Program-made: the position numbers and the translations under genes
In this document: positions 1 to 64,000 of the stretch, in pieces
Position numbering within the stretch: position 1 is the first letter of the stretch
How the letters are laid out: the number at the start of each line of letters is the position of its first letter
DNA from: Methylophilus sp. 5
GTDB taxonomy: Bacteria; Pseudomonadota; Gammaproteobacteria; Burkholderiales; Methylophilaceae
Length of the DNA: 64,000 nt
Direction of reading: 5' to 3'
Assembly: GCF_000515275.1 (NCBI RefSeq)
Contig: NZ_KI911560.1
Location: 868,001 to 932,000 of the forward strand
Notes under the pieces: generated by a model
What the model was told of the DNA's origin: nothing
What the model saw: only the letters and a program-made list of their open reading frames with translations
The model's database searches: none

Positions 1-756
1 CATATTATATTGTTTGATCAACGCGGATGCGGTCGCAGCCAGCCGCCGGGAGAAACCAGCAACAACACTACAGCAGACCTGGTGGCAGATATAGAAACCA
101 TACGCCAGCATTTAAACATCAACCGCTGGCATGTGTTTGGCGGCTCCTGGGGCAGCACGCTGGCACTGGCTTATGCCAATAGCCATGCCGGGCGCGTGAT
201 CAGCTTGACCCTGCGCGGACTCTTTTTAAGCAGGCAGCATGAGATCGCCTGGTTTTTAGGCCAGGTTGCGCTATTTTTCCCGGAGGCCTGGCAACAACTG
301 CTGGTGCCAGTGCCTGCCAGCCATCAGGAGAATGTCCTGGATTACTATGCAACCCTGGTGTTTGACGCCGATACATCCATCAGCGTACCGGCCGCCATTC
401 GCTGGAACGCGTTTGAGTCGAGCATCATGAGCCTGATCCCCAAAGCAGACAGCAACGAGGTGAACGGCGCCGTAGAGTTGGCGCGTGCACGCGTACAAAT
501 TCATTATATTCAACACTTATGTTTTGTAGATGGCGAACAGATGTTACGCGAGGCCGCCAATCAGTTGCGCGCGATTCCAACCACCATCGTGCAGGGCCGT
601 TATGACATGGTATGCCCGCCACAAACCGCGTGGGAGTTGAGCCAGGCCTTACCACAGGCGACATTGATCATGGTGCCAGACGCGGGCCATTCGGCCATGG
701 AGCCTGGCACTTGCCAGGCCTTATTAAACGCCACCGAACAATACAAGCAACTTTAG
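1..756 (+). CDS. pip: Proline iminopeptidase (prolyl aminopeptidase), 5' end outside the window
   Basis: An alpha/beta-hydrolase of the S33 family that removes N-terminal proline from peptides in the cytoplasm. The reading frame is open to base 1 and the first residues (HIILFDQRGCGRS) match the strand preceding the oxyanion region of this family, so the start lies upstream of the window and roughly 60 residues are missing. The nucleophile elbow GGSWGS is visible about 50 residues in. The C-terminal half carries the expected Asp region (VQGRYDMVCP) and the catalytic His in DAGHSAMEPG. The apparent start at base 10 is an internal TTG codon, not a real start. A short gap separates it from the downstream yihY-like gene on the same strand, so co-transcription is possible. 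Confidence 0.9.
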   Translation, partial: HIILFDQRGCGRSQPPGETSNNTTADLVADIETIRQHLNINRWHVFGGSWGSTLALAYANSHAGRVISLTLRGLFLSRQHEIAWFLGQVALFFPEAWQQLLVPVPASHQENVLDYYATLVFDADTSISVPAAIRWNAFESSIMSLIPKADSNEVNGAVELARARVQIHYIQHLCFVDGEQMLREAANQLRAIPTTIVQGRYDMVCPPQTAWELSQALPQATLIMVPDAGHSAMEPGTCQALLNATEQYKQL

Positions 757-789
757 CGCCTAACGACAAAGCCAGCGAAAGCGGAATCT

Positions 790-2091
790 ATGCAGCCTGT
801 GTTATGGATGACATTACACAAGCAGTGGCAAAGCCTGAGGCAACACATCTCGGCTTATAGCTACTGCACGCCGATGTTCGTGCTCAAAACAACCTGGCAG
901 GGCGTGGCCAGGCACCGGTTGATGGGGTTATCGGCCGCGCTGTCTTTTTATGCACTGTTTGCATTGATCCCGTTGATCGTGCTGATTTTCTTTTTAATCA
1001 GCCACCTGGTCTATTCGTCTGATTACGCGATTGTGAAGCTGGCCATTTTAACCAGCAACCTGCTGCCTGAGTTTAGCCAGCGCATCATGATAGAAGTGTA
1101 TGAAAACACGCGCACCAAAGCCGCCTGGGGCGCAGTTGGCTTTTTCGTCTTGCTGTGGACCATCACACCGCTGGCAGCACACATGCGCTCTAGCTTTCAC
1201 CTGATTGCCAGCCGTAATGACGTTCCTTCTTTCTGGCATAAAAAAATACGCGACGTCGTGGCGGTGCTGGGGGTGTTGCTGGTCTTTTTTCTGTTTACCG
1301 CAGCAGGCTTCGTGCTCGAGTCGATGATCGTGTTTCTGGCCAATCATTTGCCATCGGCGTTGATTAATTATGTGGGCTCGCTGTTATCGCTCATGTTGAC
1401 CACGCTACTGATCGCAGGCTTTTATCACACCTTTTGCCCGCTCAACGTGCATTGGCGCCACTTGCTACTCTCTGCCCTGCTCACGGCCACGGTATGGATG
1501 CTGATGCGGCCAGCCTTCGGCCTGTTTTTGAGCGTGAACAAAAATTTTGGCGCCGTATTTGGCAGCATGAAAGCGATGTTTGTCTCTATTAGCTGGCTAT
1601 ACCTTAACTTTGCAGTATTTTTAGTCGGCATTGAATTAATGGTCACACTCAGACAAAAAGATGTGCTGCTGCTAAAAGGCCTGTTTGAAGACATCCCCAA
1701 CCAGCAGCACTATTTGCAGGCATTGATGGGGAAATACGGCAAAACCTATGCGCAAGGTAGCTATGTACTAAAAGAAGGCGATGCGAGCCACCATTACTAT
1801 ATGGTGGTTGATGGCACCTTGCATTTGACACAGCAACAAGCCGACGGCACAGAAAAAACACTGCGCATTTTGCAATATGGAGATTTTTTTGGCGATATTG
1901 CGCTGTTCTCGGCACAACCAGTGACGGCCAGCGCAGTCGTCGTGTCATCTGAAGCGGCAGTGATTGAAATTTATGCCGAGTGCATGGAAAACCTGTTACA
2001 AGAAGACCCGCATATTGCGGTGCGCCTGCTCAAACAACTGTCTCATCATGCACAGGTAAAAAATGCCTTAGCGCCATCAAAGACCGCATAA
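790..2091 (+). CDS. YihY/BrkB-family inner-membrane protein fused to a cyclic-nucleotide-binding-like domain
   Basis: 433 aa. Residues about 20-290 form a YihY/BrkB (formerly 'RNase BN') domain: a hydrophobic segment starting GLSAALSFYALFALIPL and about six membrane helices. Residues about 305-425 form a Crp/cNMP-type beta-roll with the phosphate-binding-cassette-like stretch FGDIALFSAQPVTASAVV. In ligand-binding members this segment normally reads FGE-AL-PRTA. Here the Glu is Asp and the Arg that contacts the cyclic phosphate is Val, so canonical cAMP/cGMP binding is doubtful. YihY proteins usually end near residue 300; the appended sensor-like domain is the unusual feature. The ATG at 790 is preceded by a weak purine-rich site. 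The function of YihY itself is not established. Confidence 0.85.
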   Translation: MQPVLWMTLHKQWQSLRQHISAYSYCTPMFVLKTTWQGVARHRLMGLSAALSFYALFALIPLIVLIFFLISHLVYSSDYAIVKLAILTSNLLPEFSQRIMIEVYENTRTKAAWGAVGFFVLLWTITPLAAHMRSSFHLIASRNDVPSFWHKKIRDVVAVLGVLLVFFLFTAAGFVLESMIVFLANHLPSALINYVGSLLSLMLTTLLIAGFYHTFCPLNVHWRHLLLSALLTATVWMLMRPAFGLFLSVNKNFGAVFGSMKAMFVSISWLYLNFAVFLVGIELMVTLRQKDVLLLKGLFEDIPNQQHYLQALMGKYGKTYAQGSYVLKEGDASHHYYMVVDGTLHLTQQQADGTEKTLRILQYGDFFGDIALFSAQPVTASAVVVSSEAAVIEIYAECMENLLQEDPHIAVRLLKQLSHHAQVKNALAPSKTA

Positions 2092-2205
2092 ACAGCGTCA
2101 ATTAGCTGTGTTTTGCGCTAAATCAAGTCACAGAGTCATTGCGGAATTGTAAGATGTGTTACAAAATTGTAACTGTCTTTGGAACTTTGTACGACTGCTC
2201 CCTTT

Positions 2206-3711
2206 ATGTCTATCCCACTTTCGCAAGAGATCAACACCCTGATACAACAATTAAATCAGGGACAATTTGACGCTGTCATTCAACGCGCCCGCCCGCTGGC
2301 AGCGCAGCATCCGCGAGAGTTCGTATTACATCACCTGCTGGCGCTGGCGCTGGATCAGACGCAACAATACCGAGAAGCGGCACTCGCCTATGAAGCCGCG
2401 TTGCAACTCAACCCCAAGGCCACAGAACTGTGGTTTAACTATGCGATTGCACAAACCCAGCTCAATGCGCTCACCGCTGCCGAGCAAGCTTATCGCAAGG
2501 CCATTGCCCTCAATCCGCAATTTTTTGAGGCACACGGCAACCTCGGCACTGTGCTGCAAAAACAGGGCAAACTGGACGAAGCCGTAGCCAGCTACCAACA
2601 GGGGCTGCGCATCCAGCCACAAGATGCGCGCGGCCATTTCAACCTGGGTACGGTATTGCGCGACCAAGGGCAATTGGCCGCCGCCGTGCACAGCTATGAG
2701 CGCGCCATTGCATTATTTCCCAACTATACCGACGCCTATAATAATCTGGGCGAAACCTGGCGTGACCAAGGTGACATGACGCAAGCGGTACAGCATTACC
2801 AGCAGGCACTACAACGTAACCCGCAACATCCGGGCGCCAATTACAATATGGGCGAGTTTTTATATCTGGCCAAGCGCTTCGAAGAAGCGATCCCTCACTT
2901 TGAGGCTTCACAATTAGATGATTGGCAATCGCGGGTACTTTACTGTTTATACCGCGCAGAAAAATTTGAGGCTTTCAAGCAGCGCAGGGATGACATTATC
3001 AGGCAAGGGCCACACACCGCTCCTTTTATTGCGACCCTGTCTACCCACTATAGCCTCAACCATGGCGAGGCAGACCCTTATCAGTTTTGTCCGGACGGAC
3101 TGTCGTTTGTTTACCACCGCAGCCTGCCCGAGCTGGCACCTGGCAGCCCGTTATTGGCAGAGTTGCTAACGAATATTGCGCAGGCAGATATTGCAGAACG
3201 CAAACAGGCGCGCCTGACCAATGGCAAACAGTCCGCAGGCAATTTATTCAAACGCCCCGAAGCGGCGTTTAGAACGCTGGGCGAGTTGGTTAAACGCGAG
3301 TTTCGCCACTACGAGGCGCATTTTAAATACGCTGATTGTGCGTTGATCAGCCACTTTCCGCAAACGCTGGAATTCACCAGCTCCTGGTATGTCAATATGC
3401 AAAAAGGTGGGCACCTCGATGCCCATATTCATGAAATTGGCTGGCTCAGTGGCGCGGTTTACCTGGCCATGCCTGAGACCGCAGACCCGAAAGAAGGCGC
3501 CTTTGAGTACGGCACACACGGCGACCAATACCCGCAATTACATGACGATTTTCCTACCCGTTTTATCAAACCAGCCGTCGGCGATATTGTGCTGTTTCCT
3601 TCGTCGCTGTTTCATAGAACCATCCCCTTTCATGCCGAGGCAGAGCGCATTTGTGTCGCCTTTGATTTAAAACCCGCCGAACACCTGCCAGCTGCGCGTA
3701 GCCAATATTAA
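2206..3711 (+). CDS. TPR-repeat protein with C-terminal 2-oxoglutarate/Fe(II) oxygenase domain
   Basis: About 501 aa from the ATG at 2206. The frame is open to a TTG at 2179, but MSIPLSQEI is the more natural start; neither has a strong ribosome site. The N-terminal half is at least six tandem TPR repeats with the typical spacing (for example AHGNLGTVLQKQGKLDEAV and AYNNLGETWRDQGDMTQAV). The C-terminal 200 residues resemble the putative 2OG-Fe(II) oxygenase family: the iron-ligand region GGHLDAHIHEIGWLSGAVYL and the distal HRTIPF histidine with a following Arg. Such TPR-oxygenase fusions probably hydroxylate a protein or small molecule bound through the TPR. The substrate is unknown and the neighbours give no clue. 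Confidence 0.85.
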   Translation: MSIPLSQEINTLIQQLNQGQFDAVIQRARPLAAQHPREFVLHHLLALALDQTQQYREAALAYEAALQLNPKATELWFNYAIAQTQLNALTAAEQAYRKAIALNPQFFEAHGNLGTVLQKQGKLDEAVASYQQGLRIQPQDARGHFNLGTVLRDQGQLAAAVHSYERAIALFPNYTDAYNNLGETWRDQGDMTQAVQHYQQALQRNPQHPGANYNMGEFLYLAKRFEEAIPHFEASQLDDWQSRVLYCLYRAEKFEAFKQRRDDIIRQGPHTAPFIATLSTHYSLNHGEADPYQFCPDGLSFVYHRSLPELAPGSPLLAELLTNIAQADIAERKQARLTNGKQSAGNLFKRPEAAFRTLGELVKREFRHYEAHFKYADCALISHFPQTLEFTSSWYVNMQKGGHLDAHIHEIGWLSGAVYLAMPETADPKEGAFEYGTHGDQYPQLHDDFPTRFIKPAVGDIVLFPSSLFHRTIPFHAEAERICVAFDLKPAEHLPAARSQY

Positions 3712-3984
3712 GCCCGACGATACCCGAGCCGTTTGAGCCACTATAAATCGGCACCACAAAACGGCGCCCAAAAATGGCACAGCGGGCTTATCAAACTGAT
3801 ACAGAATTTATCAAAATTGCTGATTGTAGATTGCATGGCGCAAGGTATGATACTTGTTGAGGGGTCGCTATTTTTTGTGTAGGCAGACCAGAGGAGACAA
3901 GTGATGCAATCCTCTGCACTCATCGCGCTGCTATTCACCTCATCTCGCGTCACACCAACTAACCCCTGATGGAGTCAGATCAAT

Positions 3985-4512
3985 ATGATTTCAGTGCGCC
4001 GGACCTGCTTATTACTCCCGCTGTTAGGCATAAGCGCCCCCACGCTCTCAGTGGCTGGGCCTGAACAAGCGCGCGAAACCAAGAGTGAATTACTGTTTAA
4101 TTTGGCCCTGCTCAGCCAAATGCCTAACCGCCAGGCACAAGACACTTACGCCATTTGTGCATTTGAAGAAGACATCGGTCATTTGAAGGCCACCGCGCTA
4201 GAATCGCAAAAATTGCAGAATTTGCAGATTTTTTTGGTCACAGTGAAAGCACCCACCGACGTCAAGCGCTGCAATCTGTTATATATTCAAGACTACGGCA
4301 CACAAAAGCCGCTAGAATTACAACAAATCATTCAAAAAGAATCTGTTTTGACCGTGGTGTATAACGGCAATAAATTTTCTGAATACGGTCATGTAGAAAT
4401 TAACGAACAGGATAAGCATTACCAGTTCGCATTGCATCTGACCTCGGCAAAACAGGCCGGCATTGTATTTGACACACGACTGATGAAACTGGCGACCAAT
4501 ATCATTAATTAA
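3985..4512 (+). CDS. yfiR: YfiR-family periplasmic regulator of a diguanylate cyclase
   Basis: 175 aa with an N-terminal signal peptide (hydrophobic to about residue 24, ending VAGPE) followed by a DUF4154/YfiR domain. Established knowledge: YfiR is a periplasmic repressor of the inner-membrane diguanylate cyclase YfiN (DgcN) and loses repression under reducing or envelope stress. The features KSELLFNLALLSQMPN, YAICAFEED and RCNLLYIQ, including two Cys residues, fit that family. The gene lies 6 bp upstream of a CHASE8-HAMP-GGDEF-EAL protein in the same operon, the classic yfiRN arrangement. GGAG occurs about 10 nt before the ATG. No yfiB lipoprotein gene is adjacent. Confidence 0.85.
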   Translation: MISVRRTCLLLPLLGISAPTLSVAGPEQARETKSELLFNLALLSQMPNRQAQDTYAICAFEEDIGHLKATALESQKLQNLQIFLVTVKAPTDVKRCNLLYIQDYGTQKPLELQQIIQKESVLTVVYNGNKFSEYGHVEINEQDKHYQFALHLTSAKQAGIVFDTRLMKLATNIIN

Positions 4513-4518
4513 CTTTGT

Positions 4519-6594
4519 ATGTTAAGACTGCTCCCTCACCTCAAAATTGCACACAAACTGCTGCTCACCGAGCTGGTGATGACGTTGAGCATGCTGCTGG
4601 TCTTTATTGTCTTTGCATTTGGTAGCCACTACCACAGCCTGCGCTCTCACCTGATTCGCGACCTCCTGGTACAAATGAATGTGGTGGCAAACTCTATTGG
4701 CCCCGCCGTGATGTTTGGTGAAGTGAGCTCCGCCGCTAAAACCCTGGAGCCGCTGACCGATAATCAGAACATCCGTAGCGTCGTCATTCTGAATCAGCAA
4801 CAGCACCCACTACAAAGCCTGCATCCGCAACACCCCAAAAACCCGGCGGCCTGGCAGTGGCTGTATCCTTACTTTAGCGACATGGAAGTCACCACGCCGA
4901 TTGTGGTCAATGAAAAAACAGTCGGCAGCTTGCACGCTACCATCAAGCAAGATCAGATCGTTGATGTGTTAATCGGCTTTGCCTGGTCGAATGCGATTGC
5001 CGTACTGGCGGCAGCCTTGGTCGGCTGCCTGATTATGTGGCGGCTAAACCGCAACATTGTTGACCCGATTCATGCGCTGCAAAGCTTCGTTAGCAAAATC
5101 ACGCGCAATCATCATTACGACCAACGCATTAACGTGACCAGCGCCGATGAAATTGGCATGCTGAGCCATGACATTAACAATATGCTGGAAAGTATCCGCC
5201 AGCGGGACGCCCAGCTGCAAGCCGAGTTGGACCATCGCAAGGTGATTGAAGAAAAGCTGCAGTTTTTAGCGCATTACGATAAAAATACCCAGTTGCTCAA
5301 TCGTCATGCGTTTGAAGAATCCATCACCCGCAAAATCACCGCCGCACCTGACGACAGCAAGCATATTTATCTGCTGTTACTTGATCTGGATCGCTTTAAA
5401 ATCGTCAACGATGCTTTTGGCCACAACACTGGTGACAAATTGCTGCTGCAGGTCGCGCACAGGCTGCGCGGCAATATGTCGCAAGACGATGCTATTTTTC
5501 GCCTGGGCGGTGATGAGTTTGCCATTTTGCTGGATGCGCCAGGGCGCAGCTTGATAGAGCAGGTATGCAAACGCATCATACAAACCATTTCTGCCCAGTT
5601 TATTGTCGACGACCATGAAATCCATATTGGTGTCAGCATCGGCATTGCGCTATTGCGGCCAGGCTTTGACTCAAAAACGGAGGTCATGAAAAACGCAGAC
5701 GTTGCGCTGTATCAAGCCAAAGATGCCGGCCGTAATACGTTTAGGTTTTACAGTGAATCCGACGAAGCTACCACCTCAGAGCTACGCAATCTACGTGAAG
5801 AGTTACACTTTGCGCAGCAGAATCAGGAGCTGGAGTTGTATTACCAGCCGATTATCCATACTCAGCTACTCAAAACCATCGGCTTTGAAGCCCTGCTCAG
5901 ATGGCGCCACCCAACCAAAGGCTTACTGACCCCAGACCAGTTTATCCACCTGGCCGAAGGCTCCGGGCTCATTATCAGCATTGGCGCCTGGGTGATCCAC
6001 CAATCGCTTAAACAACTGGCCATGTGGCAAGAAATGTTTGACCGCGATCTGTTCATGAACGTCAATATTTCGTCGCGCCAACTGGATGACGACAGCTTGT
6101 CGGACACAATACGCCATGCGTTGGACTTTTACCGGGTATCGCCGCGGACACTCAACCTGGAAATCACAGAATCTATGGTCATGCGCAATATTGAATCTGC
6201 CAAGCAGATTCTTTATTCACTCAAGCAATTGGGGATAGGCATTGCCATCGACGACTTTGGCATTGGTCATTCATCCATGAATTACCTCAAACAATTGCCG
6301 GTCGATATTCTCAAAATTGACAAACAGTTTACGGCTGGCATTCCGCAAGACAAAGTCGACATCGCGATTGTCGATGCTCTGGTGGCGTTGGCTGTCAGCC
6401 TTAATTTAAAAGTGGTGGCAGAAGGCGTAGAAAGTGCGATTCAGTTTGAATATCTGCAATACAAACTCTGCCATCATGTCCAGGGCTACTTATTCAGTGC
6501 AGCCTTGTCTGCCAGCCAAACCACGACATTTATGGCCGAGTTTCCAGAAAGCATACCGGCCGTTTTTCGTAAAATTGCAGGGTCAGAAGCCTAA
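4519..6594 (+). CDS. YfiN-like bifunctional c-di-GMP protein (CHASE8-HAMP-GGDEF-EAL)
   Basis: 691 aa. Two membrane helices (about 13-36 and 155-175) flank a periplasmic CHASE8 sensor, followed by HAMP (about 175-230), GGDEF (about 250-415) and EAL (about 430-680). The cyclase signature RLGGDEF is intact near residue 329 and the phosphodiesterase signature GFEALLRW is intact near residue 455, so both activities are possible. Pseudomonas YfiN/DgcN normally ends after GGDEF; the extra EAL domain makes this a potentially reversible enzyme. It is coupled to the preceding yfiR gene (6 bp gap), which should supply periplasmic repression. The output may include surface adhesion and the Tad pilus further downstream, an inference from location only. 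Confidence 0.88.
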   Translation: MLRLLPHLKIAHKLLLTELVMTLSMLLVFIVFAFGSHYHSLRSHLIRDLLVQMNVVANSIGPAVMFGEVSSAAKTLEPLTDNQNIRSVVILNQQQHPLQSLHPQHPKNPAAWQWLYPYFSDMEVTTPIVVNEKTVGSLHATIKQDQIVDVLIGFAWSNAIAVLAAALVGCLIMWRLNRNIVDPIHALQSFVSKITRNHHYDQRINVTSADEIGMLSHDINNMLESIRQRDAQLQAELDHRKVIEEKLQFLAHYDKNTQLLNRHAFEESITRKITAAPDDSKHIYLLLLDLDRFKIVNDAFGHNTGDKLLLQVAHRLRGNMSQDDAIFRLGGDEFAILLDAPGRSLIEQVCKRIIQTISAQFIVDDHEIHIGVSIGIALLRPGFDSKTEVMKNADVALYQAKDAGRNTFRFYSESDEATTSELRNLREELHFAQQNQELELYYQPIIHTQLLKTIGFEALLRWRHPTKGLLTPDQFIHLAEGSGLIISIGAWVIHQSLKQLAMWQEMFDRDLFMNVNISSRQLDDDSLSDTIRHALDFYRVSPRTLNLEITESMVMRNIESAKQILYSLKQLGIGIAIDDFGIGHSSMNYLKQLPVDILKIDKQFTAGIPQDKVDIAIVDALVALAVSLNLKVVAEGVESAIQFEYLQYKLCHHVQGYLFSAALSASQTTTFMAEFPESIPAVFRKIAGSEA

Positions 6595-6671
6595 AAAAGA
6601 AACCTCAGCAGTGAACAATAGCCTTATTTAGCCGTTATATAACAACAAACAATAAAAAATCAGGGGGACAT

Positions 6672-7946
6672 ATGTTACGTTTTAAGCCATGTTATTTATT
6701 CATCGGGCTGGCATTGTCCGGCTACCACCTCAATAGCTACGCCGCCGGGTTTGCTCTGTTTGAACAAGGGGCTAGCGGCCTGGGTAACGCCTATGCCGGG
6801 GCGTCTGCGGTTGCTGAAGATGCCAGTACCATCTTTTTTAACCCGGCCGGCATGACTTACCTGGAAGGCCGTCAGGTTGTTGGCGCCGTGCATTTGATTA
6901 AAACCAATGGCAACTTTGATGACAGGGATAGTGTACGTGCTGGCACACGCCCACTGGGCAATGAAGGCGGCGAGATTGGCAGCCTGGCAGCTATTCCTAA
7001 CTTTTACTACAAGCAAGATATTAGCGACCAGCTCAAAATCGGCATTGGCGTGGGTACGCCTTTTGGCTTGAAAACCGAATATGACAAGAACTGGCTAGGG
7101 CGCTTTCAGGCGATCAAATCTGAACTCAAAACCGTCAATATCAACCCCTCCTTAGCCTGGAAATTGAATGATCAATGGTCATTTGGCTTTGGCGTGTCGG
7201 CAATGTGGGCGCAAGCCGAGCTCACCAGCGCAGTCAATGTAGGGGCGGCAGAGTCCTCCATCAATAACAAAGGTAAAGACTGGGGCTTTGGTTACAATTT
7301 GGGGGCGATTTACCAAGTCACACCTGACACCCGATTAGGCCTGGCGTTTCGCTCAAAAGTCGAGCAACACTTAAAAGGGGACGCACGCTCGCCTTTTACA
7401 GCATTAAACGGCATTCCTGGCAGAACATTAAATACAGACATCACAGCTGACCTCACCCTGCCAGAAACACTTTCTTTCAGTAGCTTTAGTCGTTTAGATG
7501 AGCGCTGGGATTTGCTGACCGATATTACCTGGACCCGTTGGAGTCAATTTAAAACACTCAGCATTATGCGCGACAATGGCTCCAATACGGCTGTAGGCTC
7601 TACTCAAGAGCACTGGAACAACACGCTGCGTTACTCTGTCGGCCTCAACTATCGTTACACAGACACCTTAAAACTACGTACCGGCGTCGCTTATGACCAA
7701 GAAGCGATTGATAACAACCACAGAACGGCGCGTATCCCCGGTAATGATCGAATTTGGCTATCATTGGGTGCCAGTTGGCAATATAGTCCGCAGACTAAAT
7801 TCGATGTCGGCTATGCACATCTTTTTATTAAAGAAGCCTCTATTTACGATGACCAGCAGTCACCCGCACCCGGTAAAGGCATCATTGCCGGCAAATACGA
7901 TGGCAGCGCCGATATTCTCAGCATGCAACTCACCCACCAGTTCTAG
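6672..7946 (+). CDS. FadL/TodX/OmpP1-family outer-membrane transporter
   Basis: 424 aa. The signal peptide ends near NSYAAG. The mature N-terminus GFALFEQGASGLGNAYAGASA and the following FFNPAGMTYL are the hallmark hatch region of FadL-type channels, which pass hydrophobic compounds through the outer membrane. The C-terminus ends in alternating beta-strand sequence and a terminal Phe, as expected for a barrel assembled by BAM. A strong site (GGGGGA) precedes the ATG. It stands alone between a c-di-GMP gene and a porin. The substrate cannot be told from sequence; fatty acids or other hydrophobic molecules are usual. Confidence 0.9.
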   Translation: MLRFKPCYLFIGLALSGYHLNSYAAGFALFEQGASGLGNAYAGASAVAEDASTIFFNPAGMTYLEGRQVVGAVHLIKTNGNFDDRDSVRAGTRPLGNEGGEIGSLAAIPNFYYKQDISDQLKIGIGVGTPFGLKTEYDKNWLGRFQAIKSELKTVNINPSLAWKLNDQWSFGFGVSAMWAQAELTSAVNVGAAESSINNKGKDWGFGYNLGAIYQVTPDTRLGLAFRSKVEQHLKGDARSPFTALNGIPGRTLNTDITADLTLPETLSFSSFSRLDERWDLLTDITWTRWSQFKTLSIMRDNGSNTAVGSTQEHWNNTLRYSVGLNYRYTDTLKLRTGVAYDQEAIDNNHRTARIPGNDRIWLSLGASWQYSPQTKFDVGYAHLFIKEASIYDDQQSPAPGKGIIAGKYDGSADILSMQLTHQF

Positions 7947-7970
7947 GCCGCCACAGACCTAGTCACTCCT

Positions 7971-8010
7971 GCAATCAGCCGCGATTAATTGCTCTTTCAC
8001 GGCTGATTGC
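7971..8010. terminator. Stem-loop after the FadL-type gene
   Basis: GCAATCAGCCG at 7971-7981 pairs perfectly with CGGCTGATTGC at 8000-8010 (11 bp, 18-nt loop). It lies 25 nt after the stop codon. The downstream tract (CTTGTGTC) is only weakly T-rich, so it may be a poor terminator or a 3'-end-stabilising hairpin. Confidence 0.5.
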
Positions 8011-8137
8011 CTTGTGTCTCACCCGCCTCATTTCACCCTGTAAGTTTCGTGTAAGCCGGTTGTCATGTAACCTTCATCTACCAGATTGAAAATGCATGTC
8101 TTGAAACAACCCGCAACATCGCTTTCTAGGATAGAAG

Positions 8138-9598
8138 ATGACCATCAAGCACTTTTTCAAACTGGCATTACTGCCGCTGGCGATTAGCCAGGCATTCGCA
8201 GCCCAGGCAGACCCATCCAGTACGACTTCACAAGAAACGCCTTCTCTGGTGTCGCGTTTTATGAATGACGACAATCCGTTTCGCGTCAACTTCGATCTGG
8301 GCGACCACCCTTCTTACTTCCAGGTGTACGGCCTGGTGGATATCGGCCTGACCCATATCAATCACTCGTTGCCTGAAAACTATGAATTAGCGAATAACTT
8401 TTATCCTTATTCAGGCGCAAAAAAGACCAGCAGAACCACCTCTAGAACCAATTGGGTGAATGGTGGCTGGCAAGGCTCACGCATTGGTTTTAAAGGTGAA
8501 GTCGCCAAATTGCAAATGTGGGATCACGACTTCAAATTTATCTATCAACTGGAAGCCGGTTTTAATACGCTGGATATGAAGTTGCATGATGCGGCACAAA
8601 CGCTGGCAGATAACTCTGGCACCAATGCTAACTCCAGCGTGAGTGCAAACTCATCCATGAACGGTGAGTTGTTTACACGCCAAGCCTGGGCCGGTATTGA
8701 TGGCGGCTCATTGGGTAAATTGACCTATGGTACGCAATACAACCCGTTTTTTGAGATCACTGTGACTTATGATCCTAACGGTAAGGCCGACAGCTTTTCA
8801 CCATTGGGTGAGAGCGGCACCGTGGGCGGTGGCGGTGGCGTGTCTGAAAACTCACGCATGAAAAACTCGCTCAAGTACGCCAATACTTACGAATTGGAGA
8901 GCCATGACAAAATCAATTATGCCGTGATCAACCAGTTTGGGAATTCGGCGGGCACCTCGCACGGCAATGGCTACACCACACAACTGGGCTACGAAAGCAG
9001 TGCATTTGGCGTGCAGTTGGCCTATGACAGATTTTTCGATTCAGTGAAGTCAGGGATTGCTGGCGCTGGCAATCCTTTAGCCAATGACACCATTGCGGTA
9101 TCTCTGTATAACACGCAAGCCGTATTGCTCACTGGTAGATGGATGCCAACCAAAGACCTGAAAATCATCGGTGGTGCGGAGTGGTATCAATTGCAACCGT
9201 CATCCTCTACCTCGATTGATTATCACTCTATTTATGATCAAACTGTCTTTGGCGGCGTGGCAAACTCGGCATTGAAGCCAGGCTACAAACAGGATAACCA
9301 TGTGTATTACCTGGGTGCCAACTTTGACTTTGCGCAGCGCGTGCCTGCACTGGCGGGCCTGACCACTTCTATCGGTTACTACCTGACTAAAGCGGATGCC
9401 ATTGACGGCCCGACCGTTTCAACCAACTCGCAGGGTAAAATTGATACCTGGACGGCAATGGTGGACTATAAGCTGAATAAGCGTTTCGATACTTATCTGG
9501 CGTATACCACCAACCACTTTTCGGGCGACAAATATCCAAGTGCCTCGAACTATACCAATGTGACCAGCTATGGTGCCGGTTTGCGTATGAAGTTCTAA
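8138..9598 (+). CDS. Gram-negative general porin (OmpC-like / porin_4 family)
   Basis: 486 aa. It has a signal peptide of about 22 residues (cleavage near QAFAAQA), then a beta-barrel with the porin opening strand YFQVYGLVDIGLTHI and the conserved GSRIGFKGE strand. A glycine-rich turn (GTVGGGGGVSEN) may form part of a constriction loop. The chain ends GAGLRMKF with the terminal Phe needed for outer-membrane insertion. Porins of this group form trimeric water-filled channels in betaproteobacteria. It is probably monocistronic, since a strong terminator follows. An alternative would be a more selective anion or short-chain-amide porin; sequence alone does not decide. Confidence 0.9.
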   Translation: MTIKHFFKLALLPLAISQAFAAQADPSSTTSQETPSLVSRFMNDDNPFRVNFDLGDHPSYFQVYGLVDIGLTHINHSLPENYELANNFYPYSGAKKTSRTTSRTNWVNGGWQGSRIGFKGEVAKLQMWDHDFKFIYQLEAGFNTLDMKLHDAAQTLADNSGTNANSSVSANSSMNGELFTRQAWAGIDGGSLGKLTYGTQYNPFFEITVTYDPNGKADSFSPLGESGTVGGGGGVSENSRMKNSLKYANTYELESHDKINYAVINQFGNSAGTSHGNGYTTQLGYESSAFGVQLAYDRFFDSVKSGIAGAGNPLANDTIAVSLYNTQAVLLTGRWMPTKDLKIIGGAEWYQLQPSSSTSIDYHSIYDQTVFGGVANSALKPGYKQDNHVYYLGANFDFAQRVPALAGLTTSIGYYLTKADAIDGPTVSTNSQGKIDTWTAMVDYKLNKRFDTYLAYTTNHFSGDKYPSASNYTNVTSYGAGLRMKF

Positions 9599-9614
9599 AG
9601 CCACGCGCTGAAAC

Positions 9615-9648
9615 AAAAAAGACTCAAGCATATGCTTGAGTCTTTTTT
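9615..9648. terminator. Bidirectional rho-independent terminator
   Basis: AAAAAAGACTCAAGCA at 9615-9630 pairs perfectly with TGCTTGAGTCTTTTTT at about 9632-9647, giving A and T tracts on both sides. It sits between the convergent porin and PEP-CTERM genes and can end both transcripts. Confidence 0.92.
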
Positions 9649-9664
9649 ATTACCGGTCACCTAA

Positions 9665-10591
9665 TCATGCAAGAGACTGACGTCTGCGTGCCAGCAAACC
9701 AACGAATGCCAAACCAGCCAGCAACATGCCATAAGTTTCTGGCTCAGGCACTGGGGTCACGACCAGGCCGGTGATGTCTGTCGGCTTGAACATGCCAGTC
9801 ACATTCACCTGGGTGTTGGTGTTCCAGCTATTGGCAATCACGTTACCGTTAATCGCGCTGAACCCGCCAGTGATATCTGCATCTGGCGCCAGTATAGTGC
9901 CTGTTGCACCGGAGCCTGTGTTTAAGGCCGTGGCTTGATAAAAGTTATACACCACATTGAAACCATACTTGCTAAAGTCAGTGCCGGTGCCGCCATTAAA
10001 GGTCAAACCATTGCCAGAAATATTCAGGATAATGGTTTGGCCGTTAGAAAAACCGCTGAATGTTGTATTGTTTCTGGAGTTGAAAAAACTGCCATCAATA
10101 TCAAAAATCTGTGCATCGGTGCTGTTGCTGGCGGTCAGCTGCAAACCACTGTAGTTGTAAGTCGCCGTACCGGTATTTGCCAGCGCATTGAGACTGGTCG
10201 ACAGGTTTTGCAGATAGAGACGCTCATTAGCGAAGTTAATCGGATCGCTGTCGGTATAATTACCGGTAAAGCCAAAGTTTGAAGTCGTGTGCGTGCCGCC
10301 CACATCAATATCGCCATTTTTAACGCTGCCGCCGTTAATGGTCACGTTGTTAGCGACCACCAGCGCATTGCCAGCAACGGCGTTATTGAGCTCATTGACA
10401 GAGTAGCCAGTCACATTAAAGTTGCCACCCACGGCTACCGCACCTTCAACATCGCTGTAGCTGCTGGTAAAGTTGTTAAATACAAACACATTAAACTGAC
10501 CGGCAACACCGAAATCCAGCACATCTGCTGAGGCAGCCATGCTTTGCATTGCAAGTGCGGCAATCGCCGCGCTTTTTACCATCCAACTCAT
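9665..10591 (-). CDS. Choice-of-anchor A family surface protein with PEP-CTERM sorting signal
   Basis: 308 aa. A signal peptide (MQSMAASADVL region) is followed by a choice-of-anchor A domain (VEGAVAVGGNFNVTGYSV, GNALVVANNVTINGG, VYNFYQATALN). The chain ends in a tripartite PEP-CTERM signal: PVPEPETYG, a hydrophobic helix and RRRQS. Such proteins are cleaved by an exosortase and displayed on or released from the cell surface, often in biofilm-forming bacteria. No exosortase gene is in the window. AAAGGGTG precedes the ATG. It is convergent with the porin and has its own promoter region between 10592 and 10727. Confidence 0.9.
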   Translation of the reverse strand: MSWMVKSAAIAALAMQSMAASADVLDFGVAGQFNVFVFNNFTSSYSDVEGAVAVGGNFNVTGYSVNELNNAVAGNALVVANNVTINGGSVKNGDIDVGGTHTTSNFGFTGNYTDSDPINFANERLYLQNLSTSLNALANTGTATYNYSGLQLTASNSTDAQIFDIDGSFFNSRNNTTFSGFSNGQTIILNISGNGLTFNGGTGTDFSKYGFNVVYNFYQATALNTGSGATGTILAPDADITGGFSAINGNVIANSWNTNTQVNVTGMFKPTDITGLVVTPVPEPETYGMLLAGLAFVGLLARRRQSLA

Positions 10592-10727
10592 ATATCACCC
10601 TTTAATAGTCAAATAATGATCATGATAATTAATATTTCATGATTGCTTAAGTGACTTATAACACTTTTACCTGTAGGGGCTTATAGCCCATTCGGGTATA
10701 CCGGTGGCAATGGATAGTCAATATCGG

Positions 10728-13355
10728 CTATTTGACAACGGCCGCTTCGCGCGACTGTTGCACCAGCATTTGCTCAAAAACATCTGCTGGCACCGGCGGC
10801 GAGTAAAAGAACCCTTGCGCGTAATCGCAATGAATATCCATCAGCAAGTCTCGCTGCAGCGCTGTTTCTACGCCTTCAGCAATCACTTTAAGGCCAAGCT
10901 TATGCGCCATGACGATAATCGCCTCGCACAACACATAACTCTCATTGCCCACATTGAGATTACGCGTAAATGACTGGTCAATTTTGAGATAGTCGATATC
11001 GAACTTGCTCAAATAAGACAACGAGGAGTAACCGGTGCCAAAATCGTCAATCGCCACCTGAATCCCCATATCCCTAAATTGCAACAGCCGCTCCTCGACA
11101 ACTGTATCAGGGTTAAGTAACAGGCCTTCGGTAATTTCGACCACAATACGCTTACCCTCCACCCCCATCGCACGCAGGGCATGCACCCAATCATTGCTTG
11201 GCTGATCGACAAACTGCACCGGCGATTTATTGACACTGATCGCAAAGTCATCCGCCATCAAATGCTGCCATTGCATAGCATGTTGCGCAGCCTGATTAAA
11301 AATCCAGTCGCCCATGGCCACAATATCGCCCGTTTCTTCTGCCACCGGGATAAACAAGGCCGGGCTAATCAAGCCACGCTCAGGATGTTGCCAGCGCATC
11401 AGCGCCTCTGCTTTGACAATTTGGCCACTCACCAAACTGACAATCGGCTGGTAGTAGTCACGCAACTCGCCATTATCGAGCGCGGAGCGTAAGTCTCGCG
11501 CCAGATTGACTCGCTGCGACAGTGCCTCTCTGATCGCAAGCGAAAAGAAACGCGCACTATTACGGCCACGACTTTTTGCCTCGTACATGGCAAGATCGGC
11601 ATGCTGAATCATTTCTTCGGCATGCAATGCGTCTTCGGGATATTGGCTGAGGCCGATACTCACCGTGACAAAAACACGCTCGCCGCCCAGAATATAAGCC
11701 TTGGAGATTTCTTGCATCAGCTGATTACATAAGCCCTGCAGGTCAATGTGTAAGCCTTCTGGCACAATAATGGCAAATTCATCGCCACCGAGCCTGGCAA
11801 CGGTGGCGGGCACCGACACACACTGGCGGATGCGCTGCCCGACCTCCATCAGCAACTCATCGCCACGCCGGTGCCCGAGGCTGTCATTCACCTCTTTAAA
11901 CCGGTCCAGATCCAGTAACAGCAGGGTTAAATGCTGTTGCTTAGCCGCGGCGGCGGCGATAGCCTCTTTAATTTGATGGTGAAAATAGTGCCGATTAGGC
12001 AACTGGGTCAGGCTGTCGTAATTGGCTTGCCGCCAGATCGCGGCCTCGGCTTGTTTTTTGTCTGTAATATCAATGTGGGTGCCGCGCATCATCGCGGGCT
12101 CACCCGCCGCAGTGCGTGAAATCAAACGGCCACGATCCACAATCCACACCCAATGCCCCGCTTTATGCTGCATGCGGATATCGCACTCATAAAACGCAAT
12201 CTCCCCCTGCAAATGACGCGTCACTAACGCCATTGACGTTTGCCAGTCATCCGGGTGTGTCAGGCGTTTTGCCGTCTCCAGATGATGCGGCGTCAGCTCG
12301 TCCAGGCTGTAACCGAGTATTTCTGCCCAGCGCGGATTAAATTGAAATATGCCGGTTTGCATATCCCACTCCCAGGTGCCGGCACGGGTTGCATCAATAA
12401 TATCGGTGAGGCGCAGGCGCTCAAGTTCCAACTCTTGACGCTTGCTTTGAATTTCGGCTGTTTTTCTCTTCACCACTACCCGCAGCATAAAAATAAGCAG
12501 TAGCAAGGTTGAGCCAACCACCAGCAACAGTGCCAGCGTCAAAATCACCTGTTTGGAATACACATCGCGCTGTAGCGAGCTGCCTTTCCACTTGGACTCT
12601 AGCGACGCCATTTCGGCCGGGCTAATGGCGGCTGCACCGCGTTCAATCAAACGCAGCGTGTGCGTATCGCCTTTTTTCACGGCGCGATGAAACTGGCCTT
12701 GATACAAGGTAAATGCGCGCAGAATCTGGCTATCTGCATTTAAACGATATAAGTAGTAATGTGCCGGGAAATCGTCCATGCAGACAATTTTGACTTGGCC
12801 GTTTAAAGTGGCCTGAATAATTTCTTCGTAATTGTTATAGAGGCGAAACGATTTCACGCCTGCTTCTTTTAATTTAAAAATACAACCATCACCTTTTTGC
12901 ACGCCGACGGTAAACCCACTCAGTGCAGCAGGCGCCGCCAGGCCGCTAATACTCTCATGCGCGTAAATACCCACGGGCAAGGTAGCATAGGCCTGGGTAA
13001 ACGTGTATTTCTGCTCCCGCTCAGCATCGCGGAAAATCATCTCGATCACGTCAGCGTGGCCACTCAACAATTGCTGCTGCGCTTGCTCCCAGGCAGTTGA
13101 AACCAGCGTCACTTTCACGCCGGTTTTTTGCTCCCACAACTTCCAGTAGTCGGCCACGATGCCCACCGTATTACCGTTGGCATCTTTAAACAAATAAGGT
13201 GGATAGTTATCGTCACTAATGACGGTGATCGTCTCGGCCCAGGCCTGGCTCGCAGCCAGGCTGGTGATCAACAGCACGCAACCGGCTGATTGATAAAGCA
13301 AGGTCATGACGCGACAAGACACGCACCACGCAAACATGGCCGCAAACTTATTCAT
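10728..13355 (-). CDS. Membrane c-di-GMP protein: periplasmic solute-binding sensor, PAS, GGDEF, EAL
   Basis: 875 aa. A signal/anchor helix near residues 15-40 leads to a type-3 periplasmic substrate-binding domain (about 45-260; ITVISDDNYPPYLFKDANG, YADYW and WEQAQQQLLSGHADV features). A membrane helix follows near 268-290, then PAS/PAC (about 315-435), GGDEF (about 440-610) and EAL (about 625-865). Catalytic signatures look intact: RLGGDEF near residue 523 and VKAEALMRW near 648. The bacterial SBP_bac_3 sensor suggests an amino acid or similar ligand controls c-di-GMP levels; the ligand is unknown. It stands alone on the minus strand. A weak ribosome site at the first ATG leaves an internal start (for example MTLLYQ) possible. 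Confidence 0.9.
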   Translation of the reverse strand: MNKFAAMFAWCVSCRVMTLLYQSAGCVLLITSLAASQAWAETITVISDDNYPPYLFKDANGNTVGIVADYWKLWEQKTGVKVTLVSTAWEQAQQQLLSGHADVIEMIFRDAEREQKYTFTQAYATLPVGIYAHESISGLAAPAALSGFTVGVQKGDGCIFKLKEAGVKSFRLYNNYEEIIQATLNGQVKIVCMDDFPAHYYLYRLNADSQILRAFTLYQGQFHRAVKKGDTHTLRLIERGAAAISPAEMASLESKWKGSSLQRDVYSKQVILTLALLLVVGSTLLLLIFMLRVVVKRKTAEIQSKRQELELERLRLTDIIDATRAGTWEWDMQTGIFQFNPRWAEILGYSLDELTPHHLETAKRLTHPDDWQTSMALVTRHLQGEIAFYECDIRMQHKAGHWVWIVDRGRLISRTAAGEPAMMRGTHIDITDKKQAEAAIWRQANYDSLTQLPNRHYFHHQIKEAIAAAAAKQQHLTLLLLDLDRFKEVNDSLGHRRGDELLMEVGQRIRQCVSVPATVARLGGDEFAIIVPEGLHIDLQGLCNQLMQEISKAYILGGERVFVTVSIGLSQYPEDALHAEEMIQHADLAMYEAKSRGRNSARFFSLAIREALSQRVNLARDLRSALDNGELRDYYQPIVSLVSGQIVKAEALMRWQHPERGLISPALFIPVAEETGDIVAMGDWIFNQAAQHAMQWQHLMADDFAISVNKSPVQFVDQPSNDWVHALRAMGVEGKRIVVEITEGLLLNPDTVVEERLLQFRDMGIQVAIDDFGTGYSSLSYLSKFDIDYLKIDQSFTRNLNVGNESYVLCEAIIVMAHKLGLKVIAEGVETALQRDLLMDIHCDYAQGFFYSPPVPADVFEQMLVQQSREAAVVK

Positions 13356-13578
13356 GGGTAATCGGATGTAAACCCTGCAATTGGTAAAAGATGCTTGAAA
13401 GTACTATCGACAGAATAATACAAATATTTACGGCAATTGTCTTTGCTACTTGTTTGTCAGTGCAGATTTACAACAATCAAGCATTAAACCGACTCTAGGC
13501 TACGCTTGCAGGGCACTTTATTCATCCCAAAAGCGCCAGGCTTATCTCCGGCAGCCGATGCGTGCGGTTTCAGCGTGC

Positions 13579-14238
13579 CTATACATCTGGCGCCCCGGCC
13601 TTGATTTTGGCGACCCAGTCGTCCACTTGAATAAAACCGGCGGCCTGGGCTTTTTTAGCATCTGCGTCAGAAATCACATCCTGCACAAACTCCAGACGCT
13701 TCCATTCTGCTAACGGTGTCTGGCATTCTGCCACGGGCACGTAACGTGAACTGCTATCGCGCGTATAGCGGTGAATATAGCGTGGACAGTTTTGCCACAA
13801 CTCCGATAACGTCACTTTGACCACAAACTCAGCCTCTTGATACATGGCCAGTAAAGCAGGCTCGTTTGATACACTGCTGACGCCTTGCAAGCGAATGCGG
13901 TGTGGGCGCTCAAAAGAAATAAATAACATGCCGATCTCAGCATTTTCTACCATATTGCCGACAGATAGCTGCATACCGTTGCCATCATAAATCGGGAAAA
14001 TCAGCGTTTTGTCGTCCACCACACGCACAAACCCGGTAAAACCACCTTTGTAAGAAACGGTTGGTCGTCCGTGATGATCCACCGTCGACAAAAAGAACAT
14101 GTCCAGCGACTCAATAAAGCCTTTAACGTCCTCATCTATCTCGGTCTTGCAGGCGATTTCTTCAATACGGTCTGCCAGCTTTCTGGTGCCTTGCTGGTCC
14201 TGGACTTGACGGTGTGTTTCTCCAAACAAACGACTCAT
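13579..14238 (-). CDS. Pyridoxamine 5'-phosphate oxidase-like flavin/heme split-barrel protein
   Basis: 219 aa with a PNPOx-like split barrel covering most of the chain (FFLSTVDHHGRPTVSYKGG, TLIFPIYDGNGMQLSVGNM, IGMLFISFERPHRIRLQG). Members bind FMN, F420 or heme and are often annotated only as 'pyridoxamine 5'-phosphate oxidase family'; a true PdxH role is not supported because the substrate-binding C-terminal motif is not apparent. A strong site (CAGGGGGA) precedes the ATG. Another member of the superfamily lies at 30.6-31.2 kb, but the two are not obviously close paralogues. Confidence 0.8.
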   Translation of the reverse strand: MSRLFGETHRQVQDQQGTRKLADRIEEIACKTEIDEDVKGFIESLDMFFLSTVDHHGRPTVSYKGGFTGFVRVVDDKTLIFPIYDGNGMQLSVGNMVENAEIGMLFISFERPHRIRLQGVSSVSNEPALLAMYQEAEFVVKVTLSELWQNCPRYIHRYTRDSSSRYVPVAECQTPLAEWKRLEFVQDVISDADAKKAQAAGFIQVDDWVAKIKAGAPDV

Positions 14239-14346
14239 ATTTCCCCCTGTTTATGGATGGCTGTACGCACTAAAGCGATGACGGCGAGCGGGCGAAAAAC
14301 ATGACCCCGCGCGCGACCATTGTAGGGCGTTCATGTCGCGCTGTCA

Positions 14347-15111
14347 TCAAAACACCCTGATCAGACGCATACTCCACAAGCGTTGCGTCTTGTCCGGGTG
14401 TTCCAGCGTGGACCAGGCGGCGCCCATCTGCACCGTGTAATACTGGCTGACATCATAATGCATCTGTGGTGTCAGCCGATAGCGCCAGGTGCCGCCGGCA
14501 CTAACCTCCTGATTAAGCTCCAGCCCCAGCGTCAAGCGTGATGAGACGTCATAAAAAACCGTATTATTCAGCAAATAGTCGACTTGCGCACTGCGGTTAA
14601 TATGATGCACGCGCATGCCCAGCATACTTAATGAAGACCATTGGTCGGCCCATTTTTGAGCATGGATATACGTCGCATCAGCAGACATCGCTTTGGTATG
14701 TTTATTGATGTCAACAAATGCCTGCCAGCCATTGGCCACGCCTTGCGCAATATCAACCGCCAATGTGTGCTGAATCGCGACTTTATAGCGTTCATGGCTG
14801 GCATTCTCAAACGGCAGTTCGATTTCAATCGCCAGGTCGTCAGCCAGGCCATACTCTAATTCTGGCGCCCAATTAATATCGCCGGTATAAGGGTTATAGT
14901 CACCCAGCGCGTTAATCTCCATGTCGCCCTGCCTCACACCCAATGGGCGTACCAGGTCATAGACCATGGGTTCTGGAATCTTTAACACACGATCGCTATG
15001 TGCCGCATCGGGCTCGGCAAAGCCGGGCGCAGGCATGATTTCTGAAGCAAAAGAAAGAGGGATGACGGCTAAATGCAGCCAGAAAACCAAAGCAGTATGC
15101 ACGCACTTCAT
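14347..15111 (-). CDS. Putative outer-membrane beta-barrel protein of unknown function
   Basis: 254 aa. A signal peptide (ending near PLSFASE) is followed by amphipathic strands and a C-terminal strand ending MRLIRVF, which fits a small outer-membrane barrel. The segment MEINALGDYNPYTGDINW followed by LEYGLADDLAIEIELPF is reminiscent of transporter-like barrels of the MetA/phenol-pathway type, but the match is only by eye. The ATG lies in AT-rich sequence without a clear ribosome site. It has no obvious operon partner: the upstream DGC gene ends about 100 bp away on the same strand. Confidence 0.6.
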   Translation of the reverse strand: MKCVHTALVFWLHLAVIPLSFASEIMPAPGFAEPDAAHSDRVLKIPEPMVYDLVRPLGVRQGDMEINALGDYNPYTGDINWAPELEYGLADDLAIEIELPFENASHERYKVAIQHTLAVDIAQGVANGWQAFVDINKHTKAMSADATYIHAQKWADQWSSLSMLGMRVHHINRSAQVDYLLNNTVFYDVSSRLTLGLELNQEVSAGGTWRYRLTPQMHYDVSQYYTVQMGAAWSTLEHPDKTQRLWSMRLIRVF

Positions 15112-15207
15112 TAATATATTTATATAAATAAAAATGCCATACTAACACGTCGGGTGCGTCACTTCAGGGCAAATCAACAGTGCCCAAGCCAGAGCGAACA
15201 AGCCGGT

Positions 15208-16551
15208 TTACTTCCAGACGCTGTAAGTGTTTCTGCCGGTTTGCTTGGCTTGATACAACGCCATATCGGCTTGTTTGAGCAGTTGTTTTAAGGTGACATC
15301 GGAAACAGGGTCAAACAAGGTGAGTCCGATACTGAGATGCACCACAATTTCGTGGTCGTTAATCAACATGGGGACACTGAAAATATCCAGCAACTTAGTC
15401 GCTACTTTGACCAACCCTTGCTCTGATAACTGATCTTTGACCACCACCACAAACTCATCACCGCCTAAGCGGCTGACAGTATCCATGTCGCGAATATTGG
15501 ACTTCAACCTGGCCGCCACCGCTTTAATGACTTCGTCGCCCACATCGTGACCATACTGGTCATTAATCGCTTTAAAATGATCGACATCTAATGCCATCAG
15601 GCCAAATCTTTTGTGATCTCGCTTGGCTTCCGAGTGCGCATAGTTTAAGCGACTTTCGAGCAAGCGACGATTCGGTAGCCCGGTCAGACTGTCCATCAAC
15701 GCGCCTTCAGACAAGTAATAGCGCTCTTGGGCAAAAAAGTAAGCTCCGGCACCCACCAACAGGCTTAAAAACAGGCTCAAGCCAATGCCAATGCCGCGCC
15801 CCGGTAACTCATGCGTTTTTTTATTCTCGATCGCCCACTCCCAAGTGCCATTAGGCACATGACTTTGCTGAATAAAAATATTTTTCTGCTCAAACAGCGC
15901 GGCATCGCCTTGAAACACACGCTTTTGATCAGCCGTCCTGATAGCGAATGAAAAGTGAGGGTTTTGCACATCGTTAAACGCGGCCTGCAAAAAACTATCG
16001 GTATCAATCACGGTCGACATAATGCCCCAATAGTGGTTATCGACATAAATCGGAAAGCGATAAATCATGCCGTTACCGCCCTGTATCAGTTCCAACGGAC
16101 CATCGAGCACGCCCTGGTGAGAGGCAATCGCCAATTTAACCTTGGGCCACTGAGTGGCCACCTCGCGATAGTCTATGCCTATGATTTGCTCATTACCCTT
16201 TTCAGGATAAACATAGGTGAGCGTGTAATTCACCGCCACGGCAAGGTTTCTCACATGGTGTGCATTGGACCAGAGATCCGCCAGGATCGCCTGCATCTTA
16301 TCCTGCTCCAGTTCGTCACGGTACACCTTGATAAAACTGGACAAGCCATTAGAAATAAACAGCAAAGAGTTTAATTCACGATCTACCGCTGCGCGCAGCA
16401 AGCTACCGTAAGACGCCGCCTCGAGATACGCCTCGCTCTCCGCCTTTTGGCGCTGGTAATCGAGCAGAAAATGCCAAAACAAAAAAGCCAAGATGGCTGC
16501 GAGCACAGCAATCAGTTGGCTTTTAAATGTTTGACTAAGTGTTGGACGCAC
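15208..16551 (-). CDS. Diguanylate cyclase with periplasmic CHASE-type sensor
   Basis: 447 aa starting with GTG at 16551. A membrane helix near 13-31 is followed by a periplasmic CHASE-like domain (about 45-245), a second helix near 255-275, and a GGDEF domain to the end. The signature SRLGGDEF is intact near residue 361, and the I-site-like region upstream (LKSNIRDMD) has the RxxD spacing expected for product inhibition. There is no EAL domain, so this is probably a dedicated c-di-GMP synthase. CHASE ligands in other proteins include cytokinin-like and small organic molecules; none can be assigned here. Confidence 0.88.
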   Translation of the reverse strand: MRPTLSQTFKSQLIAVLAAILAFLFWHFLLDYQRQKAESEAYLEAASYGSLLRAAVDRELNSLLFISNGLSSFIKVYRDELEQDKMQAILADLWSNAHHVRNLAVAVNYTLTYVYPEKGNEQIIGIDYREVATQWPKVKLAIASHQGVLDGPLELIQGGNGMIYRFPIYVDNHYWGIMSTVIDTDSFLQAAFNDVQNPHFSFAIRTADQKRVFQGDAALFEQKNIFIQQSHVPNGTWEWAIENKKTHELPGRGIGIGLSLFLSLLVGAGAYFFAQERYYLSEGALMDSLTGLPNRRLLESRLNYAHSEAKRDHKRFGLMALDVDHFKAINDQYGHDVGDEVIKAVAARLKSNIRDMDTVSRLGGDEFVVVVKDQLSEQGLVKVATKLLDIFSVPMLINDHEIVVHLSIGLTLFDPVSDVTLKQLLKQADMALYQAKQTGRNTYSVWK

Positions 16552-16702
16552 TGGCTGACTTTACAAAAGATTCCAGGGTGTATTTTACGTCAGGCCAAGC
16601 GAGGTCTTTTTGAGAAAGAACAACAGGTTTACTGTTTATTTTTAAAATTATTCACGCGATCAATATACATCCGAGAATATTTGTCACACAAAAAATCACC
16701 AT

Positions 16703-16867
16703 TTAGAAATCAACAAAGCCAATCGCGAACGCCATCATGATCAATACCGCAATCAACACGGTTAACGCTCGACCAGGGTCCATACCCCAACTTACACGGT
16801 AGAGGCCCGCACGAAAAGCATGGATGAAAGCGAGCGTGAAAATCACAATGAGCAACGTACCAAGCAT
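16703..16867 (-). CDS. 54-aa hydrophobic protein, divergent DUF3309-like
   Basis: Small ORF with a good ribosome site (CAGGAG, 6 nt before the ATG). The product begins MLGTLLIVIFTLAFIHAF and has a second hydrophobic stretch after WGMDPGRALTVLI. The overall plan (hydrophobic N-terminus, W-G, P-x-R, second hydrophobic half) matches the three DUF3309 proteins in this window, but the LPAWPYS block is missing, so it is a divergent relative or a look-alike. The 28-bp conserved element at 16978-17005 lies 121 bp upstream, the same arrangement as for the DUF3309 genes. Probably an inner-membrane stress-type peptide. Confidence 0.65.
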   Translation of the reverse strand: MLGTLLIVIFTLAFIHAFRAGLYRVSWGMDPGRALTVLIAVLIMMAFAIGFVDF

Positions 16868-16977
16868 GTCGTTCTCCTGCAATCAATTGACCACGCATCC
16901 TCAGCGGTCATCAATGGTTGAAGTCAGTAGAGATTTAATCATGCGGCATGGCAGAACCAAAAGCCAGGTGATTTACA

Positions 16978-17005
16978 CTGAATGTTTTGTAGGAATGATC
17001 GGACA
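16978..17005 (-). promoter_or_regulatory. Conserved 28-bp upstream element, copy 1
   Basis: CTGAA, 5 nt, TGTAGGAATGATCGGACA on the plus strand, 121 bp before the 54-aa DUF3309-like gene. The same composite motif with identical spacing occurs at four other places, each before a small membrane-protein gene read on the minus strand. Confidence 0.7.
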
Positions 17006-17104
17006 AAAATATCTAACATCAGGCGCGCTGGCTTTCACTGAATATGTGCTTTGTTGTCTGCTTTAGCGCACCTATTGCTTGCGCTGTATCTTGCTGTGCC
17101 TGCG

Positions 17105-17257
17105 TTATCCGCCAGAAAATGTCAGTAACAATAATGCCAGCAGCAACAAGCCGACGCCACCACTTGGAAAATACCCCCACTGTGCGCTGTGAGGCCAGGC
17201 CGGCAAGGCGCCAATTAAGGCAACAACAAGGATAACAATAAGAATGGTGCTAAACAT
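17105..17257 (-). CDS. DUF3309 family small membrane protein, copy 1
   Basis: 50 aa: an N-terminal hydrophobic segment (MFSTILIVILVVALIG), the family block ALPAWPHSAQWGYFPSGG, and a second hydrophobic segment rich in Leu. This is the recognisable DUF3309 pattern, a family of unknown function common in proteobacteria. The ATG at 17257 is preferred over the one at 17260 because GGAG then lies 6 nt upstream. A slightly weaker copy of the conserved element sits 122 bp upstream. Confidence 0.85.
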   Translation of the reverse strand: MFSTILIVILVVALIGALPAWPHSAQWGYFPSGGVGLLLLALLLLTFSGG

Positions 17258-17368
17258 CATGCGCTCCAATCATTTTCCCAGGGTAGCCCGCAAGCAGCAG
17301 GCCTGAATACCAAGGCGAGTAAGGTTTCATCATGCCGTCATCGCCCTTGGCTGACCATCACACTCCGT

Positions 17369-17396
17369 CTGAAACAGCTGTAGGAATCAATCACGC
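17369..17396 (-). promoter_or_regulatory. Conserved 28-bp upstream element, copy 2 (weaker)
   Basis: CTGAA, 5 nt, TGTAGGAATCAATCACGC on the plus strand. The first 19 positions fit the consensus, but the last part (ACGC in place of GGACA) deviates. It is 122 bp upstream of the DUF3309 copy 1 start. Confidence 0.55.
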
Positions 17397-17514
17397 ACGG
17401 CAAACCAAAGCACGGAGAGCGCTAATTTATCCTACAGCAAGAGCATCCCTCGCTGATGACTAAAGTTTTTTGCGTGTTGTAGGCTAAACACACAAGAATG
17501 AATTGAGGTGAGTG

Positions 17515-17994
17515 ATGGATCCGGCAGCGTTCAAACTGAGCGTTCCCTTATGGGAAATTGTGATTCGAGGATCCATCGTTTACTGGTTCCTGTTTTTAAT
17601 TTTCAGGTCTATCTTGCGCCGCGATATAGGCAACGTTGGCGTAGGCGATTTTTTATTTGTCATGATTGTGGCCGACGCCTCTCAAAATGCCATGAGTGGC
17701 GACGCCAAATCCATTACAGATGGCTTGCTACTCATCAGCGTATTGGTGTTCTGGAATGTGTTTATAGACTGGCTCAGTTATAAAAACCAATGGGTCAGGC
17801 GCCTGATGCAAGCGCCAGCACTTGTTTTGGTGCGTGATGGCGTGCTGCAAACCCGCGCCATGCGGCGCGAGTTTATTACCAAAGAGGATATTTTGGCCAA
17901 GCTGCGCGAAGACGGTGTTGAGCATCTTTCGGCAGTGAAACGCATGCAATTAGAGTCAGATGGTCAGCTCAGTATTATTCACGACGATAAGTAA
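17515..17994 (+). CDS. DUF421/YetF-family membrane protein
   Basis: 159 aa from the ATG at 17515 (GAGG 6 nt upstream; the in-frame GTG at 17512 would be too close). Three N-terminal membrane helices are followed by the DUF421 cytoplasmic domain with RDGVLQTRAMRREFITKEDILAKLRE and VKRMQLESDGQLSII, as in YetF/YdfS of Bacillus. The family is linked to sporulation and stress in Firmicutes, but its biochemical role is unknown. It is divergent from DUF3309 copy 1, and the shared intergenic region holds copy 2 of the conserved element. Confidence 0.88.
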   Translation: MDPAAFKLSVPLWEIVIRGSIVYWFLFLIFRSILRRDIGNVGVGDFLFVMIVADASQNAMSGDAKSITDGLLLISVLVFWNVFIDWLSYKNQWVRRLMQAPALVLVRDGVLQTRAMRREFITKEDILAKLREDGVEHLSAVKRMQLESDGQLSIIHDDK

Positions 17995-18248
17995 CAATGA
18001 CTTTCTGCAAACTAACGTTTATTCTCACGTTGTTAAAATAAACAAACCTTAAAGCGCGCCGCTCAGTATCAAGTGCGATATTCAAATAATAACCAAGAAA
18101 AATTATGCTTATCACTTTTGTAATCAGTACACGTTCGATGACTTCCAAGTGGCATACGCTGATCCCCTGATGCCTGTCGGCCAGTAACTATTCGCTGGCC
18201 AATCTGGCCCCGATAGCGGTGAGACTGACTTTTGGAAAGAGGCATCAA

Positions 18249-19853
18249 ATGGATCACGTATTAAAGACAAGCTGGCGTAACAAGAAGATTGTGACGGGCA
18301 TCGCCATTCTGCTGATTATCATCACCGCTTCGATTTCTATCTTTTTATCTTTAATCATTGCGCATAACCAGGCTGTTTCAAAAGAAACCAAACATCTGCG
18401 AGAGGTGACCAACGGCGTGCTGATGCGCATGAGTACCACGCGTGCACAGTTTGCAAATGTGGTGAATCACTTTTCTGCCGTGGCCGAAAAAGACGCCTGC
18501 CTGCCCAGGCAAGTGCAAAAAATGCAGGAATTCAATGTCTCAGGCTTTTTTCTGCAAGGCGTGGCACACATCCGCGACAACCAGATTGTCTGCTCCTCGA
18601 TCTCAGAACTGCTGGATGGCATGCTGTTGGGCAAGCCTTACCGCATTGAGCCGGATGGGACCAAAGTCTGGTCCAACATTAAAATTGCCGACTGGCAAGA
18701 CAGGCATTTGGTCATCTTTGAAAAATCAGGCTGGGCCATCATGTTTGTGCCTAGTCACGCGATCGAAGCGCTTGGCAACTCTGAGGTTGCCATTGGCGTG
18801 TTTAGCATACAATCACACCGGCTATATACCGCCAAGGGTGAAATAGCGACCGACTGGCTAAAAAGATACCAAGGTAAGCAAGCGCTTACTTTCATTGATA
18901 AAGAGCGCCAGATGCTGGTGTATATTGCCCCTAACCAGTTGAATGTGACTGCGGTGGTCGCTGCCATACCACTCAAGGATATCAACGACGATATCGTCAC
19001 CTTTATCCAGATTCTTATTCCACTGTCGTTGATCGTAGGGCTGTTACTAAGCGGGCTGTTTATCTATATGCAGCGTACCCGCTACTCGACTAAATCGGCC
19101 ATTTTAAGAGCGCTGGCAAACAATGAGTTTTATCTTGAATATCAGCCTATCATCAACCTGCACAATCATACGTGTGTCGGTGCTGAGGCTTTGATCAGAT
19201 GGCGTACACCTGACAACACCTTGATCAGTCCCGACACGTTTATCCCTGCTGCCGAAGCTTCTGGCGTCATTTGTCAGATCACACAACGTGTGTTTGAACT
19301 GGTGGCTAAGGATATGCGCAATGCCTTTAATACGCACAAAGACTTTCATGTCGGCATTAATATTTCTTCGCACGACATTCGGTCAGGTGCCCTATTAACA
19401 CTGATTAAAAACCTGAAAAAAACCGCTGGTGCCGTCGGCAATCAAATTTTAATTGAAGTCACCGAGCGTGGGTTTCTTGATGATGATGAAGCGCTTACCA
19501 CCATTAAGGATATTCGTGATTGTGGCGTGCGGGTAGCGATTGATGACTTTGGCACCGGCTACTCAAGCTTGTCTTACCTGACCAAGTTTCAGCTCGATTA
19601 TCTCAAAATTGACAAAACCTTTGTTGATTCGGTCGGCACCGATGCAGTCACCAGTCATGTCGCTTTTCATATCATTGAAATGGCAAAAACCCTCCAACTT
19701 GATATGGTGGCCGAAGGGGTAGAGACGGCAGAGCAAGCAAAAATCCTGCAGGCGCGCGGGGTGAAACATGTGCAGGGCTGGCTATTCTCCAAGTCACTCA
19801 AGCGTAAAGACTTTTATGCCTATTTGGAACAACATAGCCAAGCCAAACCATAG
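18249..19853 (+). CDS. CSS-motif EAL-domain c-di-GMP phosphodiesterase
   Basis: 535 aa from the ATG at 18249 (AAAGAGG upstream; the in-frame GTG at 18219 is less likely). Two membrane helices (about 15-38 and 250-272) enclose a periplasmic CSS-motif domain with IVCSSIS near residue 117 and another Cys upstream (DACLPR). In E. coli PdeC-type proteins these cysteines form a redox-controlled disulfide. The cytoplasmic EAL domain (about 285-530) has GAEALIRW near residue 311, plus VTERGFLDD and IDDFGTGYSS, so it appears catalytic. No GGDEF domain is present. It is probably a dedicated phosphodiesterase controlled by periplasmic redox state. Confidence 0.9.
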   Translation: MDHVLKTSWRNKKIVTGIAILLIIITASISIFLSLIIAHNQAVSKETKHLREVTNGVLMRMSTTRAQFANVVNHFSAVAEKDACLPRQVQKMQEFNVSGFFLQGVAHIRDNQIVCSSISELLDGMLLGKPYRIEPDGTKVWSNIKIADWQDRHLVIFEKSGWAIMFVPSHAIEALGNSEVAIGVFSIQSHRLYTAKGEIATDWLKRYQGKQALTFIDKERQMLVYIAPNQLNVTAVVAAIPLKDINDDIVTFIQILIPLSLIVGLLLSGLFIYMQRTRYSTKSAILRALANNEFYLEYQPIINLHNHTCVGAEALIRWRTPDNTLISPDTFIPAAEASGVICQITQRVFELVAKDMRNAFNTHKDFHVGINISSHDIRSGALLTLIKNLKKTAGAVGNQILIEVTERGFLDDDEALTTIKDIRDCGVRVAIDDFGTGYSSLSYLTKFQLDYLKIDKTFVDSVGTDAVTSHVAFHIIEMAKTLQLDMVAEGVETAEQAKILQARGVKHVQGWLFSKSLKRKDFYAYLEQHSQAKP

Positions 19854-19899
19854 CCCTTAAAAACCTGCTAGCGTAAGCGAGTGCTCACAGACAAGCGTC

Positions 19900-20868
19900 T
19901 TATTTTTTAGCTTGCCCAATCTCGACCAAGGTCTGGGCAATTTGCGCTTTTAACTGCTCATTTTGCCCAGCCAATAGCAAACCCTGTTGTGCGACAGCCT
20001 CTGCCTGTGCCGTGTCTTTCTGCGCCAACAATACATTAGCAAGATTATTGTAGGCTGCGGCCGAGGTCGGGTGCACCTCAGTCATGTGCCGCAATGTGGC
20101 GGCTGCCAAAGGCAAATCATGCGCGGCATAAGCCGCATTACCCAAGCCCATCAACAATACCGGATGGTCTGGCCATTGATTGACCGCCGCCTGATAAGCT
20201 AGCTTGTTTGCCACCACTGCTGCGTTCTTTTCATAAGTGACTAATGCTTTAGCAACATCATCTGCACTTGCACTTGCCGGCAACTTGCCTGGTGGCAATG
20301 CCACAAATGCCCAATGCTCACTACGCGCCCAAGTGCGTTGAAACGCACTTAAGGACATTTCAAAACGTTGATAAGTGCCAGAGCGCAACCACAACAATTC
20401 TTTGTCCAGGTCATAGCCAACCACCACGGCATAATGCCAGGACGGCACCCATGAAAATCCTAGATTCTGCATCACCACGACCACATTGCCGGCAGCCACT
20501 TCCTGCATGACAGCATCCAGTTGTGGCGGAATTTGCACGGCCAGCGCGCCATGTCGCCTGGCTGCGGCGAGCATTTCTATCTGCAAACTGCCTTGACGGC
20601 TGGGCACATACACTTCAGGCGTCAGTTGCTCCGGGCTGACCTGAATATTGGCTGCACTCAACGCCGTCGCTAATGCCGCAGGGCCGCACTGATATTGTTG
20701 CTGTGGAAAAAAAAGCGTGTTTGTGAGCTCTGCATAGCGAGGTAGTTGTGTATTGTGCGTCGCTTCACGCACACCGGTGGCCGCACACGCACTCAGCAGG
20801 CACAAAAAAGCCAGCAGGCCGATTCGACGCAAGCTGGCTTTGATGACATCCATAGGCATAGACAGCAA
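19900..20868 (-). CDS. PA2778-family C39-like cysteine peptidase lipoprotein with TPR repeats
   Basis: About 322 aa from 20868, with in-frame ATGs slightly downstream (MPMDVIKAS, MDVIKAS) also possible. The lipobox LLSAC indicates a lipid-anchored envelope protein. The peptidase core has the nucleophile motif YQCGPAALATAL and the His region SWHYAVVVGYD, as in bacteriocin-processing C39-type folds. The C-terminal third contains TPR repeats (AAYNNLANVLLAQKDTAQAE). It forms an operon with the PA2779-family gene, 5 bp apart, downstream of DUF3309 copy 2. This pair is conserved across many Gram-negatives, but its substrate is unknown. Confidence 0.88.
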   Translation of the reverse strand: MLSMPMDVIKASLRRIGLLAFLCLLSACAATGVREATHNTQLPRYAELTNTLFFPQQQYQCGPAALATALSAANIQVSPEQLTPEVYVPSRQGSLQIEMLAAARRHGALAVQIPPQLDAVMQEVAAGNVVVVMQNLGFSWVPSWHYAVVVGYDLDKELLWLRSGTYQRFEMSLSAFQRTWARSEHWAFVALPPGKLPASASADDVAKALVTYEKNAAVVANKLAYQAAVNQWPDHPVLLMGLGNAAYAAHDLPLAAATLRHMTEVHPTSAAAYNNLANVLLAQKDTAQAEAVAQQGLLLAGQNEQLKAQIAQTLVEIGQAKK

Positions 20869-20873
20869 ATCAA

Positions 20874-21272
20874 TTAACGCACTGAACGTGTGAATGGAAA
20901 GATTTTTGTAAAGCCTAAAATATCTGTCAGCAACAATACAAAAAACACCAGCACAATGGCGCCAATAATGCCACCGCCAGCAGGGGCTTTATCAAGCTGA
21001 GAGGCTAAACTGCTTGCCTCGTCATCGCTTAATGCTGCGACGCGTGACTGCGCCTCCATTGGATCAATGCCACGCTTCACCAATTCAGATTGCACTTCAT
21101 CACGAGACAGCATCGTCACAATCTTCGCCCGGTCTTGCGCCCCCTTTGCCGAGATGGTTGATTCAGCAACTTGATCTGTGCCAATCATAGCGGCTTGAAC
21201 AGCTTGCATAGAGCCAGTGAATAGCATTGAAGCCACTAAAAAAGCGCTTAAAAAACGTTTAGCCAACATCAT
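20874..21272 (-). CDS. PA2779-family protein
   Basis: 132 aa. A signal peptide (to about SMQAVQAA) is followed by a short helical region (IVTMLSRDEVQSELVKRGIDPMEAQSRVAALS, positions about 50-82) and a C-terminal membrane helix ending in RSVR. This matches the PA2779 family, which is almost always next to a PA2778 peptidase; here the spacing is 5 bp. It may be a peptidase partner or substrate; that is inference from conserved pairing. A second ATG one codon in is equally good. The upstream DUF3309 gene is about 57 bp away and shares the same likely promoter with the conserved element. Confidence 0.85.
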   Translation of the reverse strand: MMLAKRFLSAFLVASMLFTGSMQAVQAAMIGTDQVAESTISAKGAQDRAKIVTMLSRDEVQSELVKRGIDPMEAQSRVAALSDDEASSLASQLDKAPAGGGIIGAIVLVFFVLLLTDILGFTKIFPFTRSVR

Positions 21273-21329
21273 GATGAGTTTCCTTTATATTTAAAAATTA
21301 AGTTGCGCACACACAACAGCAGAGGCCGG

Positions 21330-21485
21330 CTACAACCTGCCCGTGAGTGCAAGTATCAGTAATATCAACACAATTAAACCGAGGCCACCACTTGGGTAAT
21401 AACCCCAAGCCGCACTATAAGGCCAGGCAGGCAATGCACCGATTAAAGCTAAAATCAGAATGACCAGCAAAATGGTTCTCAACAT
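21330..21485 (-). CDS. DUF3309 family small membrane protein, copy 2
   Basis: 51 aa with MLRTILLVILILALIGALP, the AWPYSAAWGYYPSGG block and a hydrophobic C-terminus ending LALTGRL. It has a strong ribosome site (GAGGAG). It is the first gene of a likely operon with the PA2779 and PA2778 genes. Copy 3 of the conserved 28-bp element lies 126 bp upstream. Function unknown; probably two short membrane helices in a hairpin. Confidence 0.88.
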   Translation of the reverse strand: MLRTILLVILILALIGALPAWPYSAAWGYYPSGGLGLIVLILLILALTGRL

Positions 21486-21600
21486 GGCATGCTCTCCTCA
21501 AACAAATATTGCCAGTGGCACTGGCAATTCCGTGTGTTGATATTTTATGCGTGAGGCTTAATTTTGCAGACGTGTGAGGCGTGACGCCATGTCACAATGG

Positions 21601-21628
21601 CTGAATTTACTGTAGGAATTGTCTGATA
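21601..21628 (-). promoter_or_regulatory. Conserved 28-bp upstream element, copy 3
   Basis: CTGAA, 5 nt, TGTAGGAATTGTCTGATA, 126 bp before DUF3309 copy 2. It differs from the best consensus only near the 3' end. Confidence 0.68.
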
Positions 21629-21682
21629 CAGACCCTTTAAATATCAAAATAAAAGCACTTCACTCTCTATGCGCATGCCCGA

Positions 21683-21707
21683 AAAAAAGCCCACCATACG
21701 TGTGGGC
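21683..21707 (-). terminator. Rho-independent terminator of the lipoprotein gene
   Basis: On the minus strand GCCCAC, a 7-nt loop, GTGGGC and a run of seven T form a compact terminator, 54 bp after the stop of the minus-strand lipoprotein gene. Confidence 0.85.
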
Positions 21708-21760
21708 ATTGGTACCAAAGAGCAAGTGCTTGCCAGCAATGTGCTAATGCACTACTGCTA

Positions 21761-22252
21761 TTACGATTTGAAAAATTGAATCGGAATAACGCGCTTTTGG
21801 TCATCCACACACACGCCATCGCCAATCACAAACACACTGCCCAATAAGCCATCACCCTCGATATTGGCTTTAAAGTCACAATTGAGTACCGCTTTTTGAT
21901 TAGCCACCAAAAAACTTTTTCCTGAATATGCACGACGTACTCCCGCATCCACCGCTGGCGAGTCAGTCGAACCTGGCCTTACCACTACTGGCGCCGCCGC
22001 GCTAGTTGCTGTCCACTTACCAGCCAGCGCACCATAAGGCGACGTTTCAAATTCAATATCACCATCATTGCTAATATCATTAATCAGGATACTGCCTACA
22101 TACACAGTGCCGTCCAGGCCGATTAATTGCGCTTTATTTTTATAAACACCTAGCCTCACCATATTGACTGAACATGCAGACAACACGCTAACAATCACAA
22201 CAAACACACCTAAATTTCTCATTGACTTTAACCCTATGCCCAGCATGTTCAT
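21761..22252 (-). CDS. Hypothetical lipoprotein
   Basis: 163 aa from the first ATG. An internal ATG at 22222 (MRNLGVFVVIVSVLSAC) would give a more compact lipoprotein signal and may be the real start. The lipobox LSAC predicts lipid attachment. The mature part has beta-rich features (LDGTVYVGSILINDISNDGDIEFE) and three Cys, two near the end (VLNCDF, DGVCVDD), suggesting a disulfide. I do not recognise the family. It is flanked by its own terminator and a PEP-CTERM gene upstream on the same strand. Confidence 0.65.
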   Translation of the reverse strand: MNMLGIGLKSMRNLGVFVVIVSVLSACSVNMVRLGVYKNKAQLIGLDGTVYVGSILINDISNDGDIEFETSPYGALAGKWTATSAAAPVVVRPGSTDSPAVDAGVRRAYSGKSFLVANQKAVLNCDFKANIEGDGLLGSVFVIGDGVCVDDQKRVIPIQFFKS

Positions 22253-22330
22253 GACGCCATCTGATGGCTATTTCTTTATGGCCGCAACCGTTTAAAACAA
22301 CTTGCCAGTGAACCACCTCATGCTGACTCA

Positions 22331-22363
22331 AAATAAAAAGCCCACCATAAATTCGATGGGCTT
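22331..22363 (-). terminator. Rho-independent terminator of the PEP-CTERM gene
   Basis: On the minus strand AAGCCCATCG and its imperfect complement GGTGGGCTT form a stem followed by TTTTTATTT, 21 bp after the stop codon of the PEP-CTERM gene at 22384. Confidence 0.85.
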
Positions 22364-22383
22364 AAGCTCTACAAACAATCAAT

Positions 22384-22956
22384 TTATGATCGACGACGGC
22401 GACCAGCCAACCCTAATACGCCAAGGCCCGCCAGCAAGCTTGCGCTGGTGAGTGGCTCTGGCACAGGCACATAAGGTGACAACTGGGCTGAAACATCTGG
22501 CCCGTTACCCACCAACTCAAATGTGCCTTTATACAAGCCGCTGGTTGTAAACGCAGTCACGGTTCCGCCAATAAAATCCAGACCGGTCGCGCCATAAGCG
22601 CCGCTAATGGCAGAGTCTGGATCCCATTTGAAAGTAAAGACATCAAATGAGTTGAAGCTGGTAAAGTCAAAGCCGAAGACTGCTCCACTACCAAAAAACG
22701 TGGCCGTACCACCAGCAGGTGCGCTCACTGAGAATGGTGAGCCGTCGATGACGACATGGCTGCCATCCCCAGTGAGGGTACTACTAAAATCAAACACAAT
22801 TTTAGTAATATCGTAACTGGAACCGTTAAATGCAACGGTCTGGATGTTAAACCCATCCGCCCCTGGCTCTGTCACAAAAATCGAAGCCGCCGCAAATGCT
22901 TGCGTGCATCCGACTGCCATGGCCATGGCTACTGCAAACTTACTAAATTGTTTCAT
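22384..22956 (-). CDS. PEP-CTERM sorting-domain surface protein
   Basis: 190 aa. A signal peptide (cleavage near TQAFAAA) is followed by a beta-rich region with no recognised enzyme motif (NIQTVAFNGSSYDITKIVF, FDFTSFNSFDVFTFKWDP), and then VPVPEPLTS, a hydrophobic helix and RRRRS, the exosortase sorting signal. AGGAGAAGC precedes the ATG. The intergenic region upstream (22957-23268) has, on the minus strand near 23086-23102, GG-N10-GC ending TTGCT, loosely like a sigma-54 promoter. Sigma-54 control of PEP-CTERM genes is known in some bacteria, but this site is a weak match. Confidence 0.85.
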   Translation of the reverse strand: MKQFSKFAVAMAMAVGCTQAFAAASIFVTEPGADGFNIQTVAFNGSSYDITKIVFDFSSTLTGDGSHVVIDGSPFSVSAPAGGTATFFGSGAVFGFDFTSFNSFDVFTFKWDPDSAISGAYGATGLDFIGGTVTAFTTSGLYKGTFELVGNGPDVSAQLSPYVPVPEPLTSASLLAGLGVLGLAGRRRRS

Positions 22957-23268
22957 TTGCTTCTCCTCTTAAGTTTAATAATAAAAATAACTACAAAGCA
23001 CCTAACACTTTCCCATCGTTATCGATATTACATTCTTTGAGAAAAATTGCAAATTTTCTTGACATTTCAATAAAAATATATTTACAGCAATAAATACCCC
23101 CTACCCTGCAAGGCCACACCCTGCTTTTTTGGCCGCCGGAGGCCCTTATCGCACACAAAAAATAATAAGTACGCAAACAGTCCTCTCATTCCGCCATGCA
23201 ATGCATTACTATCACATACAATTTAATTTGTATAAAAGAATGTATTTTTAGGGAAAGGACTGAGGGGA
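22957..23268. other. 312-bp divergent intergenic region
   Basis: AT-rich region between the minus-strand PEP-CTERM gene and the plus-strand GGDEF-EAL gene. No ORF with a ribosome site is visible. It contains a GC-rich inverted motif (GGCCGCCGGAGGCC near 23132-23145) and the possible sigma-54-like site near 23086-23102. Confidence 0.5.
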
Positions 23269-25488
23269 TTGAATCGCTCAACCACATCCAGTTTAAGCAT
23301 GACTAAACAGTGTATTTTACTCATGGCAATGTGTCTGTCATGGTCACTGCCCGCGCAAGAAATACTGCTCGGCAAGCTGTACGCCGCAGACAATTTGCAA
23401 CGCTTGCAATTTTCAGCCCAAGAAGTCGACTGGATAAAACAGCATAGAAATATACGCGTCGCGGTGAGAAATGGCTGGATGCCGATTGAATTTCAGCTGG
23501 AGAATCAAAAACATAAAGGGGTGTCGATTCAATATCTGCAAAAAATCAGCCAGCTCACGGGCTTCACATTCACCATCGTTGATTACCACAACGACATCAC
23601 AACCAATGAAGTGACACTGATTACCGGCATCCGCGGCAACATGGTGCCAATGGGGTTCAACCTGCTGGCCACACCTTACCTGGAAACGCCCAATGCTATT
23701 TATGTCGCATCGAATAACAAGCTTTACCAAAGCGAGATCACCCTGAACCAGCTTGCCAATAAAACGGTGGCGGTTTTCCGAAGTGGGCCAGTGTCACAAA
23801 GGCTCAAAGAGTTAGTACCCGACATCAAAATCAAGCCGGTCGATATTGCGGACGAAGCGTTTGAATACCTTGACTCGGGTTTGGTCGATGCTTACATTGG
23901 CAACGAACTGGTGCTTGATTACCATCTGGATTTTCACAAAATCAAAGCCGTCAGAAAAAATGGCATCACCCCCATTACCAGCAAAGTGTTTATGGCCGCC
24001 AGCGATGCCGACCCGATGCTGCGAAGTATTTTAAATAAAGCGACCCTGCAAATTGGCACCAATCCGCAGGACATTCTGGACGCCTGGCGCAGAACAACCG
24101 AGCACCCACTCACCAAATATCTGGTGTCTGCCCTCTCGTTTTTTGCGGTGCTGTTGCTGATTCAACTCTTTAAGCTGTACAAAACCAACAAAAAACAAGC
24201 TGTAGCCGCACAACATGAAATATGGTTTCAGGCTAACCATGACTTTCTGACCAAGCTACCGAACCGGTTCCAGCTCAAACATGAGCTGGACCAGGCGCTA
24301 CAAGCCGCCACGCAACACCCTAACAACCTGGGCGTGATGATTATTGATCTGGATAATTTTAAGGAGATTAATGATACGGCGGGCCATGCCGTTGGTGATC
24401 AAGTACTGATCAACGTAGCTGAACGCATTCAGTCCATCATCGTGGCACCCAACCTCACGGCCAGATTTGGCGGAGATGAGTTTTTGATTGTGATTCAGCA
24501 AGAGGCCAATGAAGAGAAGCTGCGCAGCCTGTGCACACAATTGATTAACGCCATGGCACCACCGATCACGATTGCGCAAAAGTCTTTTGTTGTCTCAATC
24601 AGCATTGGCGTATCGCTGTTTCCTGATAACAGCCAGCAGGCAGAAGAACTCATCATGTTTGCCGATCAGGCGCTTTATCAGGCCAAGCGCACCGGCAAGA
24701 ACAAGTTCATTCTATTTAATGAGGGCATGCACGATGCCTTTACCAGAAGAACGCATTTAAGCAATGCATTAAGATATGCCGTACCAAGAAACCAGTTGCA
24801 TCTGCAATATCAGCCCATTTTCAATTTAAATAATCTGCAGTGTGAAAAAGTAGAGGCGTTGTTACGCTGGCAACATCCCGAATTTGGCACCATTGAGCCA
24901 GAGGTATTTATCAGCATCGCTGAAGAGAACGGCTACATTACCGAACTTGGCGCATGGGTGTTCCAGCAAACCGTTAAGGACTTCGAGCAGATTAGCCAAC
25001 GCTTTGGGCAGGTAGAAATCTGTATCAATATTTCACCGCTGCAATTCTCGCAATCTGCACCCATTCATCACTTTATTTCCAACCTGGCCGCGCGCGGCAT
25101 TTCTGGCGACCATTTTTGCTTTGAAATCACCGAAGGGCTATTGCTAGAACCCTCCAGCAATGTGATTGAAACGCTAAACAGCATTCACGAGCATGGCATT
25201 AAACTGGCAATCGACGACTTTGGCACCGGTTATTCTTCACTCGCCTACCTCAATAAATTTAAAATTGATTACGTTAAAATTGATCAGTCGTTTATTAAAA
25301 ATATTACCGACAACCTCAATGACCAAGCCTTATGCAAAACGATTATTTTCATGGGCAGCCAGCTCAATATCAAGCTGATTGCCGAAGGCGTTGAAACGCT
25401 GGCGCAAGAGCACTTATTGAAAGAGATGGGCTGCCAATATTCGCAAGGCTATTACCGGGCGAGGCCAACTGACCTGGATGATTTATAG
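23269..25488 (+). CDS. Membrane c-di-GMP protein: periplasmic solute-binding sensor, GGDEF, EAL
   Basis: 739 aa if the TTG at 23269 is used (AAAGGA upstream). The ATG at 23299 gives a tidy signal sequence (MTKQCILLMAMCLSW) and is an alternative. A type-3 solute-binding sensor (about 45-275; IRVAVRNGWMPIEFQLENQ) is followed by one membrane helix (about 285-303), GGDEF (about 315-480; ARFGGDEF near 401) and EAL (about 490-735; KVEALLRW near 529). Unlike the larger protein at 10.7-13.4 kb there is no PAS domain. Both catalytic signatures look intact. Ligand unknown. Ends at a shared bidirectional terminator. Confidence 0.88.
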   Translation: MNRSTTSSLSMTKQCILLMAMCLSWSLPAQEILLGKLYAADNLQRLQFSAQEVDWIKQHRNIRVAVRNGWMPIEFQLENQKHKGVSIQYLQKISQLTGFTFTIVDYHNDITTNEVTLITGIRGNMVPMGFNLLATPYLETPNAIYVASNNKLYQSEITLNQLANKTVAVFRSGPVSQRLKELVPDIKIKPVDIADEAFEYLDSGLVDAYIGNELVLDYHLDFHKIKAVRKNGITPITSKVFMAASDADPMLRSILNKATLQIGTNPQDILDAWRRTTEHPLTKYLVSALSFFAVLLLIQLFKLYKTNKKQAVAAQHEIWFQANHDFLTKLPNRFQLKHELDQALQAATQHPNNLGVMIIDLDNFKEINDTAGHAVGDQVLINVAERIQSIIVAPNLTARFGGDEFLIVIQQEANEEKLRSLCTQLINAMAPPITIAQKSFVVSISIGVSLFPDNSQQAEELIMFADQALYQAKRTGKNKFILFNEGMHDAFTRRTHLSNALRYAVPRNQLHLQYQPIFNLNNLQCEKVEALLRWQHPEFGTIEPEVFISIAEENGYITELGAWVFQQTVKDFEQISQRFGQVEICINISPLQFSQSAPIHHFISNLAARGISGDHFCFEITEGLLLEPSSNVIETLNSIHEHGIKLAIDDFGTGYSSLAYLNKFKIDYVKIDQSFIKNITDNLNDQALCKTIIFMGSQLNIKLIAEGVETLAQEHLLKEMGCQYSQGYYRARPTDLDDL

Positions 25489-25501
25489 ATGACGCTCCAG
25501 C

Positions 25502-25530
25502 AAAAAGCCCAGCAAATTGCCGGGCTTTTT
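25502..25530. terminator. Bidirectional rho-independent terminator
   Basis: AAAAAGCCC at 25502-25510 pairs with GGGCTTTTT at 25522-25530, with an inner GC pair step. Located between the convergent GGDEF-EAL and chemoreceptor genes. Confidence 0.9.
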
Positions 25531-25555
25531 ATATAAGAGCACTCACCGAGTGGGC

Positions 25556-28210
25556 TTAAGTGCCTGTTCTTTGCAGCAACCGCTGGTGCCGGTCTGTCGT
25601 GCCGCGTTTGTGCGGATCCAGCTTAAACTGACTCACCACTTCTGCCAGTTGATTGGCCTGATCTACCAACGACTCAGCCGCCGCAGCGGCCTGCTCAACC
25701 AAAGCGGCATTTTGCTGCGTGGTGTCATCCATGCTGGTCACGGCCTGATTGACCTGATCAATACCCGCAGTTTGCTCGGTAGACGCGGCTGAAATTTCAT
25801 TAATAATATCAGCCACCCGTTGCACGGCGCTCACCACCTCATCCATGGTAATGCCCGCATTTTCTACCAGCCTGGTGCCTTCTGCAGTCTTGGTCACCGA
25901 GTCGGTAATCAGCGCTTTTATTTCTTTGGCCGCACTGGCAGATCGCTGCGCCAGGGTACGCACTTCACCCGCCACCACCGCAAACCCGCGGCCTTGCTCA
26001 CCTGCCCGCGCCGCCTCAACAGCAGCATTGAGGGCAAGGATATTAGTCTGGAACGCAATGCCGTCAATCACTGAAATAATGTCTTCAATCTTTTTGGCGC
26101 TGTCATTAATCGCCCCCATGGTCGATACCACCTCATTCACCACTTTTCCGCCTTTAATGGCGATTTCAGAGGCAGTGAGCGCTAACTCATTTGCCTGTAC
26201 CGCATTGCCTGCATTTTGCTTAACGGTCGAGGCCAGCTCCTCCATGCTAGCCGCCGTTTGCTCCAGGCTGGAGGCCTGATTTTCGGTACGAGACGACAAA
26301 TCGGCATTGCCGCTGGAGATCTCATTGGCGGCGGTGGTGATGGTTTCAATCGCTTGTGTCACGGCCACAATCGGCGCCACAATCAAGTCCAACGTATTGT
26401 TGACACCAGCCACAATTTGACGAAAATCGCCTGCATGCTTAGTCGCATCTGCGCGCTCGGTAATGCGGCCATCACGGGCTGCTTCCGCCAGCAAATTAAC
26501 GTCCGCCACCAGATTATTCACCGCATCAATGCAGGTATTCAAATTATGTTTTATCGCATTAAAATCGCCCTGGTAAGGCGCGGTAATTTTTGCCGGAATC
26601 TGACCGTTTGAAATATCCGCCACACATTGCGCGGCCACATTCAACGGACCGATCACCGAATCGAGCGTCGCATTCACGCCGGTCACAATCTTTTTAAAAT
26701 CGCCCTGATGGCGCGTCAAATCAGCACGGGTAGACAATCTGCCTTCAATAGCCGCTTGTGATAATTGGTTCACGTCTGTAATCAGCGCATTCACGGCATC
26801 AATACACCGATTCAGGTTATTCTTAATGGTATTAAAATCACCATGATATTCGTCTGTGATTTTTGCCGGAATCTGGCCTTTGGCTATTTGCTCTACATAC
26901 TTCGCGGCCACATTGAGTGGCTTGATCAGCGCATCCAGAATCTGATTGATGCCCTGACCCACTTGCTTGACAAAGCCCTCGGGCAACTGCGCAGTATTTA
27001 CCCGTTGCGACAAGTTACCCTGTGCGGCCTCTTGCACCAGGCGAAACACTTCCTGCTCGCCGATAGATTCGGCCGTTCTATCGGTCCATTGCGACATCCG
27101 GCCCAGATACTCGCCTTTAGCACTAAACACCGGCACGATCAGCACCTGTATTTTTTTGCCATACATATTTATTTCTGCAGACTGCGGTTGTGTCAGTTGC
27201 TGGCTAAATAATGCATGTTCATCAGCATGCGCAAGATACTTACCTATGCTGCTGCCAAGCATCTGATCGACGCTATAACCGGGGAAAGCGTCACCAATGC
27301 TGGTTGCCATCTCACCCCACAAACGCTTCGCAGCATCGTTCATATATTCCAGATGATGCATGCTATCGGCAAACATCAAGGCAACTGCACTTTGATCCAG
27401 CGCAGACTGTAAACGGCCAGCCTGTTCGGCCAGTTTCCTGGCGTCATTCACATCGAACCCGAGTTTAATCTGCATGGATTTAAGCATCTTCATCAGGCTA
27501 CCAAACTCATCGTCGCCACGCGTGTCGACCCGTACCTCCAGATTGCCCCCGGCCAGACCATTGATAGCCTCACTCATCACACGCAAGGTCGTTTTCAACT
27601 TGGCCGAAAACAAAGCAATCGCCACCAGCGCAGTGCCGACACCAACACCTGCCGCCAACCATCCCTTGCCATGGCCTGCATACATATCAGCTGCGGTCAT
27701 GGCCAGCACCGGGCCCAACACCGCCGCCATCAATTTATAAGTAATCGACACATCATGCAGACGTGCGGTCAGCTTGTCGGCCCAGCGCACTTTTGGCTGC
27801 TTGCCATCCCGCATCAACTGATAAAGTTTTTCTGCCTGCTCAATCTGGTCACGCGTCGCGATAGAGCGCACCGACATATAGCCAACCACCGTAGCACCTT
27901 GACGAATCGGCGCGACGTTGGCCTCGACCCAATAATGGTCGCCATTTTTACAGCGGTTTTTGACAATGCCATTCCACGGCTTACCCGCTTTAACCGTGCG
28001 CCACAAATCGGCAAATGCAGCCGACGGCATATCCGGGTGACGAATGATATTGTGGTTTTTGCCGACCAGCTCCAGCTCAGAAAATCCGCTCACCTCGATA
28101 AAGTCGCGGTTGATATAAGTAATCGCGCCTTTTAAGTCGGTTTTGGACACAATCGAGACACCTTGTTGCAAGAGGATCTCTTGCTGTGTCACGGGTAAAT
28201 TTATCTTCAT
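25556..28210 (-). CDS. Aer-like PAS chemoreceptor with repeated HAMP-like modules
   Basis: 884 aa from the ATG at 28210 (the frame extends to a TTG at 28231). An N-terminal Aer-type PAS domain ([18 protein letters not shown] and [16 protein letters not shown]-binding in Aer) is followed by a short two-helix membrane hairpin near 165-200 and a HAMP domain. A further PAS-like segment leads to tandem repeats of about 90 residues, each holding [23 protein letters not shown] and GRL/GRI, ending in [15 protein letters not shown]. The MCP signalling tip is present ([19 protein letters not shown]). It should sense redox or energy state and signal to CheA. No CheR-binding pentapeptide is seen at the C-terminus and no che genes are nearby. 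Confidence 0.88.
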
Positions 28211-28322
28211 ATCAGCGCTTTCGGTCAGCAAAATAAAACAACAATCAAGCGCTTAATTTACGCTGCTTTTGCCTACTAGCATGTGCGGATAAAATGACCT
28301 ATTCGTGTGCAATTTAAACAAT

Positions 28323-28352
28323 AAAAAAAGCCCAAGGTAGTGACCCCGGGCC
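28323..28352 (-). terminator. Rho-independent terminator
   Basis: On the minus strand a GGCCC/GGGC-based stem (28329-28352) is followed by a run of T (28323-28329), downstream of the 262-aa gene. Confidence 0.7.
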
Positions 28353-28422
28353 TCAATCTGCATATCGCTTGCCAAGCTGGCAACCAATTGATTTAGATCA
28401 AATTATTTGCTTGTAAAAAAGA

Positions 28423-29211
28423 TTACAATTCGCGTGTATTTAACGCGTTTATTTTATCGAGCTCTATATTATTTTCTGAGGCGTGGCACTCCAAAGTTTC
28501 TACCTCGCCTTTACTAAAACTCAGTTTTTCTACCGAGTTAATATTGCTGGCAAATTTGTTATCAAGTTCACCGCATTTACGCGTGCGTTTAGCCACAAAA
28601 TTCAAATAGTCTTTTTTTCTGGCTTCCAGTTGCAGCGCCGGGATAGAACTATCGTTCATCAATGTGGTGTAGGCACTCCTTAACCGCAGCTCCGACACAC
28701 TCCAGATATTAAACACCAGCATTTTTCGCGAAGTCTCTTTTTGCTGCACAGGCTCAACAACCGGCAGTGCCTGGCTGGCATGCATTTCTACCACCGGCGA
28801 ATAAGCAGGCTCGGGCTCTGCCACCTCCATTTTTTTAGACTTTTTATTGCCAGGCTTAAGCTCTGGTTTAGCCCCAGGTTTGGCGGGGGCCACCTGCGCT
28901 GGCGCTGTGTTGGCGTCTACTTGCGCCACACTTGCAGGCGCCTCTTCGCTCTCGTCGGGCCCGGCATCTGACACGACCTGCGTCTGGATACGCATCGCCT
29001 GGCTAGAAAACCCGGCATTCGTGTCCTCTTTGGAAAGCAATCCAACCAAAATCAGCACAATCAGGCCAATTAAAATAACGTTTACTTTGCCAATATCCAC
29101 CGAACCGCGCTCAATACTTGGCGACTTCACAGAGCGTTTTTCATCTCTCGCCAACCACGGCGTTTGCGCGCGGTGGGCATGTGTGTTTCCAGGATAAAGC
29201 GTAGTTCTCAT
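28423..29211 (-). CDS. Single-pass membrane protein of unknown function with Pro/Ala-rich linker
   Basis: 262 aa. A basic cytoplasmic N-terminus of about 40 residues precedes one membrane helix (VNVILIGLIVLILVGLL, about 44-60). A Pro/Ala/Lys-rich linker (about 85-150) follows, then a helical C-terminal domain with two Cys (RKCGELD, ETLECHA). The layout (TM, low-complexity linker, periplasmic domain) recalls TonB- or TolA-like tethers but no TonB motif is present. Family not recognised. The ATG has no strong ribosome site. It is the next gene upstream of the chemoreceptor on the same strand, separated by a terminator. Confidence 0.6.
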   Translation of the reverse strand: MRTTLYPGNTHAHRAQTPWLARDEKRSVKSPSIERGSVDIGKVNVILIGLIVLILVGLLSKEDTNAGFSSQAMRIQTQVVSDAGPDESEEAPASVAQVDANTAPAQVAPAKPGAKPELKPGNKKSKKMEVAEPEPAYSPVVEMHASQALPVVEPVQQKETSRKMLVFNIWSVSELRLRSAYTTLMNDSSIPALQLEARKKDYLNFVAKRTRKCGELDNKFASNINSVEKLSFSKGEVETLECHASENNIELDKINALNTREL

Positions 29212-29343
29212 AAGTTCAGTCTATGGTTTGTTGATACCAATATTTCGTTCAATGTCGAACAATGCACTAAAAATGCTCAAGATTCAAGAATTCCAATTTG
29301 CTTCGGGTTGCCAGGCCACAGGGCACGACGCTAAACCACGACG

Positions 29344-29763
29344 CTAAACCTTGGTCACACGTGATTTAGCCGGCACAAACGGCATAGACAGCGGATTTGC
29401 ATAAATACGCGTCACTTTTGCGGCCGACTGTGGCTGCCCGCCAGCGGCCGTTGCAGCAGAAGAATGCATGTCATCTCGCAGTAAAGCATCCATAAAATGT
29501 CCTTTTTCAGCCGGATGCGCTGACTTGCCTGCACGCGCCGCCTGGCTGATAGCCGCATTCGCCACCAGCACATGGCCTGCAACCAGAGCGTTGCTTGTGT
29601 TCTCGGCCGTGTGCATCTCTGCCTGCGTAGTAGATCCAATAGAGACGACAGTCATAAAAAACCCCATAAACATAATGACCAGCGCTGCGGAAACGGTGCC
29701 CGCCGTAATCGCAATTAAAGATAAGGCGCTGGTAGCAGTATGCGCTGGCTTGGATTTTTTCAT
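29344..29763 (-). CDS. Short membrane protein related to the 296-aa protein at 46.05-46.94 kb
   Basis: 139 aa: one or two N-terminal hydrophobic helices (about 12-45), then a soluble tail. The block HFMDALLRDD, followed by AKVTRIYANPLSMP, corresponds to YFIDALFRKN, followed by AEVTRIFAHANALQSLP, in the larger protein at 46053-46943. It is therefore a shortened paralogue that lacks the middle membrane helices and the C-terminal helices. Copy 4 of the conserved 28-bp element lies 104 bp upstream, matching the element before the operon of the larger protein. A moderate ribosome site (AGAGG) precedes the ATG. Function unknown; likely envelope stress. Confidence 0.65.
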   Translation of the reverse strand: MKKSKPAHTATSALSLIAITAGTVSAALVIMFMGFFMTVVSIGSTTQAEMHTAENTSNALVAGHVLVANAAISQAARAGKSAHPAEKGHFMDALLRDDMHSSAATAAGGQPQSAAKVTRIYANPLSMPFVPAKSRVTKV

Positions 29764-29856
29764 GATGAATGGCCTCTTTTTTAGATATTTGGTCTAATCA
29801 ATGTTTTACAGCTGCCATGATGCCGCACCGCCCGCTCGTTCCGTATCCCACTCAGA

Positions 29857-29884
29857 CTGAATCTGTTGTAGGAATTATCGGACA
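29857..29884 (-). promoter_or_regulatory. Conserved 28-bp upstream element, copy 4 (best match)
   Basis: CTGAA, 5 nt, TGTAGGAATTATCGGACA. The core also forms an interrupted inverted repeat, TGT-GA...TC-ACA. It lies 104 bp before the 139-aa membrane-protein gene. Confidence 0.72.
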
Positions 29885-29990
29885 AGCCAGGCACAGTGGC
29901 AGCGAGAGATTGACGCTATGCCAGCAGCGTCATGATCGTTTTATAATGCAAACAATCAGGCAACAAAAAACATGTTCACAAGGAAACACC

Positions 29991-30245
29991 ATGGACTTCA
30001 ACGTTCTTTCTGCGTTCTATCTGATACCGCTGTTTATTTCGGCCATCGGCGGTTTAATCGAATTTAAAAACTGTGAGTTTGATACGCCCAAGCATGCCTT
30101 GAGCAAAGCGTTTTTTCTTGCCTTTAGAAGCATGGTGCCCGTGCTCAATATTTTCTCGGCCATTTTGTACCTGATCACCTGCGGTACTTTTACTTGGAAA
30201 AAATCGACTGGCTGGAAAAAATCAGCCTTTGCAAAAAAACAATAG
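29991..30245 (+). CDS. 84-aa hypothetical membrane protein
   Basis: The ATG at 29991 has a strong ribosome site (AAGGAAACACC). Two hydrophobic segments (FYLIPLFISAIGGLIEF and MVPVLNIFSAILYLITCG) are followed by a lysine-rich tail (KKSTGWKKSAFAKKQ). Family not recognised. The frame is open far upstream, but the region before 29991 overlaps the conserved element, so the upstream extension is unlikely to be translated. The SMR transporter gene follows 14 bp later and may be co-transcribed. Confidence 0.65.
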   Translation: MDFNVLSAFYLIPLFISAIGGLIEFKNCEFDTPKHALSKAFFLAFRSMVPVLNIFSAILYLITCGTFTWKKSTGWKKSAFAKKQ

Positions 30246-30259
30246 AGGAGTTTGTTTAA

Positions 30260-30595
30260 ATGCTGAAATATTGGTTATTTTTATTCGCGGCCATTTTGAG
30301 TGAGGTGACGGCGACCTCCTCACTCAAAGCGAGCGCTGGCTTCACCAAAGCCATCCCGTCTGTCATCGTTGTGGTGGGCTATGCCCTGTCGTTTTACTTT
30401 TTGTCACTGGTATTAAAAGCGATTCCTATCGGCATTGCCTATGCTGTGTGGGCAGGTCTGGGCATTGTGCTATTGGCCCTGGTTGGCTGGGTGGTGTTTG
30501 GTCAGGCGTTGGATACGCCCGCCATCATTGGCATTGCGCTGATTCTGGCAGGCGTCATTATCATGAATGTGTTTTCGAAAACGGTCGCCCATTAA
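30260..30595 (+). CDS. SMR-family multidrug efflux protein (EmrE/Qac-like)
   Basis: 111 aa with four membrane helices. The proton/drug-coupling glutamate is present in LSEVTATSSLK (residue 14), and the conserved segment GIAYAVWAGLGIV contains the substrate-site Trp (about 63). These are the signatures of the small multidrug resistance family, which exports quaternary ammonium or similar cations, usually as an antiparallel dimer. GAGGAG is 10-12 nt before the ATG. A guanidinium-exporting (SugE-like) role cannot be excluded by sequence alone. Confidence 0.9.
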   Translation: MLKYWLFLFAAILSEVTATSSLKASAGFTKAIPSVIVVVGYALSFYFLSLVLKAIPIGIAYAVWAGLGIVLLALVGWVVFGQALDTPAIIGIALILAGVIIMNVFSKTVAH

Positions 30596-30598
30596 GCC

Positions 30599-31153
30599 CT
30601 AACCCAGGCTTTTTTCTTTAATCAAGGTGGGGAAGCCGTCGATGCTAGTGTGGTTTTTTGCCAGCCAGTAATCTTCAATGCCCTGTTCGGTTTTAGCCTC
30701 GGCCCAATTATTTAACTGCTGCCGTTCGCCGACATAATCCATATAAGGCACAGACATGCCGCAAGAGGTTTGTACCAACTCAACATTTAACTCAAATATT
30801 TGTCTGGCGCCTGGCAGACGATCAAACTGGTTAATCAAGCCACCCCACTCAGGGTCTTTTTTGTGGATGACCCTGGCCTGACCGTATACACGCAAAATAA
30901 GTGGATCGCCTACCAATGCCATAAACATCAGCGTCATCCTGGCATGTTGTTGCACATGCGCTGCAGTTTCATTGCCACTGCCGGTCACGTTTAACCAAAT
31001 CACCCGATTAGGCGACAGCACTTTCAATGTATGCATGCCTTTGGGCGAAATGTTGACCCGCCCCTGGTCAGCCGCGGTGCCAACAAAAAATATTTTTTGT
31101 GCGGCAATAAAGCTTGTATGCGCCTCACTTAATGCTTGAAACTGCTTCCCCAT
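30599..31153 (-). CDS. PNPOx-like FMN-binding split-barrel protein
   Basis: 184 aa. The N-terminal two-thirds form a split barrel (KIFFVGTAADQGRVNISPKG, RVIWLNVTGSGNETAAHV, ARMTLMFMALVGDPLILRVYG), as in pyridoxamine-phosphate-oxidase-like general-stress flavoproteins. The C-terminal tail (SCGMSVPYMDYVGERQQL, about 128-146) is typical of one subgroup. The reaction is unknown. GGAGAAG precedes the ATG. It is convergent with the SMR gene, with 3 bp between stop codons. Confidence 0.82.
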   Translation of the reverse strand: MGKQFQALSEAHTSFIAAQKIFFVGTAADQGRVNISPKGMHTLKVLSPNRVIWLNVTGSGNETAAHVQQHARMTLMFMALVGDPLILRVYGQARVIHKKDPEWGGLINQFDRLPGARQIFELNVELVQTSCGMSVPYMDYVGERQQLNNWAEAKTEQGIEDYWLAKNHTSIDGFPTLIKEKSLG

Positions 31154-31189
31154 GACACTTCTCCGTTTTGGTATGCAGCCATTATATGG

Positions 31190-31423
31190 CTAGGTTGCGA
31201 CCGTTGCGTTGACCAGTTTCATCACTAATGGCCGCACCAATTGCAGAAACACAAAAGCGCTTGGCATCGCCAGCATATAGGCGTTGATGACTCTGCTGAC
31301 ATAGTCGCCAGCCAGCCCAGTATTGATGGCGACAATCACCATACACATCAACAAAGCCATCACGGCTGACATATAAAAAGCAAACACCAGCGGTGTATAT
31401 TTACGGGCTAATTTGTATTGCAT
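31190..31423 (-). CDS. DUF2798 family membrane protein
   Basis: 77 aa, two membrane helices (FAFYMSAVMALLMCMVIVAIN and MLAMPSAFVFLQLVRPLVMKLV). The pattern matches DUF2798. Strong ribosome site (AAAAGGAG). It lies 19 bp downstream of the DUF2938 gene on the same strand, so the two form an operon governed by the promoter at 31.95-32.03 kb. Function unknown. Confidence 0.82.
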   Translation of the reverse strand: MQYKLARKYTPLVFAFYMSAVMALLMCMVIVAINTGLAGDYVSRVINAYMLAMPSAFVFLQLVRPLVMKLVNATVAT

Positions 31424-31442
31424 CTCGACCGACTCCTTTTGA

Positions 31443-31949
31443 TTAAAACCAGATTAAACGTATGACGCGAATCAGCTCAGCTGCAGCATACAAACACACA
31501 CCAAACACAGTGTGGTTAAGCAGGCTTTTCAGGCTGTTGCTGCAGGGACGTGGTGTGTTGCTAAAGGCAACACCAGCCCCCATGCCGGGCTGCATAATGA
31601 GTAGCGGAAAAGCAACCGTGAGCATGCCGACGACAAGGGCAGGCAGGATTGCCGGGGTGAGCATCCATGCTGCGCCTTCAGCCAGCAACAGCAGTTCTGC
31701 GATAAAAACACCAATCGCATAATGCCCAAGCACGCCAATCAGCCACTCATGCGCCAACGCTGGCGCCTGCCCAATATTGTCATGCATGTATTTCAGCTGT
31801 TTAAAATGACCGATCCAGCGACCAAGATAAGCAAAATTGAGTGTGCGCACCCCCCATTGCCGCTGTAAAAACAGCCCGCCATCAAACAATGCGGTGGCCA
31901 ACAAACCAAGCCACAGCCCCTCTATAAGAACAGTCTGCTGTATATTCAT
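31443..31949 (-). CDS. DUF2938 family membrane protein
   Basis: 168 aa, four to five membrane helices. Features include the start MNIQQTVLIEGLWLGLLATALFD, the central HEWLIGVLGHYAIGVFIAELL, and the LLIMQPGMGAGVAFSNTPRP block characteristic of DUF2938. Strong ribosome site (AAAGGAGAG). It is divergent from a MerR-family regulator gene across a SoxR-box-like palindrome, so it is the probable target of that regulator. Role unknown. Confidence 0.85.
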   Translation of the reverse strand: MNIQQTVLIEGLWLGLLATALFDGGLFLQRQWGVRTLNFAYLGRWIGHFKQLKYMHDNIGQAPALAHEWLIGVLGHYAIGVFIAELLLLAEGAAWMLTPAILPALVVGMLTVAFPLLIMQPGMGAGVAFSNTPRPCSNSLKSLLNHTVFGVCLYAAAELIRVIRLIWF

Positions 31950-31997
31950 ATCTCTCCTTTGATTGACGACTGCACAGTGTTTAAAGCACTATACAAG

Positions 31998-32013
31998 CTC
32001 AAGTTAACTTGAG
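31998..32013. promoter_or_regulatory. SoxR-box-like palindromic operator
   Basis: CTCAAGTTAACTTGAG is a perfect 16-bp palindrome identical to the core of the E. coli soxS operator recognised by SoxR (MerR family). It lies between the divergent DUF2938 and MerR-family genes, 13 bp before the regulator start codon and 48 bp before the DUF2938 start. Confidence 0.8.
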
Positions 32014-32026
32014 GTCAAGCATTAAA

Positions 32027-32434
32027 ATGAATATCTCTGAAGTCGTCAAAAAGACCGGGATTCGCGCATCAACCCTTAGGTACTACGAAGAAATAGGCTT
32101 GATAAAATCACTGGGCAGAAGAGGGCTGCAAAGATACTTTGCGGTAGATGTGATAGACCAGCTCGCCCTCATATCGCTGGCTAAATGTGCTGATTTCTCC
32201 TTGCAAGAAATCACAGCCATGTTTGCCGCAAACGACAAGCCGCTCGTAGATCGCCAGCCGCTGCTGGCCAAAGCCGAACACATAGACGCCACCATCAAAC
32301 GCCTCACCATCATGAGCAAGTGCCTCAAGCACGCAGCAGTCTGTCAGGCGCCATCGCATTTAGAATGTCCCTCGTTCAGGCGGCTCATGCAGGCAGCAAT
32401 CAAAGGCAGGCTCACCAACGCAACACTTAAGTAG
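32027..32434 (+). CDS. MerR-family transcriptional regulator, SoxR-like but without the 2Fe-2S motif
   Basis: 135 aa from the ATG at 32027. The winged-helix N-terminus MNISEVVKKTGIRASTLRYY is canonical MerR. A dimerisation helix follows, and the C-terminus has three Cys arranged C-x6-C-x7-C (MSKCLKHAAVCQAPSHLECP). SoxR instead has C-x2-C-x-C-x5-C ligating a 2Fe-2S cluster, which is absent here. The adjacent perfect SoxR-type palindrome suggests that DNA recognition is conserved while sensing differs. It is divergent from DUF2938-DUF2798 and likely controls them and itself. GAGG is 12 nt upstream of the ATG, a rather long spacing. Confidence 0.85.
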   Translation: MNISEVVKKTGIRASTLRYYEEIGLIKSLGRRGLQRYFAVDVIDQLALISLAKCADFSLQEITAMFAANDKPLVDRQPLLAKAEHIDATIKRLTIMSKCLKHAAVCQAPSHLECPSFRRLMQAAIKGRLTNATLK

Positions 32435-32629
32435 CCAACTCAACATCACTCATTTGTGGCGCCCAGTTGGCTAACCTGGGCCGGACTAGTCTCACAATTT
32501 GCGCACGCCTGGCAGGCACAGCCGCATAAAATACAGCATAATGATTACACACGCCGGCCATACACCATAGGCAGTAGGATTGTTCAGCGTTCTGCACATT
32601 GCATGAGCATGCGTTCAATCAATAAACGT

Positions 32630-33793
32630 ATGAGAACAGGATCGAACTTGGTCAATAAAACAAAAGAAAATACCATCAAGACTCTGGCGTTTAATCCGCA
32701 TGATCTTGCCTGCGAAGAGTTGCGCCACGTTTACCGCGGCAAAAACAGTAGCAAGTTAATTGTATTGTTTAGCGGATTTGTGGCGGCGGCCATGCTGGCC
32801 TGGGATATCGGCGGCGGATATGCTTCTGCCTGGTATGCCTGGCTCTTGCTGGCCCACGCCTGGCATTGGTGGCTGGGGCGATTAGACTTCCTCTCAACCA
32901 ATGTCAGCATTGAGCTGGCACGGATCAACCGCCATGTCATGGCCGCTGGCATGGCTGGGTTAGGCTGGGGCGCACTCTCTATCGCGCTACCTTTGCTCAG
33001 CCGCCCAAGCAAGGCCGCCATTCTGATTATCATGCTCATCGCGGTGATCGTAGCATTGCCACGGCTGGTGGTGTTTCTGCCAATTTTCTTTGCCTTCGCG
33101 GCCGGCGTATATGTTCCGCTTTTGCTTGCCACGCCATTTCTGGATTTTGAAACCCTGCATATGGTGCTGGTCATTCTGGTGGTGGTTGGCGCAACACTTT
33201 GGGCCTCGGCACGCGAGGTACGCAAAATTTTGATTGATGTGCTGCTCAAACAGATATCGTCAGAACAGGCCTCCTGGGAGGATCGCCTGACGGGCATTGG
33301 CAACCGGCGTAGCTTTGATGCCAACCTGGCCAACACCTGGGCGCAGGCATCGCGTGCCAAAGTGCCCCTCTCTTTAATGATGGTTGATGTCGACTTTTTC
33401 AAAAAATTCAATGACAGCTATGGGCACCAGGCAGGAGATGACTGCCTGCGACAGGTAGCGTCGGCGCTCGATAGTTGCGCACGCAGGGCGGGCGACTCTA
33501 TCACCCGTTACGGCGGCGAAGAGTTTGCGGTGGTGCTGTTTCATACCCCATTGAATGAAGCCCGCAATATTAGCGAAAGCATGTTGAGCGCGATCCAAAA
33601 ACTCAATATCCGCCACGAGCAATCGTCACATGACATCGTCACTATTTCTATGGGCATTGCGACCATTGTGCCGACCGCTGAAAGTGATATGCAACAGTTG
33701 GTAGAAGAGGCAGATAAAGCGCTTTATCGCGCCAAGGAAAACGGGCGAAATCGCGCTGAATGGCAAATACTGGGCAATGTAAAAACAGATTGA
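32630..33793 (+). CDS. Membrane diguanylate cyclase (GGEEF)
   Basis: About 388 aa from the ATG at 32630. The frame is open back to 32456, with other ATGs at 32603 and 32609, so the start is uncertain. Six or so membrane helices (about 45-200) form an integral-membrane sensor of MASE type, without a periplasmic ligand domain. The GGDEF domain has the active variant RYGGEEF near residue 294 and QAGDDCLRQVA upstream. No EAL domain. It precedes the tad operon by about 390 bp on the same strand, so it could supply c-di-GMP for pilus or attachment control (inference). Confidence 0.85.
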   Translation: MRTGSNLVNKTKENTIKTLAFNPHDLACEELRHVYRGKNSSKLIVLFSGFVAAAMLAWDIGGGYASAWYAWLLLAHAWHWWLGRLDFLSTNVSIELARINRHVMAAGMAGLGWGALSIALPLLSRPSKAAILIIMLIAVIVALPRLVVFLPIFFAFAAGVYVPLLLATPFLDFETLHMVLVILVVVGATLWASAREVRKILIDVLLKQISSEQASWEDRLTGIGNRRSFDANLANTWAQASRAKVPLSLMMVDVDFFKKFNDSYGHQAGDDCLRQVASALDSCARRAGDSITRYGGEEFAVVLFHTPLNEARNISESMLSAIQKLNIRHEQSSHDIVTISMGIATIVPTAESDMQQLVEEADKALYRAKENGRNRAEWQILGNVKTD

Positions 33794-34180
33794 TGTTGTT
33801 AAAACGCACCTAAATATTACAAAAACTTATACATCGCTGTCATCTTTTGTCATCGAGTGGACAAACATTGTAAACTTCACAACGTGATTACATGTTAAAA
33901 AAACGCCAGCAAACATCTATTAAATATATTTAAAATCAAACACTTAATTAAATAAATAGCTAAAAAACCGATATTATTTCAATAACGGGCACATTAGTTG
34001 CTATAAAAATTATATAAATGTTTTTTTGGGTAAAGCAGCGTAAGCTGTACTGGCTGATGACTCACCCTTGAGTTAAGCCATGAAGTCGCTTTTTTAGAAG
34101 TTGTTTTTTGTAAAATTAATTTGGGCCTATGCCGCCAAGATTAGTCCAGGCAAGTACCCAAAAACAAACGGGGAATCAAC
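33794..34180. other. 387-bp AT-rich leader before flp
   Basis: No ORF with a ribosome site is seen. The first 220 bp are very AT-rich. A nested stem-loop with a T run is at 34037-34095 (separate entry). The tad promoter must lie here. Confidence 0.5.
34037..34095 (+). ncRNA. Structured leader / terminator-like hairpin upstream of flp
   Basis: Nested complementarity is visible: AGCG (34037) with CGCT (34087), TGGCT (34051) with AGCCA (34076), and ACTCA (34060) with TGAGT (34069), followed by six T. It lies about 85 bp before the flp start. It could be an attenuator or leader RNA for the tad operon, or a terminator of the upstream gene's readthrough. Confidence 0.4.
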
Positions 34181-34360
34181 ATGCAAAATACGATTAAAGC
34201 CATTCTTTCAGCCTTCACTCGCGACGAGGAAGGTGCAAGCGCCATTGAGTATGCATTAATTGCAGCGATGGTCGCTATTGCACTGGTCAGCTTCGTCAAG
34301 CCGATCAATGCCCTCATTGTAGATATCTTTACTAAAATCAGCGCAGCACTCACCCCATAG
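34181..34360 (+). CDS. flp: Flp-type pilin (Tad pilus major subunit)
   Basis: 59 aa. A short positively charged leader is followed by the Flp processing region DEEGASAIEYALIAAMVAIA, with the conserved G-x4-E-Y motif of type IVb pilins cleaved after Gly by the prepilin peptidase. The hydrophobic helix and short C-terminal tail (IFTKISAALTP) are typical. The preceding GGGGAATCAAC gives a ribosome site. It is the first gene of the tad operon and is usually the most highly expressed. Confidence 0.95.
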   Translation: MQNTIKAILSAFTRDEEGASAIEYALIAAMVAIALVSFVKPINALIVDIFTKISAALTP

Positions 34361-34412
34361 CCCACGCATGTAATCGCTGCGCACCTATGGCGATTACAGA
34401 CTGAGTGCAACT

Positions 34413-34862
34413 ATGACTATCGCAGAAATGATCGTGGTGGCCTGGTGCTTAAGTGTCAGCCTGGCCGATCTATACGCAAGGCGCATCCCTAATTACTTGA
34501 CGCTTGGGGCATGCCTGATGGCGACAGGCTGGTTGCTGCTTACTGGCCATGCCATGCTTGGTGCGCACTGGCAGTCTGTGGCCATTGGGGTTCTCGCCAG
34601 CCTGCTGTTGACCGTGCCCGCCTATACCGCACGCATGCTGGGCGCTGGCGATGTCAAATTATTGCTGGCGATGGCGCTGCTTGGTGGCTGGCTCGCAACA
34701 CTGCTGGCGTTTGTGATTGCCGCTATCTTGGCACTGATATTGGGGGCTGCATATATGTTGTTCATTCGATTAAGTGCCCGTCCGGCAAAGTCAGGCAGAT
34801 GGCTGCCGTTTGGTGCCGCCTTAAGTGCCGGCCTACTCTGCGGCCTCAGGATAACGCCATGA
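34413..34862 (+). CDS. cpaA: Prepilin peptidase of the Tad system
   Basis: 149 aa, about five membrane helices. The two aspartates of this aspartyl protease family are seen in SLADLYARRIPNYLTLG and in the GxGD motif LGAGDVKLLLAMALLGG. It is the small, methyltransferase-less CpaA/TadV form that cleaves Flp and TadE/F-type prepilins at the membrane. Its stop overlaps the start of the next gene (ATGA), indicating translational coupling. Confidence 0.93.
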   Translation: MTIAEMIVVAWCLSVSLADLYARRIPNYLTLGACLMATGWLLLTGHAMLGAHWQSVAIGVLASLLLTVPAYTARMLGAGDVKLLLAMALLGGWLATLLAFVIAAILALILGAAYMLFIRLSARPAKSGRWLPFGAALSAGLLCGLRITP

Positions 34863-35350
34863 TGCCATCCCTCAAACACGCTTTATACCCCTGGCGATTA
34901 CGCGCACAACAAGGATCGGTCGCGATTGAGTTTGTGATGCTGTTTTTGATTTTTTTTGCGCTGTTTTACGCCATGGTGAACTATGCATTGGTGATGCTCA
35001 TGCAATCGGCTTTTGTGCATGCCGTAGAAGAAGGCGCACGTGCTGCGATTGCCGTAGATCGGCTGGCATATGCCAATAACCTGGTGTACTTAAGTAATGG
35101 CGTTGACCCGAAAGTGCGTAGCGTAGTTGGCAATTCGCTGAACTGGCTACCGGCCAAACCAAAAGACAAAGTGCTTGGCTCTGGCAACAGCAAAGTGCAA
35201 TTGTCTATGAGCGGTAATCAGCTCACTGTACGCGTGATTTACAGCGGCTATGTCAATGACCCGCTGATCCCCATGCTGACATTACCCATCATCGGGCAGA
35301 TTCCCAAGGTGCCTGCCGACCTGGCCGGCACGGCTGTGATCGAACTTTAA
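34859..35350 (+). CDS. tadE: TadE-like pseudopilin
   Basis: 163 aa from ATGATG at 34859/34862; the frame is open much further upstream but that part overlaps cpaA. The N-terminus has the TadE hallmark QQGSVAIEFVMLFLIFFALF (a Glu five residues after the predicted cleavage Gly) and a single membrane helix. The rest is a periplasmic beta domain ending VPADLAGTAVIEL. TadE/TadF are minor pilins needed for Flp fibre assembly. Only one such gene is present here apart from tadG. Confidence 0.88.
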   Translation: MMPSLKHALYPWRLRAQQGSVAIEFVMLFLIFFALFYAMVNYALVMLMQSAFVHAVEEGARAAIAVDRLAYANNLVYLSNGVDPKVRSVVGNSLNWLPAKPKDKVLGSGNSKVQLSMSGNQLTVRVIYSGYVNDPLIPMLTLPIIGQIPKVPADLAGTAVIEL

Positions 35351-35374
35351 AATAAGACTAATAATGAGGGCATC

Positions 35375-36322
35375 ATGAACAGTACATTCTTGCGTGTCTT
35401 GGCGGTATTGATGATGGTTGCGGGCCTGGTGACGGCGTATCTCGGTTACCGGATCAGCAACAAAGCGCCTGTGGACAGCTTAAAAGTGATTGTGCCCACC
35501 TATTCGCAGGTGGTGGCGCAAAACAATATTGCGGCAGGCCATGTGTTAACAGTTGATGACCTTAAAGTCACGACCACGCAGCAATATGACAAGCGGACAT
35601 TCAGCGAGCCGCAAAGCCTGATCGGCAAAGTAAGCGCCACGGCCGTGTTGAAAGATACTCCCTTCAAGGCCACACACTTCCCGGTGGGTAACCACTTGGG
35701 GCAAGCGCTTGCAGCGCATGAGCGTGCAGTTGCAATCAAGGTCAACGAGGTGGTTGGCGTTGGCGGTTTTATCAAGCCTGGCGACCATGTCGACGTACTG
35801 CTGTATTTGCGCACCGACCGTGAAACCGGCGATGTGAGCTCTGGCCAAGTGGTGCTGGCAAACGTGAAAGTGCTGGCCTACGGCACGCTCACCAGCGAAC
35901 CAGAAGCCGAGCCAGTCGATGAGACTACCCCGGCAGCCTCCCAAAAACTAGGTATCTCCAATAGTCGGTTGGACGACAAAAACGGAAAAGACAGCCGCTC
36001 TGCTATTTTAGCCGTGCGCGCAGAAGACACTTCAAAACTGATGCTGGCGGATAGCTCAGGCACTCTACGTTTGGCGTTACGGGGGGAGTCACTACCAGGT
36101 AGCGATGCCCCAGCAACGACAGACAACCACTTTGTGCGGCTAGGCGAGGTTTCCCGGCCATCGAGCGCAACGGTTGCAGCACCTGCCCAAACAATAGCGG
36201 CCCCGGCCAAGGTCAGCGTGAAAAAACATGTTGCTGCCAAGCGAGAACGGGTAATTGTGCATCGCGGCGACCAGATCGAAGTGGTCAATGTGATGAAACA
36301 ACATGCGGCAAAACAACAATAA
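35375..36322 (+). CDS. cpaB: Flp pilus assembly protein CpaB (RcpC)
   Basis: 315 aa. A signal-anchor helix (LRVLAVLMMVAGLVTAYLGY) is followed by an SAF domain (VVAQNNIAAGHVLTVDDLKV) and the CpaB core (VGGFIKPGDHVDVLLYLRTD, VVLANVKVLAYGT). The Ala/Lys-rich C-terminus (SVKKHVAAKRERVIVHRGDQ) may bind peptidoglycan or the secretin. CpaB is thought to link the secretin to the inner-membrane complex. GAGGG precedes the ATG. Confidence 0.93.
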   Translation: MNSTFLRVLAVLMMVAGLVTAYLGYRISNKAPVDSLKVIVPTYSQVVAQNNIAAGHVLTVDDLKVTTTQQYDKRTFSEPQSLIGKVSATAVLKDTPFKATHFPVGNHLGQALAAHERAVAIKVNEVVGVGGFIKPGDHVDVLLYLRTDRETGDVSSGQVVLANVKVLAYGTLTSEPEAEPVDETTPAASQKLGISNSRLDDKNGKDSRSAILAVRAEDTSKLMLADSSGTLRLALRGESLPGSDAPATTDNHFVRLGEVSRPSSATVAAPAQTIAAPAKVSVKKHVAAKRERVIVHRGDQIEVVNVMKQHAAKQQ

Positions 36323-36340
36323 GAAACCCAAGGGCTAATC

Positions 36341-37699
36341 ATGTCAACGATGAACTATGTCTGGTCAATGCTGTTTACCTGCCTGTGCAGCCTGACACTA
36401 CTTGCGCAGGCCGAAGAGGCGGATACCTTAGGCCTGGTCGTGGGTAATCAGCAAGTGTATGTGCATGCCAAACCAGTCAAACGTGTCGCCATAGGCAACC
36501 CTGACATTGCGGGCATCAGCATGCTGACATCACGCAATATCATGATCACAGGCAAGCAAGTGGGCGTGACCGAGCTCTCAATCTGGGAAAGTGAACAGGC
36601 AGCCGCCCCCGCTAAAAAAATCAAACTGGTCGTGAGTATCAGCACGGCGGTTGAAGCGCAGAGGCTGCAATTTTCAAAATCAATCAAGTTATTACCTGCG
36701 GGCAATCAGGTTGCAATTGCTGGTGAGGCTGATTCGTTGGAAGACCACGCATTAGCACGGCAGGCGATTGATAAAAATGCCACCCCGACGCCCATAGATA
36801 CCACCGAAAGCAGCTTTAACAGTCAGGTGCAAATTGATATCAAGGTGGTCGAAGTGAGCCGCCAGAATATGATGCGTGCCGGATTTTTCCTTGGCAAAAA
36901 TAGCCGCAACTCGACCATTGCCATCGGCTCCCCGGGCAATCTGAGTGGCGTGCAATCTGGCGATAATGGGTTTACGCTTAATAGCGCCTCAGGCTTTCTG
37001 CCAACATCGAGTGCATTCAACTTTGTGGCAGGCAATGCCAGCAGCGGCTTGCTCGGCACCTTGAGTATTCTGGAGGCCAACGGATTTGCCTACACGCTGG
37101 CAGAACCTAGCCTGACGGCGCTGTCTGGTCAAAGTGCCAGCTTTTTAGCCGGCGGTGAGTTTCCCATCCCCATTCAGTCAGGCGCTGGCGGTTTGGGCGG
37201 CGTGACCATACGCTACAAAGAGTATGGCGTGCGCCTGATGCTGACGCCAACGGTGCTGGATGCCAACAGAATTTTCCTGAAAGTCTCGCCTGAGGTCAGT
37301 GAAATAGACTTTTCTAACGCGGTGCAAAGCGGTGGCGTCTCGGTGCCAGGCTTGCGTGTGCGTAGAACAGATACCAGCGTCTCGCTTGGCGATGGCGAAA
37401 GCTTCGTGTTGAGCGGCCTGGTCAGCCGTAACACGCTGCAAAACCTCGACAAAGTGCCAGGGCTAGGCAACTTACCGATTATCGGCGCTTTTTTCCGCTC
37501 AACCCGATTCGAGCGTGAAGATAAAGAATTACTCATGATTGTCACCCCGCACCTGGTGCGCCCCATCGCCAAAGATGCCGCCATGCCCGCGTTGCCCGGC
37601 GGTAATCTGCGCGACTACAACCCCAGTTTTAGTGACTTATTCTTTCAAAAAGGGCCCCAGCCAGAAACCGGCATCCCGACCACCGGTTTTTCGAGGTAA
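36341..37699 (+). CDS. cpaC: Tad secretin CpaC (RcpA)
   Basis: 452 aa. A signal peptide (to about LLAQAEE) is followed by a pilus-secretin N-domain (GNQQVYVHAKPVKRVAIGNP, ITGKQVGVTELSIWE), a BON-like region (LLPAGNQVAIAGEADSLED) and the secretin core (QIDIKVVEVSRQNMMRAG, AEPSLTALSGQSASFLAGGE, VPGLGNLPIIGAFFRS). It forms the outer-membrane pore for the Flp pilus. The last 50 residues end without a large S-domain. AAGGG precedes the ATG. Confidence 0.94.
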   Translation: MSTMNYVWSMLFTCLCSLTLLAQAEEADTLGLVVGNQQVYVHAKPVKRVAIGNPDIAGISMLTSRNIMITGKQVGVTELSIWESEQAAAPAKKIKLVVSISTAVEAQRLQFSKSIKLLPAGNQVAIAGEADSLEDHALARQAIDKNATPTPIDTTESSFNSQVQIDIKVVEVSRQNMMRAGFFLGKNSRNSTIAIGSPGNLSGVQSGDNGFTLNSASGFLPTSSAFNFVAGNASSGLLGTLSILEANGFAYTLAEPSLTALSGQSASFLAGGEFPIPIQSGAGGLGGVTIRYKEYGVRLMLTPTVLDANRIFLKVSPEVSEIDFSNAVQSGGVSVPGLRVRRTDTSVSLGDGESFVLSGLVSRNTLQNLDKVPGLGNLPIIGAFFRSTRFEREDKELLMIVTPHLVRPIAKDAAMPALPGGNLRDYNPSFSDLFFQKGPQPETGIPTTGFSR

Positions 37700-37704
37700 T
37701 CAAG

Positions 37705-38913
37705 ATGAGTGAACGCGACTGCTTTATTGCCATCACCCTGACTCAAGACTGCCTGCAATGGTTGAGCCAATCCCTCAGAGATGAGGGCGACGTGATTCCT
37801 GCCGACTCACCGACTGTGGATCGCATCGTCCAACTCTCGGATGCGGTAGGTGCGGCCACTATTTTTATACAGCTGAATCCAGCAGACTATCGACAAGAAG
37901 CATTACTGATTGAAGGCATCATTGCGGCCAAACCGTTTTTGCCGGTGATTGTAGTGGCAGATTCTTTTGACCAGAACCTGTTGTTAACCGTGATGCGCCT
38001 GGGTGCACGCGACTTTATCAAGACCGACACACGCGGCAGCGAAGTGGTCGCCGAAATCAAACGCTTGAAACCACGCGATGCCGCCCTGCATGCCACACAA
38101 GGCGAGGGTGGCGGCAAAATCACGGCCGTGATCAGTGCCCGACCAGGCAGTGACTCGCCGATGCTGGCGCTGCACTTGGCGCTGGCGGTGCAAGAGACAG
38201 AACCCACGTTGTTGCTCGACCTGGGTGTGCCGCATGGCGACGCCATGTTATACCTGGGCCTGACCTCGTCTTACAGTTTTATTGATGCTATCCGCAGCCT
38301 GCGCAGAATCGACTCTACACTGATTCAAACCGGCTTTGGCAGACACAAGAGCGGCCTCACCGTGCTGTCTATGCCAGAAGACCCTTGGGCAGGCGCACAA
38401 TTTACTGCCGCCGATGTCTGCGTACTATTACGCAGCTTGCGTCGGCACTTTCCCAGAATCGTGGTCAATCTTGGCGGGATGGTCGGCTCAGACTTCCTGC
38501 TGCTGCTATTAGGTAATGTCGACCAGGTAGTGCTGTTGGTTGAGCAAAGCGTGCCGAGTTGCCGCCAGAACATGCAACTGATCAAACATCTGCGTGAAGA
38601 AAAAGTGCCGTTAAAGGGCGCAGGCGTGGTGGTGGATCATTATTTATCAAAAATGCCGCCAGACGCCGAGAGCATTGCGCAGTCGTTTGGCCTGCCTTTG
38701 CTGGCGACCTTATCCTCCTCGGGGATGGCGCGCCTGGCAACCATGAACTCAGGCGAGAGCATGTTTGAGTTGTCGCCCAATGACCCCTACAGCGTGAGCG
38801 TACGCAACCTGGCCGAAAAACTGCTGGACGCACCGACCGCAAGTACTGAGAAAAAAGACGGCCTGCTGCACAGGCTGATTTCTGCAATCACACCCGCGCG
38901 TGAAAAACGATAG
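37705..38913 (+). CDS. cpaE: CpaE/TadZ-type pilus localisation protein with degenerate P-loop
   Basis: 402 aa: a response-regulator-like pseudo-receiver at the N-terminus (about 1-125) and a ParA/MinD-like ATPase fold (about 135-380). Where CpaE/TadZ usually has a Walker A motif of the KGGxGxT kind, this protein reads ISARPGSDSPMLALHL, with no Lys or Gly pair, so ATP binding is likely lost or altered. The later LLLDLGVPHGDAMLYLGL and IVVNLGGMVGSDFLLLLL strands retain the fold. The role is polar placement of the Tad machine. It overlaps no neighbour; cpaF starts 11 bp later. Confidence 0.88.
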   Translation: MSERDCFIAITLTQDCLQWLSQSLRDEGDVIPADSPTVDRIVQLSDAVGAATIFIQLNPADYRQEALLIEGIIAAKPFLPVIVVADSFDQNLLLTVMRLGARDFIKTDTRGSEVVAEIKRLKPRDAALHATQGEGGGKITAVISARPGSDSPMLALHLALAVQETEPTLLLDLGVPHGDAMLYLGLTSSYSFIDAIRSLRRIDSTLIQTGFGRHKSGLTVLSMPEDPWAGAQFTAADVCVLLRSLRRHFPRIVVNLGGMVGSDFLLLLLGNVDQVVLLVEQSVPSCRQNMQLIKHLREEKVPLKGAGVVVDHYLSKMPPDAESIAQSFGLPLLATLSSSGMARLATMNSGESMFELSPNDPYSVSVRNLAEKLLDAPTASTEKKDGLLHRLISAITPAREKR

Positions 38914-38923
38914 AGGAATAATC

Positions 38924-40189
38924 ATGAACCTTCAACTGCGTGGATTTGATTATGGCCTGAAACAAGCACAAGACTATCAGGAGCTTAAGTTTCAGCTGCA
39001 TCAGCACCTGATTGCAGAAATTGAACGCGACCATATTGGCCTGTTAGAGCTGGCACGCAGTGACATCGCCGCTTATGTCAGAGAAAAGGTCATCGCCTAC
39101 GTGGCTGATCGACACCTGCCGATCAGCGGCTACGATCTGGAAAACCTGGTAGAAGAAGTGGTCGACGAGCTGGCGGGTTATGGCCCGCTGGAGAGTTTGA
39201 TCAAAGATGATCGTATTAACGATATTCTGGTGAATGGTCCGACAAAAATTTTTATAGAACGTGATGGGCGGCTCGAAATCACCTCATTACGATTTATTGA
39301 TAATGAGCATGTGCTGCGTGTGATCCGCCGTATTCTCGCGCACCTGGGGCGCCGGATTGATGAAGCCAGCCCGATGGTCGATGCACGCCTGCCGGACGGT
39401 AGCCGCGTCAATGCGATTATCCCGCCGCTAGCACTCGATGGCCCTTGCCTGTCTATTCGTAAGTTTCGTAAACAACCTTTGCTTTCTGGTGACTTGCTGC
39501 AATACGGCACGCTAGACAACGACATGCTGGCGTTTCTGACCGCGGCAGTCGAGCGGCGCTGCAACCTGATTGTCAGTGGTGGCACCGGCGCAGGCAAAAC
39601 AACCTTATTAAATGTATTGAGCCGCTTTATTCCGCACAGTGAGCGCATTGTGACAATTGAAGATGCCGCCGAGCTGCAATTGGAGCACGACCATGTGGTG
39701 AGGCTTGAAACCAGGCCATCCAATATAGATGACCATGGCGAAATCACGGCACGCGAGCTGGTCAAAAATGCGTTGCGCATGCGGCCTGACCGTATTGTGC
39801 TGGGCGAAGTGCGTGGCGAAGAAGTGATGGATGTGCTGCAGGCGATGAATACCGGCCATGATGGCTGTATGAGCACCGTGCATGCAAACAGCCCTGAGGA
39901 CGCCATGCTGCGCTTTGAAATGCTGGCAGGCTTAGCCAAGTTTCATGGTACAGAAGCGACCTTGCGCAAAATGATTGCTGCCGGCATTGAGATCGTCGTG
40001 CAAATCGCCCGTATGCCCAACGGGCAACGCAAAGTGATATCAATTACCGAAATTGCTGGCGTACGTGATGGCCAATTCGTGCTCAATGAGCTGTATGCCT
40101 ATGACGCAACAAGCGGGCAATTTGCCCACCCGATGGTACGCCCGTGCAATAAAAAACTACAAGACCTGGCGCTTAGGAGGCTGGCATGA
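38924..40189 (+). CDS. cpaF: Tad secretion ATPase CpaF (TadA)
   Basis: 421 aa from the ATG at 38924 (AGAGGAATAATC upstream; the longer frame overlaps cpaE). Hexameric GspE-family ATPase with Walker A SGGTGAGKTTLLN (about 223-235), an Asp-box region IVTIEDAAELQL, and RMRPDRIVLGEVRGEE plus MSTVHANSPEDAMLR for Walker B and the His box. It powers Flp pilus extension and, in some systems, retraction. Its TGA overlaps the tadB ATG. Confidence 0.95.
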   Translation: MNLQLRGFDYGLKQAQDYQELKFQLHQHLIAEIERDHIGLLELARSDIAAYVREKVIAYVADRHLPISGYDLENLVEEVVDELAGYGPLESLIKDDRINDILVNGPTKIFIERDGRLEITSLRFIDNEHVLRVIRRILAHLGRRIDEASPMVDARLPDGSRVNAIIPPLALDGPCLSIRKFRKQPLLSGDLLQYGTLDNDMLAFLTAAVERRCNLIVSGGTGAGKTTLLNVLSRFIPHSERIVTIEDAAELQLEHDHVVRLETRPSNIDDHGEITARELVKNALRMRPDRIVLGEVRGEEVMDVLQAMNTGHDGCMSTVHANSPEDAMLRFEMLAGLAKFHGTEATLRKMIAAGIEIVVQIARMPNGQRKVISITEIAGVRDGQFVLNELYAYDATSGQFAHPMVRPCNKKLQDLALRRLA

Positions 40190-41103
40190 AAACGCTGGCA
40201 GCCTCGTTTATCGTCGGCGCCATCGTGATGCTGCTCCTGGCCGTGTGGATGTTCAGGCATAGCAAAGAGGCCCATTTACGCGAGCGCATGATGCATCACT
40301 TTAGAGAGGTGCTCCCTTATGGCAGTACCGTTTCAGGGGGGGCCTCTGCGGTCGAGCAGACTTACTGGCACCTGCTTAAGGTACGTGCCTCTATCTATGC
40401 CGGATTTGAGCTGCAAAAAAAACATCTGTTTGCTATCCCGCTGGCCTTTATGTGCACCGGCCTGGTGGGTTGGCTTATCTATGGCCTGGTGGGCGCCAGC
40501 CTGTTTTTTAGCACCACAGTGTTTATTTTCGGCTTTTTATTGCCATACAGCCGCTTGCATCATCGTCGGTCACAAACCGTTGCCCAGATTCCGTTGTTTA
40601 TTGACCAGGTACTGCGTAGCCTGAGTACAGGCCGCAGCCTGGAAAGCGCAATGCGGTTTGCTGCAGAAGAAGCGCTGCCCCCATTGCGCGACGTGCTGGA
40701 TCGCGTGATTCGCGCAGCAGATCTGGGTGCCGACATGATTGAAAGCCTGACCGAGGCGGCCAAGCTCCACAACCTGCGCGAACTTAACCTGATTGCACTG
40801 GCCATGCGCATCAGCAACCACCACGGCAGTAGCCCGCGCGACATGCTCGATAGCGTGGTGAAAATGATACGCCAGCAGGAGCTGGCACGGCGCGAGCTGG
40901 CAGCAATGACTGGCGAAACAAGAATGTCAGCCTGGGTGCTGGGATTAACACCCATCGCCATCGCAGCCTACATCATGCTCATGAACCCAAGTTACCTCAA
41001 CATGCTGCTAGAAGATGCCGCCGGGCAAACCATGGTGACCACAGCGCTTGTGCTCGAAGGGCTGGGAGCCCTTATTCTTTGGCGCATGCTGCGGAGCGTT
41101 TAA
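40186..41103 (+). CDS. tadB: Tad inner-membrane platform protein TadB
   Basis: 305 aa with N-terminal membrane helix, paired helices near 85-125 and C-terminal helices. The T2SSF domain (IPLFIDQVLRSLSTGRSLES, LRDVLDRVIRAADLGADMIE, ISNHHGSSPRDMLDSVVKMI) is the GspF-like fold that contacts the ATPase. Overlaps cpaF by 4 bp (ATGA). Confidence 0.93.
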   Translation: MKTLAASFIVGAIVMLLLAVWMFRHSKEAHLRERMMHHFREVLPYGSTVSGGASAVEQTYWHLLKVRASIYAGFELQKKHLFAIPLAFMCTGLVGWLIYGLVGASLFFSTTVFIFGFLLPYSRLHHRRSQTVAQIPLFIDQVLRSLSTGRSLESAMRFAAEEALPPLRDVLDRVIRAADLGADMIESLTEAAKLHNLRELNLIALAMRISNHHGSSPRDMLDSVVKMIRQQELARRELAAMTGETRMSAWVLGLTPIAIAAYIMLMNPSYLNMLLEDAAGQTMVTTALVLEGLGALILWRMLRSV

Positions 41104-41105
41104 CC

Positions 41106-42023
41106 ATGAATATTGCGTGGTCAATCTCCATATTACTCATGCTACTGGCGGCCGGGCTATTATTTTACAGCGCGCAAAAAAATAGCCACCCAAGGCATAT
41201 CCAACGCCGCTTTCGTGCAGCCCTGCAGCAAGAAGGAATTCACCTGCCAGCGCAACTGGGCACCCTGGATTTTGAAGAAGCAGTGCAAGACATGCTGGGC
41301 AAGGCGTCACGCGGTGAAATAGAAGAAATGCAACGCTTGCTGGTACAAGCCGGTTGGCCCGGTGCCAAGGCAAAGTGTATGTTTCTGCTGTTTGCATGGC
41401 TACTGCCGGTGGCACTCGGTGTATTGGCGGCCATTTATGCCATCGTCAACCAGGACACCTGGCTCAATGTGCTGTTTCATTTGCTGTTTGCATTTGCGGC
41501 CAGCTTTGTACTGATTCGCCGCTTGCTGCGTTGGAAAGCGCAACACCGGCGTGATGCCATTCGCAAAGAAGTGATCCCCTTTTTGCACTTGCTCCGCATG
41601 CTGTTTGATGCAGGTCTTGCCATGGAGCATATTCTGCTGGTGATCGAGCAACAGGGGAGAGACCTGATTCCTCACCTGGCGCAAGAGCTGCAGCTGGTAA
41701 TCAAACGCATACAAACCGGGCAAGACCGGGCGGATGCGCTGGTTGAAATGGCCACCCCGTTAGAAGTGGTAGAGTTGAACGACACCATCGCCATGCTTAA
41801 ACAAGTCACGCGTTACGGCGGCAATATCCGCGACTCCCTTAGCGAATATACGACCTTGATCGAGCAACGCCAGGTGTCTGAGCTACGCGAATATGTGAGC
41901 AAGCTCTCTGCCAAAATGACGGTTGTCATGATTTTATTTTTGTTCCCGGCACTGATGATATTTTTGGCAGGGCCAGGGTTTGTGGGGCTGGCCAAGGCAC
42001 TGAAAGGGGTAAATGGTTTATGA
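41106..42023 (+). CDS. tadC: Tad inner-membrane platform protein TadC
   Basis: 305 aa from the ATG at 41106, directly after the tadB stop; an earlier in-frame codon at 41079 lies inside tadB. T2SSF domain (IPFLHLLRMLFDAGLAMEHI, LDEL-like LAQELQLVIKRIQTGQDRAD, LKQVTRYGGNIRDSLSEYTT) and C-terminal helices. It pairs with TadB to form the platform. Overlaps tadD by 4 bp. Confidence 0.93.
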   Translation: MNIAWSISILLMLLAAGLLFYSAQKNSHPRHIQRRFRAALQQEGIHLPAQLGTLDFEEAVQDMLGKASRGEIEEMQRLLVQAGWPGAKAKCMFLLFAWLLPVALGVLAAIYAIVNQDTWLNVLFHLLFAFAASFVLIRRLLRWKAQHRRDAIRKEVIPFLHLLRMLFDAGLAMEHILLVIEQQGRDLIPHLAQELQLVIKRIQTGQDRADALVEMATPLEVVELNDTIAMLKQVTRYGGNIRDSLSEYTTLIEQRQVSELREYVSKLSAKMTVVMILFLFPALMIFLAGPGFVGLAKALKGVNGL

Positions 42024-42724
42024 AAACAATCACCATCATGCTGGCATTGGCGGCCAGCTTATTGCATGGCTTACCGCATGCATTAGCCGCCGACACCGAA
42101 ACAGCACGGCCACTAAAAATCCCGGCCAATAAGGCCTGCACAGAGGTGTCTCCTGAAGAAACGACCAAGCTTGGCCTGATTCAGCAAATGTTGGCAGAAG
42201 GCAAGCCGCATGCGGCACTTGCACATCTGGAGGCAGCAAGAATCAAAAATGAACAGGCCGAGTTACTGCGCGCACATGGCTTACGCCAAACCGGACGCGC
42301 CTTGCAGGCACAGGTCATTTATGAACAGCTCGTCAATAGCTGCGTCTCCGGGCAGGCTTATCGTGGCCTGGGCTTAATTGCCAGCAACGCCGGTCATCTG
42401 CGGGAGTCGCTGCGCTATCTCAAAGCCGCCAGTACGGCGCTGCCAACCGAACATACCATCCGCAATGATCATGGTTATGTGTTGATGCAGTCGGGCGAGC
42501 CTGAGCCTGCTTTACATGAATTTTTAACCGCGGTAGAGCTGGCACCAGGTTATCGACAGGCCGCTCACAACCTTATTTTGCTGCTTTACCGGCAAGGGGA
42601 TACCGCCAGGGCAGAGGCATTTGCCAAGCAGTTCGGCATCGCCGCCGATGAAATGCAACAACTGCAAAAAATGACGCCAGAAAGCAACCGAGCCAGCCCT
42701 GAATCAGCCAGGAGCCCCTTATGA
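42020..42724 (+). CDS. tadD: TadD-like TPR protein
   Basis: 234 aa. A signal peptide (to about HALAAD; no lipobox Cys evident, unlike many TadD lipoproteins) is followed by TPR-like helices (PHAALAHLEAARIKNEQAEL, AYRGLGLIASNAGHLRESLR, RNDHGYVLMQSGEPEPALHE). TadD helps secretin assembly as a pilotin-like periplasmic factor. Its ATG overlaps the tadC stop and its stop overlaps the next start. Confidence 0.85.
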   Translation: MKTITIMLALAASLLHGLPHALAADTETARPLKIPANKACTEVSPEETTKLGLIQQMLAEGKPHAALAHLEAARIKNEQAELLRAHGLRQTGRALQAQVIYEQLVNSCVSGQAYRGLGLIASNAGHLRESLRYLKAASTALPTEHTIRNDHGYVLMQSGEPEPALHEFLTAVELAPGYRQAAHNLILLLYRQGDTARAEAFAKQFGIAADEMQQLQKMTPESNRASPESARSPL

Positions 42725-42990
42725 AACGCCTCATTATTCTCATGCTAAGTGGATTTTTAAGCATGCATTACGCCATGGCGGAAGACATGCCAAGCCCGCC
42801 ATCGACACCAGCGCGTGCGCTGTCGCCAACGCAGCAATGGCTAGAACTGCAACGCTCGAACAAAGCCGCCTCAACGCAAGCCCAGCCCATGTCGGGCGAG
42901 GTGATGGATAGAGTGCATAAACGCTACCTGAAGAGCTTTGAAAAGCCGATTCCAGAGTATTACGAGCATGAGATGCCCACCACCCGCTAA
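42721..42990 (+). CDS. DUF3613 protein of the tad operon
   Basis: 89 aa. A signal peptide (to about YAMAED) is followed by SPTQQWLELQRSNKAASTQA and the DUF3613 C-terminal block EVMDRVHKRYLKSFEKPIPE. This small exported family is found in tad operons of beta- and gammaproteobacteria; its role is unknown. It overlaps tadD by 4 bp and the next gene by about 23 bp. Confidence 0.85.
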   Translation: MKRLIILMLSGFLSMHYAMAEDMPSPPSTPARALSPTQQWLELQRSNKAASTQAQPMSGEVMDRVHKRYLKSFEKPIPEYYEHEMPTTR

Positions 42991-44596
42991 CGCGCACGCT
43001 CAGCGCGGAGCCATTGGCCTCGCTGGTGGGTTGATTCTGCTGATGGCTTTGCTGTTGACCGCCCTGGTGGTAGACAGTGGTCGCCTCTGGATGCAAAAAA
43101 AACAGCTGCAATCTATTGCCGATATGTCTGCCATTCATGCTGCGCGCCATCTTAGTTGTGACGCCAATCTGCAGAATATTATCCAAATGGCACAACTTGC
43201 TGCCGTGAATAATGGCTTTGGTGGGCAACTGGCTGATAGCCCTAATCAGGTCTTGCTAGGCCGGCTAGATACCGTGCAAGGCATACGGCAGTTCACCGCC
43301 GATGGCAGTCATCAGGCGATTTATGTCAGGGCAACCAAAGAGGTCGCAAAAAGCCTGATCGCCGGTGGGCTTATAGGTGGCACGATCACCTTGCGTGCCG
43401 AGGCGGTATCGGTGTCTGACCCGCCAATAGCTGTTTTTGGCGTGGGCAGTTTTACTAGCAGTCTCAGTAGCCAACAGTCTGTGCTACTCAATGGGCTGCT
43501 AGGTGGCATGCTGGGCGGGCCGCTTAATTTAGACGCCTTGACCTATCGCGGTATCGCAACGACCAAAGTCACCCTGCACGACATTCTGGCCGTGTCTGGC
43601 CAGGCGGGCACCCTGGAAGGCTTGCTGAATACCAATATGCAGATTGGAGATTTGCTGGAACTGATCGCCAATGCCGCCAGCCAAAATGGCGCTGCGAATT
43701 TACAAGCGATTACGGCCCTGCAAAATATTGCCGCGATTGCGGTGAAAAATGCCCCGATCAAGCTAGGCGATGTACTGGCCGTGACCACGCCCGACACCAA
43801 TGCAGCCGCCATCATCGGTCTGAATGCGTTGTCATTGATTACGACTGCAGCGATGATCGCCAACGGCACCAATGCCATTAGCCTACCATTGGCGCTCAAT
43901 GTCGCTTCTATCGCCAATGTTAACGCACAGGTCACCGTGATTGAGCCGCCACAGCTGACCGTTGGCCCTGCTGCCGGCAGTGGCAATTTGTGCACCATCG
44001 CGCGAACGGCACAAATCAGAGCGCGGGTGGGCGTGCTGGTCAATATTCCATTGCTTGCACGCATAGACCTGGCCTTGAATACCGAAGTGGCACAAGGCTC
44101 AGCCGGGTTGCGTAGCATTCAGCAAAATGATGGCGTCTCGGTGGTCGAAGTAGAAGCCAGCCCTGGCATCGCCGCGCTCACACTCACCAACAATGCCGGC
44201 AGCGGGCCAGCAAGAGTGTCTACCTTATTGAGTATTCCGGTGGCAGATATAGGCTTAAATCTGCCGTTGCAACCGCCCGGTTCACAAACGCTTGAATACT
44301 CAGTTGCACATCCGGTTGACAGTCACCTGCCACAAACACAATCGGTTGCCAGCCCGATTGGGAGTAGCCTGGAAAATGCCCTGTCCAAACAAAATGTATT
44401 GAGTGTGACCATTTTGAGTATTCTTAATCTGGGGCTAGTGAATAATGTGATTTCCACCATCGTTAGCCCGCTACTGTCAGAGATTGGCCGAGTCTTGCTA
44501 GACCCGCTGCTGGATTTACTAGGCATCCGCGTCGGCGGGATGGACGTCACCCTGGATGATTTGCAATATCGGCAGGCTAAACCGTTGGCAATATAA
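42968..44596 (+). CDS. tadG: TadG-like pilus-assembly protein
   Basis: About 542 aa from the ATG at 42968; a TTG at 42938 in the same frame is less likely. The N-terminal TadG/TadE-like anchor (QRGAIGLAGGLILLMALLLT) is followed by the conserved DSGRLWMQKKQLQSIADMSA block found in TadG proteins. The large periplasmic region is Ala/Leu/Asn-rich with repetitive beta or helix character and no von Willebrand domain visible. Probably a minor pilin or anchor. Last gene of the operon, ending 33 bp before a strong terminator. Confidence 0.85.
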   Translation: MRCPPPANAHAQRGAIGLAGGLILLMALLLTALVVDSGRLWMQKKQLQSIADMSAIHAARHLSCDANLQNIIQMAQLAAVNNGFGGQLADSPNQVLLGRLDTVQGIRQFTADGSHQAIYVRATKEVAKSLIAGGLIGGTITLRAEAVSVSDPPIAVFGVGSFTSSLSSQQSVLLNGLLGGMLGGPLNLDALTYRGIATTKVTLHDILAVSGQAGTLEGLLNTNMQIGDLLELIANAASQNGAANLQAITALQNIAAIAVKNAPIKLGDVLAVTTPDTNAAAIIGLNALSLITTAAMIANGTNAISLPLALNVASIANVNAQVTVIEPPQLTVGPAAGSGNLCTIARTAQIRARVGVLVNIPLLARIDLALNTEVAQGSAGLRSIQQNDGVSVVEVEASPGIAALTLTNNAGSGPARVSTLLSIPVADIGLNLPLQPPGSQTLEYSVAHPVDSHLPQTQSVASPIGSSLENALSKQNVLSVTILSILNLGLVNNVISTIVSPLLSEIGRVLLDPLLDLLGIRVGGMDVTLDDLQYRQAKPLAI

Positions 44597-44628
44597 AGAG
44601 AGCACCAGGCAATAGGCGAGAAAAAAGC

Positions 44629-44658
44629 AAAAGGCACCTCGGAGGAGATGCCTTTTTT
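44629..44658 (+). terminator. Terminator of the tad operon
   Basis: AAAAGGCA, a 12-nt loop and TGCCTTTTTT form a clear rho-independent terminator 33 bp after tadG. Confidence 0.92.
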
Positions 44659-45081
44659 AACATTGGATCAATATGCAAATTGTCGAATGGGTTTAGGCCT
44701 TGCTCTACCCCGTTAAAAATAAGTGACCCTACTTTTAACGGTCCTAGTGGTAAATCAAGTCCTGACCGCCATCATGATGCGAAGCCCGCTTTCTGCCTAT
44801 AGGAGTTTATCCCGAATATATGGCTAGCTTGGTGCATCATGCTCAGCGACTGCTACATAACACAGCATCCCGCCGTCGAGTGTCAGCACATGGTGACTTG
44901 CTGAAAGCCATACGTAAAATCTTGAATCCGATGATTAAGCCCATATAATAACCAACAGTCTGGGCCGGGATGATCATCGTTGAAATGAGTCCTGTTTAAT
45001 CAATGTGACACTTAAATACTATAAACTCAAAGTGACGCATCACCGCCCACTTAACAAACAACGCTAATCGCAGCTAATCAC
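44659..45081. other. Intergenic region, no convincing gene
   Basis: About 420 bp between the tad terminator and a coiled-coil protein gene. The only notable ORF (44820-44948, 42 codons, beginning MASLVHHAQRLLHN) lacks a ribosome site and resembles nothing I recognise. No repeats of the attC-like kind are seen. Confidence 0.4.
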
Positions 45082-45765
45082 ATGCACACTCAGCCTCGCT
45101 TCAAGTTAACGCTTTTATTGCTCGCCTTCTTATTCAGCACGCTTGCCTGGTGTGAAGAGCCCCTGAAGCCGGCCATCAAACTGCCTGGTATCTACAGCGT
45201 TTGGAAAACGCAAACGAAAGACATGCCAAGCATCACCATCGACGCTTTAGAGCAATGCATCATCAATGACCATGAGTTTCAGCAGCAGTATGCAAGCTTT
45301 CTGCAAGACTCGAAAAGCATTAACGATGAAATCCCGCTGGCTGAAGAAAAGGTCAATAAAAACCAGACTGCCCGGCAATCACTGGAGAGTGAAGCCTTAT
45401 TGATCAACGAGGCAAAAGAAAAGCTACATACCCGCGCAGCACTTCTTGATCAAACAAAAACAGAACTCTCTGCACTCACGGCAAAAAAAGTAGACGCAGC
45501 GACAGCAAAAAAAATAAATAACCAGGTCGATCAATTTAATAAAGAAATAAAAACCCAGAATGAGAATGCCGCCACCTTAAATGCACGCATTCAACAGTTT
45601 CAAATAGCGCAAACAAGCTACAACGAGTCGGTGACCCAATTGAAAACCAGCATTGACCAATTAAACGAGAAAACCACCAAACTCAATGAGCGCAAGCAAG
45701 ATTTTAATGCCTTAATTGCGTCGCATCGCGAACAATGCGAAGGCGAAAGAAAATTGGAAAAGTAA
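45082..45765 (+). CDS. Exported coiled-coil protein of unknown function
   Basis: 227 aa. A signal peptide (LTLLLLAFLFSTLAWCEE) is followed by a short globular region with a Cys (LEQCIIND), then a long helical coiled coil from about 85 to 220 rich in Lys, Glu, Gln and Asn (SLESEALLINEAKEKLHTRA, LNARIQQFQIAQTSYNES, DQLNEKTTKLNERKQDF). It ends with another Cys (REQCEGERK). Family not recognised. The stop is followed by the minus-strand stress cassette, with convergent orientation. Confidence 0.65.
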   Translation: MHTQPRFKLTLLLLAFLFSTLAWCEEPLKPAIKLPGIYSVWKTQTKDMPSITIDALEQCIINDHEFQQQYASFLQDSKSINDEIPLAEEKVNKNQTARQSLESEALLINEAKEKLHTRAALLDQTKTELSALTAKKVDAATAKKINNQVDQFNKEIKTQNENAATLNARIQQFQIAQTSYNESVTQLKTSIDQLNEKTTKLNERKQDFNALIASHREQCEGERKLEK

Positions 45766-45939
45766 CGCTTCAAACTAACAACCACTCTCAGCGGTCATCA
45801 ATGCCATTGGCTGTTTATTAAATCAATATGCGTTGAGTAAATACACATGCACGCATGCCCACAAAACAAAAACATCAGGCACTCGCACCGTCGTCGCAAT
45901 ACGCTGTAAACCGGTGGGTAACGTGTTCAGAGGTGAAAA

Positions 45940-46014
45940 CTAGTGCACGAATAAAGCGATCAATATAATGAGCGGGATAGGGATGCCTAGAAAATATAAT
46001 AATAACGAACGCAT
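45940..46014 (-). CDS. 24-aa hydrophobic membrane peptide
   Basis: MRSLLLYFLGIPIPLIILIA followed by LFVH: a single short membrane helix with a G-x-PIP kink. It has an excellent ribosome site (AGGAGG, 4 nt before the ATG). Small proteins of this kind occur in many proteobacteria but are often unannotated. It lies 38 bp downstream of the 296-aa gene on the same strand, as the last gene of the DUF3309 operon. Confidence 0.65.
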   Translation of the reverse strand: MRSLLLYFLGIPIPLIILIALFVH

Positions 46015-46052
46015 AATGCCTCCTGAATCAACTAAAAATGAATGGTTGAAAT

Positions 46053-46943
46053 TTATGCATCACGGCAACGACCACCCCAGGTAGCCGCCAAACTTGCCGA
46101 AAATGCACCGATAAGCAAAGAAACAAACAGCCACAAGGTCATATAAACAGACGCCTTGCGTGCCTTATCCGCGACTTCTGCGGCTTTTGTATCGGCCTCT
46201 TTTGCTGCTGACTGCATAGCCGCATAAATCTCATTAACACGTTTTCCTGCTTCTTGCTCAGCCAACCCGGTGTGTGTTGAAATTAGCTGGGCAAGATAGC
46301 GAGCGTCATCGTCAGGCAGTGACTGCAGTGCGTTTGCGTGCGCAAAAATACGCGTCACTTCGGCTGAGGGTGGCGCCTGCTCTATGGTTGCGGCCGCATG
46401 GCTATCTGTGTTTTTACGAAACAATGCATCAATAAAATAAGCTGTATCCTGTTTTTTATGGCTGGCGCGATCAGGCTTTGCACCGGGCGAGCCGTTGCTT
46501 GTCATGGCGACAGCCTGAACGGCACCGCCCACCACATGTGAGGCTGCCTGCACGCCACTATTAACGATGGCCCCAACAGTGGTGGTTAATAATGCAGCCG
46601 TCGCCAGTGTGGCGACAGACCAAGCGAGAAAGCCATGCGCCGTATCGCGAAAGTAAACTTCATCTGCAGGCGCATCAGCCCACTTAACGCGTAACCTGCC
46701 GGTTAAATATCCGCCCATGCCGGCAGCGATCAGCTGAGTAACGGTGATCCATACAATTGCAGACAATCCGAATGTAGAGGCCTCAATCCCATGGTGCGAC
46801 CATGGTGAGATGGACGACAAGCCTAAGCCGGTGCCGAGCAGAAAAAGGACCAGAGAGAGTGCACATGCAATGACAGCACCTGCCAAAATGGCGCCCCACG
46901 AGATTGCACTAATCGTTGCGTTCGATAGACTTGATTGCGCCAT
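46053..46943 (-). CDS. Multi-pass membrane protein, stress-cassette member
   Basis: 296 aa from the ATG at 46943 (AAGGAG 7 nt upstream; a GTG at 46970 is in frame but lacks a ribosome site). Helices near 15-40, 55-80, 95-125 and a C-terminal helix near 270-290. The middle soluble part contains FIDALFRKNTDSHAAATIEQ, then AEVTRIFAHANALQSLPDDD and the Glu/Ala-rich helix NEIYAAMQSAAKEADTKAAE. It shares the FIDAL...VTRI segment with the shorter protein at 29.3-29.8 kb. Second gene of the DUF3309 operon. Family name not recognised; probably an inner-membrane stress protein. Confidence 0.75.
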   Translation of the reverse strand: MAQSSLSNATISAISWGAILAGAVIACALSLVLFLLGTGLGLSSISPWSHHGIEASTFGLSAIVWITVTQLIAAGMGGYLTGRLRVKWADAPADEVYFRDTAHGFLAWSVATLATAALLTTTVGAIVNSGVQAASHVVGGAVQAVAMTSNGSPGAKPDRASHKKQDTAYFIDALFRKNTDSHAAATIEQAPPSAEVTRIFAHANALQSLPDDDARYLAQLISTHTGLAEQEAGKRVNEIYAAMQSAAKEADTKAAEVADKARKASVYMTLWLFVSLLIGAFSASLAATWGGRCRDA

Positions 46944-46976
46944 GATGGCTCTCCTTGGTTGAATCACCACGACGAA

Positions 46977-47129
46977 CTAAACCCCGCCGGTGAGTGAAAA
47001 AATAAGCAACATAATCAGCATGAAACTTAATAAACGACTAGGGTAATATCCCCATTGGCTGCTGTAAGGCCAGGTTGGCAACGTGCCAATTAAAGCAAAA
47101 ACAATCACAATAAGAGCAATCTCTACCAT
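46977..47129 (-). CDS. DUF3309 family small membrane protein, copy 3
   Basis: 50 aa: MVEIALIVIVFALIG, the block TLPTWPYSSQWGYYPS, then a Met/Leu-rich second helix ending SLTGGV. GGAG precedes the ATG. It lacks the PSGG turn of the other copies (PSRLL instead) and so is intermediate toward the divergent 54-aa protein. First gene of the operon running to the 24-aa peptide. Copy 5 of the conserved element is 99 bp upstream. Confidence 0.87.
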   Translation of the reverse strand: MVEIALIVIVFALIGTLPTWPYSSQWGYYPSRLLSFMLIMLLIFSLTGGV

Positions 47130-47431
47130 GACGTCTCCTCAATTTATTTTTAATTGTAGAAAATACGAGGTGACTCAATCATGCTAATTTGGCCGCAAAG
47201 ACTCTATACAAATTGCACTGAAATTTCTGTAGGAATTGTCGGACGAAGTCACGAACAGGCCGTGATCACGGCATGAAGATGCAATTGAAACGATGTTGAC
47301 GTTGGAGGGGAGACAACCAAACAGCACACGCTAGTGTGCGGCAACAAGCTAGTGCTAACATTGATTGTAAATCTAGAATACACTGCGGTTGCATTCTCAC
47401 TATATTCGTTCAACCGTCAGGGGCGGTCACA
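47130..47431. other. Divergent intergenic region with conserved element
   Basis: 302 bp between DUF3309 copy 3 (minus) and yccF (plus). The 28-bp element at 47218-47245 is the only structure I see; the yccF promoter should also be here. Confidence 0.5.
47218..47245 (-). promoter_or_regulatory. Conserved 28-bp upstream element, copy 5
   Basis: CTGAA, 5 nt, TGTAGGAATTGTCGGACG; one mismatch at the last base. 99 bp before DUF3309 copy 3. Confidence 0.7.
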
Positions 47432-47893
47432 ATGCGCGCAATTGGTAATTTTCTCTGGTTTATTCTTGGCGGCATCCTGCTCGGCCTCGCATGGTGGTTG
47501 GCAGGCCTGCTGGCGTTCATCACTATCGTCGGCATTCCTTGGGGCAAGGCATGCTTTGTGATCGGTCAATTTACGTTCTTCCCATTTGGCCGTGAAGCCA
47601 TCAGCCGCAAAGAACTGCATCAAAAAGACGACATTGGCACCGGTGGGCTCGGACTCATTGGCAACATTATCTGGTTTATCTTTGCCGGGGTATGGTTAGC
47701 CATTGGGCATGTTGTTTCTGCCGTGGCTTGCTTCATCACCATTTTGGGCATCCCGTTTGGGATTCAACACCTCAAACTGGCAGGCATTGCGCTGGCACCC
47801 ATTGGCAAAATAATCGTCACGAAAGAAGTTGCCGCAGCGGCGAGAAAGGCAAATGCAGAGGCAAGCTTAGCCGCAGATAGGCGCGGCCTATAA
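47432..47893 (+). CDS. yccF: YccF-domain inner-membrane protein
   Basis: 153 aa from the ATG at 47432 (AGGGG upstream; the longer frame from 47336 has no such site). Two internally repeated YccF domains: FLWFILGGILLGLAWWLAG...IVGIPWGKACF and IIWFIFAGVWLAIGHVVSA...ILGIPFGIQHL, each a helix pair plus the GIP-G motif. Family function unknown. The C-terminal Ala/Lys-rich extension of about 25 residues is longer than in E. coli. Confidence 0.9.
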   Translation: MRAIGNFLWFILGGILLGLAWWLAGLLAFITIVGIPWGKACFVIGQFTFFPFGREAISRKELHQKDDIGTGGLGLIGNIIWFIFAGVWLAIGHVVSAVACFITILGIPFGIQHLKLAGIALAPIGKIIVTKEVAAAARKANAEASLAADRRGL

Positions 47894-47967
47894 CAAGACG
47901 AACGGCCATATTTGCTTGGCTATGACGCCATGAGTAAGCTGTATGTGTGTTTTGAACCCAGATGGCT

Positions 47968-48327
47968 TCAAGAGGCAGGCATCACACTTACCACTTTCAG
48001 CCGCCTGCATTCGCCATCAGGAAATGGCCAATCAATTTCTTGCCCAACTTTTAAACCCAGTAAAGCGCTGCCAACAGGTGAAAATACAGAAATCTTCCCA
48101 AGTTTAAAATCTGCCTCTTCAGGAAAACACAACTCGACCTCTCTTTTTAAGCCGTTGCTTTTATCCAAGTAAATCACCCGTGAATTCATTTTAACGACAT
48201 CCACCGGCACTTGATCGGCGGCAACAACAGTTGCTCTGCCTAGCTCATCGCGCAATAATTGATCGTTTGTAAACATGGATAAGCGCGCATAGTCTTGATC
48301 CGACAATATTAAGATTTCAGAGTCCAT
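47968..48327 (-). CDS. rnk: Rnk-type regulator of nucleoside diphosphate kinase (GreA/B C-terminal fold)
   Basis: 119 aa: short N-terminal helices then a GreA/GreB-like C-terminal domain (VVKMNSRVIYLDKSNGLKRE, VELCFPEEADFKLGKISVFS, PVGSALLGLKVGQEIDWPFP). Rnk-type proteins interact with RNA polymerase and influence Ndk levels. One LysR-type repeat (48426-48450) lies about 100 bp upstream of its start and could affect it. Confidence 0.85.
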   Translation of the reverse strand: MDSEILILSDQDYARLSMFTNDQLLRDELGRATVVAADQVPVDVVKMNSRVIYLDKSNGLKREVELCFPEEADFKLGKISVFSPVGSALLGLKVGQEIDWPFPDGECRRLKVVSVMPAS

Positions 48328-48425
48328 ATTTTTCCAGCCATAAAATGAATGCGAGCGATACGTGAGGGCAAGCTGACAGAATAGTCTGCTTGGACAGGAA
48401 AAATAAGCCTGTTCAATTGAACATC

Positions 48426-48450
48426 ACTGTTTCCCAAGTGGATACAATTA
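48426..48450. promoter_or_regulatory. LysR-type operator repeat, copy 1
   Basis: ACTGTTTCC, 5 variable nt, GGATACAATTA; the arms form an inverted repeat (TGTTTCC/GGATACA). The same arms recur at 49478-49504 at the LysR gene start. It lies 99 bp upstream of rnk and 118 bp past the LysR stop. Confidence 0.6.
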
Positions 48451-48567
48451 ATCTATATTGTGGGGATGACAGAGCGAGGCTTTAATTTAAAGGTGCACAT
48501 ACAGCATCACCAATACACAGCACATTGCGGCCACAGTTAAGATGCGCTTTTAATACGAGTCGGTTTG

Positions 48568-49473
48568 CTACTCTTTATCCCAGTAAGGTTCTGCGCCAAA
48601 TCTCTCAGATAAATAGTCGATGAAGACGCGGGTTTTCAATGGTAAGTTTCGCTTGGGCAAATACAATGCGTAGACGTGTTGTTCTATAGGAATGTATTCA
48701 GACAACACAGACTTCAGGCGCTTTGCTTGCAGGTCTTTACCAATAATAAACGTCGGTAATAGCGCTAACCCAAAGCCACCTAACACCACTTGCGACAATG
48801 CTTCATCGTCATTAATACGCAACCTTCCGGCGACATTCACCGTCACCTCTCCTTGCGGCCCGTTAAAGCGCCACAGGCCTTTATCGCCGGAGTGAATGTA
48901 GTCCAAACAATTATGGTTCACCAAGTCTTGCGGGATGACCGGTATACCATGGTGCGCAAAGTATTTAGGGGTTGCACACAGGTTTCTGCGAATAGGCGCT
49001 AACCGTCTGGCCACTAAACTTTGCGGCAAATCTCTGGTGATCGAAATAACAACGTCGTAGCCCTCTTCAGTCAAATCAACCAAGCGATCAGTAATGGTCA
49101 TGTCGATTTCCAATTGCGGATATCTATCCATAAACTCACCGATGGCAGGCGCAATATGCAAGGTGCCAAAAGCCACTGAAGCAGCCACTTTAAGCACGCC
49201 TCTAGGCTGTGCATTCAAGCTTTCTATCATTTGCTGCGCCTCTTCGGCCTCATAGCTTATGCGGGTGCAATAGTCATAAAAGCTCGCGCCAATTTCGGTC
49301 AGGCTTAAATGCCGGGTACTCCGATTAAGCAAGCTGGCGCCTAACGCATGCTCTAATTTGGCAACCGACTTGCTCACTGACGATTTAGTCATGCCCAGCT
49401 TTCTGGAGGCCGCCGAAAAGCTTTGCTCATTCACCACATTGGCAAAAATAATCATCAGGTTTAAATCATACAT
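48568..49473 (-). CDS. LysR-family transcriptional regulator
   Basis: 301 aa from the ATG at 49473 (AGGTG upstream; a TTG at 49491 is in frame). N-terminal winged helix (NEQSFSAASRKLGMTKSSVS, KLEHALGASLLNRSTRHLSL) and a LysR substrate-binding domain (GVLKVAASVAFGTLHIAPAI, RLVDLTEEGYDVVISI). This resembles the DNA-binding-domain subgroup typical of CrgA/YafC-like repressors. It is divergent from a 111-aa membrane protein gene at 49600, and an operator copy covers its own start region, suggesting autoregulation. Confidence 0.9.
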   Translation of the reverse strand: MYDLNLMIIFANVVNEQSFSAASRKLGMTKSSVSKSVAKLEHALGASLLNRSTRHLSLTEIGASFYDYCTRISYEAEEAQQMIESLNAQPRGVLKVAASVAFGTLHIAPAIGEFMDRYPQLEIDMTITDRLVDLTEEGYDVVISITRDLPQSLVARRLAPIRRNLCATPKYFAHHGIPVIPQDLVNHNCLDYIHSGDKGLWRFNGPQGEVTVNVAGRLRINDDEALSQVVLGGFGLALLPTFIIGKDLQAKRLKSVLSEYIPIEQHVYALYLPKRNLPLKTRVFIDYLSERFGAEPYWDKE

Positions 49474-49477
49474 CACC

Positions 49478-49504
49478 TGATTGTATCCCAAATGGAAACA
49501 GTTA
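49478..49504. promoter_or_regulatory. LysR-type operator repeat, copy 2
   Basis: Reverse strand reads ACTGTTTCC, 5 nt, GGATACAATCA, identical in 19 of 20 arm positions to copy 1. It lies immediately upstream of the LysR start codon. Confidence 0.6.
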
Positions 49505-49599
49505 TATGCGCTTTGAAGGACTAATTTTATATACAGAAATGTATAACATATGGTCTGGATGATTTTTAAAAGTGCAGCGTCAGTTAAGGATATTGAGCC

Positions 49600-49935
49600 A
49601 TGTATAAAGCATTTTCTAATACCAAACTATTCATGATGACTTATCTCACTCTGGTACTACCCACTTATTTAGCTGACGCAGGCATGATCGAACACGGTTC
49701 TATACTGTATGTCTTGGCGATGGTCGGTATATGGGCAATCTGTTTAAGCAGAGGCGCCATCATCGGCAAACGCTGGTTAGTGCTCATTCCTACTGTCGCG
49801 TTTGTGTTCGACTTAACGCCAGCCCTGGCGGTGATTTCATTTGTGCCGTATTTGTATCATTTATTGGCCATCGTCTTGGGCGCACTGTGCACATCAGACG
49901 CTATTACTCATACTGATAGCTATAACACCAGATAA
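49600..49935 (+). CDS. 111-aa membrane protein of unknown function
   Basis: Three or four hydrophobic helices (FMMTYLTLVLPTYLADAG, LYVLAMVGIWAICLSRG, WLVLIPTVAFVFDLTPALAV, YHLLAIVLGALCTSDAI). Family not recognised. Divergently transcribed from the LysR gene, with about 125 bp between starts that include an operator copy, so it is a good candidate target. No strong ribosome site; AAGGA is 11 nt before the ATG. Confidence 0.6.
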   Translation: MYKAFSNTKLFMMTYLTLVLPTYLADAGMIEHGSILYVLAMVGIWAICLSRGAIIGKRWLVLIPTVAFVFDLTPALAVISFVPYLYHLLAIVLGALCTSDAITHTDSYNTR

Positions 49936-50189
49936 ATGAAGGCCTAAAGAGCCATGCATGTGCTGTATGGCTATCGAGCACGCCTCTTCACGGGTTTCGA
50001 TAAACGCCCTGCATCGAAAAAACTTTTTATTCCCCGCTTGCATTACCCCTCAAAAATAAATAGACTACAAAAACATACAGACCTGTCTACCTATTGCACT
50101 TAATCATGGTAGACAGTGTTAAATAAAGGTGAGCGTACTGTCTTGGGGTTGCAGTTCGTTGATCACGAACAATTCAAGGGGAAATAAAA

Positions 50190-50600
50190 ATGAATGAAGA
50201 TAAACATGCAGGTAATGTCATTTTACTTAGAACAGCCTGTATTACATTGCTGTTAGGATTGGTACTCGCATGGTGCCTGGTCATGACCCGCGGCATGAAA
50301 ATTCCATACATGCTGAATATATTCACCAGCACCGCCAACCTGTTATCAGGTCATCTAGACTTTTTAATGATGACGATGCTGTTATTAGGTTTTTACGCGT
50401 CAAAAATTAGATTACCCAAGTTTGTGATTTGGCCAATGGCGCTAGGCTCAATAGGCAATCCAACCGCTTTTGTCGTGCTAGCGATTGACCCAAAAATTCA
50501 CTCAGCAACCTACATTCTATTTTTGTACACCACGTTATCACTGACGACGTTTGGGTTTGGCATGGCGGCGATAAAAACGCTCAGATACTCACTCAAATAG
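50190..50600 (+). CDS. 136-aa membrane protein of unknown function
   Basis: Four hydrophobic helices (LLLGLVLAWCLVMTRG, LDFLMMTMLLLGFYAS, FVIWPMALGSIGNPTAFVVL, YILFLYTTLSLTTFGFGMAA). AAGGGGAAA precedes the ATG. Family not recognised. The cytochrome b561 gene follows on the same strand, possibly in one transcript; the pair could be part of a small redox unit (inference). Confidence 0.6.
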   Translation: MNEDKHAGNVILLRTACITLLLGLVLAWCLVMTRGMKIPYMLNIFTSTANLLSGHLDFLMMTMLLLGFYASKIRLPKFVIWPMALGSIGNPTAFVVLAIDPKIHSATYILFLYTTLSLTTFGFGMAAIKTLRYSLK

Positions 50601-50641
50601 CGCAAACGTCCTCTCTAGGCTAAATGGGGTTCAAGATCTGT

Positions 50642-51175
50642 ATGCGTCTTAATCTTAAAAACTCAACAACGCAATACGGTTTAATCGCCAGAATATTGCA
50701 TTGGACCAGTGTTGCAATGCTATTGACTATCGTTGTGATCGCCACTCAGTTCGAAGGCAGCTCTCCCGGCCCTGAAAAGGTAGAGTTGACCACCGTGCAT
50801 GCATCCACTGGGATTATTTTTCTGATGTTGATGCTTGCCAGAGTGACATGGCGCACCCTGAATCCAAACCCGATTCACTCCTATAGCATCAAGCCCTGGC
50901 AAAAATTGCTGGCGATTTCCCTGCATAGATCAATATATATCATCATCATTGCGCAATGCTTGTTAGGCATATTGATGTTGCTCACTAGCGGCCAAACACT
51001 GCATTTTTTTAATGCCATTGAATTACCGCCATTGCTTGAGAAAACGCACGCCACTCACCAAACAATATTAGGCTTTCACTATTTAATGTCGGTGATGATT
51101 TACCCCCTGTTCGCCGTCCACATTACCGCAGCCATCTACCATCAAATATTTGGCTTAATAGAAGACCATTCATAA
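50642..51175 (+). CDS. Cytochrome b561-family membrane protein
   Basis: 177 aa from the ATG at 50642 (the in-frame ATG at 50624 is an alternative). Four membrane helices with conserved histidines for two b-hemes: LIARILHWTSVAML, TTVHASTGIIFLM, the helix beginning LHRSIYIIIIAQCLLGI, and HQTILGFHYLMSVMIYPLFAVHI. This is the bacterial b561 (CybB-like) group, which oxidises ubiquinol or passes electrons to periplasmic partners. Confidence 0.88.
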   Translation: MRLNLKNSTTQYGLIARILHWTSVAMLLTIVVIATQFEGSSPGPEKVELTTVHASTGIIFLMLMLARVTWRTLNPNPIHSYSIKPWQKLLAISLHRSIYIIIIAQCLLGILMLLTSGQTLHFFNAIELPPLLEKTHATHQTILGFHYLMSVMIYPLFAVHITAAIYHQIFGLIEDHS

Positions 51176-51204
51176 GTGTTAGCGCCAGCAGCATCGGTTT
51201 TAAA

Positions 51205-51265
51205 GTAGGCATCTGATTCAAACACCCTCCACGCCAAGCCAACACTGCCCACGCATCCATTGGCT
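51205..51265 (-). repeat. attC-like repeat A (partial)
   Basis: Shares CCACGCCAAGCCAACA with repeats B, C and D, then diverges, though AGCCAA/TTGGCT arms around 51236-51265 can form a small hairpin. Located before the DUF2490 gene. Confidence 0.4.
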
Positions 51266-51383
51266 GATAGCATTCAGATTCAATTTATCTGGCAAGGTTA
51301 AACTAAACCATCAGGTCATACATTGAATGACCCACCAAATAATCTTAATTCACACGCAACACTCACAGATAAGGTGAATGAGC

Positions 51384-52076
51384 ATGACTAACCGAAACTT
51401 ACACCCCTATTGCTACTTGTGCATTTTAATATTGGGAGTCAGCGCTCAGGCATGGGCAGGGCCAGAAGAGGATGGCAGCTATTGGCATACATTACGCCTA
51501 CAAGGCACATTGCCTGCGCAAAACTTGTACTGGAACATGGACTTTAATCCACGTTATCGCAATGAAGGTAAACATATTGACTACTTATACTACCGCCCTG
51601 CAATCTTTTATAAACCTAACCCCAAAACCAGCCTTTGGTTAGGGCACGATACAATTATTGGCCATCCGGCAGGCAAATCCGCCTATCACGAAAATCGCTG
51701 GTGGGAGCAATTTCAGTATCAGTTTGACCCCATCGCTTCGATCACTTTTACCAACCGTACGCGTGTTGAAGAACGCGAACGTGAAGGTTTTCACGATGTC
51801 GGATACCGGTTGCGTGAAATGATTAAATCCTCAACGCCGCTTAAAAATCACTCCAAACTGTCTTTTGTCGTCTCTAATGAACTATTTATTAATGTTGATA
51901 AAACGGACTGGGGCGCAAGACGCGGTTTCGATCAGAATCGTTTTTTTGTCGGGCTCAACTGGAAAATCACTGAGCGCTGCAACCTGGAAACCGGTTATTT
52001 GAATCAGTTCGTCAATAAAGCCACCCATCACCTCGAAAACCACATTATCAATACGACACTGGGCTTTAAGTTTTAA
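51384..52076 (+). CDS. DUF2490 outer-membrane-type protein
   Basis: 230 aa from the second ATG at 51384 (MTNRNLHPY; the first at 51378 is also possible). Signal peptide to about AQAWAGP, then a beta-barrel-like sequence with the DUF2490 motifs WYWN-like LYWNMDFNPRYRNEG and NRTRVEEREREGFHDVGYRL (the RxExR-type strand). It ends NTTLGFKF with terminal Phe, so it is probably an outer-membrane protein. Function unknown. Confidence 0.82.
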   Translation: MTNRNLHPYCYLCILILGVSAQAWAGPEEDGSYWHTLRLQGTLPAQNLYWNMDFNPRYRNEGKHIDYLYYRPAIFYKPNPKTSLWLGHDTIIGHPAGKSAYHENRWWEQFQYQFDPIASITFTNRTRVEEREREGFHDVGYRLREMIKSSTPLKNHSKLSFVVSNELFINVDKTDWGARRGFDQNRFFVGLNWKITERCNLETGYLNQFVNKATHHLENHIINTTLGFKF

Positions 52077-52239
52077 ATCACTCATTACATGAATTTCTAT
52101 CTGCCTGATGAGCTAACACCCTATGGCTGGCTATGGCATCTTTATTTCCATGAGTGGATATGCTTGCAAGCAGTTCAACGACTGAAAACTGATATTATTT
52201 AAATAAATATATTCATTCACATAAATAATGTCTTTTATT

Positions 52240-52689
52240 ATGAAAAGTCTTCTGAAGGTCCTTACTTTACTCACACTCTCAACCTTTTTCATTACTAGTT
52301 GCTCCACCACACCAATGACAAAAGAAAGTGCCCGAGGCATTCCACTTGAACGCGTAGCCAAACGAGCGCTCTTAGTACCTCAAGCAAATTATGCGCAAAT
52401 TTCATTCTTAAGAGATTCAGGTATTGTTGGCAGCGCTGTTTATTCGTCACTATTTGTAGATGGTGAAAGATTTGCTGAACTTGACCATGGTGAATTGCTC
52501 ACCATCTGGTTAGAGCCCGGAATACATACCATTTCAGTCAACATGGCTGGAGAAAAAGATTTTCCTAAACAACCCAATGACCTTATTCGCTCAATTGAAA
52601 TTGATGCTAAATCGGAAAGAGTCTATAACTTTCGAATTGGTTGGTCACTTGGACAATATGTATTTGAAGCGTCTAGTAGCCCCAAATAA
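52240..52689 (+). CDS. DUF2846-family lipoprotein
   Basis: 149 aa from the ATG at 52240 (MKSLLKVLTLLTLSTFFITS; an ATG at 52228 is in frame). Lipobox ITSC. The mature part has the DUF2846 pattern AQISFLRDSGIVGSAVYSSL, LFVDGERFAELDHGELLTIW, LEPGIHTISV. These beta-sandwich lipoproteins are widespread and uncharacterised. Base composition is slightly AT-rich, consistent with the surrounding accessory region. Confidence 0.82.
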   Translation: MKSLLKVLTLLTLSTFFITSCSTTPMTKESARGIPLERVAKRALLVPQANYAQISFLRDSGIVGSAVYSSLFVDGERFAELDHGELLTIWLEPGIHTISVNMAGEKDFPKQPNDLIRSIEIDAKSERVYNFRIGWSLGQYVFEASSSPK

Positions 52690-53279
52690 CTTTATTCGCG
52701 CTGTTAGCAGCGACAGCAGACAAGATGGAGTACTGCATCAGGTTTCTATTTAAGCGGTATGGTTGTTGCCATGCATTGTCACGAGCGCATTCACGACAAA
52801 TGGCAATGAGCAGTCGCAACATATAAAAAGCCCAAACAACTGAGTCGACGGCAAGACCTGGAATAAGGACGCACTTTTATCTACCAGAACAAAAAAAGAC
52901 TCTGTTGAGAAATTTAAAAACTAAATACGGCTAGTGACTCCGGTCTGGATAAATCCCAACGCCCACGCCAAGCCAACATAACTACCTAAGCTTCAGCGCA
53001 TTGACAGCCTAAAGAGCATGACATTGCTCAGTTTACTCACCAACCTTCAGCCTACTCTTCGTCTTTCGCGTCCCGTTTTGAGAAAGAGTCTTTTAGTTTT
53101 AGTCATCACAGCTATAAAAAATCAAGCAAGACATCCTCCGCCCTTAATAATTGATTCATATTTTCTCGTTACGATTCTGCAGGTCTTGGCTTAGATATTA
53201 GGGATTAGTGATCGTAAAGAATCAGTCTCCAAGACTTTTTAATTTCACGTATTTCAAAATTCTAACGATGGAGAAGATT
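52690..53279. other. 590-bp non-coding stretch before the PEP-CTERM pair
   Basis: Contains attC-like repeat B and otherwise fragmentary AT-rich sequence with no ORF bearing a ribosome site. An upstream extension of the next gene's frame (from 53208) is probably untranslated. Confidence 0.5.
52946..53000 (-). repeat. attC-like repeat B (partial)
   Basis: GCCCACGCCAAGCCAACATA followed by AC matches repeat C exactly over 22 bp (from CCCACG), then diverges, so only one arm of the palindrome is preserved. Confidence 0.5.
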
Positions 53280-53969
53280 ATGAAAAAAACTTTAGCAGGC
53301 CTAGTAGCTTTAATTTTGTCGACTGTCGTGAGCCAGGCTCAGGCAGCTATCATCATTTCCGAGGTTGCTCCCTGGAGTAGTGGCGACTCTGCTGTAGCTG
53401 CAGACTGGTTTGAGCTAACAAATACAGGCAACGCTGCAGTGAACATCACTGGTTGGAAAGTAGATGACAACTCCAACTCATTCTCATCAGCCTTGGCATT
53501 GCTTGGCATCACCAGCATTAATGCTGGCCAGTCAGTTGTCTTTGTCGAAGGCAATGCTACGACTGCCGCCAAATTTGTTAATGTTTGGTTCGGCAGCAAC
53601 GTGCCAACAAATTTTTCTATTGGTTACTATAGTGGCTCAGGCATTGGTCTAAGTACCAGTGGCGATGCGGTAAATATTTACAATGCAGCAGGTGCTTTAC
53701 AAGCCAACGTTACATTCGGTGCATCTGACTCAACCTCTCCGTTCCAAACATTTGATAATGCAGCCGGTTTAAATAACACTGCGATTTCTCAATTGAGCAC
53801 TGTTGGCGTAAACGGCGCATTTAAAGCGGCTAATAGCGCTACAGAGATCGGCTCTCCTGGTTCAATCACTAATATGGTGACCACACCAGTGCCCGAACCA
53901 GAAAATCTCTCAATGTTGTTAGCTGGTATTGCCATGATTGGTGCCATCAGCCGCAAGCGTAAATCTTAA
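53280..53969 (+). CDS. Lamin-tail-domain surface protein with PEP-CTERM signal
   Basis: 229 aa from the ATG at 53280 (GGAG 7 nt upstream). Signal peptide to about SQAQAAI. The mature part is a lamin tail domain (IISEVAPWSSGDSAVAADWF, ELTNTGNAAVNITGWKVDDN, LNAGQSVVFVEG-like INAGQSVVFVEGNATT). C-terminal PEP-CTERM: PVPEPENLS, hydrophobic helix, SRKRKS. Surface-displayed, exosortase-processed; possible DNA or nuclease partner is speculative. The next PEP-CTERM gene starts 22 bp later. Confidence 0.88.
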   Translation: MKKTLAGLVALILSTVVSQAQAAIIISEVAPWSSGDSAVAADWFELTNTGNAAVNITGWKVDDNSNSFSSALALLGITSINAGQSVVFVEGNATTAAKFVNVWFGSNVPTNFSIGYYSGSGIGLSTSGDAVNIYNAAGALQANVTFGASDSTSPFQTFDNAAGLNNTAISQLSTVGVNGAFKAANSATEIGSPGSITNMVTTPVPEPENLSMLLAGIAMIGAISRKRKS

Positions 53970-53991
53970 ATTGAGCCGAGGCTAAATCATC

Positions 53992-54990
53992 ATGAAACTT
54001 TCAACATTGATTATCGCAGCACTCGCTGTGATTAGTACGGCACCCGTGGCAAATGCAGCGAGTTCCCTGAATCTGGCAAACTACGCTGTCAGTGCTACTT
54101 ACTCTTTAGATGTTCTGAATGGCACCAGTGGTGGTATCTCTGGTCTTGAAGCATCTGCGGTTACCTACGCTCAAGATCGCGGATCACTATTTTTTGTAGG
54201 GGATGAAGGCACTGGTGTGATCGAAATGTCATTGACTGGCCAGACATTGGGCTATATGAACTTTGATTGGACCAATACAGGCAGCACTAAACATGACACA
54301 GAAGGACTGACTTATTTAGGCAATGGCACTTTAGTCGTAGGTGAGGAGCGTTTATACGACGCTTATCGCTTCAACTATAGTGCTGGCGGTACGGCAAATC
54401 TTGCTAATAACTCCGTATCAATCAGTAATGCGAACGTTGGCAATAGTGGCATGGAAGGGATTAGCTACGATGCGCGTAATGGCGGTAGTTTTGTCACCAT
54501 CAAGCAAGAAGCGCCTGAAGACATTCTTGGAGGTACATTAACCTTTGGAACGAATGGCAGCGGCGTAGCAACGATGTCTCAATTATTTGATCCGTCAACA
54601 TTGGGCTTGTCTACGCTTTCAGACGTACAAACGCTTTCTTCAGTCACTTCGCTTTCCGGCACGTCTGGTATGGACAACTTACTTTTATTGAGCCTTGGTT
54701 CAAAAATGTTGGTTGAAGTGAACCGTCAAGGCCAGTTAATCAGCTCTTTTGATCTTTCATCTGTGGTTCCACATAACGCGATTGAAGGTGTCACTATCGA
54801 TGAAAATGGAACGATTTACCTAGTGGCCGAGCAAGAGCAAGATGGGAGTGTTTCTCTTGAGGATGCACGCTCCAAACTAATCGTACTCTCATCAACGATC
54901 ACTGCTGTACCAGAAGCGAATAGCTTAGGAATGCTATTAGCAGGCTTGGGATTAATGAGTTTTATGACGCGTCGCCGCATCAAAGAATAA
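53992..54990 (+). CDS. SdiA-regulated-type beta-propeller surface protein with PEP-CTERM-like signal
   Basis: 332 aa. Signal peptide to about VANAASS, then a beta-propeller related to SdiA-regulated/esterase-like phytase domains (GLEASAVTYAQDRGSLFFVG, TEGLTYLGNGTLVVGEERLY, AIEGVTIDENGTIYLVAEQE). C-terminus VPEANSLGMLLAGLGLMSF and RRR is a variant PEP-CTERM (PEA in place of PEP). Likely co-transcribed with the lamin-tail gene. Ends at a terminator. Confidence 0.85.
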   Translation: MKLSTLIIAALAVISTAPVANAASSLNLANYAVSATYSLDVLNGTSGGISGLEASAVTYAQDRGSLFFVGDEGTGVIEMSLTGQTLGYMNFDWTNTGSTKHDTEGLTYLGNGTLVVGEERLYDAYRFNYSAGGTANLANNSVSISNANVGNSGMEGISYDARNGGSFVTIKQEAPEDILGGTLTFGTNGSGVATMSQLFDPSTLGLSTLSDVQTLSSVTSLSGTSGMDNLLLLSLGSKMLVEVNRQGQLISSFDLSSVVPHNAIEGVTIDENGTIYLVAEQEQDGSVSLEDARSKLIVLSSTITAVPEANSLGMLLAGLGLMSFMTRRRIKE

Positions 54991-55008
54991 TTGATCTATA
55001 CCCTCTGC

Positions 55009-55043
55009 AAGCCCTTACTATGTTTTATGGTAAGGGCTTTTAT
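55009..55043 (+). terminator. Rho-independent terminator after the PEP-CTERM pair
   Basis: AAGCCCTTAC, 11-nt loop and GTAAGGGCTT followed by TTATCT; perfect 10-bp stem, 19 nt after the stop codon. Confidence 0.9.
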
Positions 55044-55094
55044 CTATAAAGCATTCACTCAACTATAGTCATAGTACCTGCATCAACCCAAACC

Positions 55095-55171
55095 CCCACG
55101 CCAAGCCAACATAACGGCAAACAATTCCCACTGGGATTACCGCCGTACCATTCAGTCCCTGTTTGTTTGGT
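55095..55171 (-). repeat. attC-like repeat C (complete)
   Basis: About 77 bp. Outer arms CCAAGCCAACA and TGTTTGTTTGG, inner stem ACGGC/GCCGT, and apical AATTCC/GGGATT. The 5' arm is shared with repeats A, B and D. The element overlaps the last codons of the MFS gene, so its minus-strand orientation places it exactly at that gene's 3' end. Confidence 0.6.
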
Positions 55172-56327
55172 TAGTGGATAACTTGCATACCAATATTCCA
55201 AGCCAGCAGATAGTACTACCTAGTACGCATGTACCAATCCATCCGTAGCCCGCATAAACATAGGTTGTAGATATTGCACCTATGCCGCTACCAACACAGT
55301 AATAAAGCATATACAGACTTACCTTCCTACTATGCTCCTCAGCGCTACCTCTAAAGATAAAACTTTGATTGATTACATGAAGAGACTGACCTCCCATATC
55401 TAAAAGAATGATGCCCAGAATCAGAGCGACAAGTGATTTATCTGCAAATGCTAAAGCCCCCCACGATACCAGCAAAAGCAGCAATGAATAGAAAGTGATA
55501 CTTTTGCCATACCCTTTATCCGAGAGCTTTCCAATTTTCCCAGCCATTAATGCTCCAAGCAGGCCAAAAAAGCCAAAAGCGCCGATAGTTGTATGCGAAA
55601 ATTCATATGGCTTTGAAGTAAGTAAGAGCACCAAAGCATTCCAAAATACATTCAATGCGGCAAACATTAGCAATGCCAGCATTCCTCTAAACTGTAGTAC
55701 CTTGTCCCGCTTTAAGAGGGTGATCATTGAAATTATCAATTGAGGATAAGTAGTCTGCAGGCTTGGCTTGCGCTGGTTCGTAAGGCTATTAAAAAGTAAT
55801 ATGAAAATTACCAGCATCATAGCTGCGGAAAACAAATAAACACCTCTCCATCCAACTAAATCATTTATACCGCCCGATACTACACGAGCTAATAACAGTC
55901 CAATGAACACACCACTCTGAACAACCCCTACAACATACCCTTGTGCTTCTGAATTTGCTGCACTAGCCGCATAAGCAATGATGCCTTGAGTCATTGCAGT
56001 ACCAAGAAGCCCTACTGCGAGCATTCCAAGGTACAAATGGGTTTCAGTCTTGGATAAACTTAAAAGGATCAGAGCAACAACTAACGCTAAGATTAGTCTC
56101 AATATAAGGTTGCGGCGATTTAACAAATCACCGATTGGAACAAGAAAGAGCAATGCCATAGCACTTCCAATCTGGCTGAAAGTCACTACCCCGCCAATAG
56201 CTGCATGGCTGATCTTAAAACCTTCAGCCAAAGTATCCAAAAGTGGCTGCGCATAATAAACATTTGCCACACTTGCTCCACTAGCTATTGCTAACAGAAA
56301 AATCTGATTCTTGGACAATTGTGTCAT
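55152..56327 (-). CDS. MFS transporter (drug/arabinose efflux-like)
   Basis: 391 aa with 12 membrane helices. Motif A-like region VPIGDLLNRRNLILRL after helix 2, the N-terminal SVANVYYAQPLLDTLAEGF typical of YnfM/NepI-like exporters, and a symmetrical second half. Divergent from an HxlR regulator that likely controls it. Its last seven codons lie inside attC-like repeat C. Substrate unknown. Confidence 0.88.
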   Translation of the reverse strand: MTQLSKNQIFLLAIASGASVANVYYAQPLLDTLAEGFKISHAAIGGVVTFSQIGSAMALLFLVPIGDLLNRRNLILRLILALVVALILLSLSKTETHLYLGMLAVGLLGTAMTQGIIAYAASAANSEAQGYVVGVVQSGVFIGLLLARVVSGGINDLVGWRGVYLFSAAMMLVIFILLFNSLTNQRKPSLQTTYPQLIISMITLLKRDKVLQFRGMLALLMFAALNVFWNALVLLLTSKPYEFSHTTIGAFGFFGLLGALMAGKIGKLSDKGYGKSITFYSLLLLLVSWGALAFADKSLVALILGIILLDMGGQSLHVINQSFIFRGSAEEHSRKVSLYMLYYCVGSGIGAISTTYVYAGYGWIGTCVLGSTICWLGILVCKLSTNQTNRD

Positions 56328-56361
56328 TGAAGATTTCCGAAATAATATCCAACCGACTATC

Positions 56362-56417
56362 TAGTTTCAAAATAAAACCATTTGCATACTAAAGAATGTA
56401 GTTTTAAAATGCAACCA
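56362..56417. promoter_or_regulatory. Direct repeats in the MFS/HxlR divergent promoter
   Basis: TAGTTTCAAAATAAAACCA (56362-56380) and TAGTTTTAAAATGCAACCA (56399-56417) match at 16 of 19 positions, 37 bp apart. Likely operators for the HxlR regulator. Confidence 0.6.
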
Positions 56418-56442
56418 ATAAAGTTTAACTTTAGGCATCTTA

Positions 56443-56883
56443 ATGGCAACACGTAAGTCATTCAGTGAGGATAACTGTCCTGTAGCAAGGTCTACTGAGC
56501 TTGTGGGCGATAGATGGTCTCTATTGATTGTTAGAGATGCGTTTGATGGATTAAAACGTTTTGGAGAGTTTCAGGGCAGTCTTGGAGTTGCTAAAAACAT
56601 TCTCTCTGATCGACTTCGAAAATTGGTTGAAGCAGAAATACTCAAAACACAAGATGCCACCGATGGAACAGCGTATCTAGAGTATGTTTTAACTGTAAAA
56701 GGTAAGAGCTTGTTTCCAGTAATAGTGGCTCTTCGCCAGTGGGGCGAAAGAAACTTATACAACCCAAAAGAGAAACATTCATTATTGATCAATAAAGATA
56801 CCCGAGAATCAATCCCTTTCATGAGGCCAATTGATCAAGCTGGAAATCCAATTCTTCCAGAAAGCACAGAAGTCTCTAAATAA
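56443..56883 (+). CDS. HxlR-family transcriptional regulator
   Basis: 146 aa winged-helix protein with the family motifs CPVARSTELVGDRWSLLIVR, FGEFQGSLGVAKNILSDRLR and a conserved N-terminal Cys (DNCPV) that senses electrophiles or redox in relatives. It is divergent from the MFS gene and probably represses it. The C-terminal 25 residues (MRPIDQAGNPILPESTE) are typical of one HxlR subgroup. Confidence 0.9.
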   Translation: MATRKSFSEDNCPVARSTELVGDRWSLLIVRDAFDGLKRFGEFQGSLGVAKNILSDRLRKLVEAEILKTQDATDGTAYLEYVLTVKGKSLFPVIVALRQWGERNLYNPKEKHSLLINKDTRESIPFMRPIDQAGNPILPESTEVSK

Positions 56884-56971
56884 ACTAGCCCTTGAGTCTC
56901 CCGTAGTTACTGCCCACCTAACATTCGAGTCTGATATTAACGCTAACTAGCTCCCACCTGCCCCCCCCCCC

Positions 56972-57045
56972 GCTAAGCCAACATAACGACCAACAATCTC
57001 AGCTGGGATTAGCGTCGCAGCCTGCCCCTGTTTGTTGGGCTATGG
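56972..57045 (-). repeat. attC-like repeat D (complete)
   Basis: Begins CGCTAAGCCAACATAACGAC after a run of 11 C (56961-56971). Inner stem CGAC/GTCG, apical AATCTC/GGGATT, far arm TGTTTGTTGGGC. Compared with repeat C the inner stem keeps pairing through a compensatory change. It lies 50 bp past the stop of the minus-strand gene at 57095. Confidence 0.6.
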
Positions 57046-57094
57046 CTCAAGGCGTGCGGCTATGGGTACGGTTGGAAGCAGGGACATAAGAGGT

Positions 57095-57448
57095 TTAGAG
57101 TTGGGTTGCTCGTTTTCTTTCAGAATTTATATGACTAAGTAGAACATAGCAAAGAATTAGATTAATTAACCCCAATATAGCCCCAGCCATATTTTGACCA
57201 ATACTCATCATTGAGGCAGTACTGACAATAAGTAAAAAGAGGCATGCCCAAGAACCTTTCTTGATTACTAGCATTTTGGAGTATTTAAAAGTCTGAAATG
57301 AGCTAATAAAAAACGGAATGTAAAACATACTTGCCCAGAGAAAATTATCCATGTGGGTATCTTTGGGCCCCATATTAAATGCCATTACAGCATATGCTAC
57401 TGCCAGAATTACAGATAAAGAACCAAACCAGTAATTTCTAATTTGCAT
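57095..57448 (-). CDS. 117-aa membrane protein of unknown function
   Basis: Four hydrophobic helices (LSVILAVAYAVMAFNMG, NFLWASMFYIPFFISSF, KGSWACLFLLIVSTASMMSI, AGAILGLINLILCYVLLSHI), a basic C-terminus. Family not recognised. AT-rich. In minus-strand orientation it is followed by repeat D, in the way a gene cassette is followed by its recombination site. Confidence 0.55.
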   Translation of the reverse strand: MQIRNYWFGSLSVILAVAYAVMAFNMGPKDTHMDNFLWASMFYIPFFISSFQTFKYSKMLVIKKGSWACLFLLIVSTASMMSIGQNMAGAILGLINLILCYVLLSHINSERKRATQL

Positions 57449-57513
57449 AAATTTCCAAAGTTAAAGACTGAGGGCGCGGGCTGACAATAATCTAGTTTAC
57501 CTCACCCCAAAAC

Positions 57514-57544
57514 AAAAAAAGACCCAAGGCGTTAACCTTGAGTC
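57514..57544 (-). terminator. Terminator of the original tRNA gene
   Basis: On the minus strand GACTCAAGG, loop, CCTTGGGTC then seven T. It lies just past the tRNA CCA end, and is presumably the former tRNA terminator left behind at the junction. Confidence 0.8.
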
Positions 57545-57554
57545 TCTTTATAAA

Positions 57555-57602
57555 TGGTGGCCCCTCTGTGAGTCGAACACAGCACCAACGGATTATGAGT
57601 TC
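57555..57602 (-). tRNA. tRNA-Met 3' fragment (integration site remnant)
   Basis: The minus strand reads from the anticodon loop (CTCATAA) through TCCGT, a T-arm (CTGTG, TTCGACT, CACAG), an acceptor 3' strand (AGGGGCC) and ACCA. The 5' half is absent: sequence before the loop is AT-rich element DNA. This is what remains at one junction when an element integrates into the 3' part of a tRNA gene. The anticodon CAT could also be tRNA-Ile2 or initiator; elongator Met fits best. Confidence 0.75.
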
Positions 57603-57718
57603 TAAAATTAATGTTTTAATGAATTTTAGTAAATTTGAATAACACTTATAACTTACTGTTTTTTAGTGTATTTATGTTTTAAATTGATTTTATAAATCTG
57701 ACACAGCATTAAATATTT

Positions 57719-57738
57719 CGGCTACTATACGGCTACTA
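57719..57738. repeat. Direct repeats upstream of the integrase gene
   Basis: CGGCTACTA occurs twice, 11 bp apart, ending 17 bp before the integrase start. One helical turn spacing suggests arm-type sites for the integrase or a directionality factor, or an autoregulatory operator. Confidence 0.5.
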
Positions 57739-57755
57739 ATTTTCAAACAGTAGCT

Positions 57756-58961
57756 ATGGCATACAAAATTACTAAAACCTTAGTCGACTCCATACCCTTT
57801 CCAGATAGTGGGCAAATGTTTTACCGCGATTCAGAGTTAAAAGGTTTTGGAGTGCGCGTAGGCTCAAATAGTAAAGTCTATTTTGCTGAAAGCAAGATCA
57901 ACAATAAGACTGTCAGAGTCACTATCGGTCATCATGGCATTTTCACTGCTGAGCAGGCCAAAAACGAAGCTAAAAATGTATTAGGCATGATTGCCAGAGG
58001 CATCAATCCAAACGACATTAGCAAGGCAGAAAAAGCCAAATCTGTAACTGTAAATCAAGCCTTTGAACAATACCTAAAAGCGCGTAGTGATCTTAAGGCT
58101 CGCACCATTTACGATTACCAACGGTTTATGAAAACCTACTTCAAAGAGTGGGAAAATAAACCCCTTATCGATATATCCAAAGACCTCATAGAAAAGAAGC
58201 ATCGCTCTATAGGCGAGAGAAGCCCTGCCCAAGCAAATTTGGCAATGCGGTTTATGCGCGCACTATTCAATTTTGCTAATGGCAAATATGAAGATTCAGA
58301 AGGCAACTCAATCATAGCTGACAACCCTATCAAGCGACTCTCACAAACTCGCTCATGGTACAAAATAGAGCGCCGACAAACTGTAATCAAAGCGAGTGAT
58401 TTACCTACATTCTTGAATGCTGTGATGGAGCTTCCCAATTATTCGCCCAGCTTAAATAGTTTAGCGGTCAAAGATTACTTGTTGTTACTGCTTTTCACTG
58501 GATTACGAAGAGAGGAAGCCTTGAGCCTTGAATGGAAAAATGTTGATCTTAAGAACAAAACTTTCACCCTTCCAGATCCCAAAAATAGACAGCCCCATAC
58601 TTTGCCCTTAACGCCATTTTTACAGGATCTCTTACAAAAACGGTTCAATGAAAACGCAGGCAACAGTGAGTTTGTTTTCCCGAGTACTGGCATCAAGGGC
58701 TATATGAACGATCCTCGCCCACAAATGAATAAAGTCACGGAAAAGTGCGGAGTCAAATTTACACCCCATGATTTAAGAAGAACGTTCATTACAATTGCGG
58801 AGAGCTTAGATATATCTGCATATGCTCTCAAAAGATTAGCGAACCACAAAATGAGCAACGATGTTACGGCAGGTTATATTATTGGTGATGTAGAACGCTT
58901 ACGTAGCCCCATGCAAAGAATTACTGACTACCTTTTAAAAACAATAAAAACCGAGGCTTAA
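57756..58961 (+). CDS. int: Tyrosine integrase of the P4/DUF4102 type
   Basis: 401 aa. N-terminal DUF4102 arm-binding domain (YRDSELKGFGVRVGSNSKVY), SAM-like core-binding domain (RTIYDYQRFMKTYF), and catalytic domain with Arg in TGLRREEAL (about 249), HxxR in PHDLRRTF (about 337-340), and the nucleophile Tyr in TAGYIIGD (about 373). These enzymes integrate islands and phages into tRNA 3' ends, fitting the tRNA-Met fragment 150 bp upstream. It reads into the element. Confidence 0.95.
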   Translation: MAYKITKTLVDSIPFPDSGQMFYRDSELKGFGVRVGSNSKVYFAESKINNKTVRVTIGHHGIFTAEQAKNEAKNVLGMIARGINPNDISKAEKAKSVTVNQAFEQYLKARSDLKARTIYDYQRFMKTYFKEWENKPLIDISKDLIEKKHRSIGERSPAQANLAMRFMRALFNFANGKYEDSEGNSIIADNPIKRLSQTRSWYKIERRQTVIKASDLPTFLNAVMELPNYSPSLNSLAVKDYLLLLLFTGLRREEALSLEWKNVDLKNKTFTLPDPKNRQPHTLPLTPFLQDLLQKRFNENAGNSEFVFPSTGIKGYMNDPRPQMNKVTEKCGVKFTPHDLRRTFITIAESLDISAYALKRLANHKMSNDVTAGYIIGDVERLRSPMQRITDYLLKTIKTEA

Positions 58962-58964
58962 ACC

Positions 58965-59798
58965 ATGCAGAACTATGCATATCAGTTTAAATATTTTGAT
59001 CCCTTGAATGACCGACTACCTGACCCATTCGAGATCGAATATATCGAGCTTATCCATCGAGCCAGAAAGCTTCTTACAGGTTTTACATCTGAGCAATTAA
59101 AAGTCGCAATTGAAGAGCTAAATCAATTCGTCCGCCATCCAGACTTCAAGAATCCATATAGAAATTTAGATCTATCTACTTCGATTCCCGTAACCGATAG
59201 GGGGCAGAGTTTAGAGATCATCCCAACTGACAATACCGTTCAAGCCTTTTACTCGAATATTAACAATGTATCCCTCGCCAATTTCAATACGCTGTGTCAA
59301 TTTAGCTGGTCTCAGATCTTCGCAATGATGACTCTCTTTTATGCGGAGCTAATTGCGGGATCTATACACAAAACCAACAGTACGGAGGCTCCTCCCTTAT
59401 TCCCAAAACCAACCATTGAAAACTTATTTAAGAAAGCAAAAGAGAATCTACCAGAGGCCTATCAAGCTTTAGCTTATGCAGAAGTTTTAAGCGACCAAAA
59501 ACACTTATATGAGGTTTTGAAAACTGAAAAAGCGCGAAAAGCCTCAATACAAAAGTATGCACAAAAGTACAGCCCACTTCGAAAAAAGATTGAGTCACTT
59601 TATCTTTGCGACTATCAAAACCACAGCATGCGTTCAGCAGCACACAAAATTTTTAATAGGTTAGTGAGGGAAGAATTAGTCCTGTTTGATGAAAGCACAA
59701 ATAGGTTAACTTTTGAAGGCAAGAATGTCCTTCAAAACGATGATCCAATCAAACAATTTGAGAAGTGGATCGCAGCATTCAAAAGGTCTACTAAATGA
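58965..59798 (+). CDS. 277-aa protein of unknown function, coupled to int
   Basis: Starts 3 bp after the integrase stop, so probably co-translated. No signal peptide or convincing membrane helix; largely helical and Lys/Glu-rich, with an N-terminal DPFEIEYIELIHRARKLLTG region and C-terminal LVREELVLFDESTNRLTFEG and KQFEKWIAAFKRSTK. Not recognised. Accessory cargo of the element; a defence or regulatory role is possible but unsupported. Confidence 0.6.
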   Translation: MQNYAYQFKYFDPLNDRLPDPFEIEYIELIHRARKLLTGFTSEQLKVAIEELNQFVRHPDFKNPYRNLDLSTSIPVTDRGQSLEIIPTDNTVQAFYSNINNVSLANFNTLCQFSWSQIFAMMTLFYAELIAGSIHKTNSTEAPPLFPKPTIENLFKKAKENLPEAYQALAYAEVLSDQKHLYEVLKTEKARKASIQKYAQKYSPLRKKIESLYLCDYQNHSMRSAAHKIFNRLVREELVLFDESTNRLTFEGKNVLQNDDPIKQFEKWIAAFKRSTK

Positions 59799-59934
59799 GC
59801 AAGCAAGCCTATGTGCAATAAGCCCTCCACATACCAAAAGAAGTTGTTAGGCCGCGCATGAATGCATTATTATCCACTTAAAGACATCAACATATAACTC
59901 ATGTCTACAACCAATCAATTCACGGAGTATTTTC

Positions 59935-60294
59935 ATGACGATTGATCAGGCACTAGAACGAATCTCAAACAATAATGGGGTTATCGAGGCATACGTACTT
60001 GTTCGCGAAGCCAAAGTTTATCTTGATGTTGGGCATGATCATTATCATCCCAAAATAAATATTCGCATTTGGCTTGGTTATGGTTTAGCTGAATTTCCTT
60101 ATTTGTTTGATGTTAGCCACCACGTCCACACTCCAACGCAAGCAACTCCTTACCATCCATCCCGTGTTAATTTCGCCTCTGAAGAGGAGGCTATTGACGC
60201 AGCAATCCAGACTACGACAACATTTCTTGTTGGAGCAATTAACGCAGGACTGGAGCCGAATGATAATTGGCTGGTGCGGAATGAAGATTTCTAG
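59935..60294 (+). CDS. 119-aa protein of unknown function
   Basis: Soluble, acidic. Notable His-rich segment VGHDHYHPKINIRIWLGYGL and a later SHHVHTP, which might bind a metal. C-terminus contains EEEAIDAAIQTTTTFLVGAI. Family not recognised. CACGGAG is about 10 nt before the ATG. Lies in the cargo zone between integrase and replication genes. Confidence 0.55.
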   Translation: MTIDQALERISNNNGVIEAYVLVREAKVYLDVGHDHYHPKINIRIWLGYGLAEFPYLFDVSHHVHTPTQATPYHPSRVNFASEEEAIDAAIQTTTTFLVGAINAGLEPNDNWLVRNEDF

Positions 60295-60388
60295 CTAAAA
60301 CGTCCCATTAGAGTGTCGCTTATAGCAACGGTTTAGTAAACCTGCTTGAATAAGAGCCATAGTAGGCAGCCAGCGAAAAGGAGCATCA

Positions 60389-60760
60389 ATGAGTGATCAG
60401 AAAGAAGGAAAGCAGAATTCCATTCTTGGGCTATCTACAATTGAGTTAGCTGGCTTAACTCCTGACGAGCTTACAGGAAATGCTGTTGCAATTAAAATGC
60501 TTCTTCACTATTACCGACAACTAGTCGATGAAAACAATGCTCTAAAAAATGATAACAACACACTAAAAACATATGTTGATGCTTATGATAAGCAGCGTAA
60601 CAACTCAACTGTAGGCGCTATTCTTTTAGCAGTAAGCAACGTAAGTATTGGTTTTGGAGTCAATTTACTGACCAATGGAACATCATGGCCTGGTCTAGCC
60701 TCATTGATTGTCGGCACTACGCTCACCGCAGCTGGCATATACATCACTTTTAAGCGCTAA
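60389..60760 (+). CDS. 123-aa coiled-coil membrane protein of unknown function
   Basis: N-terminal soluble part with a Leu/Asn coiled coil (YYRQLVDENNALKNDNNTLK) then two C-terminal hydrophobic helices (VGAILLAVSNVSIGFGVNLL and LASLIVGTTLTAAGIYITF) and KR tail. AGGAGCATCA precedes the ATG. Family not recognised. The beta-flower gene follows 3 bp later, so the two probably form a unit. Confidence 0.6.
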   Translation: MSDQKEGKQNSILGLSTIELAGLTPDELTGNAVAIKMLLHYYRQLVDENNALKNDNNTLKTYVDAYDKQRNNSTVGAILLAVSNVSIGFGVNLLTNGTSWPGLASLIVGTTLTAAGIYITFKR

Positions 60761-60763
60761 TTT

Positions 60764-61078
60764 ATGTACATGTCACAGGCACGTTATCTTTTTAATACTC
60801 GCGGACAATATGTTGCTTTTGTCAGAGACGACAATGTGTTCAGTCCAAATTCAAAATGGCTTGGCTTCGTAGTTAAAGGAAACGAATTCTATTCGCCCCA
60901 AGGCCAATTTATCGGCTACATATTAGAAGACGACAGAGTTGTTCGGAAAGCCAACGAACCACCACGGCTGCCATTGATGCCACCCTTACCTCCCTTACCA
61001 CCACTGCCTCCTTTGCCACCTCTGCCGAGACTGCCTAAATTTGGACTCCCATTTCCTTACAGTGATGTTTACGCATAA
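60764..61078 (+). CDS. 4-fold beta-flower-like protein with polyproline tail
   Basis: 104 aa. Residues about 5-60 contain four short repeats of the form YLFNTRGQYVAFV, SPNSKWLGFVV, YSPQGQFIGYI, typical of the 4-fold beta flower fold. Then a linker and a proline repeat (PPLPPLPPLPPLP, about 70-90) and PKFGLPFPYS. Function unknown; the proline tract suggests an extended rod or a binding site. Co-transcribed with the coiled-coil membrane protein upstream. Confidence 0.65.
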   Translation: MYMSQARYLFNTRGQYVAFVRDDNVFSPNSKWLGFVVKGNEFYSPQGQFIGYILEDDRVVRKANEPPRLPLMPPLPPLPPLPPLPPLPRLPKFGLPFPYSDVYA

Positions 61079-61164
61079 ATATAGAGTTAAATCAGACTGG
61101 TGTAATCCTCCATAAAGAGAAACTACATTTAATAATCTTAATCTCTTATCAAAAGTGTACTTCA

Positions 61165-61190
61165 CTGAGCAAAAGTATACTTTTGCTCAG
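61165..61190. promoter_or_regulatory. 26-bp perfect palindrome (operator candidate)
   Basis: CTGAGCAAAAGTA followed by its exact reverse complement TACTTTTGCTCAG. A related half-element AAAAGTGTACTT is at 61151-61162, just upstream. Situated 83 bp before the AlpA-like gene. Likely binding site of the element's own regulator. Confidence 0.75.
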
Positions 61191-61272
61191 GTTGATATAC
61201 CTCTCCTCAGTCAATCATTCACGTATACATTCCAAAACCTTAAATTCTCGACCATGTTCAACAAACAAAGAC

Positions 61273-61482
61273 ATGGTTATGACAACTCAACTCTTAAAAA
61301 CTAAAGATGCAGCACTTATTCTTGGCCTGAGCAAGGCGTTTCTAGAACGGGATCGCTGGGCGGGCGCTAAAGTGCCTTTCATCAAAATTGGTGATCGTGC
61401 GGTGCGCTATCGCCTTGAAGATCTCAATGCATATATCGAGTCTCGCACTCGTAAATCTACAAGCGACACAGGCAAACGATAA
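61273..61482 (+). CDS. AlpA-like helix-turn-helix regulator/excisionase
   Basis: 69 aa from the ATG at 61273 (MVMTTQ; 61279 also possible). MerR/AlpA-like fold: LLKTKDAALILGLSKAFLER, a beta hairpin VPFIKIGDRAVRYRLEDLNA and basic tail SRTRKSTSDTGKR. Members activate int or act as excisionases in P4-like elements. The replication gene starts 9 bp later. The 26-bp palindrome is upstream. Confidence 0.85.
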   Translation: MVMTTQLLKTKDAALILGLSKAFLERDRWAGAKVPFIKIGDRAVRYRLEDLNAYIESRTRKSTSDTGKR

Positions 61483-61491
61483 GGCTCTGCA

Positions 61492-63282
61492 ATGCGTGAT
61501 GCATTCGGATTTAGGCCGTTCCCTGAAAACGCTTCTCAAGCTGAGATCATCGCTCACAAACATGATGAGCCGGATGTTAGCGACTGGGTATTTCGTCGAA
61601 ATATTCTTGAAGGATTGCCACTTCAATTTGCTATTCCTGTAGCCCTTCGATACAACGCCATTCACGAATCAAAAGGCCGCCGAGAAGCTAACTTATTTTT
61701 GCTAGATGTCAAAGATGACCTAGACCAACGGTCGCTTAAATTATCTGCAAGTGACGATGAGTTAATCGACTTCGCAAAACAGCTTGCTTCTGAGTGCCGT
61801 TATTATCGCTCGCAATTTCAGACGCCCAAGAAAGCTTTAATTGCTGTAACTGCTTATATTAAGCGTCGCCATAAAATCAACATTGCCTCACGCTTCAATA
61901 AAATATTTAGCACCGACTCCTTAGCAGGATACGCTCACATTGGTGACCCTCGTATTGATACCCCACTCATTGATAGCCTCACCATTAGAGACCCCAATAT
62001 TCCCGTTACGGTAACGGGAACTGCCGCTGTAACGGATACGGTTACCGTTACAGAGGTTTCAAAGGATTATCAACGTAAGGTAACAGGCATTCTAAACAGG
62101 CTTTGCGATGACAAGTGGTGGCGTACTACGTTACGTAACATAACGATACGTACCGTAGAGAAATACGGTATCGATTTAGGAATGGTCCATAAACATGCCA
62201 ACATATACGTTAGTAACGAATCGTTCGAGCGCATCAAACAACAAAAGCGCCGTAACAAACGAAAGCTCGAAAATACATTTCTTGTAAACGAAGAGGGAGA
62301 AGAATTTAGCCTTCTCGACCTTGCCGAACACTCATTGGCAAATCCAAAAAATCGCCGTCACGAGATCATGACGCGCGTTGCTGGCATGGAAGAAATTGCA
62401 AAACGGTATGGTTTTTCAGGTATGTTTTACACGATCACTTGCCCATCAAGAATGCATGCACGCTTATCTGCATCTGGAGATGCTAATCCAAAATATGATG
62501 GTACAACTCCACGTCAAGCTCAAAAATACCTCGTCAAACTATGGTCGCTAATACGAGCAAAACTTGCTCGTATGGGTATTCTTTACTATGGGATCAGAGT
62601 GGCCGAACCACATCATGATGCAACCCCGCATTGGCATTTGTTGTTATTCGTATGTCCTGAGCATGCCGAAAAACTTACTTCAGTTTTACGCGAATATGCT
62701 TTACGTGACAGCCCTGACGAAGCTGGTGCGGACAAACATCGTTTTGAAGATGTGAAGATTGATTTTTCCATCGGGCGGGCAACAGGTTATATCGCTAAGT
62801 ACATCAGTAAATCCATAGATGGTTATGGATTAGAAGAGGATCTTTATGGAACTGAAGCAAATACTGCTGCTGAACGAATCGTAGCTTGGGCTTCCGTATG
62901 GAAGATCCGTCAATTTCAGACAGTTGGAGGCCCTCCTGTGACCGTATGGCGAGAGTTAAGACGAATTTCAGGGGAAGGTCTTACTGGGGTTATAAAACAA
63001 GCCCATACCGCTGCCGATAATAAAAAATGGGGAGACTTCATTGAAGCCATGGGTGGCCCATTCGCTAAACGCAAAGAACGCCCTATTCAGGTCTTACGCA
63101 CTTGGAGTGATGAGCCTAATCGTTATCAAGAGCCTAAAGGCTACAAAATCACAGGTGTTGAAGCTGAAAACGTAAGTGTACTCACTAGATTACATAAATG
63201 GACTGTTAAGTCGGTAAGCGATACCGAGAAATCGAATCTAGAGCAAGGGGTCTTTGAAAAAATAAGGGCCAACGGCCCTTAG
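61492..63282 (+). CDS. Phage GPA-family HUH replication endonuclease
   Basis: 596 aa. The C-terminal half has the rolling-circle features: HUH in [10 protein letters not shown] (about 380-382) and two Tyr in YIAKYISKS (about 433 and 437), as in P2 gpA. It nicks the origin to start rolling-circle replication. The N-terminal region is variable, with a Thr/Val repeat ([19 protein letters not shown], about 171-189) encoded by DNA rich in inverted repeats, a candidate origin. No helicase domain is seen. AAGG precedes the ATG. Confidence 0.9.
62000..62170. other. Palindrome-rich tract inside the replication gene (candidate origin)
   Basis: TTCCCGTTAC-G-GTAACGGGAA (62000-62020) and CTGTAACGG...CCGTTACAG (62027-62053) are perfect inverted repeats sharing the GTAACGG unit. 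Further on GTTACGTAAC (62130-62139) and TACCGTA...TACGGTA (62151-62170). In P2 the nicking origin lies within gene A, so this is a plausible dso. Confidence 0.5.
63264..63280 (+). terminator. Hairpin overlapping the end of the replication gene
   Basis: AAGGGCC-AAC-GGCCCTT, 7-bp perfect stem with a 3-nt loop, overlapping the stop codon. The following tract (AGGTTTACTT) is modestly T-rich. Confidence 0.55.
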
Positions 63283-63340
63283 GTTTACTTGGAGTACTGT
63301 CAATAACTGTACTGGATCTTATTTTTAAATAAAATTTCAA

Positions 63341-63385
63341 ACTTCCGGTTTTATTACCTACAATTGTGGTAGATTAATCGGAAGT
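63341..63385. promoter_or_regulatory. Inverted repeat in the promoter of the last gene
   Basis: ACTTCCG (63341-63347) and CGGAAGT (63379-63385) flank an inner ACAATTGT palindrome; TAAGGTCCTTA (63390-63400) is a further small palindrome just before the ATG. Likely operator or promoter region. Confidence 0.5.
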
Positions 63386-63402
63386 CACCTAAGGTCCTTA
63401 AA

Positions 63403-64000
63403 ATGTTAACGAATCCACATGCATCAAACTGTAAAGTTATAACTGATCCAGTAGAGGTTGAAGCCTATCTAAATGAGCTAGAGCCAAACCTAAACGAAAG
63501 TATTTTCCGTGAAGCAAATTTAAGAGGTTACGAGGCTCGGCAAGAAGCAACTCCTGCTCATGCACCAACGGCAGCTGGTACTTATCATTGGCACGCTTTT
63601 ATTCCAGCCTTAAGAACCTCATTAATAGTTAAAGGGTGGCACAAAAAAGACTTCAAAAACTGCCCTATGATTGTTTCTCCATCCAAAGACATCATGATCA
63701 TAGTTATGACAGGAAATATAGATACAGGTAAGGAATTTGGGGATCCGTCAAATCAAGCCAGTAAAGGTGCTGTCGTTGATAATGCAGTTGCAATTAATCA
63801 ACAGTACGAACTATTTGAAAATGCAGCCTTATCAAAATTAAAAAAAGGGATCTCCGGCACTCAGCTTTGGGTGCTTCTATACCACGTTGAGAAATCTAAA
63901 AGCGGTGATAAAGAGATAAGAGCAGAATTATCATTGCCATCGAAATTCAAAAATAAGAAAATTATGGATTGGGCAACTCGATTAATCTTCAAACCAATTA
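63403..64000 (+). CDS. Unknown protein, 3' end outside the window
   Basis: Opens at the ATG at 63403 (MLTNPHASNCKVITDPVEVE) and remains open to the last base, so at least 199 residues. AAGG lies about 9 nt upstream. No signal peptide; mixed alpha/beta character with GTYHWHAFIPALRTSLIVKG, DIMIIVMTGNIDTGKEFGDP and SGTQLWVLLYHVEKSKSGDK. Not recognised. It is cargo of the integrated element and has its own palindromic promoter region. Confidence 0.65.
   Translation, partial: MLTNPHASNCKVITDPVEVEAYLNELEPNLNESIFREANLRGYEARQEATPAHAPTAAGTYHWHAFIPALRTSLIVKGWHKKDFKNCPMIVSPSKDIMIIVMTGNIDTGKEFGDPSNQASKGAVVDNAVAINQQYELFENAALSKLKKGISGTQLWVLLYHVEKSKSGDKEIRAELSLPSKFKNKKIMDWATRLIFKPI

What the first reader, a model, noticed from the sequence alone, without database searches (positions are those of the whole stretch)
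16978..47245. Five copies of a 28-bp upstream element mark a small-membrane-protein regulon
At 16978, 17369, 21601, 29857 and 47218 the sequence is CTGAA, exactly 5 nt, TGTAGGAAT, 2 nt, then TCGGACA or a close variant. Every copy has the same orientation relative to, and lies 99-126 bp upstream of, a gene for a small hydrophobic membrane protein: three DUF3309 proteins, a DUF3309-like 54-aa protein and a 139-aa membrane protein. Invariant internal spacing in otherwise unrelated intergenic DNA argues for selection. The TGT-GA...TC-ACA symmetry suggests a dimeric regulator; a promoter of an unusual sigma factor, or a conserved 5' leader RNA, are alternatives.
Basis: partly seen in the sequence, partly recalled or inferred. 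Interest (0 to 1): 0.75.

Follow-up and report, generated by a model that had tools for sequence, protein, structure and literature searches.

The report
Two-component stress regulon of Methylophilus
The repeated DNA element looks like the landing site of a signal-controlled activator that switches on a set of stress-type genes, many for small membrane proteins, in methanol-eating Methylophilus bacteria, and the likely activator and its sensor can now be named and tested.

Summary
The five copies are real (four at up to 3 mismatches, none expected; the 17369 copy keeps one half only). Toward the genes the element reads TGTCCGA-N2-ATTCCTACA-N5-TTCAG. The layout recurs across Methylophilus: 22 of 29 DUF3309-family genes have the element upstream at up to 3 mismatches. 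It also precedes BON, DUF2171 and cytochrome c genes in this genome and CsbD, hemerythrin and glycine-zipper genes in relatives, so 'small-membrane-protein regulon' is too narrow.

Best explanation: an activator site for one LuxR/NarL-type response regulator ('RR-A', G000:C1:378989-379618) encoded beside a CHASE3 sensor kinase. At up to 3 mismatches the element occurs in 16 of 19 Methylophilus RR-A loci and 14 of 16 from five other genera, against 0 of 20 loci of other LuxR-type regulators. A scan of 84,980 genomes put exact copies beside RR-A homologues in four other lineages. The site resembles a GacA box, but RR-A is not a GacA orthologue. RNA-leader and alternative-sigma readings are disfavoured. 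Binding, start site and signal are untested.

The parts
16978..17005 (-). activator element, gene orientation TGTCCGATCATTCCTACAAAACATTCAG
   Evidence: 0 mismatches
16938..16943 (-). predicted -10 hexamer CATGAT, 34 nt after TTCAG
16703..16867 (-). 54-aa DUF3309-like membrane protein
   Evidence: (22.3 bits, at the cut-off)
17369..17396 (-). activator element with degenerate distal half (ATTCCTACA-N5-TTCAG intact)
   Evidence: the same half-lost form upstream of the orthologues in L287 and L288
17329..17334 (-). predicted -10 hexamer CATGAT
17105..17260 (-). DUF3309 membrane protein (start at 17260 or 17257)
   Evidence: (E 7e-20)
21601..21628 (-). activator element, 2 mismatches
21561..21566 (-). 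predicted -10 hexamer (CAAAAT)
21330..21485 (-). 51-aa DUF3309 membrane protein; DUF6627 and C39-peptidase/TPR genes follow on the same strand (21272-19900)
   Evidence: (E 1.6e-22)
29857..29884 (-). activator element, 0 mismatches
29817..29822 (-). predicted -10 hexamer CATCAT
29344..29763 (-). 139-aa membrane protein, no Pfam or NCBIfam match; similar proteins stand behind the element in other Methylophilus genomes
47218..47245 (-). activator element, 1 mismatch
47178..47183 (-). predicted -10 hexamer CATGAT
46977..47129 (-). 50-aa DUF3309 membrane protein; a 305-aa protein gene without Pfam match (46053-46970) follows
   Evidence: (57.6 bits)

Best explanation
Each element is the upstream activating site of a sigma-70 promoter. 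A dimer of RR-A, a response regulator with an N-terminal receiver and a C-terminal LuxR-type helix-turn-helix, binds the 18-bp imperfect inverted repeat TGTCCGA-N4-TCCTACA, centred at about -65 from the predicted start. It activates a promoter with a weak -35 and a fixed -10 (CATGAT), TTCAG being a further contact point in between. RR-A is switched by phosphorylation from the CHASE3-HisKA_3 kinase encoded divergently from its operon (YqjD-like, YqjE-like, RR-A, lone receiver; led by a DUF1328 gene in other genera), and it activates its own operon. The targets are mostly membrane and envelope stress-type genes. Shown: the conserved layout, its orientation, and its presence at RR-A loci but not at loci of other LuxR-type regulators. 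Inferred: binding, phosphorylation, activation rather than repression, the start site and the stress signal.
For: Fixed geometry: in 56 low-redundancy sites five element positions are invariant, TTCAG follows after 5 nt, and the -10 block has A in 53 and T in 52 of 56 at its key positions. RR-A locus: element at up to 3 mismatches in 16 of 19 Methylophilus loci (19 of 19 at up to 4) and 14 of 16 loci of five other genera; 0 of 10 RR-B loci and 0 of 10 other GerE loci; shuffles 0 of 57, 2 of 48, 0 of 30, 0 of 30. Pattern scan of 84,980 genomes: 32 stretches, 11 of them Methylophilus; in 4 of the other 21 an RR-A homologue lies beside the element (Andreprevotia, Blastocatellia, Ignavibacteriales, Spirochaetaceae). 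Element between the kinase and the RR-A operon in 9 of 12 fetched loci of other genera at up to 3 mismatches, 11 of 12 at up to 4. CHASE3 and HisKA_3 domains in the own and the Andreprevotia kinase. RR-A has receiver and GerE domains and keeps D8, D9, D54, K104. The two Methylophilus genomes without RR-A have no convincing element. The same layout precedes apparent Csr-type sRNAs in two Solemya symbionts.
Against: No binding or expression data. The own RR-A promoter variant (TGTCAGA-N4-TCTGACC, then TATCGG in place of TTCAG) differs from the window variant, and profile R1 did not list it at E up to 10 (which scored 150 of 317 first candidates). The relaxed consensus used for the RR-A loci was chosen after seeing one of them. 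At 4 mismatches controls also give hits: 2 of 10 RR-B loci, 2 of 10 other GerE loci, and 7 of 57, 3 of 48, 1 of 30 and 4 of 30 shuffles. The loci compared are related, so not independent. Both RR-A-less genomes are incomplete (94% and 82%); G018 has RR-A but no element (80% complete) and G010 has RR-A but only a weak hit. In 8 of 18 order-level RR-A loci no element was seen even at 4 mismatches, four of them with the kinase in view. RR-B shares most of the recognition helix. In the Blastocatellia and Spirochaetaceae cases TTCAG faces back toward the regulator gene.
Confidence: 0.75

Rival explanations
1. The element is bound by a different LuxR-type regulator of the same cell: RR-B (G000:C1:2574664-2575281), the RR-A-derived paralogue RR-C inside the second gene cluster, or L058, the most GacA-like one.
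For: RR-B has nearly the same recognition helix (SVKTVSMYRTRLLEKM against SIKTVSTYRSRILEKM). RR-C is encoded among target genes (1957148-1957756) and, by my reading, occurs mainly in genomes with strong elements.
Against: 0 of 10 RR-B loci and 0 of 10 other GerE loci carry the element at up to 3 mismatches (2 of 10 each at 4). RR-B-like proteins are present in G015 and G019, which lack convincing elements. RR-C has lost receiver residues and the helix motif (APGSVSVFRAKILKKM) and reads in two frames in G021, whose elements persist. L058 has a different helix.
Confidence: 0.13
2. The 78-bp layout is a promoter read by an alternative sigma factor, with no separate activator.
For: Blocks at invariant spacing upstream of stress-type genes.
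Against: The 18-bp inverted repeat ends 44 bp upstream of the -10 block, too far for a -35. The -10 block keeps the A and T typical of sigma-70 (both in 52 of 56 sites; invariant in the 73 rows after alignment). The repeat recurs beside one response-regulator family in distant phyla.
Confidence: 0.06
3. The element is a conserved 5' leader RNA.
For: It lies upstream of start codons at a fairly constant distance.
Against: No consensus fold; pairing of the two halves is at the shuffled level (65.3% against 65.6%); each of the two middle pairs is unpaired in 47 of 54 sequences; no Rfam match in the window; conservation fades just after the predicted -10.
Confidence: 0.03
4. Recent duplication of a whole promoter-gene unit, without regulatory selection.
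For: Three of the five genes are clear DUF3309 paralogues in one 30-kb stretch.
Against: The element also precedes unrelated genes (139-aa protein, cytochrome c, BON, DUF2171, hemerythrin) with unrelated DNA between the blocks, and recurs in other genera and phyla.
Confidence: 0.03

Closest known systems
GacA/UvrY (Gac-Rsm/Csr) system and its GacA box TGTAAG-N6-CTTACA
   Same: 18-bp inverted repeat with the TGT..G-N6-C..ACA frame; LuxR-type response regulator with a KTV.(S/T)YR helix; the same repeat-N5-TTCAG-(-10) layout precedes apparent Csr-type sRNAs in two Solemya symbionts
   Different: In Methylophilus the genes behind it code for proteins, not Csr/Rsm sRNAs; half-site letters differ; RR-A is 34% identical to E. 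coli UvrY and forms its own clade; the kinase beside it shows CHASE3, HisKA_3 and HATPase domains only
RcsB and other NarL/FixJ-family regulators of envelope stress
   Same: Receiver plus GerE domains; envelope stress targets (recalled for RcsB)
   Different: RR-A matches the RcsB model weakly (54.3 bits against a cut-off of 235); no Rcs-type phosphorelay was looked for
EcfG general stress response of alphaproteobacteria (recalled)
   Same: A similar kind of target genes (recalled)
   Different: Here a two-component activator with a sigma-70-like -10, instead of an ECF sigma factor with a partner switch

Membership tests
GacA-box (Gac/Csr) regulon | 18-bp inverted repeat TGTAAG-N6-CTTACA | tested here: inconclusive
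   Frame and spacing fit (TGTAGG-N6-CGGACA on the + strand), letters only in part; box sequence from passages of PMC8523701 and two box examples in passages of PMC4353343
GacA-box (Gac/Csr) regulon | drives CsrA-binding sRNAs | tested here: not met
   In Methylophilus 56 of 58 elements precede a plausible protein gene; Csr-type sRNAs were seen behind it only in the two Solemya symbionts. An sRNA search of the whole genome was not done
GacA-box (Gac/Csr) regulon | regulator is a GacA/UvrY orthologue | tested here: not met
   RR-A scores 179.7 bits against the NCBIfam cut-off of 280; RR-A clade 100/100, UvrY group 91/85, separate
NarL/FixJ (LuxR-HTH) response regulators | receiver plus GerE domain with phosphorylation site | tested here: met
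   PF00072 E 2.3e-28, PF00196 E 3.3e-16; D8, D9, D54, K104 kept
NarL/FixJ (LuxR-HTH) response regulators | binds the element | not testable with these tools
   only genomic association:
sigma-70 promoter | -10 hexamer with conserved A(-11) and T(-7) | tested here: met
   A 53/56 and T 52/56, both in 52 of 56
sigma-70 promoter | -35 element about 17 bp upstream | tested here: inconclusive
   Only T (50/56) and G (42/56) are conserved there; weak, as expected for an activated promoter
ECF or other alternative sigma promoter | -10 unlike sigma-70 | tested here: not met
conserved leader RNA | base pairs kept by covariation | tested here: not met
DUF3309 (PF11752) | profile score at or over 22.3 bits | tested here: met
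   71.3, 79.8 and (54-aa protein) 22.3 bits; 57.6 bits for the 50-aa protein. The 139-aa protein has no match

The most novel reading that the evidence does not exclude
A CHASE3-kinase / RR-A / lone-receiver system is a general stress response of Methylophilaceae and related families that works through a GacA-type composite promoter (inverted repeat, N5, TTCAG, fixed -10). The same composite promoter is used from Proteobacteria to Spirochaetes and Blastocatellia by this branch of response regulators, either for Csr-type sRNAs (Gac branch) or directly for stress genes (RR-A branch).
Probability: 0.4. Interest if true: 0.7.

Novelty: new member of a known kind. Interest (0 to 1): 0.55.

Why it matters
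It gives a two-component system on which I found no paper (searches named in the report) a predicted binding site, promoter geometry, target list and autoregulation, and so a direct test. It links DUF3309, DUF1328, YqjD-like, BON and CsbD genes, several of unknown function, to one signal. It also suggests that the GacA-box layout is an older and wider promoter type than the Csr sRNA genes it is known for.

Tried and rejected
Rejected: leader RNA; alternative sigma factor; chance (63 pattern matches in 61 genomes against 6 for the reversed control pattern); duplication of one promoter-gene unit. I first read the ATRG block (11-14 nt after TTCAG, exact in 31 of 56 sites) as the -10; the alignment moved the -10 to 34 nt after TTCAG, and ATRG is now placed at the -35. 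RR-C was considered as regulator and made unlikely.

Limits of the counts. Profiles R1 and R2 find their own training sites by construction, and the genome searches with them scored 150 of the roughly 150-460 first candidates per genome. R1 did not list the RR-A operon promoter of the own genome; it came from a weight-matrix scan, and the relaxed consensus was set after that, the controls using the same consensus. Rows: 65 sites plus the 17369 copy gave 66; three probable chance hits (L006, L023, L037) and seven near-identical rows were dropped to reach 56; L007 and L022 (other genera) stayed in the 56 and were dropped from alignment A1 (54 rows); A2 leaves out three further rows of A1, all L044. 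One search set aside L001-L004, L006, L007, L022, L023 and L037 beforehand. The control ORFs had the element at up to 3 mismatches in 7 of 135; they come from regions partly fetched because of elements. Most DUF3309 upstream sites had also helped to define the motif.

Literature: no paper on this element or system turned up (20 of 1,145 string matches listed, none relevant by title; no hit). Seen as passages: PMC8523701, PMC4353343, PMC12826045, PMC7240160 (the last two concern other systems); all others as search listings. A recalled paper on GacA-controlled sRNA promoters was not found under the DOI I tried. Not tested: RpoS, CsrA and Csr sRNAs in Methylophilus, and transcription data.
Full report
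OBSERVATION. The five copies exist at the stated places on the + strand. The full motif with up to 3 mismatches has 4 matches in the window and none in 100 shuffles. The 17369 copy keeps CTGAA-N5-TGTAGGAAT but has lost the other half. All genes concerned lie on the - strand, so in gene orientation the element reads TGTCCGA-N2-ATTCCTACA-N5-TTCAG, 88-115 nt before the likely start codons. The genes are three DUF3309 proteins, a 54-aa protein that just reaches the DUF3309 cut-off, and a 139-aa membrane protein without a Pfam match.

In all five copies a second block, GCATGAT or close to it, starts exactly 33 nt after TTCAG. In 56 low-redundancy sites (all Methylophilus but two; dropped rows are listed under Tried and rejected) the profile is TGTCcGA..ATTCCTACA..AAATTCAG, a weaker ATRG at 11-14 nt, and GCATgATggagcC; the hexamer CATGAT has A in 53 and T in 52 of 56 at its second and last positions. 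In a set of 73 that adds RR-A-locus and BON-gene sites these two columns are invariant after alignment with a few gaps. These are the positions most conserved in sigma-70 -10 boxes (recalled). With a start about 7 nt further on, the 18-bp inverted repeat is centred near -65 and ATRG falls at the -35. Conservation fades just after the -10.

GENUS-WIDE. The genome is a Methylophilus: its same-genus relatives have contigs of the same lengths as named Methylophilus records. With up to 3 mismatches the motif occurs in 15 of 22 genomes of the genus and 19 of 61 relatives in all; 63 matches against 6 for the reversed control pattern. A sequence-only profile (R1) has hits at E up to 0.5 in 20 of 22 genus genomes and at 9 places in the own genome at E up to 10: five in the window and four around 1.955-1.965 Mb, one of them weak. 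That second cluster has DUF2171, cytochrome cL-like and BON genes behind elements, with a cyclopropane synthase-family gene and a DUF2383 gene nearby. A broader profile (R2) adds 377873 (RR-A operon) and 376207 (BON/EF-hand gene); R2 was trained with both. Of 58 elements with enough flank, 56 have a plausible ORF start 45-200 nt downstream and 21 have one on the other side; 168 of 600 random positions do. Other genes behind the element in the genus include relatives of the 139-aa protein, glycine-zipper, CsbD, hemerythrin and CBS proteins, and, in another genus, a cold-shock protein; the CsbD and DUF2171 sites there have 5 mismatches.

There are 29 DUF3309 matches in 12 of 22 Methylophilus genomes, one of them just under the cut-off. 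The element stands upstream at up to 3 mismatches in 22 of 29; 3 more keep the proximal half and TTCAG with a lost distal half; 4 have nothing at up to 5 mismatches, of which one, L286, has an R1 hit (G008:C1:2308487-2308552). Control ORFs from partly element-rich regions: 7 of 135. The orthologues are related, so these are not independent.

THE REGULATOR. The own genome has 11 GerE matches. RR-A (378989-379618) follows YqjD-like (DUF883_C) and YqjE-like (holin-like by Pfam) genes, with a CHASE3-HisKA_3-HATPase kinase divergent and a lone receiver gene downstream (Pfam for the G011 copy). A relaxed consensus finds the element in 16 of 19 Methylophilus RR-A loci at up to 3 mismatches (19 of 19 at 4; the contig-cut locus L147 was left out) and in 14 of 16 loci of five other genera; 0 of 10 RR-B loci and 0 of 10 other GerE loci; shuffled loci 0 of 57, 2 of 48, 0 of 30 and 0 of 30. 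At 4 mismatches the controls give 2 of 10 and 2 of 10, and the shuffles 7, 3, 1 and 4. In 12 fetched loci of other genera with RR-A at 75% identity or more, a DUF1328 relative and a kinase relative flank the promoter region, and an element lies between kinase and operon in 9 at up to 3 mismatches and 11 at up to 4; a further site before a BON gene is seen in 6 of 12, only at 4 mismatches. Of two loci with 49%-identical regulators and other kinases, L226 has no hit and L225 one 4-mismatch hit that is not between regulator and kinase. At E up to 1e-62, 40 of 120 family genomes and 11 of 24 genera have a match, one genus (g15) only through 50%-identical homologues. In the order, 22 of 300 genomes match at 1e-70; of the 18 new loci 6 have the element at up to 3 mismatches, 4 more at 4, and 8 none, four of these with the kinase in view.

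UNBIASED SCAN. The exact pattern TGTNNGANNATTCCTACAN5TTCAG in 84,980 species genomes gave 32 stretches, 11 of them Methylophilus (about 2 expected with uniform bases, my estimate). In 4 of the other 21 an RR-A homologue lies beside it. In Andreprevotia, a betaproteobacterium, the element is about 190 nt upstream of an RR-A orthologue (66% identical) that is divergent from a CHASE3 kinase. In a Blastocatellia, an Ignavibacteriales and a Spirochaetaceae genome it abuts or lies within 10 nt of the stop codon of a 42-44% identical homologue. In the Blastocatellia and Spirochaetaceae cases TTCAG faces back toward the regulator gene, which I cannot explain beyond the near-palindrome. Homologues as such are common: 19 of 20 of these genomes have one at E up to 1e-30; it is the adjacency that counts. 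The other 17 stretches show no such neighbour.

LINK TO GacA. In two Solemya symbionts the same layout, with TATACT 33 nt after TTCAG (one base less than CATGAT in Methylophilus), precedes a stretch with 13 and 11 GGA motifs in 250 nt, several in predicted hairpin loops: an apparent Csr/Rsm-type sRNA that Rfam did not report; a weak CsrC match (23 bits, gathering 61) lies on the other side of the element in L111. The published GacA box is TGTAAG-N6-CTTACA (passages). RR-A forms a clade (100/100) apart from the group of E. coli UvrY and symbiont regulators (91/85) but shares the KTV.(S/T)YR helix; that those symbiont proteins are the cognate regulators is not shown. So the promoter looks like a GacA-activated one, while RR-A fails the membership test for GacA.

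PHYLETIC FIT. RR-A is present in 20 of 22 Methylophilus genomes; the two without it, G015 and G019, have no convincing element. The 13 genomes with best E below 1e-10 all have RR-A at 94% identity or more to the own one; those at 80% have weaker hits, but R1 was trained mostly on the former. Exceptions: G018 (RR-A 94%, no hit, 80% complete) and G010 (RR-A 89%, E 0.058).

VERDICT. A predicted two-component stress regulon. Binding, activation, phosphorylation and the signal are inference. I found no paper on it.

Noticed in passing
L115:1072-1350 and L117:894-1170: Solemya symbionts: element followed by an apparent Csr/Rsm-type sRNA (AGGA in several predicted hairpin loops; a terminator-like hairpin with T run further on in L115) that Rfam did not report.
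   Followed up: partly
G000:C1:1957148-1957756 (L105:11101-11757): RR-C, a long-branch paralogue of RR-A with degenerate receiver and helix, encoded among target genes; read in two frames in G021.
   Followed up: partly
L106:1737-2273: A cytochrome cL-like protein (TIGR03872 98.7 bits, below its cut-off of 147.8) stands behind an element in the second stress-type cluster of a methylotroph.
   Followed up: partly
window 19900-21272: A DUF6627 protein and a C39-peptidase/TPR protein directly follow the 51-aa DUF3309 gene on the same strand and may share its promoter.
   Followed up: no
window 17512-17994: A YetF-type (DUF421) protein gene runs divergently from the 17369 element.
   Followed up: no
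window 22384-22956: A PEP-CTERM protein gene.
   Followed up: no
L129:6498-6525 and L134:2211-2238: In two Candidatus Thiodiazotropha genomes an exact element precedes a similar small ORF (61 and 68 aa) of unknown function.
   Followed up: no
L055, L287, L288: One DUF3309 orthologue group keeps only the proximal half site and TTCAG; the distal half may be dispensable there.
   Followed up: partly
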